A stretch of DNA of 64,000 nt from NCBI GenBank assembly GCA_964019135.1, contig OZ025263.1:32466133-32530132 (forward strand), read 5' to 3'. This stretch comes from Arenicola marina. Taxonomy: Eukaryota > Annelida > Polychaeta > Arenicolidae. The notes beneath the pieces are model-generated. The model made no database searches. It saw nothing but the letters and a program-made list of their open reading frames with translations, and was not told the origin of the DNA. The position numbers and the translations under genes are program-made. This document shows positions 1 through 64,000 of this stretch, one piece after another; position 1 is the first letter of the stretch; every line of letters begins with the position of its first letter.

Positions 1-104
1 ATACAACTTTATCATTTTATGTTTAAAGGAAACGTATTGTCTAGAATGAAACGGGCGTAAAATAAACTCTAACTTCTGAAACGTCACTTTATAAGCGACA
101 TTGG

Positions 105-117
105 CGATAATATATCG
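105..117. repeat. Small intronic palindrome CGATA-ATA-TATCG, one per unit
   Basis: A perfect 5 bp inverted repeat with a 3 bp spacer lies about 93 bp upstream of each exon. It is conserved in nearly all units even though neighbouring bases vary (CATTGGCG, CATCGGCG or CATGGGCG just before it). Damaged copies are rare: TATGTCG about 100 bp upstream of exon 42, and TATCCATT before exon 155. It may be a protein site, a replication or recombination site, or simply inherited sequence. Confidence 0.45.
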
Positions 118-155
118 ATTCTCAGCAGCTCAAAGTAGGATTGTAAGTCTGTATG

Positions 156-169
156 CTGATTCTTTTGAT
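156..169 (+). other. Candidate branch points CTGAT and TTGAT (representative)
   Basis: Two sequences fitting the loose animal branch-point pattern lie upstream of the acceptor. CTGAT has its A 52 nt before the first exon base, and TTGAT has its A 43 nt before it. Both distances are plausible. CTGAT is lost in some units (for example GCAGATTC before exons 35 and 49), whereas TTGAT is nearly invariant. Exon 49's unit has TTGATGAGC in place of TTGATAAGC but keeps the TTGAT core. This is a motif match only; the true branch site is untested. Confidence 0.4.
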
Positions 170-193
170 AACCACGTATGGTGCAGCGTTGTA

Positions 194-210
194 TTCTCTT
201 TCCACCATAG
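194..210 (+). other. Splice acceptor with pyrimidine tract (representative of all units)
   Basis: The tract TTCTCTTTCCACCATAG directly precedes each exon. The terminal AG is kept in all units I read. The tract itself varies only slightly: TATTATC in exons 16, 20, 24, 32, 45, 47, 62 and 77; TATTGTC in exons 124 and 129; TTCTGAT in exon 12; CCATCATAG in exon 9; CCACTATAG in exon 141. An upstream GCAG (184-186 here) could serve as an in-phase alternative acceptor, adding 24 bp. In 33 units, however, that extra segment contains an in-frame TAG, so the downstream AG is preferred. Confidence 0.75.
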
Positions 211-369
211 TGGCGAGTACGACTAGCGCAACCAGCGCCAGCACCACTGCGGAGAGCACCACCAGCTTGACAACCCCAACAACAGTCTCGGAAACCACAA
301 GCACCGGAACCAGTGGGACGACGACAACTCCCACCACTGTCACCCCGACCACCAGTGAGTCAACAACAG
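211..369 (+). CDS. Reference exon 1 of the window (53-codon mucin repeat, phase 1-1)
   Basis: This exon is described in detail as the model for all others. The first two bases complete a Val codon and the last base opens the next Val codon. Residues 2-22 are Ala/Ser/Thr-rich with Glu15 and Leu20. Residues 23-32 contain Pro23, Val26 and Glu28. Residues 33-40 hold Gly33, Gly36 and four successive Thr (37-40). Residues 41-53 contain Pro41, Val44, Pro46 and Glu50, then end Ser-Thr-Thr. The net charge is about -3. The consensus has no Asn-X-Ser/Thr sequon, so the expected modification is O-linked glycan on the 37 Ser/Thr. The exon is visibly GC-richer than the introns on both sides. It matches the consensus protein and differs from most copies only by silent changes (ACA at Thr24, TCA at Ser51). 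Confidence 0.75.
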
Positions 370-3300
370 GTCAGTGATACAACTTTATCATTTTATGTTT
401 AAAGGAAACGTATTTTCTAGAAGGAAACGGGCGTAAAACTCTAACTTCTTAAACGTCACTTTATAAGCGACATTGGCGATAATATATCGATTCTCAGCAG
501 CTCAATGCAGGAATGTAAGTCTGTATGCTGATTCTTTTGATAAGCACGTATGGTGCAGCGTTGTGTTCTCTTTCCACCATAGTGGCGAGTACGACTAGCG
601 CAACCAGCGCCAGCACCACTACGGAGAGCACCACCAGCTTGACAACCCCAACGACAGTCTCGGAAACCACAAGCACCGGAACCAGTGGGACGACGACAAC
701 TCCCACCACTGTCACCCCGACCACCAGTGAGTCCACAACAGGTCAGTGATAAAACTTTATCATTTTATGTTTAAAGGAAACGTATTGTCTAGAATGAAAC
801 GGGCGTCAAATAAACTCTAACTTCTTAAACGTCACTTTATAAGCGACATCGGCGATAATATATCGATTCTCAGCAGCTCAATGCAGGAATGTAAGTCTGT
901 ATGCTGATTCTTTTGATAAGCACGTATGGTGCAGCGTTGTATTCTCTTTCCACCATAGTGGCGAGTACGACTAGCGCAACCAGCGCCAGCACCACTGCGG
1001 AGAGCACCACCAGGTTGACAACTCCAACGACAGTCTCGGAAACCACAAGCACCGGAACCAGTGGGACGACGACAACTCCCACCACTGTCACCCCGACCAC
1101 CAGTGAGTCCACAACAGGTCAGTGATAGAACTTTATCATTTTATGTTTAAAGGAAACGTATTGTCTAGAAGGAAACCGGCGTAAAACTCTAACTTCTTAA
1201 ACGTCACTTTATAAGCGACATCGGCGATAATATATCGATTCCCAGCAGCTCAAAGTAGGATTGTAAGTCTGTATGCTGATTCTTTTGATAAGCACGTATG
1301 GTGCAGCGTTGTATTCTCTTTCCACCATAGTGGCGAGTACGACTAGCGCAACCAGCGCCAGCACCACTGCGGAGGGCACCACCAGCTTGACAACCCCAAC
1401 GACAGTCTCGGAAACCACAAGCACCGGGACCAGTGGGACGACGACAACTCCCACCACTGTCACTCCGACCACCAGTGAGTCCACAACAGGTCAGTGATAC
1501 AACTTTATCATTTTATGTTTAAAGGAAACGTATTGTCTAGAAGGAAACGGGCGTAGAACAAACTCTAACTTCTTAAACGTCACTTTATAAGCGACATCGG
1601 CGATAATATATCGATTCTCAGCAGCTCAATGTAGGAATGTAAGTCTGTATGGTGATTCTTTTGATAAGCACGTATGGTGCAGCGTTGTATTCTCTTTCCA
1701 CCATAGTGGCGAGTACGACTAGCGCAACCAGCGCCAGCACCACTGCGGAGAGCACCACCAGCTTGATAACCCCAACAACAGTCTCGGAAACCACAAGCAC
1801 CGGAACCAGTGGAACGACGACAACTCCCACCACTGTCACCCCGACCACCAGTGAGTCAACAACAGGTCTGTGATACAACTTTATCATTTTATGTTTAAAG
1901 GAAACGTATTGTCTAGAATGAAACGGGCGTAAAATACACTCTAAGTTCTTAAACGTCACTTTATGAGCGACATTGGCGATAATATATCGATTCTCAGCAG
2001 CTCAAAGTAGGATTGTAAGTCTGTATGCTGATTTTTTTGATAAGCACGTATGGTGCAGCGTTGTATTCTCTTTCCACCATAGTGGCGAGTACGACTAGCG
2101 CAACCAGCGCCAGCACCACTGCGGAGAGCACCACCAGCTTGACAACCCCAACAACAGTCTCGGAAACCACAAGCACCGGAACCAGTGGGACGACGACAAC
2201 TCCCACCACTGTCACCCCGACCACCAGTGAGTCAACAACAGGTCTGTGATACAACTTTATCATTTTATGTTTAAAGGAAACGTATTGTCTAGAAGGAAAC
2301 GGGCGTAAAATACACTCTAACTTCTTAAACGTCACTTTATCAGCGACATTGGCGATAATATATCGATTCTCAGCAGCTCAAAGTAGGATTGTAAGTCTGT
2401 ATGCTGATTCTTTTGATAAGCACGTATGGTGCAGCGTTGTATTCTCTTTCCACCATAGTGGCGAGTACGACTAGCGCAACCAGCGCCAGCACCACTGCGG
2501 AGAGCATCACCAGCTTGACAACCCCAACGACAGCCTCGGAAACCACAAGCACCGGAACCAGTGGGACGACGACAACTCCCACCACTGTCACCCCGACCAC
2601 CAGTGAGTCAACAACAGGTCTGTGATACAACTTTATCATTTTATGTTTAAAGGAAACGTATTGTCTAGAAGGAAACGGGCGTAAAACTCTAACTTCTTAA
2701 ACGTCACTTTATAAGCGACATTGGCGATAATATATCGATTCTCAGCAGCTCAAAGTAGGATTGTAAGTCTGTATGCTGATTCTTTTGATAAGCACGTATG
2801 GTGCAGCGTGGTATTCTCTTTCCACCATAGTGGCGAGTACGACTAGCGCAACCAGCGCCAGCACCACTGCGGAGAGCACCACCAGCTTGACAACCCCAAC
2901 GACAGTCTCGGAAACCACAAGCACCGGAACCAGTGGGACGACGACAACTCCCACCACTGTCACCCCGACCACCAGTGAGTCCACAACAGGTCAGTGATAG
3001 AACTTTATCATTTTATGTTTAAAGGAAACGTATTGTCTAGAATGAAACGGGCGTAAAATAAACTCTAACTTCTTAAACGTCACTTTATAAGCGACATCGG
3101 CGATAATATATCGATTCTCAGCAGCTCAAAGTAGGATTGTAAGTCTGTATGGTGATTCTTTTGATAACCACGTATGGTGCAGCGTTGTATTCTCTTTCCA
3201 TCATAGTGGCGAGTACGACTAGCGCAACCAGCGCCAGCACCACTGCGGAGAGCACCACCAGCTTGACAAAGCCAACGACAGTCTCGGAAACCACAAGCAC

Positions 3301-4109
3301 CGGAACCAGTGGGACGACGACAACTCCCACCACTGTCACCCCGACCACCAGTGAGTCAACAACAGGTCAGTGATACAACTTTATCATTTTATGTGTAAAG
3401 GAAACGTATTGTCTAGAATGAAACGGGCGTAAAACCCTAACTTCTTAAACGTCACTTTATAAGCGACATCGGCGATAATATATCGATTCTCATCAGCTCA
3501 AAGTAGGATTGCAAGTCTGTATGCTGATTCTTTTGATAAGCACGTATGGTGCAGCGTTGTATTCTCTTTCCACCATAGTGGCGAGTACGACTAGCGCAAC
3601 CAGCGCCAGCACCACTGCGGAGAGCACCACCAGCTTGACAACCCCAACGACAGTCTCGGAAACCACAAGTACCGGAACCAGTGGGACGACGACAACTCCC
3701 ACCACTGTCACCCCGACCACCAGTGAGTCCACAACAGGTCAGTGATACAACTTCATCATGTTATGTTTAAAGGAAACGTATTGTCTAGAAGGAAACGGGC
3801 GTAAAACTCTAACTTCTTAAACGTCACTTTATAAGCGACATTGGCGATAATATATCGATTCTCAGCAGCTCAAAGTAGGATTGTAAGTCTGTATGCTGAT
3901 TCTTTTGATAAGCACGTATGGTGCAGCGTAGTATTCTCTTTCCACCATAGTGGCGAGTACGACTAGCGCAACCAGCGCCAGCACCACTGCGGAGAGCACC
4001 ACCAGCTTGACAACCCCAACGACAGTCTCGGAAACCACAAGCACCGGAACCAGTGGGACGACGACAACTCCCACCACTGTCACCCCGACCACCAGTGAGT
4101 CAACAACAG
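211..4109 (+). CDS. Exons 1-11: diverged left part of the array
   Basis: Exon starts are 211, 583, 959, 1331, 1707, 2083, 2459, 2831, 3207, 3579 and 3951, all 159 bp. This block has the highest density of private amino-acid changes: Ala14Thr (exon 2), Ser19Arg (3), Ser16Gly (4), Thr21Ile (5), Thr17Ile with Val26Ala (7) and Thr22Lys (9). It also has private silent changes, such as ACT at Thr22 in exon 3 and GGG at Gly33 in exon 4. Exons 5-7 share the donor GTCTGT. The recurrent unit types that dominate later (Thr48Ile, Ser3Gly) are absent. Reduced homogenisation suggests that the left edge of the array is near. All eleven reading frames stay open. Confidence 0.72.
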
Positions 4110-7100
4110 GTCAGTGATACAACTTGATCATTTTATGTTTAAAGGAAACGTATTGTCTAGAATGAAACGGGCGTAAAATGAACTCTAACTTCTTAAACGT
4201 CACTTTATAAGCGACATCGGCGATAATATATCGATTCTCAGCAGCTCAAAGTAGGAATGTAAGTCTGTATGCTGATTCTTTTGATAAACACGTATGGTGC
4301 AGCGTTGTATTCTGATTCCACCATAGTGGCGAGTACGACTAGCGCAACCAGCGCCAGCACCACTGCGGAGAGCACCACCAGCTTGACAACCACGACGACA
4401 GTCTCGGAAACCACAAGCACCGGAATCAGTGGCACGACGACAACTCCCACCACTGTCACCCCGACCACCAGTGAGTCCACAACAGGTCAGTGATACAACT
4501 TTATCATTTTATGTTTAAAGGAAACGTATTGTCTAGGATGAAACGGGCGTAAAACAAACTCTAACTTCTTAAACGTCACTTTATAAGCGACATCGGCGAT
4601 AATATATCGATTCTCAGCAGCTCAAAGTAGGATTGTAAGTCTGTATGCTGATTCTTTTGATAAGCACGTATGGTGCAGCGTTGTATTCTCTTTCCACCAT
4701 AGTGGCGAGTACGACTAGCGCAACCAGCGCCAGCACCACTGCGGAGAGCACCACCAGCTTGACAACCCCAACGACAGTCTCGGAAACCACAAGCACCGGA
4801 ACCAGTGGGACGACGACAACTCCCACCACTGTCACCCAGACCACCAGTGAGTCTACAACAGGTCAGTGATACAACTTTATCATTTTATGTTTAAAAGAAA
4901 TGTATTGTCTAGAATGAAACGGGCGTAAAATAAACTCTAACTTCTTAAACGTCACTTTATAAGCGATATCGGCGATAATATATCGATTCTCAGCAGCTCA
5001 AAGTAGGATTGTAAGTCTGTATGGTGATTCTTTTGATAAGCACGTATGGTGCAGCGTTGTATTCTCTTTCCACCATAGTGGCGAGTACGACTAGCGCAAC
5101 CAGCGCCAGCACCACTGCGGAGAGCACCACCAGCTTGACAACCCCAACGACAGTCTCGGAAAACACAAGCACCGGAACCAGTGGGACGACGACAACTCCC
5201 ACCACTGTCACCCCGACCACCAGTGAGTCCACAACAGGTCAGTGATACAACTTCATCATTTTATGTTTAAAGGAAACGTATTGTCTAGAAGGAAACGGGC
5301 GTAAAACTCTAACTTCTTAAACGTCACTTTATAAGCGACATTGGCGATAATATATCGATTCTCAGCAGCTCAAAGTAGGAATGTAAGTCTGTATGCTGAT
5401 TCTTTTGATAAGCACGTATGGTGCAGCGTAGTATTCTCTTTCCACCATAGTGGCGAGTACGACTAGCGCAACCAGCGCCAGCACCACTGCGGAGAGCACC
5501 ACCAGCTTGACAACCCCAACGACAGTCTCGGAAACCACAAGCACCGGAACCAGTGGCACGACGACAACTCCCACCACTGTCACCCCGACCACCAGTGAGT
5601 CAACAACAGGTCAGTGATACAACTTTATCATTTTATGTTTAAAGGAAACGTATTGTCTAGAATGAAACGGGCGTAAAATGAACTCTATCTTCTTAAACGT
5701 CACTTTATAAGCGACATCGGCGATAATATATCGATTCTCAGCAGCTCAAAGTAGGAATGTAAGTCTGTATGCTGATTCTTTTGATAAGCACATATGGTGC
5801 AGCGTTGTATTATCTTTCCACCATAGTGGCGAGTACGACTAGCGCAACCAGCGCCAGCACCACTGCGGAGAGCACCACCAGCTTGACAACCCCGACGACA
5901 GTCTCGGAAACCACAAGGACCGGAACCAGTGGCACGACGACAACTCCCACCACTGTCACCCCGACCACCAGTGAGTCCACAACAGGTCAGTGATACAACT
6001 TTATCATTTTATGTTTAAAGGAAACGTATTGTCTAGGATGAAACGGGCGTAAAACAAACTCTAAGTTCTTAAACGTCACTTTATAAGCGACATCGGCGAT
6101 AATATATCGATTCTCAGCAGCTCAAAGTAGGATTGTAAGTCTGTATGCTGATTCTTTTGATAAGCACGTATGGTGCAGCGTTGTATTCTCTTTCCACCAT
6201 AGTGGCGAGTACGACTAGCGCAACCAGCGCCAGCACCACTGCGGAGAGCACCACCAGCTTGACAACCCCAACGACAGTCTCGGAAACCACAAGCACCGGA
6301 ACCAGTGGCACGACGACAACTCCCACCACTGTCACCCAGACCACCAGTGAGTCTACAACAGGTCAGTGATACAACTTTATCATTTTATGTTTAAAAGAAA
6401 TGTATTGTCTAGAATGAAACGGGCGTAAAATAAACTCTAACTTCTTAAACGTCACTTTATAAGCGATATCGGCGATAATATATCGATTCTCAGCAGCTCA
6501 AAGTAGGATTGTAAGTCTGTATGGTGATTCTTTTGATAAGCACGTATGGTGCAGCGTTTTATTCTCTTTCCACCATAGTGGCGAGTACGACTAGCGCAAC
6601 CAGCGCCAGCACCACTGCGGAGAGCACCACCAGCTTGACAACCCCAACGACAGTCTCGGAAAACACAAGCACCGGAACCAGTGGGACGACGACAACTCCC
6701 ACCACTGTCACCCCGACCACCAGTGAGTCTACAACAGGTCAGTGATACAACTTCATCATTTTATGTTTAAAGGAAACGTATTGTCTAGAAGGAAACGGGC
6801 GTAAAACTCTAACTTCTTAAACGTCACTTTATAAGCGACATTGGCGATAATATATCGATTCTCAGCAGCTCAAAGTAGGAATGTAAGTCTGTATGCTGAT
6901 TCTTTTGATAAGCACGTATGGTGCAGCGTAGTATTCTCTTTCCACCATAGTGGCGAGTACGACTAGCGCAACCAGCGCCAGCACCACTGCGGAGAGCACC
7001 ACCAGCTTGACAACCCCAACGACAGTCTCGGAAACCACAAGCACCGGAACCAGTGGGACGACGACAACTCCCACCACTGTCACCCCGACCACCAGTGAGT

Positions 7101-10100
7101 CAACAACAGGTCAGTGATACAACTTTATCATTTTATGTTTAAAGGAAACGTATTGTCTAGAATGAAACGGGCGTAAAATGAACTCTATCTTCTTAAACGT
7201 CACTTTATAAGCGACATCGGCGATAATATATCGATTCTCAGCAGCTCAAAGTAGGAATGTAAGTCTGTATGCTGATTCTTTTGATAAGCACATATGGTGC
7301 AGCGTTGTATTATCTTTCCACCATAGTGGCGAGTACGACTAGCGCAACCAGCGCCAGCACCACTGCGGAGAGCACCACCAGCTTGACAACCCCGACGACA
7401 GTCTCGGAAACCACAAGGACCGGAACCAGTGGCACGACGACAACTCCCACCACTGTCACCCCGACCACCAGTGAGTCCACAACAGGTCAGTGATACAACT
7501 TTATCATTTTATGTTTAAAGGAAACGTATTGTCTAGGATGAAACGGGCGTAAAACAAACTCTAACTTCTTAAACGTCACTTTATAAGCGACATCGGCGAT
7601 AATATATCGATTCTCAGCAGCTCAAAGTAGGATTGTAAGTCTGTATGCTGATTCTTTTGATAAGCACGTATGGTGCAGCGTTGTATTCTCTTTCCACCAT
7701 AGTGGCGAGTACGACTAGCGCAACCAGCGCCAGCACCACTGCGGAGAGCACCACCAGCTTGACAACCCCAACGACAGTCTCGGAAACCACAAGCACCGGA
7801 ACCAGTGGCACGACGACAACTCCCACCACTGTCACCCCGACCACCAGTGAGTCCACAACAGGTCAGTGATACAACTTCATCATTTTATGTTTAAAAGAAA
7901 CGTATTGTCTAGAATGAAACGGGCGTAAAATAAACTCTAACTTCTTAAACGTCACTTTATAAGCGATATCGGCGATAATATATCGATTCTCAGCAGCTCA
8001 AAGTAGGATTGTAAGTCTGTATGGTGATTCTTTTGATAAGCACGTATGGTGCAGCGTTGTATTCTCTTTCCACCATAGTGGCGAGTACGACTAGCGCAAC
8101 CAGCGCCAGCACCACTGCGGAGAGCACCACCAGCTTGACAACCCCAACGACAGTCTCGGAAAACACAAGCACCGGAACCAGTGGGACGACGACAACTCCC
8201 ACCACTGTCACCCCGACCACCAGTGAGTCCACAACAGGTCAGTGATACAACTTCATCATTTTATGTTTAAAGGAAACGTATTGTCTAGAAGGAAACGGGC
8301 GTAAAACTCTAACTTCTTAAACGTCACTTTATAAGCGGCCTTGGCGATAATATATCGATTCTCAGCAGCTCAATGTAGGAATGTAAGTCTGTATGCTGAT
8401 TCTTTTGATAAGCACGTATGGTGCAGCGTAGTATTCTCTTTCCACCATAGTGGCGAGTACGACTAGCGCAACCAGCGCCAGCACCACTGCGGAGAGCACC
8501 ACCAGCTTGACAACCCCAACGACAGTCTCGGAAACCACAAGCACCGGAACCAGTGGGACGACGACAACTCCCACCACTGTCACCCCGACCACCAGTGAGT
8601 CAACAACAGGTCAGTGATACAACTTTATCATTTTATGTGTAAAGGACACGTATTGTCTAGAATGAAACGGGCGTAAAATGAACTCTAACTTCTTAAACGT
8701 CACTTTATAAGCGACATCGGCGATAATATATCGATTCTCAGCAGCTCAAAGTAGGAATGTAAGTCTGTATGCTGATTCTTTTGATAAGCACGTATGGTGC
8801 AGCGTTGTATTATCTTTCCACCATAGTGGCGAGTACGACTAGCGCAACCAGCGCCAGCACCACTGCGGAGAGCACCACCAGCTTGACAACCCCGACGACA
8901 GTCTCGGAAACCACAAGGACCGGAACCAGTGGCACGACGACAACTCCCACCACTGTCACCCCGACCACCAGTGAGTCCACAACAGGTCAGTGATACAACT
9001 TTATCATTTTATGTTTAAAGGAAACGTATTGTCTAGGATGAAACGGGCGTAAAACAAACTCTAACTTCTTAAACGTCACTTTATAAGCGACATCGGCGAT
9101 AATATATCGGTTCTCAGCAGCTCAAAGTAGGATTGTAAGTCTGTATGCTGATTCTTTTGATAAGCACGTATGGTGCAGCGTTGTATTCTCTTTCCACCAT
9201 AGTGGCGAGTACGACTAGCGCAACCAGCGCCAGCACCACTGCGGAGAGCACCACCAGCTTGACAACCCCAACGACAGTCTCGGAAACCACAAGCACCGGA
9301 ACCAGTGGGACGACGACAACTCCCACCACTGTCACCCCGACCACCAGTGAGTCCACAACAGGTCAGTGATACAACTTCATCATTTTATGTTTAAAGGAAA
9401 CGTATTGTCTAGAAGGAAACGGGCGTAAAATAAACTCTAACTTCTTAAACGTCACTTTATAAGCGACATCGGCGATAATATATCGATTCTCAGCAGCTCA
9501 AAGTAGGATTGTAAGTCTGTATGGTGATTCTTTTGATAAGCACGTATGGTGCAGTGTTGTATTCTCTTTCCACCATAGTGGCGAGTACGACTAGCGCAAC
9601 CAGCGCCAGCACCACTGCGGAGAGCACCACCAGCTTGACAACCCCAACGACAGTCTCGGAAACCACAAGCACCGGAACCAGTGGGACGACGACAACTCCC
9701 ACCACTGTCACCCCGACCACCAGTGAGTCCACAACAGGTCAGTGATACAACTTTATCATTTTATGTTTAAAGGAAACGTATTGTCTAGAAGGAAACGGGC
9801 GTAAAACTCTAACTTCTTAAACGTCACTTTATAAGCGACATTGGCGATAATATATCGATTCTCAGCAGCTCAATGTAGGAATGTAAGTCTGTATGCTGAT
9901 TCTTTTGATAAGCACGTATGGTGCAGCGTTGTATTCTCTTTCCACCATAGTGGCGAGTACGACTAGCGCAACCAGCGCCAGCACCACTGCGGAGAGCACC
10001 ACCAGCTTGACAACCCCAACGACAGTCTCGGAAACCACAAGCACCGGAACCAGTGGGACGACGACAACTCCCACCACTGTAACCCCGACCATCAGTGAGT

Positions 10101-13100
10101 CCACAACAGGTCAGTGATAAAACTTTATCATTTTATGTTTAAAGGAAACGTATTGTCTAGAATGAAACGGGCGTAAAATAAACTCTAACTTCTTAAACGT
10201 CACTTTATAAGCGACATTGGCGATAATATATCGATTCTCAGCAGCTCAAAGTAGGATTGTAGGTCTGTATGCTGATTCTTTTGATAAGCACGTATGGTGC
10301 AGCGTTGTATTCTCTTTCCACCATAGTGGCGAGTACGACTAGCGCAACCAGCGCCAGCACCACTGCGGAGAGCACCACCAGCTTGACAACCCCAACGACA
10401 GTCTCGGAAACCACAAGCACCGGAACCAGTGGGACGACGACAACTCCCACCACTGTCACCCAGACCACCAGTGAGTCTACAACAGGTCAGTGATACAACT
10501 TTATCATTTTATGTTTAAAAGAAACGTATTGTCTAGAATGAAACGGGCGTAAAATAAACTCTAACTTCTTAAACGTCACTTTATAAGCGATATCGGCGAT
10601 AATATATCGATTCTCAGCAGCTCAAAGTAGGATTGTAAGTCTGTATGGTGATTCTTTTGATAAGCACGTATGGTGCAGCGTTGTATTCTCTTTCCACCAT
10701 AGTGGCGAGTACGACTAGCGCAACCAGCGCCAGCACCACTGCGGAGAGCACCACCAGCTTGACAACCCCAACGACAGTCTCGGAAAACACAAGCACCGGA
10801 ACCAGTGGGACGACGACAACTCCCACCACTGTCACCCCGACCACCAGTGAGTCCACAACAGGTCAGTGATACAACTTCATCATTTTATGTTTAAAGGAAA
10901 CGTATTGTCTAGAAGGAAACGGGCGTAAAATAAACTCTAACTTCTTAAACGTCACTTTATAAGCGACATTGGCGATAATATATCGATTCTCAGCAGCTCA
11001 ATGTAGGAATGTAAGTCTGTATGCTGATTCTTTTGATAAGCACGTATGGTGCAGCGTTGTATTCTCTTTCCACCATAGTGGCGAGTACGACTAGCGCAAC
11101 CAGCGCCAGCACCACTGCGGAGAGCACCACCAGCTTGACAACCCCAACGACAGTCTCGGAAACCACAAGCACCGGAACCAGTGGGACGACGACAACTCCC
11201 ACCACTGTCACCCCGACCACCAGTGAGTCCACAACAGGTCAGTGATACAACTTCATCATTTTATGTGTAAAGGAAACGTATTGTCTAGAAGGAAACGGGC
11301 GTAAAACTCTAACTTCTTAAACGTCACTTTATAAGCGACATTGGCGATAATATATCGATTCTCAGCAGCTCAAAGTAGGAATGTAAGTCTGTTTGCTGAT
11401 TCTTTTGATAAGCACGTATGGTGCAGCGTAGTATTCTCTTTCCACCATAGTGGCGAGTACGACTAGCGCAACCAGCGCCAGCACCACTGCGGAGAGCACC
11501 ACCAGCTTGACAACCCCAACGACAGTCTCGGAAACCACAAGCACCGGAACCAGTGGGACGACGACAACTCCCACCACTGTCACCCCGACCACCAGTGAGT
11601 CAACAACAGGTCAGTGATACAACTTTATCATTTTATGTTTAAAGGAAACGTATTGTCTAGGATGAAACGGGCGTAAAATGAACTCTAACTTCTTAAACGT
11701 CACTTTATAAGCGACATCGGCGATAATATATCGATTCTCAGCAGCTCAAAGTAGGAATGTAAGTCTGTATGCTGATTCTTTTGATAAGCACGTATGGTGC
11801 AGCGTTGTATTATCTTTCCACCATAGTGGCGAGTACGACTAGCGCAACCAGCGCCAGCACCACTGCGGAGAGCACCACCAGCTTGACAACCCCGACGACA
11901 GTCTCGGAAACCACAAGCACCGGAACCAGTGGCACGACGACAACTCCCACCACTGTCACCCCGACCACCAGTGAGTCCACAACAGGTCAGTGATACAACT
12001 TTATCATTTTATGTTTAAAGGAAACGTATTGTCTAGGATGAAACGGGCGTAAAACAAACTCTAACTTCTTAAACGTCACGTTATAAGCGACATGGGCGAT
12101 AATATATCGATTCTCAGCAGCTCAAAGTAGGATTGTAAGTCTGTATGCTGATTCTTTTGATAAGCACGTATGGTGCAGCGTTGTATTCTCTTTCCACCAT
12201 AGTGGCGAGTACGACTAGCGCAACCAGCGCCAGCACCACTGCGGAGAGCACCACCAGCTTGACAACCCCAACGACAGTCTCGGAAACCACAAGCACCGGA
12301 ACCAGTGGCACGACGACAACTCCCACCACTGTCACCCCGACCACCAGTGAGTCCACAACAGGTCAGTGATACAACTTCATCATTTTATGTTTAAAGGAAA
12401 CGTATTGTCTAGAAGGAAACGGGCGTAAAATAAACTCTAACTTCTTAAACGTCACTTTATAAGCGACATCGGCGATAATATATCGATTCTCAGCAGCTCA
12501 AAGTAGGATTGTAAGTCTGTATGGTGATTCTTTTGATAAGCACGTATGGTGCAGTGTTGTATTCTCTTTCCACCATAGTGGCGAGTACGACTAGCGCAAC
12601 CAGCGCCAGCACCACTGCGGAGAGCACCACCAGCTTGACAACCCCAACGACAGTCTCGGAAACCACAAGCACCGGAACCAGTGGGACGACGACAACTCCC
12701 ACCACTGTCACCCCGACCACCAGTGAGTCCACAACAGGTCAGTGATACAACTTTATCATTTTATGTTTAAAGGAAACGTATTGTCTAGAAGGAAACGGGC
12801 GTAAAACTCTAACTTTTTAAACGTCACTTTATAAGCGACATTGGCGATAATATATCGATTCTCAGCAGCTCAATGTAGGAATGTAAGTCTGTATGCAGAT
12901 TCTTTTGATAAGCACGTATGGTGCATCGTTGTATTCTCTTTCCACCATAGTGGCGAGTACGACTAGCGCAACCAGCGCCAGCACCACTGCGGAGAGCACC
13001 ACCAGCTTGACAACCCCAACGACAGTCTCGGAAACCACAAGCACTGGAACCAGTGGGACGACGACAACTCCCACCACTGTAACCCCGACCATCAGTGAGT

Positions 13101-16100
13101 CCACAACAGGTCAGTGATACAACTTTATCATTTTATGTTTAAAGGAAACGTATTGTCTAGAATGAAACGGGCGTAAAATAAACTCTAACTTCTTAAACGT
13201 CACTTTATAAGCGACATCGGCGATAATATATCGATTCTCAGCAGCTCAAAGTAGGATTGTAAGTCTGTATGCTGATTCTTTTGATAAGCACGTATGGTGC
13301 AGCGTTGTATTCTCTTTCCACCATAGTGGCGAGTACGACTAGCGCAACCAGCGCCAGCACCACTGCGGAGAGCACCACCAGCTTGACAACCCCAACGACA
13401 GTCTCGGAAACCACAAGCACCGGAACCAGTGGCACGACGACAACTCCCACCACTGTCACCCCGACCACCAGTGAGTCCACAACAGGTCAGTGATACAACT
13501 TTATCATTTTATGTGTAAAGGAAACGTATTGTCTAGAATGAAACGGGCGTAAAACCCTAACTTCTTAAACGTCACTTTATAAGCGACATCGGCGATAATA
13601 TATCGATTCTCAGCAGCTCAAAGTAGGATTGCAAGTCTGTATACTGATTCTTTTGATAAGCACGTATGGTGCAGCGTTGTATTCTCTTTCCACCATAGTG
13701 GCGGGTACGACTAGCGCAACCAGCGCCAGCACCACTGCGGAGAGCACCACCAGCTTGACAACCCCAACGACAGTCTCGGAAACCACAAGCACCGGAACCA
13801 GTGGGACGACGACAACTCCCACCACTGTCACCCCGACCACCAGTGAGTCCACAACAGGTCAGTGATACAACTTTATCATTTTATGTTTAAAGGAAACGTA
13901 TTGTCTAGAAGGAAACGGGCGTAAAACTCTAACTTCTTAAACGTCACTTTATAAGCGACATTGGCGATAATATATCGATTCTCAGCAGCTCAAAGTAGGA
14001 ATTTAAGTCTGTATGCTGATTCTTTTGATAAGCACGTATGGTGCAGCGTAGTATTCTCTTTCCACCATAGTGACGAGTACGACTAGCGCAACCAGCGCCA
14101 GCACCACTGCGGAGAGCACCACCAGCTTGACAACCCCAACGACAGTCTCGGAAACCACAAGCACCGGAACCAGTGGGACGACGACAACTCCCACCACTGT
14201 CACCCCGACCACCAGTGAGTCAACAAAAGGTCAGTGATACAACTTTATCATTTTATGTGTAAAGGAAACGTATTGTCTAGAATGAAACGGGCGTAAAATA
14301 AACTCTAACTTCTTAAACGTCACTTTATAAGCGACATCGGCGATAATATATCGATTTTCAGCAGCTCAAAGTAGGATTGCAAGTCTGTATGCTGATTCTT
14401 TTGATAAGCACGTATGGTGCAGCGTTGTATTCTCTTTCCACCATAGTGGCGAGTACGACTAGCGCAACCAGCGCCAGCACCACTGCGGAGAGCACCACCA
14501 GCTTGACAACCCCAACGACAGTCTCGGAAACCACAAACACCGGAACCAGTGGGACGACAACTCCCACCACTGTCACCCCGACCACCAGTGAGTCCACAAC
14601 AGGTCAGTGATACAACTTTATCATTTTATGTTTAAAGGAAACGTATTGTCTAGAAGGAAACGGGCGTAAAACTCTAACTTCTTAAACGTCACTTTATAAG
14701 CGACATTGGCGATAATATATCGATTCTCAGCAGCTCAAAGTAGGAATGTAAGTCTGTATGCTGATTCTTTTGATAAGCACGTATGGTGCAGCGTTGTATT
14801 CTCTTTCCACCATAGTGGCGAGTACGACTAGCGCAACCAGCGCCAGCACCACTGCGGAGAGCACCACCAGCTTGACAACCCCAACGACAGTCTCGGAAAC
14901 CACAAGCACCGGAACCAGTTGGACGACGACAACTCCCACCACTGTAACCCCGACCACCAGTGAGTCCACAACAGGTCAGTGATACAACTTTATCATTTTA
15001 TGTGTAAAGGAAACGTATTGTCTAGAATGAAACGGGCGTAAAACCCTAACTTCTTAAACGTCACTTTATAAGCGACATCGGCGATAATATATCGATTCTC
15101 AGCAGCTCAAAGTAGGAATTTAAGTCTGTATGCTGATTCTTTTGATAAGCACGTATGGTGCAGCGTAGTATTCTCTTTCCACCATAGTGGCGAGTACGAC
15201 TAGCGCAACCAGCGCCAGCACCACTGCGGAGAGCACCACCAGCTTGACAACCCCAACGACAGTCTCGGAAACCACAAGCACCGGAACCAGTGGGACGACG
15301 ACAACTCCCACCACTGTCACCCCGACCACCAGTGAGTCAACAACAGGTCAGTGATACAACTTTATCATTTTATGTGTAAAGGAAACGTATTGTCTAGAAT
15401 GAAACGGGCGTAAAACCGTAACTTCTTAAACGTCACTTTATAAGCGACATCGGCGATAATATGTCGATTTTCAGCAGCTCAAAGTAGGATTGCAAGTCTG
15501 TATGCTGATTCTTTTGATAAGCACGTATGGTGCAGCGTTGTATTCTCTTTCCACCATAGTGGCGAGTACGACTAGCGCAACCAGCGCCAGCACCACTGCG
15601 GAGAGCACCACCAGCTTGACAACCCCAACGACAGTCTCGGAAACCACAAGCACCGGAACCAGTGGGACGACGACAACTCCCACCACTGTCACCCCGACCA
15701 CCAGTGAGTCCACAACAGGTCAGTGATACAACTTTATCATTTTATGTTTAAAGGAAACGTATTGTCTAGAAGGAAACGGGCGTAAAACTCTAACTTCTTA
15801 AACGTCACTTTATAAGCGACATTGGCGATAATATATCGATTCTCAGCAGCTCAATGTAGGAATGTAAGTCTGTATGCTGATTCTTTTGATAAGCACGTAT
15901 GGTGCAGCGTTGTATTCTCTTTCCACCATAGTGGCGAGTACGACTAGCGCAACCAGCGCCAGCACCACTGCGGAGAGCACCACCAGCTTGACAACCCCAA
16001 CGACAGTCTCGGAAACCACAAGCACCGGAACCAGTGGGACGACGACAACTCCCACCACTGTCACCCCGACCACCAGTGAGTCCACAACAGGTCAGTGATA

Positions 16101-19100
16101 CAACTTCATCATTTTATGTTTAAAGGAAACGTATTGTCTAGAAGGAAACGGGCGTAAAACTCTAACTTCTTAAACGTCACTTTATAAGCGACATTGGCGA
16201 TAATATATCGATTCTCAGCAGCTCAAAGTAGGAATGTAAGTCTGTATGCTGATTCTTTTGATAAGCACGTATGGTGCAGCGTAGTATTCTCTTTCCACCA
16301 TAGTGGCGAGTACGACTAGCGCAACCAGCGCCAGCACCACTGCGGAGAGCACCACCAGCTTGACAACCCCAACGACAGTCTCGGAAACCACAAGCACCGG
16401 AACCAGTGGGACGACGACAACTCCCACCACTGTCACCCCGACCACCAGTGAGTCAACAACAGGTGAGTGATACAACTTTATCATTTTATGTTTAAAGGAA
16501 ACGTATTGTCTAGAATGAAACGGGCGTAAAATGAACTCTAACTTCTTAAACGTCACTTTATAAGCGACATCGGCGATAATATATCGATTCTCAGCAGCTC
16601 AAAGTAGGAATGTAAGTCTGTATGCTGATTCTTTTGATAAGCACGTATGGTGCAGCGTTGTATTATCTTTCCACCATAGTGGCGAGTACGACTAGCGCAA
16701 CCAGCGCCAGCACCACTGCGGAGAGCACCACCAGCTTGACAACCCCGACGACAGTCTCGGAAACCACAAGCACCGGAGCCAGTGGCACGACGACAACTCC
16801 CACCACTGTCACCCCGACCACCAGTGAGTCCACAACAGGTCAGTGATACAACTTCATCATTTTATGTTTAAAGGAAACGTATTGTCTAGAAGGAAACGGG
16901 CGTAAAACTCTAACTTCTTAAACGTCACTTTATAAGCGACATTGGCGATAATATATCGATTCTCAGCAGCTCAAAGTAGGAATGTAAGTCTGTATGCTGA
17001 TTCTTTTGATAAGCACGTATGGTGCAGCGTTGTATTCTCTTTCCACCATAGTGGCGAGTACGACTAGCGCAACCAGCGCCAGCACCACTGCGGAGAGCAC
17101 CACCAGCTTGACAACCCCAACGACAGTCTCGGAAACCACAAGCACCGGAACCAGTGGCACGACGACAACTCCCACCACTGTCACCCCGACCACCAGTGAG
17201 TCAACAACAGGTCAGTGATACAACTTTATCATTTTATGTTTAAAGGAAACGTATTGTCTAGAATGAAACGGGCGTAAAATGAACTCTAACTTCTTAAACG
17301 TCACTTGATAAGCGACATCGGCGATAATATATCGATTCTCAGCAGCTCAAAGTAGGAATGTAAGTCTGTATGCTGATTCTTTTGATAAGCACGTATGGTG
17401 CAGCGTTGTATTATCTTTCCACCATAGTGGCGAGTACGACTAGCGCAACCAGCGCCAGCACCACTGCGGAGAGCACCACCAGCTTGACAACCCCGACGAC
17501 AGTCTCGGAAACCACAAGGACCGGAACCAGTGGCACGACGACAACTCCCACCACTGTCACCACGACCACCAGTGGATCCACAACAGGTCAGTGATACAAC
17601 TTTATCATTTTATGTTTAAAGGAAACGTATTGTCTAGGATGAAACGGGCGTAAAACAAACTCTAACTTCTTAAACGTCACTTTATAAGCGACATGGGCGA
17701 TAATATATCGATTCTCAGCAGCTCAAATTAGGATTGTAAGTCTGTATGCTGATTATTTTGATAAGCACGTATGGTGCAGTTTTGTATTCTCTTTCCACCA
17801 TAGTGGCGAGTACGACTAGCGCAACCAGCGCCAGCACCACTGCGGAGAGCACCACCAGCTTGACAACCCCAACGACAGTCTCGGAAACCACAAGCACCGG
17901 AACCAGTGGGACGACGACAACTCCCACCACTGTCACCCCGACCACCAGTGAGTCCACAACAGGTCAGTGATACAACTTTATCATTTTATGTTTAAAGGAA
18001 ACGTATTGTCTAGAAGGAAACGGGCGTAAAACTCTAACTTCTTAAACGTCACTTTATAAGCGACATTGGCGATAATATATCGATTCTCAGCAGCTCAATG
18101 TAGGAATGTAAGTCTGTATGCAGATTCTTTTGATGAGCACGTATGGTGCATCGTTGTATTCTCTTTCCACCATAGTGGCGAGTACGACTAGCGCAACCAG
18201 CGCCAGCACCACTGCGGAGAGCACCACCAGCTTGACAACCCCAACGACAGTCTCGGAAAACACAAGCACCGGAACCAGTGGGACGACGACAACTCCCACC
18301 ACTGTAACCCCGACCATCAGTGAGTCCACAACAGGTCAGTGATAAAACTTTATCATTTTATGTTTAAAGGAAACGTATTGTCTAGAATGAAACGGGCGTA
18401 AAATAAACTCTAACTTCTTAAACGTCACTTTATAAGCGACATCGGCGATAATATATCGATTCTCAGCAGCTCAAAGTAGGATTGTAAGTCTGTATGCTGA
18501 TTCTTTTGATAAGCACGTATGGTGCAGCGTTGTATTCTCTTTCCACCATAGTGGCGAGTACGACTAGCGCAACCAGCGCCAGCACCACTGCGGAGAGCAC
18601 CACCAGCTTGACAACCCCAACGACAGTCTCGGAAACCACAAGCACCGGAACCAGTGGCACGACGACAACTCCCACCACTGTCACCCCGACCACCAGTGAG
18701 TCCACAACAGGTCAGTGATACAACTTTATCATTTTATGTGTAAAGGAAACGTATTGTCTAGAATGAAACGGGCGTAAAACCCTAACTTCTTAAACGTCAC
18801 TTTATAAGCGACATCGGCGATAATATATCGATTCTCAGCAGCTCAAAGTAGGATTGCAAGTCTGTATGCTGATTCTTTTGATAAGCACGTATGGTGCAGC
18901 GTTGTATTCTCTTTCCACCATAGTGGCGGGTACGACTAGCGCAACCAGCGCCAGCACCACTGCGGAGAGCACCACCAGCTTGACAACCCCAACGACAGTC
19001 TCGGAAACCACAAGCACCGGAACCAGTGGCACGACGACAACTCCCACCACTGTCACCCCGACCACCAGTGAGTCCACAACAGGTCAGTGATACAACTTTA

Positions 19101-22100
19101 TCATTTTATGTTTAAAGGAAACGTATTGTCTAGAAGGAAACGGGCGTAAAACTCTAACTTCTTAAACGTCACTTTATAAGCGACATTGGCGATAATATAT
19201 CGATTCTCAGCAGCTCAAAGTAGGAATTTAAGTCTGTATGCTGATTCTTTTGATAAGCACGTATGGTGCAGCGTAGTATTCTCTTTCCACCATAGTGGCG
19301 AGTACGACTAGCGCAACCAGCGCCAGCACCACTGCGGAGAGCACCACCAGCTTGACAACCCCAACGACAGTCTCGGAAACCACAAGCACCGGAACCAGTG
19401 GGACGACGACAACTCCCACCACTGTCACCCCGACCACCAGTGAGTCAACAACAGGTCAGTGATACAACTTTATCATTTTATGTGTAAAGGAAACGTATTG
19501 TCTAGAATGAAACGGGCATAAAACCGTAACTTCTTAAACGTCACTTTATAAGCGACATCGGCGATAATATATCGATTTTCAGCAGCTCAAAGTAGGATTG
19601 CAAGTCTGTATGCTGATTCTTTTGATAAGCACGTATGGTGCAGCGTTGTATTCTCTTTCCACCATAGTGGCGAGTACGACTAGCGCAACCAGCGCCAGCA
19701 CCACTGCGGAGAGCACCACCAGCTTGACAACCCCAACGACAGTCTCGGAAACCACAAGCACCGGAACCAGTGGGACGACGACAACTCCCACCACTGTCAC
19801 CCCGACCACCAGTGAGTCCACAACAGGTCAGTGATACAACTTTATCATTTTATGTTTAAAGGAAACGTATTGTCTAGAAGGAAACGGGCGTAAAACTCTA
19901 ACTTCTTAAACGTCACTTTATAAGCGACATTGGCGATAATATATCGATTCTCAGCAGCTCAAAGTAGGAATGTAAGTCTGTATGCTGATTCTTTTGATAA
20001 GCACGTATGGTGCAGCGTTGTATTCTCTTTCCACCATAGTGGCAAGTACGACTAGCGCAACCAGCGCCAGCACCACTGCGGAGAGCACCACCAGCTTGAC
20101 AACCCCAACGACAGTCTCGGAAACCACAAGCACCGGAACCAGTGGGACGACGACAACTCCCACCACTGTAACCCCGACCATCAGTGAGTCCACAACAGGT
20201 CAGTGATAAAACTTTATCATTTTATGTTTAAAGGAAACGTATTGTCTAGAATGAAACGGGCGTAAAATAAACTCTAACTTCTTAAACGTCACTTTATAAG
20301 CGACATCGGCGATAATATATCGATTCTCAGCAGCTCAAAGTAGGATTGTAAGTCTGTATGGTGATTCTTTTGATAAGCACGTATGGTGCAGCGTTGTATT
20401 CTCTTTCCACCATAGTGGCGAGTACGACTAGCGCAACCAGCGCCAGCACCACTGCGGAGAGCACCACCAGCTTGACAACCCCAACGACAGTCTCGGAAAC
20501 CACAAGCACCGGAACCAGTGGCACGACGACAACTCCCACCACTGTCACCCCGACCACCAGTGAGTCCACAACAGGTCAGTGATACAACTTTATCATTTTA
20601 TGTGTAAAGGAAACGTATTGTCTAGAATGAAACGGGCGTAAAACCCTAACTTCTTAAACGTCACTTTATAAGCGACATCGGCGATAATATATCGATTCTC
20701 AGCAGCTCAAAGTAGGATTGCAAGTCTGTATGCTGATTCTTTTGATAAGCACGTATGGTGCAGCGTTGTATTCTCTTTCCACCATAGTGGCGGGTACGAC
20801 TAGCGCAACCAGCGCCAGCACCACTGCGGAGAGCACCACCAGCTTGACAACCCCAACGACAGTCTCGGAAACCACAAGCACCGGAACCAGTGGCACGACG
20901 ACAACTCCCACCACTGTCACCCCGACCACCAGTGAGTCCACAACAGGTCAGTGATACAACTTTATCATTTTATGTGTAAAGGAAACGTATTGTCTAGAAG
21001 GAAACGGGCGTAAAACTCTAACTTCTTAAACGTCACTTTATAAGCGACATTGGCGATAATATATCGATTCTCAGCAGCTCAAAGTAGGAATTTAAGTCTG
21101 TATGCTGATTCTTTTGATAAGCACGTATGGTGCAGCGTTGTATTCTCTTTCCACCATAGTGGCGAGTACGACTAGCGCAACCAGCGCCAGCACCACTGCG
21201 GAGAGCACCACCAGCTTGACAACCCCAACGACAGTCTCGGAAACCACAAGCACCGGAACCAGTGGGACGACGACAACTCCCACCACTGTCACCCCGACCA
21301 CCAGTGAGTCCACAACAGGTCAGTGATACAACTTTATCATTTTATGTGTAAAGGAAACGTATTGTCTAGAATGAAACGGGTGTAAAACCGTAACTTCTTA
21401 AACGTCACTTTATAAGCGACATCGGCGATAATATATCGATTTTCAGCAGCTCAAAGTAGGATTGCAAGTCTGTATGCTGATTCTTTTGATAAGCACGTAT
21501 GGTGCAGCGTTGTATTCTCTTTCCACCATAGTGGCGAGTACGACTAGCGCAACCAGCGCCAGCACCACTGCGGAGAGCACCACCAGCTTGACAACCCCAA
21601 CGACAGTCTCGGAAACCACAAGCACCGGAACCAGTGGGACGACGACAACTCCCACCACTGTCACCCCGACCACCAGTGAGTCCACAACAGGTCAGTGATA
21701 CAACTTTATCATTTTATGTTTAAAGGAAACGTATTGTCTAGAAGGAAACGGGCGTAAAACTCTAACTTCTTAAACGTCACTTTATAAGCGACATTGGCGA
21801 TAATATATCGATTCTCAGCAGCTCAAAGTAGGAATGTAAGTCTGTATGCTGATTCTTTTGATAAGCACGTATGGTGCAGCGTTGTATTCTCTTTCCACCA
21901 TAGTGGCGAGTACGACTAGCGCAACCAGCGCCAGCACCACTGCGGAGAGCACCACCAGCTTGACAACCCCAACGACAGTCTCGGAAACCACAAGCACCGG
22001 AACCAGTGGGACGACGACAACTCCCACCACTGTCACCCCGACCACCAGTGAGTCCACAACAGGTCAGTGATACAACTTTATCATTTTATGTGTAAAGGAA

Positions 22101-25100
22101 ACGTATTGTCTAGAATGAAACGGGCGTAAAACCGTAACTTCTTAAACGTCACTTTATAAGCGACATCGGCGATAATATATCGATTCTCAGCAGCTCAAAG
22201 TAGGATTGCAAGTCTGTATGCTGATTCTTTTGATAAGCACGTATGGTGCAGCGTTGTATTCTCTTTCCACCATAGTGGCGAGTACGACTAGCGCAACCAG
22301 CGCCAGCACCACTGCGGAGAGCACCACCAGCTTGACAACCCCAACGACAGTCTCGGAAACCACAAGCACCGGAACCAGTGGGACGACGACAACTCCCACC
22401 ACTGTCACCCCGACCACCAGTGAGTCCACAACAGGTCAGTGATACAACTTCATCATTTTATGTTTAAAGGAAACGTATTGTCTAGAAGGAAACGGGCGTA
22501 AAACTCTAACTTCTTAAACGTCACTTTATAAGCGACATCGGCGATAATATATCGATTCTCAGCAGCTCAAAGTAGGAATGTAAGTCTGTATGCTGATTCT
22601 TTTGATAAGCACGTATGGTGCAGCGTAGTATTCTCTTTCCACCATAGTGGCGAGTACGACTAGCGCAACCAGCGCCAGCACCACTGCGGAGAGCACCACC
22701 AGCTTGACAACCCCAACGACAGTCTCGGAAACCACAAGCACCGGAACCAGTGGGACGACGACAACTCCCACCACTGTCACCCCGACCACCAGTGAGTCAA
22801 CAACAGGTCAGTGATACAACTTTATCATTTTATGTTTAAAGGAAACGTATTGTCTAGAATGAAACGGGCGTAAAATGAACTCTAACTTCTTAAACGTCAC
22901 TTTATAAGCGACATCGGCGATAATATATCGATTCTCAGCAGCTCAAAGTAGGAATGTAAGTCTGTATGCTGATTCTTTTGATAAGCACGTATGGTGCAGC
23001 GTTGTATTATCTTTCCACCATAGTGGCGAGTACGACTAGCGCAACCAGCGCCAGCACCACTGCGGAGAGCACCACCAGCTTGACAACCCCGACGACAGTC
23101 TCGGAAACCACAAGCACCGGAGCCAGTGGCACGACGACAACTCCCACCACTGTCACCCCGACCACCAGTGAGTCCACAACAGGTCAGTGATACAACTTTA
23201 TCATTTTATGTTTTAAGGAAACGTATTGTCTAGGATGAAACGGGCGTAAAACAAACTCTAACTTCTTAAACGTCACTTTATAAGCGACATCGGCGATAAT
23301 ATATCGATTTTCAGCAGCTCAAAGTAGGATTGCAAGTCTGTATGCTGATTCTTTTGATAAGCACGTATGGTGCAGCGTTGTATTCTCTTTCCACCATAGT
23401 GGCGAGTACGACTAGCGCAACCAGCGCCAGCACCACTGCGGAGAGCACCACCAGCTTGACAACCCCAACGACAGTCTCGGAAACCACAAGCATCGGAACC
23501 AGTGGGACGACGACAACTCCCACCACTGTCACCCCGACCACCAGTGAGTCCACAACAGGTCAGTGATACAACTTTATCATTTGATGTTTAAAGGAAACCT
23601 ATTGTCTAGAATGAAACGGGCGTAAAATAAACTCTAACTTCTTAAACGTCACTTTATAAGCGACATCGGCGATAATATATCGATTCTCAGCAGCTCGAAG
23701 TAGGATTGTAAGTCTGTATGCTGATTCTTTTGATAAGCACGTATGGTGCAGCGTTGTATTCTCTTTCCACCATAGTGGCGAGTACGACTAGCGCAACCAG
23801 CGCCAGCACCACTGCGGAGAGCACCACCAGCTTGACAACCCCAACGACAGTCTCGGAAACCACAAGCACCGGAACCAGTGGCACGACGACAACTCCCACC
23901 ACTGTCACCCCGACCACCAGTGAGTCCACAACAGGTCAGTGATACAACTTTATCATTTTATGTGTAAAGGAAACGTATTGTCTAGAATGAAACGGGCGTA
24001 AAACCCTAACTTCTTAAACGTCACTTTATAAGCGACATCGGCGATAATATATCGATTCTCAGCAGCTCAAAGTAGGATTGCAAGTCTGTATGCTGATTCT
24101 TTTGATAAGCACGTATGGTGCAGCGTTGTATTCTCTTTCCACCATAGTGGCGGGTACGACTAGCGCAACCAGCGCCAGCACCACTGCGGAGAGCACCACC
24201 AGCTTGACAACCCCAACGACAGTCTCGGAAACCACAAGCACCGGAACCAGTGGGACGACGACAACTCCCACCACTGTCACCCCGACCACCAGTGAGTCCA
24301 CAACAGGTCAGTGATACAACTTTATCATTTTATGTTTAAAGGAAACGTATTGTCTAGAAGGAAACGGGCGTAAAACTCTAACTTCTTAAACGTCACTTTA
24401 TAAGCGACATTGGCGATAATATATCGATTCTCAGCAGCTCAAAGTAGGAATTTAAGTCTGTATGCTGATTCTTTTGATAAGCACGTATGGTGCAGCGTAG
24501 TATTCTCTTTCCACCATAGTGGCGAGTACGACTAGCGCAACCAGCGCCAGCACCACTGCGGAGAGCACCACCAGCTTGACAACCCCAACGACAGTCTCGG
24601 AAACCACAAGCACCGGAACCAGTGGGACGACGACAACTCCCACCACTGTCACCCCGACCACCAGTGAGTCAACAACAGGTCAGTGATACAACTTTATCAT
24701 TTTATGTGTAAAGGAAACGTATTGTCTAGAATGAAACGGGCGTAAAACCGTAACTTCTTAAACGTCACTTTATAAGCGACATCGGCGATAATATATCGAT
24801 TTTCAGCAGCTCAAAGTAGGATTGCAAGTCTGTATGCTGATTCTTTTGATAAGCACGTATGGTGCAGCGTTGTATTCTCTTTCCACCATAGTGGCGAGTA
24901 CGACTAGCGCAACCAGCGCCAGCACCACTGCGGAGAGCACCACCAGCTTGACAACCCCAACGACAGTCTCGGAAACCACAAGCACCGGAACCAGTGGGAC
25001 GACGACAACTCCCACCACTGTCACCCCGACCACCAGTGAGTCCACAACAGGTCAGTGATACAACTTTATCATTTTATGTTTAAAGGAAACGTATTGTCTA

Positions 25101-28100
25101 GAAGGAAACGGGCGTAAAACTCTAACTTCTTAAACGTCACTTTATAAGCGACATTGGCGATAATATATCGATTCTCAGCAGCTCAATGTAGGAATGTAAG
25201 TCTGTATGCTGATTCTTTTGATAAGCACGTATGGTGCAGCGTTGTATTCTCTTTCCACCATAGTGGCGAGTACGACTAGCGCAACCAGCGCCAGCACCAC
25301 CGCGGAGAGCACCACCAGCTTGACAACCCCAACGACAGTCTCGGAAACCACAAGCACCGGAACCAGTGGGACGACGACAACTCCCACCACTGTCACCCCG
25401 ACCACCAGTGAGTCAACAACAGGTCAGTGATACAACTTTATCATTTTATGTTTAAAGGAAACGTATTGTCTAGAAGGAAACGGGCGTAAAACTCTAACTT
25501 CTTAAACGTCACTTATAAGCGACATGGGCGATAATATATCGATTCTCAGCAGCTCAATGTAGGAATGTAAGTCTGTATGCTGATTCTTTTGATAAGCACG
25601 TATGGTGCAGCGTTGTATTCTCTTTCCACCATAGTGGCGAGTACGACTAGCGCAACCAGCGCCAGCACCACTGCGGAGAGCACCACCAGCTTGACAACCC
25701 CAACGACAGTCTCGGAAACCACAAGCACCGGAACCAGTGGGACGACGACAACTCCCACCACTGTCACCCCGACCACCAGTGAGTCCACAACAGGTCAGTG
25801 ATACAACTTTATCATTTTATGTGTAAAGGAAACGTATTGTCTAGAATGAAACGGGCGTAAAATGAACTCTAACTTCTTAAACGTCACTTGATAAGCGACA
25901 TCGGCGATAATATATCGATTCTCAGCAGCTCAAAGTAGGAATGTAAGTCTGTATGCTGATTCTTTTGATAAGCACGTATGGTGCAGCGTTGTATTCTCTT
26001 TCCACCATAGTGGCGAGTACGACTAGCGCAACCAGCGCCAGCACCACTGCGGAGAGCACCACCAGCTTGACAACCCCAACGACAGTCTCGGAAACCACAA
26101 GCACCGGAACCAGTGGGACGACGACAACTCCCACCACTGTCACCCCGACCACCAGTGAGTCCACAACAGGTCAGTGATACAACTTTATCATTTTATGTTT
26201 AAAGGAAACGTATTGTCTAGAAGGAAACGGGCGTAAAACTCTAACTTCTTAAACGTCACTTTATAAGCGACATTGGCGATAATATATCGATTCTCACCAG
26301 CTCAATGTAGGAATGTAAGTCTGTATGCTGATTCTTTTGATAAGCACGTATGGTGCAGCGTTGTATTCTCTTTCCACCATAGTGGCGAGTACGACTAGCG
26401 CAACCAGCGCCAGCACCACTGCGGAGAGCACCACCAGCTTGACAACCCCAACGACAGTCTCGGAAACCACAAGCACCGGAACCAGTGGGACGACGACAAC
26501 TCCCACCACTGTCACCCCGACCACCAGTGAGTCAACAACAGGTCAGTGATACAACTTTATCATTTTATGTTTAAAGGAAACGTATTGTCTAGAAGGAAAC
26601 GGGCTTAAAACTCTAACTTCTTAAACGTCACTTATAAGCGACATGGGCGATAATATATCGATTCTCAGCAGCTCAATGTAGGAATGTAAGTCTGTATGCT
26701 GATTCTTTTGATAAGCACGTATGGTGCAGCGTTGTATTCTCTTTCCACCATAGTGGCGAGTACGACTAGCGCAACCAGCGCCAGCACCACTGCGGAGAGC
26801 ACCACCAGCTTGACAACCCCAACGACAGTCTCGGAAACCACAAGCACCGGAACCAGTGGGACGACGACAACTCCCACCACTGTCACCCCGACCACCAGTG
26901 AGTCCACAACAGGTCAGTGATACAACTTTATCATTTTATGTTTAAAGGAAACGTATTGTCTAGAAGGAAACGGGCGTAAAACTCTAACTTCTTAAACGTC
27001 ACTTTATAAGGGACATTGGCGATAATATATCGATTCTCAGCAGCTCAAAGTAGGAATTTAAGTCTGTATGCTGATTCTTTTGATAAGCACGTATGGTGCA
27101 GCGTAGTATTCTCTTTCCACCATAGTGGCGAGTACGACTAGCGCAACCAGCGCCAGCACCACTGCGGAGAGCACCACCAGCTTGACAACCCCAACGACAG
27201 TCTCGGAAACCACAAGCACCGGAACCAGTGGGACGACGACAACTCCCACCACTGTCACCCCGACCACCAGTGAGTCAACAACAGGTCAGTGATACAACTT
27301 TATCATTTTATGTGTAAAGGAAACGTATTGTCTAGAATGAAACGGGCGTAAAACCGTAACTTCTTAAACGTCACTTTATAAGCGACATCGGCGATAATAT
27401 ATCGATTTTCAGCAGCTCAAAGTAGGATTGCAAGTCTGTATGCTGATTCTTTTGATAAGCACGTATGGTGCAGCGTTGTATTCTCTTTCCACCATAGTGG
27501 CGAGTACGACTAGCGCAACCAGCGCCAGCACCACTGCGGAGAGCACCACCAGCTTGACAACCTCAACGACAGTCTCGGAAACCACAAGCACCGGAACCAG
27601 TGGGACGACGACAACTCCCACCACTGTCACCCCGACCACCAGTGAGTCCACAACAGGTCAGTGATACAACTTTATCATTTTATGTTTAAAGGAAACGTAT
27701 TGTCTAGAAGGAAACGGGCGTAAAACTCTAACTTCTTAAACGTCACTTTATAAGCGACATTGGCGATAATATATCGATTCTCAGCAGCTCAATGTAGGAA
27801 TGTAAGTCTGTATGCTGATTCTTTTGATAAGCACGTATGGTGCAGCGTTGTATTCTCTTTCCACCATAGTGGCGAGTACGACTAGCGCAACCAGCGCCAG
27901 CACCACTGCGGAGAGCACCACCAGCTTGACAACCCCAACGACAGTCTCGGAAACCACAAGCACCGGAACCAGTGGGACGACGACAACTCCCACCACTGTC
28001 ACCCCGACCACCAGTGAGTCAACAACAGGTCAGTGATACAACTTTATCATTTTATGTTTAAAGGAAACGTATTGTCTAGAAGGAAACGGGCGTAAAACTC

Positions 28101-31100
28101 TAACTTCTTAAACGTCACTTATAAGCGACATGGGCGATAATATATCGATTCTCAGCAGCTCAATGTAGGAATGTAAGTCTGTATGCTGATTCTTTTGATA
28201 AGCACGTATGGTGCAGCGTTGTATTCTCTTTCCACCATAGTGGCGAGTACGACTAGCGCAACCAGCGCCAGCACCACTGCGGAGAGCACCACCAGCTTGA
28301 CAACCCCAACGACAGTCTCGGAAACCACAAGCACCGGAACCAGTGGGACGACGACAACTCCCACCACTGTCACCCCGACCACCAGTGAGTCCACAACAGG
28401 TCAGTGATACAACTTTATCATTTTATGTGTAAAGGAAACGTATTGTCTAGAATGAAACGGGCGTAAAATGAACTCTAACTTCTTAAACGTCACTTGATAA
28501 GCGACATCGGCGATAATATATCGATTCTCAGCAGCTCAAAGTAGGAATGTAAGTCTGTATGCTGATTCTTTTGATAAGCACGTATGGTGCAGCGTTGTAT
28601 TATCTTTCCACCATAGTGGCGAGTACGACTAGCGCAACCAGCGCCAGCACCACTGCGGAGAGCACCACCAGCTTGACAACCCCGACGACAGTCTCGGAAA
28701 CCACAAGCACCGGAGCCAGTGGCACGACGACAACTCCCACCACTGTCACCCCGACCACCAGTGAGTCCACAACAGGTCAGTGATACAACTTTATCATTTT
28801 ATGTTTTAAGGAAACGTATTGTCTAGGATGAAACGGGCGTAAAACAAACTCTAACTTCTTAAACGTCACTTTATAAGCGACATCGGCGATAATATATCGA
28901 TTCTCAGCAGCTCGAAGTAGGATTGTAAGTCTGTATGCTGATTCTTTTGATAAGCACGTATGGTGCAGCGTTGTATTCTCTTTCCACCATAGTGGCGAGT
29001 ACGATTAGCGCAACCAGCGCCAGCACCACTGCGGAGAGCACCACCAGCTTGACAACCCCAACGACAGTCTCGGAAACCACAAGCACCGGAACCAGTGGCA
29101 CGACGACAACTCCCACCACTGTCACCCCGGCCACCAGTGAGTCCACAACAGGTCAGTGATACAACTTCATCATTTTATGTTTAAAGGAAACGTATTGTCT
29201 AGAAGGAAACGGGCGTAAAATAATCTCTAACTTCTTAAACGTCACTTTATAAGCGACATCGGCGATAATATATCGATTCTCAGCAGCTCAAAGTAGGATT
29301 GTAAGTCTGTATGGTGATTCTTTTGATAAGCACGTATGGTGCAGTGTTGTATTCTCTTTCCACCATAGTGGCGAGTACGACTAGCGCAACCAGCGCCAGC
29401 ACCACTGCGGAGAGCACCACCAGCTTGACAACCCCAACGACAGTCTCGGAAACCACAAGCACCGGAACCAGTGGGACGACGACAACTCCCACCACTGTCA
29501 CCCCGACCACCAGTGAGTCCACAACAGGTCAGTGATACAACTTTATCATTTTATGTTTAAAGGAAACGTATTGTCTAGAAGGAAACGGGCGTAAAACTCT
29601 AACTTCTTAAACGTCACTTTATAAGCGACATTGGCGATAATATATCGATTCTCAGCAGCTCAATGTAGGAATGTAAGTCTGTATGCTGATTCTTTTGATA
29701 AGCACGTATGGTGCAGCATTGTATTCTCTTTCCACCATAGTGGCGAGTACGACTAGCGCAACCAGCGCCAGCACCACTGCGGAGAGCACCACCAGCTTGA
29801 CAACCCCAACGACAGTCTCGGAAACCACAAGCACCGGAACCAGTGGGACGACGACAACTCCCACCACTGTAACCCCGACCATCAGTGAGTCCACAACAGG
29901 TCAGTGATAAAACTTTATCATTTTATGTTTAAAGGAAACGTATTGTCTAGAATGAAACGGGCGTAAAATAAACTCTAACTTCTTAAACGTCACTTGATAA
30001 GCGACATCGGCGATAATATATCGATTCTCAGCAGCTCAAAGTAGGATTGTAAGTCTGTATGCTGATTCTTTTGATAAGCACGTATGGTGCAGCGTTGTAT
30101 TCTCTTTCCACCATAGTGGCGAGTACGACTAGCGCAACCAGCGCCAGCACCACTGCGGAGAGCACCACCAGCTTGACAACCCCAACGACAGTCTCGGAAA
30201 CCACAAGCACCGGAACCAGTGGCACGACGACAACTCCCACCACTGTCACCCCGACCACCAGTGAGTCCACAACAGGTCAGTGATACAACTTTATCATTTT
30301 ATGTGTAAAGGAAACGTATTGTCTAGAATGAAACGGGCGTAAAACCCTAACTTCTTAAACGTCACTTTATAAGCGACATCGGCGATAATATATCGATTCT
30401 CAGCAGCTCAAAGTAGGATTGCAAGTCTGTATGCTGATTCTTTTGATAAGCACGTATGGTGCAGCGTTGTATTCTCTTTCCACCATAGTGGCGGGTACGA
30501 CTAGCGCAACCAGCGCCAGCACCACTGCGGAGAGCACCACCAGCTTGACAACCCCAACGACAGTCTCGGAAACCACAAGCACCGGAACCAGTGGGACGAC
30601 GACAACTCCCACCACTGTCACCCCGACCACCAGTGAGTCCACAACAGGTCAGTGATACAACTTTATCATTTTATGTTTAAAGGAAACGTATTGTCTAGAA
30701 GGAAACGGGCGTAAAACTCTAACTTCTTAAACGTCACTTTATAAGCGACATTGGCGATAATATATCGATTCTCAGCAGCTCAAAGTAGGAATGTAAGTCT
30801 GTATGCTGATTCTTTTGATAAGCACGTATGGTGCAGCGTAGTATTCTCTTTCCACCATAGTGGCGAGTACGACTAGCGCAACCAGCGCCAGCACCACTGC
30901 GGAGAGCACCACCAGCTTGACAACCCCAACGACAGTCTCGGAAACCACAAGCACCGGAACCAGTGGGACGACGACAACTCCCACCACTGTCACCCCGACC
31001 ACCAGTGAGTCAACAACAGGTCAGTGATACAACTTTATCATTTTATGTTTAAAGGAAACGTATTGTCTAGGATGAAACGGGCGTAAAACAAACTCTAACT

Positions 31101-34100
31101 TCTTAAACGTCACTTTATAAGCGACATCGGCGATAATATATCGATACTCAGCAGCTCAAAGTAGGATTGTAAGTCTGTATGGTGATTCTTTTGATAAGCA
31201 CGTATGGTGCAGTGTTGTATTCTCTTTCCACCATAGTGGCGAGTACGACTAGCGCAACCAGCGCCAGCACCACTGCGGAGAGCACCACCAGCTTGACAAC
31301 CCCAACGACAGTCTCGGAAACCACAAGCACCGGAACCAGTGGGACGACGACAACTCCCACCACTGTAACCCCGACCATCAGTGAGTCCACAACAGGTCAG
31401 TGATAAAACTTTATCATTTTATGTTTAAAGGAAACGTATTGTCTAGAATGAAACGGGCGTAAAATAAACTCTAACTTCTTAAACGTCATTTTATAAGCGA
31501 CATCGGCGATAATATATCGATTCTCAGCAGCTCAAAGTAGGATTGTAAGTCTGTATGCTGATTCTTTTGATAAGCACGTATGGTGCAGCGTTGTATTCTC
31601 TTTCCACCATAGTGGCGAGTACGACTAGCGCAACCAGCGCCAGCACCACTGCGGAGAGCACCACCAGCTTGACAACCCCAACGACAGTCTCGGAAACCAC
31701 AAGCACCGGAACCAGTGGCACCACGACAACTCCCACCACTGTCACCCCGACCACCAGTGAGTCCACAACAGGTCAGTGATACAACTTTATCATTTTATGT
31801 GTAAAGGAAACGTATTGTCTAGAATGAAACGGGCGTAAAACCCTAACTTCTTAAACGTCACTTTATAAGCGACATCGGCGATAATATATCGATTCTCAGC
31901 AGCTCAAAGTAGGATTGCAAGTCTGTATGCTGATTCTTTTGATAAGCACGTATGGTGCAGCGTTGTATTCTCTTTCCACCATAGTGGCGGGTACGACTAG
32001 CGCAACCAGCGCCAGCACCACTGCGGAGAGCACCACCAGCTTGACAACCCCAACGACAGTCTCGGAAACCACAAGCACCGGAACCAGTGGGACGACGACA
32101 ACTCCCACCACTGTCACCCCGACCACCAGTGAGTCCACAACAGGTCAGTGATACAACTTTATCATTTTATGTTTAAAGGAAACGTATTGTCTAGAAGGAA
32201 ACGGGCGTAAAACTCTAACTTCTTAAACGTCACTTTATAAGCGACATTGGCGATAATATATCGATTCTCAGCAGCTCAAAGTAGGAATGTAAGTCTGTAT
32301 GCTGATTCTTTTGATAAGCACGTATGGTGCAGCGTAGTATTCTCTTTCCACCATAGTGGCGAGTACGACTAGCGCAACCAGCGCCAGCACCACTGCGGAG
32401 AGCACCACCAGCTTGGCAACCCCAACGACAGTCTCGGAAACCACAAGCACCGGAACCAGTGGAACGACGACAACTCCCACCACTGTCACCCCGACCACCA
32501 GTGAGTCAACAACAGGTCAGTGATACAACTTTATCATTTTATGTGTAAAGGAAACGTATTGTCTAGAATGAAACGGGCGTAAAACCCTAACTTCTTAAAC
32601 GTCACTTTATAAGCGACATTGGCGATAATATATCGATTCTCAGCAGCTCAAAGTAGGATTGCAATTCTGTATGCTGATTCTTTTGATAAGCACGTATGGT
32701 GCAGCGTAGTATTCTCTTTCCACCATAGTGGCGAGTACGACTAGCGCAACCAGCGCCAGCACCACTGCGGAGAGCACCACCAGCTTGACAACCCCAACGA
32801 CAGTCTCGGAAACCACAAGCACCGGAACCAGTGGGACGACGACAACTCCCACCACTGTCACCCCGACCACCAGTGAGTCAACAACAGGTCAGTGATACAA
32901 CTTTATCATTTTATGTTTAAAGGAAACGTATTGTCTAGAAGGAAACGGGCGTAAAACTCTAACTTCTTAAACGTCACTTTATAAGCGACATTGGCGATAA
33001 TATATCGATTCTCAGCAGCTCAATGTAGGAATGTAAGTCTGTATGCTGATTCTTTTGATAAGCACGTATGGTGCAGCGTTGTATTCTCTTTCCACCATAG
33101 TGGCGAGTACGACTAGCGCAACCAGCGCCAGCACCACTGCGGAGAGCACCACCAGCTTGACAACCCCAACGACAGTCTCGGAAACCACAAGCACCGGAAC
33201 CAGTGGGACGACGACAACTCCCACCACTGTAACCCCGACCATCAGTGAGTCCACAACAGGTCAGTGATAAAACTTTATCATTTTATGTTTAAAGGAAACG
33301 TATTGTCTAGAATGAAACGGGCGTAAAATCAACTCTAACTTCTTAAACGTCACTTTATAAGCGACATCGGCGATAATATATCGATTCTCAGCAGCTCAAA
33401 GTAGGATTGTAAGTCTGTATGCTGATTCTTTTGATAAGCACGTATGGTGCAGCGTTGTATTCTCTTTCCACCATAGTGGCGAGTACGACTAGCGCAACCA
33501 GCGCCAGCACCACTGCGGAGAGCACCACCAGCTTGACAACCCCAACGACAGTCTCGGAAACCACAAGCACCGGAACCAGTGGGACGACGACAACTCCCAC
33601 CACTGTCACCCCGACCACCAGTGAGTCCACAACAGGTCAGTGATACAACTTTATCATTTTATGTTTAAAGGAAACGTATTGTCTAGGATGAAACGGGCGT
33701 AAAACAAACTCTAACTTCTTAAACGTCACTTTATAAGCGACATCGGCGATAATATATCGATTCTCAGCAGCTCAAAGTAGGATTGTAAGTCTGTATGGTG
33801 ATTCTTTTGATAAGCACGTATGGTGCAGTGTTGTATTCTCTTTCCACCATAGTGGCGAGTACGACTAGCGCAACCAGCGCCAGCACCACTGCGGAGAGCA
33901 CCACCAGCTTGACAACCCCAACGACAGTCTCGGAAACCACAAGCACCGGAACCAGTGGGACGACGACAACTCCCACCACTGTCACCCCGACCACCAGTGA
34001 GTCCACAACAGGTCAGTGATACAACTTTATCATTTTATGTGTAAAGGAAACGTATTGTCTAGAATGAAACGGGCGTAAAACCCTAACTTCTTAAACGTCA

Positions 34101-37100
34101 CTTTATAAGCGACATCGGCGATAATATATCGATTCTCAGCAGCTCAAAGTAGGATTGCAAGTCTGTATGCTGATTCTTTTGATAAGCACGTATGGTGCAG
34201 CGTTGTATTCTCTTTCCACCATAGTGGCGGGTACGACTAGCGCAACCAGCGCCAGCACCACTGCGGAGAGCACCACCAGCTTGACAACCCCAACGACAGT
34301 CTCGGAAACCACAAGCACCGGAACCAGTGGGACGACGACAACTCCCACCACTGTCACCCCGACCACCAGTGAGTCCACAACAGGTCAGTGATACAACTTT
34401 ATAATTTTATGTTTAAAGGAAACGTATTGTCTAGAAGGAAACGGGCGTAAAACTCTAACTTCTTAAACGTCACTTTATAAGCGACATTGGCGATAATATA
34501 TCGATTCTCAGCAGCTCAAAGTAGGAATGTAAGTCTGTATGCTGATTCTTTTGATAAGCACGTATGGTGCAGCGTAGTATTCTCTTTCCACCATAGTGGC
34601 GAGTACGACTAGCGCAACCAGCGCCAGCACCACTGCGGAGAGCACCACCAGCTTGACAACCCCAACGACAGTCTCGGAAACCACAAGCACCGGAACCAGT
34701 GGAACGACGACAACTCCCACCACTGTCACCCCGACCACCAGTGAGTCAACAACAGGTCAGTGATACAACTTTATCATTTTATGTGTAAAGGAAACGTATT
34801 GTCTAGAATGAAACGGGCGTAAAACCCTAACTTCTTAAACGTCACTTTATAAGCGACATTGGCGATAATATATCGATTCTCAGCAGCTCAAAGTAGGATT
34901 GCAATTCTGTATGCTGATTCTTTTGATAAGCACGTATGGTGCAGCGTAGTATTCTCTTTCCACCATAGTGGCGAGTACGACTAGCGCAACCAGCGCCAGC
35001 ACCACTGCGGAGAGCACCACCAGCTTGACAACCCCAACGACAGTCTCGGAAACCACAAGCACCGGAACCAGTGGGACGACGACAACTCCCACCACTGTCA
35101 CCCCGACCACCAGTGAGTCCACAACAGGTCAGTGATACAACTTTATCATTTTATGTTTAAAGGAAACGTATTGTCTAGGATGAAACGGGCGTAAAACAAA
35201 CTCTAACTTCTTAAACGTCACTTTATGAGCGACATCGGCGATAATATATCGATTCTCAGCAGCTCAAAGTAGGATTGTAAGTCTGTATGCTGATTCTTTT
35301 GATAAGCACGTATGGTGCAGCGTTGTATTCTCTTTCCACCATAGTGGCGAGTACGACTAGCGCAACCAGCGCCAGCACCACTGCGGAGAGCACCACCAGC
35401 TTGACAACCCCAACGACAGTCTCGGAAACCACAAGCACCGGAACCAGTGGCACGACGACAACTCCCACCACTGTCACCCCGACCACCAGTGAGTCCACAA
35501 CAGGTCAGTGATACAACTTCATCATTTTATGTTTAAAGGAAACGTATTGTCTAGAAGGAAACGGGCGTAAAATAAACTCTAACTTCTTAAACGTCACTTT
35601 ATAAGCGACATCGGCGATAATATATCGATTCTCAGCAGCTCAAAGTAGGATTGTAAGTCTGTATGCTGATTCTTTTGATAAGCACGTATGGTGCAGCGTT
35701 GTATTCTCTTTCCACCATAGTGGCGAGTACGACTAGCGCAACCAGCGCCAGCACCACTGCGGAGAGCACCACCAGCTTGACAACCCCAACGACAGTCTCG
35801 GAAACCACAAGCACCGGAACCAGTGGGACGACGACAACTCCCACCACTGTCACCCCGACCACCAGTGAGTCCACAACAGGTCAGTGATACAACTTTATCA
35901 TTTTATGTTTAAAGGAAACGTATTGTCTAGAAGGAAACGGGCGTAAAACTCTAACTTCTTAAACGTCACTTTATAAGCGACATTGGCGATAATATATCGA
36001 TTCTCAGCAGCTCAATGTAGGAATGTAAGTCTGTATGCTGATTCTTTTGATAAGCACGTATGGTGCAGCGTTGTATTCTCTTTCCACCATAGTGGCGAGT
36101 ACGACTAGCGCAACCAGCGCCAGCACCACTGCGGAGAGCACCACCAGCTTGACAACCCCAACGACAGTCTCGGAAACCACAAGCACCGGAACCAGTGGCA
36201 CGACGACAACTCCCACCACTGTCACCCCGACCACCAGTGAGTCCACAACAGGTCAGTGATAAAACTTTATCATTTTATGTTTAAAGGAAACGTATTGTCT
36301 AGAAGGAAACTGGCGTAAAACTCTAACTTCTTAAACGTCACTTTATAAGCGACATTGGCGATAATATATCGATTCTCAGCAGCTCAATGTAGGAATGTAA
36401 GTCTGTATGCTGATTCTTTTGATAAGCACGTATGGTGCAGCGTTGTATTCTCTTTCCACCATAGTGGCGAGTACGACTAGCGCAACCAGCGCCAGCACCA
36501 CTGCGGAGAGCACCACCAGCTTGACAACCCCAACGACAGTCTCGGAAACCACAAGCACCGGAACCAGTGGCACGACGACAACTCCCACCACTGTCACCCC
36601 GACCACCAGTGAGTCCACAACAGGTCAGTGATACAACTTTATCATTTTATGTGTAAAGGAAACGTATTGTCTAGAATGAAACGGGCGTAAAACCCTAACT
36701 TCTTAAACGTCACTTTATAAGCGACATCGGCGATAATATATCGATTCTCAGCAGCTCAAAGTAGGATTGCAAGTCTGTATGCTGATTCTTTTGATAAGCA
36801 CGTATGGTGCAGCGTTGTATTCTCTTTCCACCATAGTGGCGGGTACGACTAGCGCAACCAGCGCCAGCACCACTGCGGAGAGCACCACCAGCTTGACAAC
36901 CCCAACGACAGTCTCGGAAACCACAAGCACCGGAACCAGTGGGACGACGACAACTCCCACCACTGTCACCCCGACCACCAGTGAGTCCACAACAGGTCAG
37001 TGATACAACTTTATCATTTTATGTTTAAAGGAAACGTATTGTCTAGAAGGAAACGGGCGTAAAACTCTAACTTCTTAAACGTCACTTTATAAGCGACATT

Positions 37101-40100
37101 GGCGATAATATATCGATTCTCAGCAGCTCAAAGTAGGAATGTAAGTCTGTATGCTGATTCTTTTGATAAGCACGTATGGTGCAGCGTAGTATTCTCTTTC
37201 CACCATAGTGGCGAGTACGACTAGCGCAACCAGCGCCAGCACCACTGCGGAGAGCACCACCAGCTTGACAACCCCAACGACAGTCTCGGAAACCACAAGC
37301 ACCGGAACCAGTGGCACCACGACAACTCCCACCACTGTCACCCCGACCACCAGTGAGTCAACAACAGGTCAGTGATACAACTTTATCATTTTATGTGTAA
37401 AGGAAACGTATTGTCTAGAATGAAACGGGCGTAAAACCCTAACTTCTTAAACGTCACTTTATAAGCGACATCGGCGATAATATATCGATTTTCAGCAGCT
37501 CAAAGTAGGATTGCAAGTCTGTATGCTGATTCTTTTGATAAGCACGTATGGTGCAGCGTTGTATTCTCTTTCCACCATAGTGGCGAGTACGACTAGCGCA
37601 ACCAGCGCCAGCACCACTGCGGAGAGCACCACCAGCTTGACAACCCCAACGACAGTCTCGGAAACCACAAGCACCGGAACCAGTGGGACGACGACAACTC
37701 CCACCACTGTCACCCCGACCACCAGTGAGTCCACAACAGGTCAGTGATACAACTTTATCATTTTATGTTTAAAGGAAACGTATTGTCTAGGATGAAACGG
37801 GCGTAAAACAAACTCTAACTTCTTAAACGTCACTTTATAAGCGACATCGGCGATAATATATCGATTCTCATCAGCTCAAAGTAAGATTGTAAGTCTGTAT
37901 GCTGATTCTTTTGATAAGCACGTATGGTGCAGCGTTGTATTCTCTTTCCACCATAGTGGCGAGTACGACTAGCGCAACCAGCGCCAGCACCACTGCGGAG
38001 AGCACCACCAGCTTGACAACCCCAACGACAGTCTCGGAAACCACAAGCACCGGAACCAGTGGCACGACGACAACTCCCACCACTGTCACCCCGACCACCA
38101 GTGAGTCCACAAGAGGTCAGTGATACAACTTTATCATTTTATGTTTAAAGGAAACGTATTGTCTAGAAGGAAACGGGCGTAAAACTCTAACTTCTTAAAC
38201 GTCACTTTATAAGCGACATTGGCGATAATATATCGATTCTCAGCAGCTCAAAGTAAGAATGTAAGTCTGTATGCTGATTCTTTTGATAAGCACGTATGGT
38301 GCAGCGTAGTATTCTCTTTCCACCATAGTGGCGAGTACGACTAGCGCAACCAGCGCCAGCACCACTGCGGAGAACACCACCAGCTTGACAACCCCAACGA
38401 CAGTCTCGGAAACCACAAGCACCGGAACCAGTGGGACGACGACAACTCCCACCACTGTCACCCCGACCACCAGTGAGTCAACAACAGGTCAGTGATACAA
38501 CTTTATCATTTTATGTGTAAAGGAAACGTATTGTCTAGAATGAAACGGGCGTAAAACCCTAACTTCTTAAACGTCACTTTATAAGCGACATTGGCGATAA
38601 TATATCGATTCTCAGCAGCTCAAAGTAGGATTGCAATTCCGTATGCTGATTCTTTTGATAAGCACGTATGGTGCAGCGTAGTATTCTCTTTCCACCATAG
38701 TGGCGAGTGCGACTAGCGCAACCAGCGCCAGCACCACTGCGGAGAGCACCACCAGCTTGACAACCCCAACGACAGTCTCGGAAACCACAAGCACCGGAAC
38801 CAGTGGGACGACGACAACTCCCACCACTGTCACCCCGACCACCAGTGAGTCCACAACAGGTCAGTGATACAACTTTATCATTTTATGTTTAAAGGAAACG
38901 TATTGTCTAGAAGGAAACGGGCGTAAAACTCTAACTTCTTAAACGTCACTTTATAAGCGACATTGGCGATAATATATCGATTCTCAGCAGCTCAAAGTAG
39001 GAATGTAAGTCTGTATGCTGATTCTTTTGATAAGCACGTATGGTGCAGCGTAGTATTCTCTTTCCACCATAGTGGCGAGTACGACTAGCGCAACCAGCGC
39101 CAGCACCACTGCGGAGAGCACCACCAGCTTGACAACCCCAACGACAGTCTCGGAAACCACAAGCACCGGAACCAGTGGGACGACGACAACTCCCACCACT
39201 GTCACCCCGACCACCAGTGAGTCAACAACAGGTCAGTGATACAACTTTATCATTTTATGTGTAAAGGAAACGTATTGTCTAGAATGAAACGGGCGTAAAA
39301 CCCTAACTTCTTAAACGTCACTTTATAAGCGACATTGGCGATAATATATCGATTCTCAGCAGCTCAAAGTAGGATTGCAATTCTGTATGCTGATTCTTTT
39401 GATAAGCACGTATGGTGCAGCGTAGTATTCTCTTTCCACCATAGTGGCGAGTACGACTAGCGCAACCAGCGCCAGCACCACTGCGGAGAGCACCACCAGC
39501 TTGACAACCCCAACGACAGTCTCGGAAACCACAAGCACCGGAACCAGTGGGACGACGACAACTCCCACCACTGTCACCCCGACCACCAATGAGTCCACAA
39601 CAGGTCAGTGATACAACTTTATCATTTTATGTTTAAAGGAAACGTATTGTCTAGGATGAAACGGGCGTAAAACAAACTCTAACTTCTTCAACGTCACTTT
39701 ATGAGCGACATCGGCGATAATATATCGATTCTCAGCAGCTCAAAGTAGGATTGTAAGTCTGTATGCTGATTCTTTTGATAAGCACGTATGGTGCAGCGTT
39801 GTATTCTCTTTCCACCATAGTGGCGAGTACGACTAGCGCAACCAGCGCCAGCACCACTGCGGAGAGCACCACCAGCTTGACAACCCCAACGACAGTCTCG
39901 GAAACCACAAGCACCGGAACCAGTGGCACGACGACAACTCCCACCACTGTCACCCCGACCACCAGTGAGTCCACAACAGGTCAGTGATACAACTTCATCA
40001 TTTTATGTTTAAAGGAAACGTATTGTCTAGAAGGAAACGGGCGTAAAATAAACTCTAACTTCTTAAACGTCACTTTATAAGCGACATCGGCGATAATATA

Positions 40101-43100
40101 TCGATTCTCAGCAGCTCAAAGTAGGATTGTAAGTCTGTATGCTGATTCTTTTGATAAGCACGTATGGTGCAGCGTTGTATTCTCTTTCCACCATAGTGGC
40201 GAGTACGACTAGCGCAACCAGCGCCAGCACCACTGCGGAGAGCACCACCAGCTTGACAACCCCAACGACAGTCTCGGAAACCACAAGCACCGGAACCAGT
40301 GGGACGACGACAACTCCCACCACTGTCACCCCGACCACCAGTGAGTCCACAACAGGTCAGTGATACAACTTTATCATTTTATGTTTAAAGGAAACGTATT
40401 GTCTAGAAAGAAACGGGCGTAAAACTCTAACTTCTTAAACGTCACTTTATCAGCGACATTGGCGATAATATATCGATTCTCAGCAGCTCAATGTAGGAAT
40501 GTAAGTCTGTATGCTGATTCTTTTGATAAGCACGTATGGTGCAGCGTAGTATTCTCTTTCCACCATAGTGGCGAGTACGACTAGCGCAACCAGCGCCAGC
40601 ACCACTGCGGAGAGCACCACCAGCTTGACAACCCCAACGACAGTCTCGGAAACCACAAGCACCGGAACCAGTGGCACGACGACAACTCCCACCACTGTCA
40701 CCCCGACCACCAGTGAGTCCACAAGAGGTCAGTGATACAACTTCATCATTTTATGTTTAAAGGAAACGTATTGTCTAGAAGGAAACTGGCGTAAAACTCT
40801 AACTTCTTAAACGTCACTTTATAAGCGACATCGGCGATAATATATCGATTCTCAGCAGCTCAATGTAGGAATGTAAGTCTGTATGCTGATTCTTTTGATA
40901 AGCACGTATGGTGCAGCGTTGTATTCTCTTTCCACCATAGTGGCGAGTACGACTAGCGCAACCAGCGCCAGCACCACTGCGGAGAGCACCACCAGCTTGA
41001 CAACCCCAATGACAGTCTCGGAAACCACAAGCACCGGAACCAGTGGGACGACGACAACTCCCACCACTGTAACCCCGACCATCAGTGAGTCCACAACAGG
41101 TCAGTGATACAACTTTATCATTTTATGTGTAAAGGAAACGTATTGTCTAGAATGAAACGGGCGTAAAACCCTAACTTCTTAAACGTCACTTTATAAGCGA
41201 CATCGGCGATAATATATCGATTCTCAGCAGCTCAAAGTAGGATTGCAAGTCTGTATGCTGATTCTTTTGATAAGCACGTATGGTGCAGCGTTGTATTCTC
41301 TTTCCACCATAGTGGCGGGTACGACTAGCGCAACCAGCGCCAGCACCACTGCGGAGAGCACCACCAGCTTGACAACCCCAACGACAGTCTCGGAAACCAC
41401 AAGCACCGGAACCAGTGGGACGACGACAACTCCCACCACTGTCACCCCGACCACCAGTGAGTCCACAACAGGTCAGTGATACAACTTTATCACTTTATGT
41501 TTAAAGGAAACGTATTGTCTAGAAGGAAACGGGCGTAAAACTCTAACTTCTTAAACGTCACTTTATAAGCGACATTGGCGATAATATATCGATTCTCAGC
41601 AGCTCAAAGTAGGAATGTAAGTCTGTATGCTGATGCTTTTGATAAGCACGTATGGTGCAGCGTAGTATTCTCTTTCCACCATAGTGGCCAGTACGACTAG
41701 CGCAACCAGCGCCAGCACCACTGCGGAGAGCACCACCAGCTTGACAACCCCAACGACAGTCTCGGAAACCACAAGCACCGGAACCAGTGGGACGACGACA
41801 ACTCCCACCACTGTCACCCCGACCACCAGTGAGTCAACAACAGGTCAGTGATACAACTTTATCATTTTATGTGTAAAGGAAACGTATTGTCTAGAATGAA
41901 ACGGGCGTAAAACCCTAACTTCTTAAACGTCACTTTATAAGCGACATCGGCGATAATATATCGATTTTCAGCAGCTCAAAGTAGGATTGCAAGTCTGTAT
42001 GCTGATTCTTTTGATAAGCACGTATGGTGCAGCGTTGTATTCTCTTTCCACCATAGTGGCGAGTACGACTAGCGCAACCAGCGCCAGCACCACTGCGGAG
42101 AGCACCACCAGCTTGACAACCCCAACGACAGTCTCGGAAACCACAAGCACCGGAACCAGTGGGACGACGACAACTCCCACCACTGTCACCCCGACCACCA
42201 GTGAGTCCACAACAGGTCAGTGATACAACTTTATCATTTTATGTTTAAAGGAAACGTATTGTCTAGGATGAAACGGGCGTAAAACAAACTCTAACTTCTT
42301 AAACGTCACTTTATAAGCGACATCGGCGATAATATATCGATTCTCATCAGCTCAAAGTAGGATTGTAAGTCTGTATGCTGATTCTTTTGATAAGCACGTA
42401 TGGTGCAGCGTTGTATTCTCTTTCCACCATAGTGGCGAGTACGACTAGCGCAACCAGCGCCAGGACCACTGCGGAGAGCACCACCAGCTTGACAACCCCA
42501 ACGACAGTCTCGGAAACCACAAGCACCGGAACCAGTGGCACGACGACAACTCCCACCACTGTCACCTCGACCACCAGTGAGTCAACAACAGGTCAGTGAT
42601 ACAACTTTATCATTTTATGTGTAAAGGAAACGTATTGTCTAGAATGAAACGGGCGTAAAACCCTAACTTCTTAAACGTCACTTTATAAGCGACATCGGCG
42701 ATAATATATCGATTTTCAGCAGCTCAAAGTAGGATTGCAAGTCTGTATGCTGATTCTTTTGATAAGCACGTATGGTGCAGCGTTGTATTCTCTTTCCACC
42801 ATAGTGGCGAGTACGACTAGCGCAACCAGCGCCAGCACCACTGCGGAGAGCACCACCAGCTTGACAACCCCAACGACAGTCTCGGAAACCACAAGCACCG
42901 GAACCAGTGGGACGACGACAACTCCCACCACTGTCACCCCGACCACCAGTGAGTCCACAACAGGTCAGTGATACAACTTTATCATTTTATGTTTAAAGGA
43001 AACGTATTGTCTAGGATGAAACGGGCGTAAAACAAACTCTAACTTCTTAAACGTCACTTTATAAGCGACATCGGCGATAATATATCGATTCTCATCAGCT

Positions 43101-46100
43101 CAAAGTAGGATTGTAAGTCTGTATGCTGATTCTTTTGATAAGCACGTATGGTGCAGCGTTGTATTCTCTTTCCACCATAGTGGCGAGTACGACTAGCGCA
43201 ACCAGCGCCAGGACCACTGCGGAGAGCACCACCAGCTTGACAACCCCAACGACAGTCTCGGAAACCACAAGCACCGGAACCAGTGGCACGACGACAACTC
43301 CCACCACTGTCACCTCGACCACCAGTGAGTCCACAACAGGTCAGTGATACAACTTTATCATTTTATGTTTAAAAGCAACGTATTGTCTAGAATGAAACGG
43401 GCGTAAAATAAACTCTAACTTCTTAAACGTCACTTTATGAGCGACATCGGCGATAATATATCGATTCTCAGCAGCTCAAAGTAGGATTGTAAGTCTGTAT
43501 GCTGATTCTTTTGATAAGCACGTATGGTGCAGCGTTGTATTCTCTTTCCACCATAGTGGCGAGTACGACTAGCGCAACCAGCGCCAGCACCACTGCGGAG
43601 AGCACCACCAGCTTGACAACCCCAACGACAGTCTCGGAAACCACAAGCACCGGAACCAGTGGGACGACGACAACTCCCACCACTGTCACCCCGACCACCA
43701 GTGAGTCCACAACAGGTCAGTGATACAACTTCATCATTTTATGTTTAAAGGAAACGTATTGTCTAGAAGGAAACGGGCGTAAAATAAACTCTAACTTCTT
43801 AAACGTCACTTTATAAGCGACATCGGCGATAATATATCGATTCTCAGCAGCTCAAAGTAGGATTGTAAGTCTGTATGCTGATTCTTTTGATAAGCACGTA
43901 TGGTGCAGCGTTGTATTCTCTTTCCACCATAGTGGCGAGTACGACTAGCGCAACCAGCGCCAGCACCACTGCGGGGAGCACCACCAGCTTGACAACCCCA
44001 ACGACAGTCTCGGAAACCACAAGCACCGGAACCAGTGGGACGACGACAACTCCCACCACTGTCAACCCGACCACCAGTGAGTCCACAAGAGGTCAGTGAT
44101 ACAACTTTATCATTTTATGTTTAAAGGAAACGTATTGTCTAGAAGGAAACGGGCGTAAAACTCTAACTTCTTAAACGTCACTTTATAAGCGACATTGGCG
44201 ATAATATATCGATTCTCAGCAGCTCAATGTAGGAATGTAAGTCTGTATGCTGATTCTTTTGATAAGCACGTATGGTGCAGCGTTGTATTCTCTTTCCACC
44301 ATAGTGGCGAGTACGACTAGCGCAACCAGCGCCAGCACCACTGCGGAGAGCACCACCAGCTTGACAACCCCAACGACAGTCTCGGAAACCACAAGCACCG
44401 AAACCAGTGGCACGACGACAACTCCCACCACTGTCAACCCGACCACCAGTGAGTCCACAAGAGGTCAGTGATACAACTTCATAATTTTATGTTGAAAGGA
44501 AACGTATTGTCTAGAAGGAAACGGGCGTAAAACAAACTCTAACTTCTTAAACGTCACTTTATAAGCGACATCGGCGATAATATATCGATTCTCAGCAGCT
44601 CAAAGTAGGATTGTAAGTCTGTATGCTGATTCTTTTGATAAGCACGTATGGTGCAGCGTGGTATTCTCTTTCCACCATAGTGGCGAGTACGACTAGCGCA
44701 ACCAGCGCCAGCACCACTGCGGAGAGCACCACCAGCTTGACAACCCCAACGACAGTCTCGGAAACCACAAGCACCGGAACCAGTGGGACGACGACAACTC
44801 CCACCACTGTAACCCCGACCATCAGTGAGTCCACAACAGGTCAGTGATAAAACTTTATCATTTTATGTTTAAAGGAAACGTATTGTCTAGAATGAAACGG
44901 GCGTAAAATAAACTCTAACTTCTTAAACGTCACTTTATAAGCGACATCGGCGATAATATATCGATTCTCAGCAGCTCAAAGTAGGATTGTAAGTCTGTAT
45001 GCTGATTCTTTTGATAAGCACGTATGGTGCAGCGTTGTATTCTCTTTCCACCATAGTGGCGAGTACGACTAGCGCAACCAGCGCCAGCACCACTGCGGAG
45101 AGCACCACCAGCTTGACAACCCCAACGACAGTCTCGGAAACCACAAGCACCGGAACCAGTGGCACGACGACAACTCCCACCACTGTCACCCCGACCACCA
45201 GTGAGTCCACAACAGGTCAGTGATACAACTTTATCATTTTATGTGTAAAGGAAACGTATTGTCTAGAATGAAACGGGCGTAAAACCCTAACTTCTTAAAC
45301 GTCACTTTATAAGCGACATCGGCGATAATATATCGATTCTCATCAGCTCAAAGTAGGATTGCAAGTCTGTATGCTGATTCTTTTGATAAGCACGTATGGT
45401 GCAGCGTTGTATTCTCTTTCCACCATAGTGGCGGGTACGACTAGCGCAACCAGCGCCAGCACCACTGCGGAGAGCACCACCAGCTTGACAACCCCAACGA
45501 CAGTCTCGGAAACCACAAGCACCGGAACCAGTGGGACGACGACAACTCCCACCACTGTCACCCCGACCACCAGTGAGTCCACAACAGGTCAGTGATACAA
45601 CTTTATCATTTTATGTTTAAAGGAAACGTATTGTCTAGAAGGAAACCGGCGTAAAACTCTAACTTCTTAAACGTCACTTTATAAGCGACATTGGCGATAA
45701 TATATCGATTCTCAGCAGCTCAAAGTAGGAATGTAAGTCTGTATGCTGATTCTTTTGATAAGCACGTATGGTGCAGCGTAGTATTCTCTTTCCACCATAG
45801 TGGCGAGTACGACTAGCGCAACCAGCGCCAGCACCACTGCGGAGAGCACCACCAGCTTGACAACCCCAACGACAGTCTCGGAAACCACAAGCACCGGAAC
45901 CAGTGGGACGACGACAACTCCCACCACTGTCACCCCGACCACCAGTGAGTCAACAACAGGTCAGTGATACAACTTTATCATTTTATGTGTAAAGGAAACG
46001 TATTGTCTAGAATGAAACGGGCGTAAAACCTTAACTTCTTAAACGTCACTTTATAAGCGACATCGGCGATAATATATCGATTTTCAGCAGCTCAAAGTAG

Positions 46101-49100
46101 GATTGCAAGTCTGTATGCTGATTCTTTTGATAAGCACGTATGGTGCAGCGTTGTATTGTCTTTCCACCATAGTGGCGAGTACGACTAGCGCAACCAGCGC
46201 CAGCACCACTGCGGAGAGCACCACCAGCTTGACAACCCCAACGACAGTCTCGGAAACCACAAGCACCGGAACCAGTGGGACGACGACAACTCCCACCACT
46301 GTCACCCCGACCACCAGTGAGTCCACAACAGGTCAGTGATACAACTTTATCATTTTATGTTTAAAGGAAACGTATTGTCTAGGATGAAACGGGCGTAAAA
46401 CAAACTCTAACTTTTTAAACGTCACTTTATAAGCGACATCGGCGATAATATATCGATTCTCATCAGCTCAAAGTAGGATTGTAAGTCTGTATGCTGATTC
46501 TTTTGATAAGCACGTATGGTGCAGCGTTGTATTCTCTTTCCACCATAGTGGCGAGTACGACTAGCGCAACCAGCGCCAGGACCACTGCGGAGAGCACCAC
46601 CAGCTTGACAACCCCAACGACAGTCTCGGAAACCACAAGCACCGGAACCAGTGGGACGACGACAACTCCCACCACTGTCACCCCGACCACCAGTGAGTCC
46701 ACAACAGGTCAGTGATACAACTTCATCATTTTATGTGTAAAGGAAACGTATTGTCTAGAAGGAAACGGGCGTAAAATAAACTCTAACTTCTTAAACGTCA
46801 CTTTATAAGCGACATCGGCGATAATATATCGATTCTCAGCAGCTCAAAGTAGGATTGTAAGTCTGTATGCTGATTCTTTTGATAAGCACGTATGGTGCAG
46901 CGTTGTATTCTCTTTCCACCATAGTGGCGAGTACGACTAGCGCAACCAGCGCCAGCACCACTGCGGAGAGCACCACCAGCTTGACAACCCCAACGACAGT
47001 CTCGGAAACCACAAGCACCGGAACCAGTGGGACGACGACAACTCCCACCACTGTCACCCCGACCACCAGTGAGTCCACAACAGGTCAGTGATACAACTTT
47101 ATCATTTTATGTTTAAAGGAAACGTATTGTCTAGAAGGAAACGGGCGTAAAACTCTAACTTCTTAAACGTCACTTTATAAGCGACATTGGCGATAATATA
47201 TCGATTCTCAGCAGCTCAATGCAGGAATGTAAGTCTGTATGCTGATTCTTTTGATAAGCACGTATGGTGCAGCGTTGTATTCTCTTTCCACCATAGTGGC
47301 GAGTACGACTAGCGCAACCAGCGCCAGCACCACTGCGGAGAGCACCACCAGCTTGACAACCCCAACGACAGTCTCGGAAACCACAAGCACCGGAACCAGT
47401 GGGACGACGACAACTCCCACCACTGTCACCCCGACCACCAGTGAGTCCACAAGAGGTCAGTGATACAACTTCATCATTTTATGTTTAAAGGAAACGTATT
47501 GTCTAGAAGGAAACTGGCGTAAAACTCTAACTTCTTAAACGTCACTTTATAAGCGACATCGGCGATAATATATCGATTCTCAGCAGCTCAAAGTAGGATT
47601 GTAAGTCTGTATGGTGATTCTTTTGATAAGCACGTATGGTGCAGTGTTGTATTCTCTTTCCACCATAGTGGCGAGTACGACTAGCGCAACCAGCGCCAGC
47701 ACCACTGCGGAGAGCACCACCAGCTTGACAACCCCAACGACAGTCTCGGAATCCACAAGCACCGGAACCAGTGGGACGACGACAACTCCCACCACTGTCA
47801 CCCCGACCACCAGTGAGTCCACAACAGGTCAGTGATACAACTTTATCATTTTATGTTTAAAGGAAACGTATTGTCTAGAATGAAACGGGCGTAAAACCTT
47901 AACTTCTTAAACGTCACTTTATAAGCGACATCGGCGATAATATATCGATTTTCAGCAGCTCAAAGTAGGATTGCAAGTCTGTATGCTGATTCTTTTGATA
48001 AGCACGTATGGTGCAGCGTTGTATTGTCTTTCCACCATAGTGGCGAGTACGACTAGCGCAACCAGCGCCAGCACCACTGCGGAGAGCACCACCAGCTTGA
48101 CAACCCCAACGACAGTCTCGGAAACCACAAGCACCGGAACCAGTGGGACGACGACAACTCCCACCACTGTCACCCCGACCACCAGTGAGTCCACAACAGG
48201 TCAGTGATACAACTTTATCATTTTATGTTTAAAGGAAACGTATTGTCTAGGATGAAACGGGCGTAAAACAAACTCTAACTTTTTAAACGTCACTTTATAA
48301 GCGACATCGGCGATAATATATCGATTCTCATCAGCTCAAAGTAGGATTGTAAGTCTGTATGCTGATTCTTTTGATAAGCACGTATGGTGCAGCGTTGTAT
48401 TCTCTTTCCACCATAGTGGCGAGTACGACTAGCGCAACCAGCGCCAGGACCACTGCGGAGAGCACCACCAGCTTGACAACCCCAACGACAGTCTCGGAAA
48501 CCACAAGCACCGGAACCAGTGGGACGACGACAACTCCCACCACTGTCACCCCGACCACCAGTGAGTCCACAACAGGTCAGTGATACAACTTCATCATTTT
48601 ATGTGTAAAGGAAACGTATTGTCTAGAAGGAAACGGGCGTAAAATAAACTCTAACTTCTTAAACGTCACTTTATAAGCGACATCGGCGATAATATATCGA
48701 TTCTCAGCAGCTCAAAGTAGGATTGTAAGTCTGTATGCTGATTCTTTTGATAAGCACGTATGGTGCAGCGTTGTATTCTCTTTCCACCATAGTGGCGAGT
48801 ACGACTAGCGCAACCAGCGCCAGCACCACTGCGGAGAGCACCACCAGCTTGACAACCCCAACGACAGTCTCGGAAACCACAAGCACCGGAACCAGTGGGA
48901 CGACGACAACTCCCACCACTGTCACCCCGACCACCAGTGAGTCCACAACAGGTCAGTGATACAACTTTATCATTTTATGTTTAAAGGAAACGTATTGTCT
49001 AGAAGGAAACGGGCGTAAAACTCTAACTTCTTAAACGTCACTTTATAAGCGACATTGGCGATAATATATCGATTCTCAGCAGCTCAATGCAGGAATGTAA

Positions 49101-52100
49101 GTCTGTATGCTGATTCTTTTGATAAGCACGTATGGTGCAGCGTTGTATTCTCTTTCCACCATAGTGGCGAGTACGACTAGCGCAACCAGCGCCAGCACCA
49201 CTGCGGAGAGCACCACCAGCTTGACAACCCCAACGACAGTCTCGGAAACCACAAGCACCGGAACCAGTGGGACGACGACAACTCCCACCACTGTCACCCC
49301 GACCACCAGTGAGTCCACAAGAGGTCAGTGATACAACTTCATCATTTTATGTTTAAAGGAAACGTATTGTCTAGAAGGAAACTGGCGTAAAACTCTAACT
49401 TCTTAAACGTCACTTTATAAGCGACATCGGCGATAATATATCGATTCTCAGCAGCTCAAAGTAGGATTGTAAGTCTGTATGGTGATTCTTTTGATAAGCA
49501 CGTATGGTGCAGTGTTGTATTCTCTTTCCACCATAGTGGCGAGTACGACTAGCGCAACCAGCGCCAGCACCACTGCGGAGAGCACCACCAGCTTGACAAC
49601 CCCAACGACAGTCTCGGAATCCACAAGCCCCGGAACCAGTGGGACGACGACAACTCCCACCACTGTCACCCCGACCACCAGTGAGTCCACAACAGGTCAG
49701 TGATACAACTTTATCATTTTATGTTTAAAGGAAACGTATTGTCTAGAAGGAAACGGGCGTAAAACTCTAACTTCTTAAACGTCACTTTATAAGCGACATT
49801 GGCGATAATATATCGATTCTCAACAGCTCAATGTAGGAATGTAAGTCTGTATGCTGATTCTTTTGATAAGCACGTATGGTGCAGCGTTGTATTCTCTTTC
49901 CACCATAGTGGCGAGTACGACTAGCGCAACCAGCGCCAGCACCACTGCGGAGAGCACCACCAGCTTGACAACCCCAACGACAGTCTCGGAAACCACAAGC
50001 ACCGGAACCAGTGGGACGACGACAACTCCCACCACTGTAACCCCCACCATCAGTGAGTCCACAACAGGTCAGTGATAAAACTTTATCATTTTATGTTTAA
50101 AGGAAACGTATTGTCTAGAATGAAACGGGCGTAAAATAAACTCTAACTTCTTAAACGTCACTTTATAAGCGACATCGGCGATAATATATCGATTCTCAGC
50201 AGCTCAAAGTAGGATTGTAAGTCTGTATGCTGATTCTTTTGATAAGCACGTATGGTGCAGCGTTGTATTCTCTTTCCACCATAGTGGCGAGTACGACTAG
50301 CGCAACCAGCGCCAGCACCACTGCGGAGAGCACCACCAGCTTGACAACCCCAACGACAGTCTCGGAAACCACAAGCACCGGAACCAGTGGCACGACGACA
50401 ACTCCCACCACTGTCACCCCGACCACCAGTGAGTCCACAACAGGTCAGTAATACAACTTTATCATTTTATGTGTAAAGGAAACGTATTGTCTAGAATGAA
50501 ACGGGCGTAAAACCCTAACTTCTTAAACGTCACTTTATAAGCGACATCGGCGATAATATATCGATTCTCAGCAGCTCAAAGTAGGATTGCAAGTCTGTAT
50601 GCTGATTCTTTTGATAAGCACGTATGGTGCAGCGTTGTATTCTCTTTCCACCATAGTGGCGGGTACGACTAGCGCAACCAGCGCCAGCACCACTGCGGAG
50701 AGCACCACCAGCTTGACAACCCCAACGACAGTCTCGGAAACCACAAGCACCGGAACCAGTGGGACGACGACAACTCCCACCACTGTCACCCCGACCACCA
50801 GTGAGTCCACAACAGGTCAGTGATACAACTTTATCATTTTATGTTTAAAGGAAACGTATTGTCTAGAAGGAAACGGGCGTAAAACTCTAACTTCTTAAAC
50901 GTCACTTTATAAGCGACATCGGCGATAATATATCGATTCTCAGCAGCTCAAAGTAGGAATGTAAGTCTGTATGCTGATTCTTTTGATAAGCACGTATGGT
51001 GCAGCGTAGTATTCTCTTTCCACCATAGTGGCGAGTACGACTAGCGCAACCAGCGCCAGCACCACTGCGGAGACCACCACCAGCTTGACAACCCCAACGA
51101 CAGTCTCGGAAACCACAAGCACCGGAACCAGTGGGACGACGACAACTCCCACCACTGTCACCCCGACCACCAGTGAGTCAACAACAGGTCAGTGATACAA
51201 CTTTATCATTTTATGTGTAAAGGAAACGTATTGTCTAGAATGAAACGGGCGTAAAACCCTAACTTCTTAAACGTCACTTTATAAGCGACATCGGCGATAA
51301 TATATCGATTTTCAGCAGCTCAAAGTAGGATTGTAAGTCTGTATGCTGATTCTTTTGATAAGCACGTATGGTGCAGCGTTGTATTCTCTTTCCACCATAG
51401 TGGCGAGTACGACTAGCGCAACCAGCGCCAGCACCACTGCGGAGAGCACCACCAGCTTGACAACCCCAACGACAGTCTCGGAAACCACAAGCACCGGAAC
51501 CAGTGGGACGACGACAACTCCCACCACTGTCACCCCGACCACCAGTGAGTCCACAACAGGTCAGTGATACAACTTTATCATTTTATGTTTAAAGGAAACG
51601 TATTGTCTAGGATGAAACGGGCGTAAAACAAACTCTAACTTCTTAAACGTCACTTTATAAGCGACATCGGCGATAATATATCGATTCTCAGCAGCTCAAA
51701 GTAGGATTGTAAGTCTGTATGCTGATTCTTTTGATAAGCACGTATGGTGCAGTGTTGTATTCTCTTTCCACCATAGTGGCGAGTACGACTAGCGCAACCA
51801 GCGCCAGCACCACTGCGGAGAGCACCACCAGCTTGACAACCCCAACGACAGTCTCGGAAACCACAAGCACCGGAACCAGTGGGACGACGACAACTCCCAC
51901 CACTGTAACCCCGACCATCAGTGAGTCCACAACAGGTCAGTGATAAAACTTTATCATTTTATGTTTAAAGGAAACGTATTGTCTAGAATGAAACGGGCGT
52001 AAAATAAACTCTAACTTCTTAAACGTCACTTTATAAGCGACATCGGCGATAATATATCGATTCTCAGCAGCTCAAAGTAGGATTGTAAGTCTGTATGCTG

Positions 52101-55100
52101 ATTCTTTTGATAAGCACGTATGGTGCAGCGTTGTATTCTCTTTCCACCATAGTGGCGAGTACGACTAGCGCAACCAGCGCCAGCACCACTGCGGAGAGCA
52201 CCACCAGCTTGACAACCCCAACGACAGTCTCGGAAACCACAAGCACCGGAACCAGTGGCACGACGACAACTCCCACCACTGTCACCCCGACCACCAGTGA
52301 GTCCACAACAGGTCAGTGATACAACTTTATCATTTTATGTGTAAAGGAAACGTATTGTCTAGAATGAAACGGGCGTAAAACCCTAACTTCTTAAACGTCA
52401 CTTTATAAGCGACATCGGCGATAATATATCGAATCTCAGCAGCTCAAAGTAGGATTGCAAGTCTGTATGCTGATTCTTTTGATAAGCACGTATGGTGCAG
52501 CGTTGTATTCTCTTTCCACTATAGTGGCGGGTACGACTAGCGCAACCAGCGCCAGCACCACTGCGGAGAGCACCACCAGCTTGACAACCCCAACGACAGT
52601 CTCGGAAACCACAAGCACCGGAACCAGTGGGACGACGACAACTCCCACCACTGTCACCCCGACCACCAGTGAGTCCACAACAGGTCAGTGATACAACTTT
52701 ATCATTTTATGTTTAAAGGAAACGTATTGTCTAGAAGGAAACGGGCGTAAAACTCTAACTTCTTAAACGTCACTTTATAAGCGACATTGGCGATAATATA
52801 TCGATTCTCAGCAGCTCAAAGTAGGAATGTAAGTCTGTATGCTGATTCTTTTGATAAGCACGTATGGTGCAGCGTAGTATTCTCTTTCCACCATAGTGGC
52901 GAGTACGACTAGCGCAACCAGCGCCAGCACCACTGCGGAGAGCACCACCAGCTTGACAACCCCAACGACAGTCTCGGAAACCACAAGCACCGGAACCAGT
53001 GGGACGACGACAACTCCCACCACTGTCACCCCGACCACCAGTGAGTCAACAACAGGTCAGTGATACAACTTTATCATTTTATGTGTAAAGGAAACGTATT
53101 GTCTAGAAGGAAACGGGCGTAAAACCCTAACTTCTTAAACGTCACTTTATAAGCGACATTGGCGATAATATATCGATTCTCAGCAGCTCAAAGTAGGATT
53201 GCAATTCTGTATGCTGATTCTTTTGATAAGCACGTATGGTGCAGCGTAGTATTCTCTTTCCACCATAGTGGCGAGTACGACTAGCGCAACCAGCGCCAGC
53301 ACCACTGCGGAGAGCACCACCAGCTTGACAACCCCAACGACAGTCTCGGAAACCACAAGCACCGGAACCAGTGGGACGACGACAACTCCCACCACTGTCA
53401 CCCCGACCACCAGTGAGTCCACAACAGGTCAGTGATACAACTTTATCATTTTATGTTTAAAGGAAACGTATTGTCTAGGATGAAACGGGCGTAAAACAAA
53501 CTCTAACTTCTTAAACGTCACTTTATGAGCGACATCGGCGATAATATATCGATTCTCAGCAGCTCAAAGTAGGATTGTAAGTCTGTATGCTGATTCTTTT
53601 GATAAGCACGTATGGTGCAGCGTTGTATTCTCTTTCCACCATAGTGGCGAGTACGACTAGCGCAACCAGCGCCAGCACCACTGCGGAGAGCACCACCAGC
53701 TTGACAACCCCAACGACAGTCTCGGAAACCACAAGCACCGGAACCAGTGGGACGACGACAACTCCCACCACTGTCACCCCGACCACCAGTGAGTCCACAA
53801 CAGGTCAGTGATACAACTTCATCATTTTATGTTTAAAGGAAACGTATTGTCTAGAAGGAAACGGGCGTAAAATAAACTCTAACTTCTTAAACGTCACTTT
53901 ATAAGCGACATCGGCGATAATATATCGATTCTCAGCAGCTCAAAGTAGGATTGTAAGTCTGTATGCTGATTCTTTTGATAAGCACGTATGGTGCAGCGTA
54001 GTATTCTCTTTCCACCATAGTGGCGAGTACGACTAGCGCAACCAGCGCCAGCACCACTGCGGAGAGCACCACCAGCTTGACAACCCCAACGACAGTCTCG
54101 GAAACCACAAGCACCGGAACCAGTGGGACGACGACAACTCCCACCACTGTCACCCCGACCACCAGTGAGTCAACAACAGGTCAGTGATACAACTTTATCA
54201 TTTTATGTGTAAAGGAAACGTATTGTCTAGAAGGAAACGGGCGTAAAACCCTAACTTCTTAAACGTCACTTTATAAGCGACATTGGCGATAATATATCGA
54301 TTCTCAGCAGCTCAAAGTAGGACTGCAATTCTGTATGCTGATTCTTTTGATAAGCACGTATGGTGCAGCGTAGTATTCTCTTTCCACCATAGTGGCGAGT
54401 ACGACTAGCGCAACCAGCGCCAGCACCACTGCGGAGAGCACCACCAGCTTGACAACCCCAACGACAGTCTCGGAAACCACAAGCACCGGAACCAGTGGGA
54501 CGACGACAACTCCCACCACTGTCACCCCGACCACCAGTGAGTCCACAACAGGTCAGTGATACAACTTTATCATTTTATGTTTAAAGGAAACGTATTGTCT
54601 AGGATGAAACGGGCGTAAAACAAACTCTAACTTCTTAAACGTCACTTTATGAGCGACATCGGCGATAATATATCGATTCTCAGCAGCTCAAAGTAGGATT
54701 GTAAGTCTGTATGCTGATTCTTTTGATAAGCACGTATGGTGCAGCGTTGTATTCTCTTTCCACCATAGTGGCGAGTACGACTAGCGCAACCAGCGCCAGC
54801 ACCACTGCGGAGAGCACCACCAGCTTGACAACCCCAACGACAGTCTCGGAAACCACAAGCACCGGAACCAGTGGGACGACGACAACTCCCACCACTGTCA
54901 CCCCGACCACCAGTGAGTCCACAACAGGTCAGTGATACAACTTCATCATTTTATGTTTAAATGAAACGTATTGTCTAGAAGGAAACGGGCGTAAAATAAA
55001 CTCTAACTTCTTAAACGTCACTTTATAAGCGACATCGGCGATAATATATCGATTCTCAGCAGCTCAAAGTAGGATTGTAAGTCTGTATGCTGATTCTTTT

Positions 55101-58100
55101 GATAAGCACGTATGGTGCAGCGTTGTATTCTCTTTCCACCATAGTGGCGAGTACGACTAGCGCAACCAGCGCCAGCACCACTGCGGAGAGCACCACCAGC
55201 TTGACAACCCCAACGACAGTCTCGGAAACCACAAGCACCGGAACCAGTGGGACGACGACAACTCCCACCACTGTCACCCCGACCACCAGTGAGTCCACAA
55301 CAGGTCAGTGATACAACTTTATCATTTTATGTTTAAAGGAAACGTATTGTCTAGAAGGAAACGGGCGTAAAACTCTAACTTCTTAAACGTCACTTTATAA
55401 GCGACATTGGCGATAATATATCGATTCTCAGCAGCTCAATGTAGGAATGTAAGTCTGTATGCTGATTCTTTTGATAAGCACGTATGGCGCAGCGTTGTAT
55501 TCTCTTTCCACCATAGTGGCGAGTACGACTAGCGCAACCAGCGCCAGCACCACTGCGGAGAGCACCACCAGCTTGACAACCCCAACGACAGTCTCGGAAA
55601 CCACAAGCACCGGAACCAGTGGGACGACGACAACTCCCACCACTGTCACCCCGACCACCAGTGAGTCCACAACAGGTCAGTGATACAACTTTATCATTTT
55701 ATGTTTAAAGGAAACGTATTGTCTAGAAGGAAACGGGCGTAAAACTCTAACTTCTTAAACGTCACTTTATAAGCGACATTGGCGATAATATATCGATTCT
55801 CAGCAGCTCAATGTAGGAATGTAAGTCTGTATGCTGATTCTTTTGATAAGCACGTATGGTGCAGCGTTGTATTCTCTTTCCACCATAGTGGCGAGTACGA
55901 CTAGCGCAACCAGCGCCAGCACCACTGCGGAGAGCACCACCAGCTTGACAACCCCAACGACAGTCTCGGAAACCACAAGCACCGGAACCAGTGGCACGAC
56001 GACAACTCCCACCACTGTCACCCCGACCACCAGTGAGTCCACAACAGGTCAGTGATACAACTTCATCATTTTATGTTTAAAGGAAACGTATTGTCTAGAA
56101 GGAAACTGGCGTAAAACTCTAACTTCTTAAACGTCACTTTATAAGCGACATCGGCGATAATATATCGATTCTCAGCAGCTCAAAGTAGGATTGTAAGTCT
56201 GTATGGTGATTCTTTTGATAAGCACGTATGGTGCAGTGTTGTATTCTCTTTCCACCATAGTGGCGAGTACGACTAGCGCAACCAGCGCCAGCACCACTGC
56301 GGAGAGCACCACCAGCTTGACAACCCCAACGACAGTCTCGGAATCCACAAGCACCGGAACCAGTGGGACGACGACAACTCCCACCACTGTCACCCCGACC
56401 ACCAGTGAGTCCACAACAGGTCAGTGATACAACTTTATCATTCTATGTTTAAAGGAAACGTATTGTCTAGAAGGAAACGGGCGTAAAATAAACTCTAACT
56501 TCTTAAACGTCACTTTATAAGCGACATCGGCGATAATATATCGATTCTCAGCAGCTCAAAGTAGGATTGTAAGTCTGTATGCTGATTCTTTTGATAAGCA
56601 CGTATGGTGCAGCGTTGTATTCTCTTTCCACCATAGTGGCGAGTACGACTAGCGCAACCAGCGCCAGCACCACTGCGGAGAGCACCACCAGCTTGACAAC
56701 CCCAACGACAGTCTCGGAAACCACAAGCACCGGAACCAGTGGCACGACGACAACTCCCACCACTGTCACCCCGACCACCAGTGAGTCAACAACAGGTCAG
56801 TGATACAACTTTATCATTTTATGTGTAAAGGAAACGTATTGTCTAGAATGAAACGGGCGTAAAACCCTAACTTCTTAAACGTCACTTTATAAGCGACATC
56901 GGCGATAATATATCGATTTTCAGCAGCTCAAAGTAGGATTGAAAGTCTGTATGCTGATTCTTTTGATAAGCACGTATGGTGCAGCGTTGTATTCTCTTTC
57001 CACCATAGTGGCGAGTACGACTAGCGCAACCAGCGCCAGCACCACTGCGGAGAGCACCACCAGCTTGACAACCCCAACGACAGTCTCGGAAACCACAAGC
57101 ACCGGAACCAGTGGGACGACGACAACTCCCACCACTGTCACCCCGACCACCAGTGAGTCCACAACAGGTCAGTGATACAACTTTATCATTTTATGTTTAA
57201 AGGAAACGTATTGTCTAGGATGAAACGGGCGTAAAACAAACTATAACTTCTTAAACGTCACTTTATAAGCGACATCGGCGATAATATATCGATTCTCAGC
57301 AGCTCAAAGTAGGATTGTAAGTCTGTATGCTGATTCTTTTGATAAGCACGTATGGTGCAGTGTTGTATTCTCTTTCCACCATAGTGGCGAGTACGACTAG
57401 CGCAACCAGCGCCAGCACCACTGCGGAGAGCACCACCAGCTTGACAACCCCAACGACAGTCTCGGAAACCACAAGCACCGGAACCAGTGGGACGACGACA
57501 ACTCCCACCACTGTCACCCCGACCACCAGTGAGTCCACAACAGGTCAGTGATACAACTTTATCATTTTATGTTTAAAGGAAACGTATTGTCTAGAAGGAA
57601 ACGGGCGTAAAACTCTAACTTCTTAAACGTCACTTTATAAGCGACATTGGCGATAATATATCCATTCTCAGCAGCTCAAAGTAGGAATGTAAGTCTGTAT
57701 GCTGATTCTTTTGATAAGCACGTATGGTGCAGCGTAGTATTCTCTTTCCACCATAGTGGCGAGTACGACTAGCGCAACCAGCGCCAGCACCACTGCGGAG
57801 AGCACCACCAGCTTGACAACCCCAACGACAGTCTCGGAAACCACAAGCACCGGAACCAGTGGGACGACGACAACTCCCACCACTGTCACCCCGACCACCA
57901 GTGAGTCAACAACAGGTCAGTGATACAACTTTATCATTTTATGTGTAAAGGAAACGTATTGTCTAGAATGAAACGGGCGTAAAACCCTAACTTCTTAAAC
58001 GTCACTTTATAAGCGACATTGGCGATAATATATCGATTCTCAGCAGCTCAAAGTAGGATTGCAATTCTGTATGCTGGTTCTTTTGATAAGCACGTATGGT

Positions 58101-61100
58101 GCAGCGTAGTATTCTCTTTCCACCATAGTGGCGAGTACGACTAGCGCAACCAGCGCCAGCACCACTGCGGAGAGCACCACCAGCTTGACAACCCCAACGA
58201 CAGTCTCGGAAACCACAAGCACCGGAACCAGTGGGACGACGACAACTCCCACCACTGTCACCCCGACCACCAGTGAGTCCACAACAGGTCAGTGATACAA
58301 CTTCATCATTTTATGTTTAAAGGAAACGTATTGTCTAGAAGGAAACGGGCGTAAAATAAACTCTAACTTCTTAAACGTCACTTTATAAGCGACATCGGCG
58401 ATAATATATCGATTCTCAGCAGCTCAAAGTAGGATTGTAAGTCTGTATGCTGATTCTTTTGATAAGCACGTATGGTGCAGCGTTGTATTCTCTTTCCACC
58501 ATAGTGGCGAGTACGACTAGCGCAACCAGCGCCAGCACCACTGCGGAGAGCACCACCAGCTTGACAACCCCAACGACAGTCTCGGAAACCACAAGCACCG
58601 GAACCAGTGGGACGACGACAACTCCCACCACTGTCACCCCGACCACCAGTGAGTCCACAACAGGTCAGTGATACAACTTTATCATTTTATGTTTAAAGGA
58701 AACGTATTGTCTAGAAGGAAACGGGCGTAAAACTCTAACTTCTTAAACGTCACTTTATAAGCGACATTGGCGATAATATATCGATTCTCAGCAGCTCAAT
58801 GTAGGAATGTAAGTCTGTATGCTGATTCTTTTGATAAGCACGTATGGTGCAGCGTTGTATTCTCTTTCCACCATAGTGGCGAGTACGACTAGCGCAACCA
58901 GCGCCAGCACCACTGCGGAGAGCACCACCAGCTTGACAACCCCAACGACAGTCTCGGAAACCACAAGCACCGGAACCAGTGGCACGACGACAACTCCCAC
59001 CACTGTCACCCCGACCACCAGTGAGTCCACAAGAGGTCAGTGATACAACTTCATCATTTTATGTTTAAAGGAAACGTATTGTCTAGAAGGAAACTGGCGT
59101 AAAACTCTAACTTCTTAAACGTCACTTTATAAGCGACATTGGCGATAATATATCGATTCTCAGCAGCTCAATGTAGGAATGTAAGTCTGTATGCTGATTC
59201 TTTTGATAAGCACGTATGGTGCAGCGTTGTATTCTCTTTCCACCATAGTGGCGAGTACGACTAGCGCAACCAGCGCCAGCACCACTGCGGAGAGCACCAC
59301 CACCTTGACAAACCCAACGACAGTCTCGGAAACCACAAGCACCGGAACCAGTGGGACGACGACAACTCCCACCACTGTAACCCCGACCATCAGTGAGTCC
59401 ACAACAGGTCAGTGATAAAACTTTATCATTTTATGTTTAAAGGAAACGTATTGTCTAGAATGAAACGGGCGTAAAATAAACTCTAACTTCTTAAACGTCA
59501 CTTTATAAGCGACATCGGCGATAATATATCGATTCTCAGCAGCTCAAAGTAGGATTGTAAGTCTGTATGCTGATTCTTTTGATCAGCACGTATGGTGCAG
59601 CGTTGTATTCTCTTTCCACCATAGTGGCGAGTACGACTAGCGCAACCAGCGCCAGCACCACTGCGGAGAGCACCACCAGCTTGACAACCCCAACGACAGT
59701 CTCGGAAACCACAAGCACCGGAACCAGTGGGACGACGACAACTCCCACCACTGTCACCCCGACCACCAGTGAGTCCACAACAGGTCAGTGATACAACTTT
59801 ATCATTTTATGTGTAAAGGAAACGTGTTGTCTAGAATGAAACGGGCGTAAAACCCTAACTTCTTAAACGTCACTTTATAAGCGACATCGGCGATAATATA
59901 TCGATTCTCAGCAGCTCAAAGTAGGATTGCAAGTCTGTATGCTGATTCTTTTGATAAGCACGTATGGTGCAGCGTTGTATTCTCTTTCCACCATAGTGGC
60001 GGGTACGACTAGCGCAACCAGCGCCAGCACCACTGCGGAGAGCACCACCAGCTTGACAACCCCAACGACAGTCTCGGAAACCACAAGCACCGGAACCAGT
60101 GGGACGACGACAACTCCCACCACTGTCACCCCGACCACCAGTGAGTCCACAACAGGTCAGTGATACAACTTTATCATTTTATGTTTAAAGGAAACGTATT
60201 GTCTAGAAGGAAACGGGCGTAAAACTCTAACTTCTTAAACGTCACTTTATAAGCGACATTGGCGATAATATATCGATTCTCAGCAGCTCAAAGTAGGAAT
60301 GTAAGTCTGTATGCTGATTCTTTTGATAAGCACGTATGGTGCAGCGTAGTATTCTCTTTCCACCATAGTGGCGAGTACGACTAGCGCAACCAGCGCCAGC
60401 ACCACTGCGGAGAGCACCACCAGCTTGACAACCCCAACGACAGTCTCGGAAACCACAAGCACCGGAACCAGTGGGACGACGACAACTCCCACCACTGTCA
60501 CCCCGACCACCAGTGAGTCAACAACAGGTCAGTGATACAACTTTATCATTTTATGTGTAAAGGAAACGTATTGTCTAGGATGAAACGGGCGTAAAACAAA
60601 CTCTAACTTCTTAAACGTCACTTTATAAGCGACATCGGCGATAATATATCGATTCTCATCAGCTCAAAGTAGGATTGTAAGTCTGTATGCTGATTCTTTT
60701 GATAAGCACGTATGGTGCAGCGTTGTATTCTCTTTCCACCATAGTGGCGAGTACGACTAGCGCAACCAGCGCCAGCACCACTGCGGAGAGCACCACCAGC
60801 TTGACAACCCCAACGACAGTCTCGGAAACCACAAGCACCGGAACCAGTGGCACGACGACAACTCCCACCACTGTCACCCCGACCACCAGTGAGTCCACAA
60901 CAGGTCAGTGATACAACTTTATCATTTTATGTTTAAAAGCAACGTATTGTCTAGAATGAAACGGGCGTAAAATAAACTCTAACTTCTTAAACGTCACTTT
61001 ATGAGCGACATCGGCGATAATATATCGATTCTCAGCAGCTCAAAGTAGGATTGTAAGTCTGTATGCTGATTCTTTTGATAAGCACGTATGGTGCAGCGTT

Positions 61101-63899
61101 GTATTCTCTTTCCACCATAGTGGCGAGTACGACTAGCGCAACCAGCGCCAGCACCACTGCGGAGAGCACCACCAGCTTGACAACCCCAACGACAGTCTCG
61201 GAAACCACAAGCACCGGAACCAGTGGGACGACGACAACTCCCACCACTGTCACCCCGACCACCAGTGAGTCCACAACAGGTCAGTGATACAACTTCATCA
61301 TTTTATGTTTAAAGGAAACGTATTGTCTAGAAGGAAACGGGCGTAAAATAAACTCTAACTTCTTAAACGTCACTTTATGAGCGACATCGGCGATAATATA
61401 TCGATTCTCAGCAGCTCAAAGTAGGATTGTAAGGCTGTATGCTGATTCTTTTGATAAGCACGTATGGTGCAGCGTTGTATTCTCTTTCCACCATAGTGGC
61501 GAGTACGACTAGCGCAACCAGCGCCAGCACCACTGCGGAGAGCACCACCAGCTTGACAACCCCAACGACAGTCTCGGAAACCACAAGCACCGGAACCAGT
61601 GGGACGACGACAACTCCCACCACTGTCACCCCGACCACCAGTGAGTCCACAACAGGTCAGTGATACAACTTTATCATTTTATGTTTAAAGGAAACGTATT
61701 GTCTAGAAGGAAACGGGCGTAAAACTCTAACTTCTTAAACGTCACTTTATAAGCGACATTGGCGATAATATATCGATTCTCAGCAGCTCAATGTAGGAAT
61801 GTAAGTCTGTATGCTGATTCTTTTGATAAGCACGTATGGTGCAGCGTTGTATTCTCTTTCCACCATAGTGGCGAGTACGACTAGCGCAACCAGCGCCAGC
61901 ACCACTGCGGAGAGCACCACCAGCTTGACAACCCCAACGACAGTCTCGGAAACCACAAGCACCGGAACCAGTGGCACGACGACAACTCCCACCACTGTCA
62001 ACCCGACCACCAGTGAGTCCACAAGAGGTCAGTGATACAACTTCATCATTTTATGTTTAAAGGAAACGTATTGTCTAGAAGGAAACTGGCGTAAAACTCT
62101 AACTTCTTAAACGTCACTTTATAAGCGACATCGGCGATAATATATCGATTCTCAGCAGCTCAAAGTAGGATTGTAAGTCTGTATGCTGATTCTTTTGATA
62201 AGCACGTATGGTGCAGCGTGGTATTCTCTTTCCACCATAGTGGCGAGTACGACTAGCGCAACCAGCGCCAGCACCACTGCGGAGAGCACCACCAGCTTGA
62301 CAACCCCAACGACAGTCTCGGAAACCACAAGCACCGGAACCAGTGTGACGACGACAACTCCCACCACTGTAACCCCGACCACCAGTGAGTCCACAACAGG
62401 TCAGTGATAAAACTTTATCATTTTATGTTTAAAGGAAACGTATTGTCTAGAATGAAACGGGCGTAAAATAAACTCTAACTTCTTAAACGTCACTTTATAA
62501 GCGACATCGGCGATAATATATCGATTCGCAGCAGCTCAAAGTAGGATTGTAAGTCTGTATGCTGATTCTTTTGATAAGCACGTATGGTGCAGCGTTGTAT
62601 TCTCTTTCCACCATAGTGGCGAGTACGACTAGCGCAACCAGCGCCAGCACCACTGCGGAGAGCACCACCAGCTTGACAACCCCAACGACAGTCTCGGAAA
62701 CCACAAGCACCGGAACCAGTGGGACGACGACAACTCCCACCACTGTCACCCCGACCACCAGTGAGTCCACAACAGGTCAGTTGTACAACTTTATCATTTT
62801 ATGTTTAAAGGAAACGTATTGTCTAGAAGGAAACGGGCGTAAAATAAACTCTAACTTCTTAAACGTCACTTTATAAGCGACATCGGCGATAATATATCGA
62901 TTCTCAGCAGCTCAAAGTAGGAATGTAAGTCTGTATGCTGATTCTTTTGATAAGCACGTATGGTGCAGCGTTGTATTCTCTTTCCACCATAGTGGCGAGT
63001 ACGACTAGCGCAACCAGCGCCAGCACCACTGCGGAGAGCACCACCAGCTTGACAACCCCAACGACAGTCTCGGAAACCACAAGCACCGGAACCAGTGGGA
63101 CGACGACAACTCCCACCACTGTAACCCCGACCATCAGTGAGTCCACAACAGGTCAGTGATAAAACTTTATCATTTTATGTTTAAAGGAAACGTATTGTCT
63201 AGAATGAAACGGGCGTAAAATAAACTCTAACTTCTTAAACGTCACTTTATAAGCGACATCGGCGATAATATATCGATTCTCAGCAGCTCAAAGTAGGATT
63301 GTAAGTCTGTATGCTGATTCTTTTGATAAGCACGTATGGTGCAGCGTGGTATTCTCTTTCCACCATAGTGGCGAGTACGACTAGCGCAACCAGCGCCAGC
63401 ACCACTGCGGATAGCACCACCAGCTTGACAACCCCAACGACAGTCTCGGAAACCACAAGCACCGGAACCAGTGGCACGACGACAACTCCCACCACTGTCA
63501 CCCCGACCACCAGTGAGTCCACAACAGGTCAGTGATACAACTTTATCATTTTATGTGTAAAGGAAACGTATTGTCTAGAATGAAACGGGCGTAAAACCCT
63601 AACTTCTTAAACGTCACTTTATAAGCGACATCGGCGATAATATATCGATTCTCATCAGCTCAAAGTAGGATTGCAAGTCTGTATGCTGATTCTTTTGATA
63701 AGCACGTATGGTGCAGCGTTGTATTCTCTTTCCACCATAGTGGCGGGTACGACTAGCGCAACCAGCGCCAGCACCACTGCGGAGAGCACCACCAGCTTGA
63801 CAACCCCAACGACAGTCTCGGAAACCACAAGCACCGGAACCAGTGGGACGACGACAACTCCCACCACTGTCACCCCGACCACCAGTGAGTCCACAACAG
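211..63899 (+). CDS. Giant mucin-like protein, partial: 171 tandem phase-1 exons (no start or stop in window)
   Basis: This model joins 171 exons, one per repeat unit. Each is 159 bp except exon 39 (156 bp), giving 9,062 codons with no stop. The exon starts after a pyrimidine-rich tract ending CCATAG and ends at CAG before GTCAGT. Both ends are phase 1: the last G of one exon plus TG of the next make Val1. The consensus 53-mer has 26 Thr, 11 Ser, 4 Ala, 3 Pro, 3 Val, 3 Glu, 2 Gly and 1 Leu, with no Cys, Lys, Arg, Asn or aromatic residue. This is typical of densely O-glycosylated mucin domains, so an extracellular role is inferred. No folded domain, signal peptide or anchor is in the window. 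Because the exons are symmetrical, any number can be skipped or duplicated without a frameshift. Retaining an intron ends translation within three codons (GGT CAG TGA) in nearly every unit. The family beyond 'mucin-like' is not recognised. The block entries below list every exon start. Confidence 0.75.
367..375 (+). other. Splice donor CAG|GTCAGT (representative of all units)
   Basis: The exon ends in CAG and the intron begins GTCAGT. This matches the major-class donor except for C at +3, where A or G is preferred. The site is nearly constant across the array. Exceptions are GTCTGT after exons 5, 6 and 7, the ideal GTGAGT after exon 44, GAG| before GT in the eight Thr53Arg exons, and AAG| in exon 38. 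The intron's first codons in the exon frame are GGT CAG TGA, so unspliced message terminates at once. Confidence 0.75.
370..582 (+). other. Representative intron, 213 bp class
   Basis: This intron is an AT-rich GT-AG spacer between identical phase-1 exons. In order it holds the donor, a stretch around TTTATCATTTTATG, a direct repeat of AGGAAACG about 20 bp apart around an XbaI-type TCTAGA, the length-variable GCGTAAAA segment, TTATAAGCGACA, the palindrome CGATA-ATA-TATCG, the branch-point region and the acceptor. There are three length classes: 213 bp (93 introns), 217 bp (74) and 212 bp (3). The sequence after GCGTAAAA falls into discrete types (ATAAACTC, ACAAACTC, ATGAACTC, CTC, CCCTAAC, CCGTAAC) that mark unit lineages. 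No conserved reading frame crosses it. Confidence 0.7.
4327..12737 (+). CDS. Exons 12-34: block with a 1,500 bp four-exon higher-order repeat
   Basis: Exon starts are 4327, 4703, 5079, 5451, 5827, 6203, 6579, 6951, 7327, 7703, 8079, 8451, 8827, 9203, 9579, 9951, 10327, 10703, 11079, 11451, 11827, 12203 and 12579. Exon 12 carries Pro23Thr and Thr34Ile. Pro46Gln occurs in exons 13, 17 and 28. Thr29Asn (which creates an Asn-Thr-Ser sequon) is in exons 14, 18, 22 and 29. Ser31Arg is in exons 16, 20 and 24. Thr48Ile first appears in exon 27. The introns before exons 15, 19, 23 and 31 carry the TAG variant just upstream of the acceptor. The order Pro46Gln, Thr29Asn, TAG-intron, Ser31Arg repeats every 1,500 bp. 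Confidence 0.74.
4703..9202 (+). repeat. 1,500 bp four-unit higher-order repeat, three periods
   Basis: Exons 13, 17, 21 and 25 start exactly 1,500 bp apart (376+376+372+376). Rare markers recur at that period. The intron sequence TTAAAAGAAATG follows exons 13 and 17 and becomes TTAAAAGAAACG after exon 21. GCGATATCGGCG precedes exons 14, 18 and 22. CACATATGGTG precedes exons 16 and 20. The third period has lost Pro46Gln, suggesting exchange with another unit. A partial echo (Pro46Gln, Thr29Asn, then a TAG unit two further on) is at exons 28-31. Confidence 0.85.
12951..25050 (+). CDS. Exons 35-67: mixed block with first Thr48Ile/Ser3Gly cassettes
   Basis: Exon starts are 12951, 13327, 13699, 14071, 14447, 14816, 15188, 15560, 15932, 16304, 16680, 17052, 17428, 17804, 18176, 18552, 18924, 19296, 19668, 20040, 20416, 20788, 21160, 21532, 21904, 22276, 22648, 23024, 23400, 23776, 24148, 24520 and 24892. 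All are 159 bp except exon 39 (156 bp). Changes are Thr48Ile in 35, 49 and 54; Ser3Gly in 37, 51, 56 and 65; Ala2Thr and Thr53Lys in 38; Ser31Asn in 39; Gly36Trp in 40; Thr34Ala in 45 and 62; Ser31Arg, Pro46Thr and Glu50Gly in 47; Thr29Asn in 49; Thr32Ile in 63. TAG-type introns precede 38, 41, 44, 52, 61 and 66. Exon 44 has the array's only GTGAGT donor. Confidence 0.74.
14447..14602 (+). CDS. Exon 39: 156 bp variant with a 3 bp in-frame deletion
   Basis: This is the only exon in the window whose length is not 159 bp. One of the ACG/ACA Thr codons at positions 37-40 is missing (GGGACGACAACT instead of GGGACGACGACAACT), leaving three Thr in a row. The exon stays phase 1-1, so the reading frame of the whole protein is unaffected. 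It also carries Ser31Asn, which does not make a sequon because Gly33 occupies the third position. Introns in the same array tolerate 1 and 4 bp indels, so the single exon indel being a codon multiple supports translation. Confidence 0.75.
16304..16468 (+). CDS. Exon 44 with consensus donor GTGAGT
   Basis: The exon (16304-16462) encodes the consensus repeat. Its donor at 16463-16468 is GTGAGT, the ideal major-class sequence, whereas almost every other unit has GTCAGT. The single C-to-G change at +3 should raise U1 pairing, so this exon may be included more efficiently. The upstream intron carries the TAG variant. Finding a splice-consensus base precisely at the proposed donor agrees with the exon model but is one substitution and could be chance. 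Confidence 0.7.
17428..17586 (+). CDS. Exon 47: most substituted exon of the central array
   Basis: This exon carries Ser31Arg, Pro46Thr and Glu50Gly together. The Glu50Gly codon arose by two adjacent base changes (GAG to GGA), which also create a GGATCC hexamer unique among the units read. The Ser31Arg and CCG-Pro23 markers link it to exons 16, 20 and 24 about 8.5-11.5 kb to the left, implying a copied or displaced member of the 1,500 bp higher-order repeat. It remains open with intact splice sites (AG at 17426-17427, GTCAGT from 17587). Confidence 0.72.
24300..28560 (+). repeat. 2,606 bp seven-unit segmental duplication
   Basis: Units 66-69 recur as units 73-76 with a constant offset of 2,606 bp (exon starts 24520/27126, 24892/27498, 25264/27870, 25635/28241). 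Shared rare features are the GGAATTTAAG plus TAG intron before 66 and 73, and the 1 bp intron deletion before 69 and 76. The 5' half of unit 70 also matches unit 77 (CACTTGATAAG, AAAATGAACTC), but its 3' half does not. That places an exchange breakpoint near 25,950-26,000. A shorter offset of 1,119 bp relates units 68-69 to 71-72. Confidence 0.75.
25264..29527 (+). CDS. Exons 68-79: block marked by 1 bp intron deletions
   Basis: Exon starts are 25264, 25635, 26011, 26383, 26754, 27126, 27498, 27870, 28241, 28617, 28993 and 29369. Changes are Pro23Ser in exon 74, Thr34Ala in 77, and Thr5Ile with Thr47Ala in 78. The introns before exons 69, 72 and 76 are 212 bp because CACTTTATAAG is reduced to CACTTATAAG, always together with CATGGGCG. 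This shared 1 bp loss is a good lineage marker. Exon 73's upstream intron carries TAG, and the intron before exon 70 is chimeric. Coding frames are unaffected. Confidence 0.74.
29741..41843 (+). CDS. Exons 80-112: repeated Thr48Ile / Ser3Gly / TAG cassettes
   Basis: Exon starts are 29741, 30117, 30489, 30861, 31237, 31613, 31985, 32357, 32729, 33101, 33477, 33853, 34225, 34597, 34969, 35345, 35721, 36093, 36465, 36837, 37209, 37581, 37957, 38329, 38701, 39073, 39445, 39821, 40197, 40569, 40941, 41313 and 41685. Thr48Ile is in 80, 84, 89 and 110; Ser3Gly in 82, 86, 92, 99 and 111; Thr53Arg in 102 and 109. Single changes are Thr21Ala (87), Ser16Asn (103, a new Asn-Thr-Thr sequon), Thr4Ala (104), Ser49Asn (106, a new Asn-Glu-Ser sequon) and Thr24Met (110). 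TAG introns precede 83, 87, 88, 93, 94, 100, 103-106, 109 and 112. Units 103-106 are four consecutive TAG types. Confidence 0.74.
41860..43345 (+). repeat. 748 bp two-unit tandem duplication
   Basis: Units 113-114 and 115-116 are near-identical at an offset of 748 bp (exon starts 42057/42805 and 42433/43181). They share the paired rare codons AGG at position 11 and TCG at position 46, CTCATCAGCTC in the second unit's intron, and CGATTTTCAGCAG in the first unit's intron. One visible difference is TCA in exon 114 against TCC in exon 116 at Ser51. This looks like a very recent exchange. Confidence 0.85.
42057..45959 (+). CDS. Exons 113-123: block with Ser11Arg/Pro46Ser pair and Thr45Asn exons
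   Basis: Exon starts are 42057, 42433, 42805, 43181, 43557, 43933, 44305, 44681, 45057, 45429 and 45801. Exons 114 and 116 share Ser11Arg and Pro46Ser. Exon 118 has Glu15Gly, Thr45Asn and Thr53Arg; exon 119 has Gly33Glu, Thr45Asn and Thr53Arg. Exons 120-123 form one standard cassette (Thr48Ile, consensus, Ser3Gly, then a TAG intron before 123). Thr45Asn is followed by Pro, so it does not create an N-glycosylation sequon. All eleven exons are open. Confidence 0.74.
46000..49745 (+). repeat. 1,868 bp five-unit tandem duplication
   Basis: Units 124-128 and 129-133 match at a constant offset of 1,868 bp. Markers shared in order are AAAACCTTAAC and TATTGTC (first unit), CTAACTTTTTAAAC and Ser11Arg (second), TTCATCATTTTATGTGTAAAG (third), CAATGCAGG and Thr53Arg (fourth), and GGAATCCACAAG (fifth). 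The left copy starts after GTGTAAAG while the right copy starts after GTTTAAAG. The exchange junction therefore lies between about 47,845 and 47,900, inside the intron upstream of exon 129. Confidence 0.88.
46173..49695 (+). CDS. Exons 124-133: two copies of a five-exon block
   Basis: Exon starts are 46173, 46549, 46925, 47297, 47669, then 48041, 48417, 48793, 49165 and 49537. Ser11Arg is in 125 and 130, Thr53Arg in 127 and 132, and Thr29Ser in 128 and 133. Exon 133 adds Thr32Pro, the only clear coding difference between the two copies. The pyrimidine tract of 124 and 129 reads TATTGTCTTTCC. No TAG introns occur in this block. Confidence 0.75.
49909..59035 (+). CDS. Exons 134-158: cassettes plus a three-unit duplication
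   Basis: Exon starts are 49909, 50285, 50657, 51029, 51401, 51777, 52153, 52525, 52897, 53269, 53645, 54021, 54393, 54769, 55145, 55517, 55889, 56261, 56637, 57009, 57385, 57757, 58129, 58505 and 58877. Thr48Ile is in 134 and 139; Ser3Gly in 136 and 141; Ser16Thr in 137; Thr29Ser in 151; Thr53Arg in 158. TAG introns precede 137, 142, 143, 145, 146, 155 and 156. Exon 135 has GTCAGTAAT at its donor (G to A at +7). Exons 144, 147, 148, 149 and 150 encode the plain consensus repeat. Confidence 0.74.
53060..55310 (+). repeat. 1,124 bp three-unit duplication with a chimeric junction unit
   Basis: Units 143-144 recur as 146-147 at an offset of 1,124 bp. They share AAGGAAACGGGCGTAAAACC (an unusual pairing of types), GCAATTCTG and CTTTATGAGCG. 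Unit 145 begins like unit 148 (AAAATAAACTC, GGATTGTAAG) and ends like unit 142 (GCGTAGTATTC, TCA at Ser51). It is therefore the crossover junction, placed within about 53,960-54,000. Confidence 0.78.
59249..63899 (+). CDS. Exons 159-171: right-hand block of the window
   Basis: Exon starts are 59249, 59625, 59997, 60369, 60745, 61121, 61497, 61869, 62241, 62617, 62993, 63369 and 63741. Exon 159 carries Ser19Thr, Thr22Asn and Thr48Ile. Ser3Gly is in 161 and 171. Exon 166 has Thr45Asn and Thr53Arg, 167 has Gly36Val, 169 has Thr48Ile and 170 has Glu15Asp. Exon 168's donor is GTCAGTTGT, which removes the immediate in-frame TGA; intron retention there would add 31 codons before a stop. Two full cassette starts (159-162 and 169-171) show that the array continues rightward with the same architecture. 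No terminal exon is present. Confidence 0.74.
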
Positions 63900-64000
63900 G
63901 TCAGTGATACAACTTTATCATTTTATGTTTAAAGGAAACGTATTGTCTAGAAGGAAACGGGCGTAAAACTCTAACTTCTTAAACGTCACTTTACAAGCGA
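63900..64000 (+). other. Partial intron after exon 171
   Basis: This is the donor GTCAGT and the first 101 bases of a standard intron of the 213 bp class (AAGGAAACGGGCGTAAAACTC). It ends in TTTACAAGCGA where most units read TTTATAAGCGA. There is no polyadenylation signal or last-exon feature, so the gene runs past the window. Confidence 0.72.

Follow-up and report, generated by a model that had tools for sequence, protein, structure and literature searches.

The window, by which is meant the whole 64,000-bp stretch analysed (C18:32,466,133-32,530,132), very probably represents the interior of a very large mucin-type gene in which modular exons make up the glycosylation domain. Each module, 372 or 376 bp long, consists of an acceptor, a 159-bp exon coding for exactly one 53-residue repeat, and a donor. 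The exons would be transcribed as parts of one gene and spliced at the predicted sites, and the product would be secreted and O-glycosylated. Canonical splice signals and an open frame are found in 537 of the 540 modules read. In addition, there is coding constraint between two families of exons, open mucin-like sequence at both edges of the array, and an in-frame exon that is a recombinant of the two families, here called A and B.

According to TRF, the window is a single head-to-tail array (positions 1-64000) with a period of 372 bp, 171.3 copies and 96% matches. Splice-like anchors resolve it into 171 acceptors and 171 donors. The modules are spaced by 372 bp (92 times), 376 bp (74 times), 371 bp (3 times) or 369 bp (once), and the intron of the 376-bp units is 4 bp longer. 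The features, in positions of the window, are:

211..63899, + strand: window part of array A, 171 exon-intron modules with splice-like anchors
211..369, + strand: first complete exon of the window, 159 bp, phase 1 at both ends, one 53-residue Ser/Thr-rich repeat
370..582, + strand: first complete intron of the window, GTCAGT ... CTTTCCACCATAG, 213 bp
14447..14602, + strand: the sole 156-bp exon in the window, with an in-frame 3-bp deletion
63741..63899, + strand: last complete exon of the window; array A runs on to C18:32,812,829

The AG, the GT and a G as the last base of the exon are present in all 171 units. The acceptor anchor used for the window itself held the AG (up to three substitutions were allowed); the recount over 264 kb described below used an anchor confined to the exon. 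The donors read GTCAGT in 167 units, GTCTGT in three and GTGAGT in one. No unit bears a stop, in agreement with the initial annotation, which had described at least 171 open exon modules running from a pyrimidine tract and AG to GT. The exon length of 159 bp given there holds for 170 of the exons, the remaining one being 156 bp long. When spliced, the window exons encode 9,062 residues, exactly as had been counted before, of which 6,261 (69%) are Ser or Thr, near the earlier figure of about 6,300, and 5.6% are Pro. The repeat peptides lack Cys, Phe, Tyr and His and contain hardly any Lys or Arg. They thus have the tandem repeats, very rich in Ser and Thr and containing Pro, by which mucins are recognised. 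All four Thr codons are used in the consensus exon (12 ACC, 6 ACA, 4 ACG and 4 ACT). A Pfam search with three joined repeats gave only one chance match (E 0.93, below its cut-off), and no known RNA family was found in window positions 1-6000 at E <= 1.

The openness of the frame was rejected as proof of coding. One reverse frame is likewise open in 171 of 171 window exons, and the forward frame survives in 33% of the dinucleotide shuffles made from the consensus exon. Nor are the 171 open exons 171 independent facts, because they comprise only 58 distinct sequences and 39 distinct peptides. The 70% Ser/Thr content of the open frame is not given by chance: 74% of 5,000 shuffles have some open forward frame, with a Ser/Thr maximum of 46%, and none reaches the real value. 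Two other ways of delimiting the exon were also rejected. Reading through the intron meets a stop in 536 of 536 units, and an alternative in-frame acceptor 24 bp upstream, at a fixed offset, lacks AG in 12 of the 536 units and introduces a stop into the extension in 33.

The genome searched comprises 867 Mb in 762 contigs. The window and the 200 kb upstream of it were read contiguously (264 kb, of which 202 kb is array A), and the downstream side was sampled. Array A extends from 32,328,158 to a hybrid exon that closes it at 32,812,829. It is 485 kb long, or about 7.6 times the window, and is part of a larger mucin locus. The 283 kb of array A past the window were mostly sampled by probes, and those inside the array were 18 of 18 between 32,535,000 and 32,800,500, together with those at 32,805,000 and 32,810,000.

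The contiguous 264 kb, window included, contain 540 units as counted by exon start, each preceded by AG (540/540). Donors were located in 538 units and are GT in 537 and AT in one (GTCAGT 520, GTCTGT 12, GTCGGT 3, GTCAGC 1, GTGAGT 1, ATCAGT 1). The two donor-less units are the first and the third of array A, at its 5' edge. The exons are 159 bp long in 534 cases and 156 bp long in four, have no frameshift and no stop, and fall into 150 distinct sequences. The spacings lie between 361 and 377 bp, except for two shorter ones at the left edge, and no unit was overlooked, because no gap is big enough to hide one. Position +3 of the donor is C in nearly all units of array A; C is a less common base at this position, and this was counted against the coding reading. 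From the mean spacing, array A is estimated to have about 1,296 units.

Across the whole genome, a 34-base acceptor-plus-exon pattern, allowing up to 3 mismatches, matches at 1,424 forward and 29 reverse sites, whereas the control has none; 540 matches are in the 264 kb. The 29 reverse matches are not among the matches listed. The forward total takes in one copy at 31.33 Mb and a displaced second array of the A module at C18:28,613,900-28,652,699. The left end of this displaced array is situated in mid-intron and abuts unrelated GACGTC-rich minisatellite DNA, showing that A modules can also move as plain satellite DNA. The displaced array might serve as an unconstrained control for the main one.

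These properties raise the question of whether a satellite captured a once-coding mucin exon and then expanded unused, the present array being untranscribed or unspliced. Such an origin would agree with the head-to-tail arrangement of units that are 96% similar, with the missing donors of the first and third units, and with the displaced array at C18:28.61-28.65 Mb lying against minisatellite DNA. It is nevertheless very unlikely in view of the constraint on the exons. The decisive evidence for coding comes from the comparison of the two exon families. The A and B exons have 72% identical bases, and the peptides of A and of B2, one of two B types, are 81% identical over 52 full codons. Thirty-two of the 44 differences between A and B2 are at third positions (Fisher p 9e-13, from rounded counts). 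The corresponding dN is 0.11 and dS is 2.3, giving a ratio of 0.048, a value that is rough because dS is saturated, while its direction is beyond doubt. The dN/dS ratios for A-B1 and B1-B2 are 0.068 and 0.069. The A and B introns, in contrast, are unalignable and have nothing in common beyond 7-base words.

Diversity within array A points in the same direction. The 536 interior units have a piS of 0.031, near the intron level of 0.037, and a piN of 0.0090, which gives a piN/piS of 0.29 (0.34 for the window alone); exon diversity as a whole is 2.4-fold below that of the intron. An unused satellite is also at odds with the 538 exons without frameshift or stop, with the open coding sequence that continues in phase at both edges, and with the joining of arrays A and B by an in-frame hybrid exon. 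However, when variants are counted as distinct events, the 536 A units show 36 synonymous and 95 nonsynonymous changes and no stops, against 57, 133 and 2.5 expected at the intron rate, and the window shows 19, 42 and none against 27, 63 and 1.4. Nonsynonymous changes in array A are thus not depleted relative to synonymous ones, as would be expected if the array were unused, and the absence of stops against 2.5 expected is weak evidence. Compared with expectation, nonsynonymous variants occur as often as synonymous ones while rare but seldom become common. The event counts weigh against claiming selection strongly for the present array A on its own. In a non-coding satellite all sites of the unit should vary alike, and this is not what piN/piS and the A-B dN/dS show, although the event counts by themselves do not show coding constraint within array A.

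Directly upstream of array A there are three mucin-like stop-to-stop open reading frames on the same strand, with 73-74% Ser/Thr. The predicted exons on this side are:

from C18:32,266,133, same strand as array A: mucin exon of at least 7,726 codons, its left end beyond the reading
C18:32,291,109-32,307,353, same strand as array A: mucin exon of 5,415 codons
C18:32,311,735-32,324,313, same strand as array A: mucin exon of 4,193 codons
C18:32,324,596-32,324,622, same strand as array A: 27-bp exon

Those with both ends known have lengths that are multiples of three, and none has a stop inside. At the exon ends seen, the intron falls behind the first base of a codon (phase 1), as it does in the A exons. 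The three mucin-like exons are themselves unusually long for single exons. Further upstream, an open Ser/Thr-rich forward frame (68-74%) was found by 10 of 10 probes from 32,170,000 to 32,260,399.

The downstream edge of array A is formed by the hybrid exon, which is followed by a second array and by Cys-rich exons:

C18:32,812,829-32,812,987: A/B hybrid exon, 159 bp, in frame, begins as A and goes on as family B
C18:32,812,829-32,959,473, same strand as array A: array B, paralogous 159-bp exons
C18:32,959,315-32,959,473: last B exon
C18:32,959,770-32,962,538: 923-codon mucin exon, 64% Ser/Thr, phase 1 at both ends, after the last B exon
C18:32,969,297-32,975,680: Cys-rich exons, downstream of the mucin part

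Array B has a period of 1,247-1,251 bp in most units read, with one step of 902 bp. Its unit has two exons, B1 and B2, separated by two intron types in alternation, short (about 190 bp) and long. In the 30.4 kb examined, strict motifs located 27 exons, all of them 159 bp long and none with stops. The start of the B exon has 237 forward and no reverse matches in the whole genome, which is close to the number expected for 147 kb with two exons in every 1,248 bp; the 100 matches listed of the 237 are all on C18 between 32.813 and 32.875 Mb. The 923-codon exon, which contains no stop, is followed by a long intron with minisatellite DNA, and then by the Cys-rich exon at 32,969,297 and more exons of this kind. 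Three of the Cys-rich modules matched no Pfam family above its cut-off, and one compared with the PDB matched no chain. A genome search with two of them returned only self-matches and a weak match to each other (E 0.68). By eye, the cysteine spacing recalls Ly6/uPAR domains, which may be taken as a lead only.

Both edges of array A therefore meet open mucin-like coding sequence in the strand and phase of the array. The earlier description of the window as a gene interior composed of phase-1 mucin exons is supported by these edges and by the independent paralogous family, with its dN/dS of 0.05-0.07 and its unalignable introns. Array edges lacking an open gene, named there as an outcome that would count against it, were not what was observed.

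All mucin exons across the locus whose ends were read are in phase 1, and the parts of the locus read share one strand. This argues against the view that internal promoters and poly(A) sites divide the locus, from the upstream exons through arrays A and B to the Cys-rich part at the 3' side, into several separate mucin genes or transcription units. Such a division is nonetheless conceivable, if unlikely, for a locus of about 0.8 Mb whose introns contain minisatellites, and the stop-bearing mucin-like probes at 32.15 and 32.16 Mb suggest decayed neighbours. In the parts of the locus read, which on the 3' side reached 6 kb past 32,970,399, neither the start codon, the signal peptide nor the stop codon of the gene was found.

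Several other observations concern the surroundings. The mucin-like sequences with in-frame stops, at C18:32,150,000 and 32,160,000, may be decayed remnants, either of neighbours or of the locus itself on its 5' side. Open, repetitive, coding-like sequence occurs at C18:32,110,000 and 32,130,000 (GQTASQTGQT-like and TTTETTTDQ-like) and might belong to further mucin genes. The minisatellites that fill introns of the locus differ from the array modules and are situated at 32,325,600-32,327,800 and 32,963,000-32,968,300 (TTATTTGAGCACATTTATAATATC-like and CATGGATCCCCCTTGGG-like).

On the preferred reading, unequal exchange and homogenisation would turn the array over at the DNA level as they do a satellite, and the encoded protein would be preserved, because in-register exchange between equal modules yields an in-frame product. 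Exchange between sister units would shift the copy number in steps of one exon. The gain, loss or skipping of a module keeps the frame, because the exons are divisible by three in length and have phase 1 on either side; frame-keeping changes are indeed observed in the 156-bp exons and in the A/B hybrid exon. The architecture tolerates errors in exon number and not retention of introns, because skips are in frame and read-through hits a stop in 536 of 536 units.

The same symmetry bears on what each message would contain. The gene may be real while each message carries a variable subset of modules, in which case the array is a length-variable store and does not encode one giant protein. This overlaps with the preferred explanation and is a serious possibility, somewhat short of an even chance. 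The length and phase of the exons put every skip in frame, and a similar proposal has been published for chicken Muc13 (PMC1552070). Use of a fixed subset is not favoured, however, as the splice signals are kept in nearly every module.

Genes with one exon per repeat have been described before. In chicken Muc13 the PTS domain has one repeat per exon and the exons are nearly identical, an arrangement supported by an EST (PMC1552070). The locus described here is alike in having one nearly identical exon for each mucin repeat; the chicken gene is reported to have at least 12 repeats of 20 residues, compared with about 1,296 plus 237 exons of 53 residues, and its described features include SEA and transmembrane domains. 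In the MaSp2 genes of Argiope, near-identical exon-intron modules have homogenised introns, and some of these genes alternate two intron types (PMC9779670), as array B does. The authors state that they are aware of no other eukaryotic gene with alternating homogenised introns (PMC9779670). MaSp2, however, is a silk and not a mucin. In the locus described here each module corresponds to one protein repeat with symmetric phase, and the introns are homogenised, their mean diversity over 536 units being 0.037.

Small repeated mucin exons in Schistosoma had been mentioned in the initial annotation: in the SmPoMuc genes of Schistosoma mansoni, exon 2 and its flanking introns are described as tandem genomic repeats of about 1 kb that undergo concerted evolution (PMC2576457). 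These genes differ from the present array in having a maximum of 20 repeats each and in forming a multigene family. MUC16 had been cited there as a mucin that keeps most of its repeats in large exons. This contrast is wrong: according to a review, human MUC16/CA125 has at least 60 repeats of 156 residues with SEA domains, encoded by five exons each (PMC3431878), and resembles the present locus in that tandem protein repeats are carried by repeated sets of exons. A 2026 preprint, in the part available, attributes a large repeat exon to all mucins (PMC13345508); large mucin exons are present here too, beside the small ones. Among the matches listed in a search from which the subscription literature mostly falls outside, there was no description of a mucin locus or exon array of this size. 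One-exon-per-repeat genes are already known; the new elements here are the size, the meeting of two arrays, and the occurrence of giant single exons alongside about 1,500 small ones.

The number of modules depends on the assembly, and arrays of such sizes are hard to assemble. The part of array A that was read (202 kb) contains exact 1,500-base repeats at 2,086 positions. It contains no exact 3,000-base repeat, and should therefore be resolvable by accurate long reads. Moreover, 397 of the 536 interior units have distinct sequences. It is consequently improbable that the copy number is a product of the assembly and that the real array is much shorter or longer. A higher-order repeat is not claimed for array A, since the mean distances between units at lags of 1-60 range only from 10.6 (lag 5) to 12.0.

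In its most extreme form, the single-gene reading calls for one animal gene whose transcript, covering at least 0.7 Mb, is spliced into a message of about 300 kb. This message would contain the whole coding satellite of symmetric, near-identical exons, about 1,500 in all (about 1,296 A and 237 B), as well as the mucin exons upstream with their 17,300 codons or more. At 53 residues each, the A and B exons would account for about 81,000 residues; those parts of the upstream exons that were read contribute a further 17,334 codons at least. The resulting mucin, at about 100,000 residues, would exceed titin in size, and its frame would be secured by the symmetry of the exons rather than by the fidelity of their inclusion. 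This is put forward tentatively and is rather doubtful as a whole.

The exons of titin are diverse. Other giants are an algal synthase with 45,212 residues and a predicted bacterial protein with 85,804. Titin has been called the largest known protein, with 363 exons and up to 38,000 residues (PMC5498329). It is likewise the product of a giant multi-exon gene; it is, however, not a mucin and has less than a quarter of the exon number estimated here. Mention is made of bacterial giant proteins that exceed those of eukaryotes (PMC11573180). Joined by splicing into a single message, the exons of the present locus would encode one of the largest proteins ever predicted. The locus would then be a natural test of the limits of splicing, with about four times the exon number of titin, near-identical introns and little sequence cue for order. 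It raises the questions of whether introns this similar are spliced out in their proper order, at what rate identical symmetric exons are left out of the message, and whether one satellite array can be driven by recombination and yet be under selection at the protein level. It also cautions that genes of this kind may be concealed as satellites by annotation pipelines and repeat maskers.

A further observation concerns the host, an animal that is probably an annelid. Contig C762 is mitochondrial. A search of it with ARAGORN under the bacterial code gave no tRNAs. It carries nad3, nad2, cox1, cox2, atp8 and cox3 in this order on one strand, with TGA read as Trp; cox1 was identified by a family search and the others by eye. 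The gene order looks like that of annelids.
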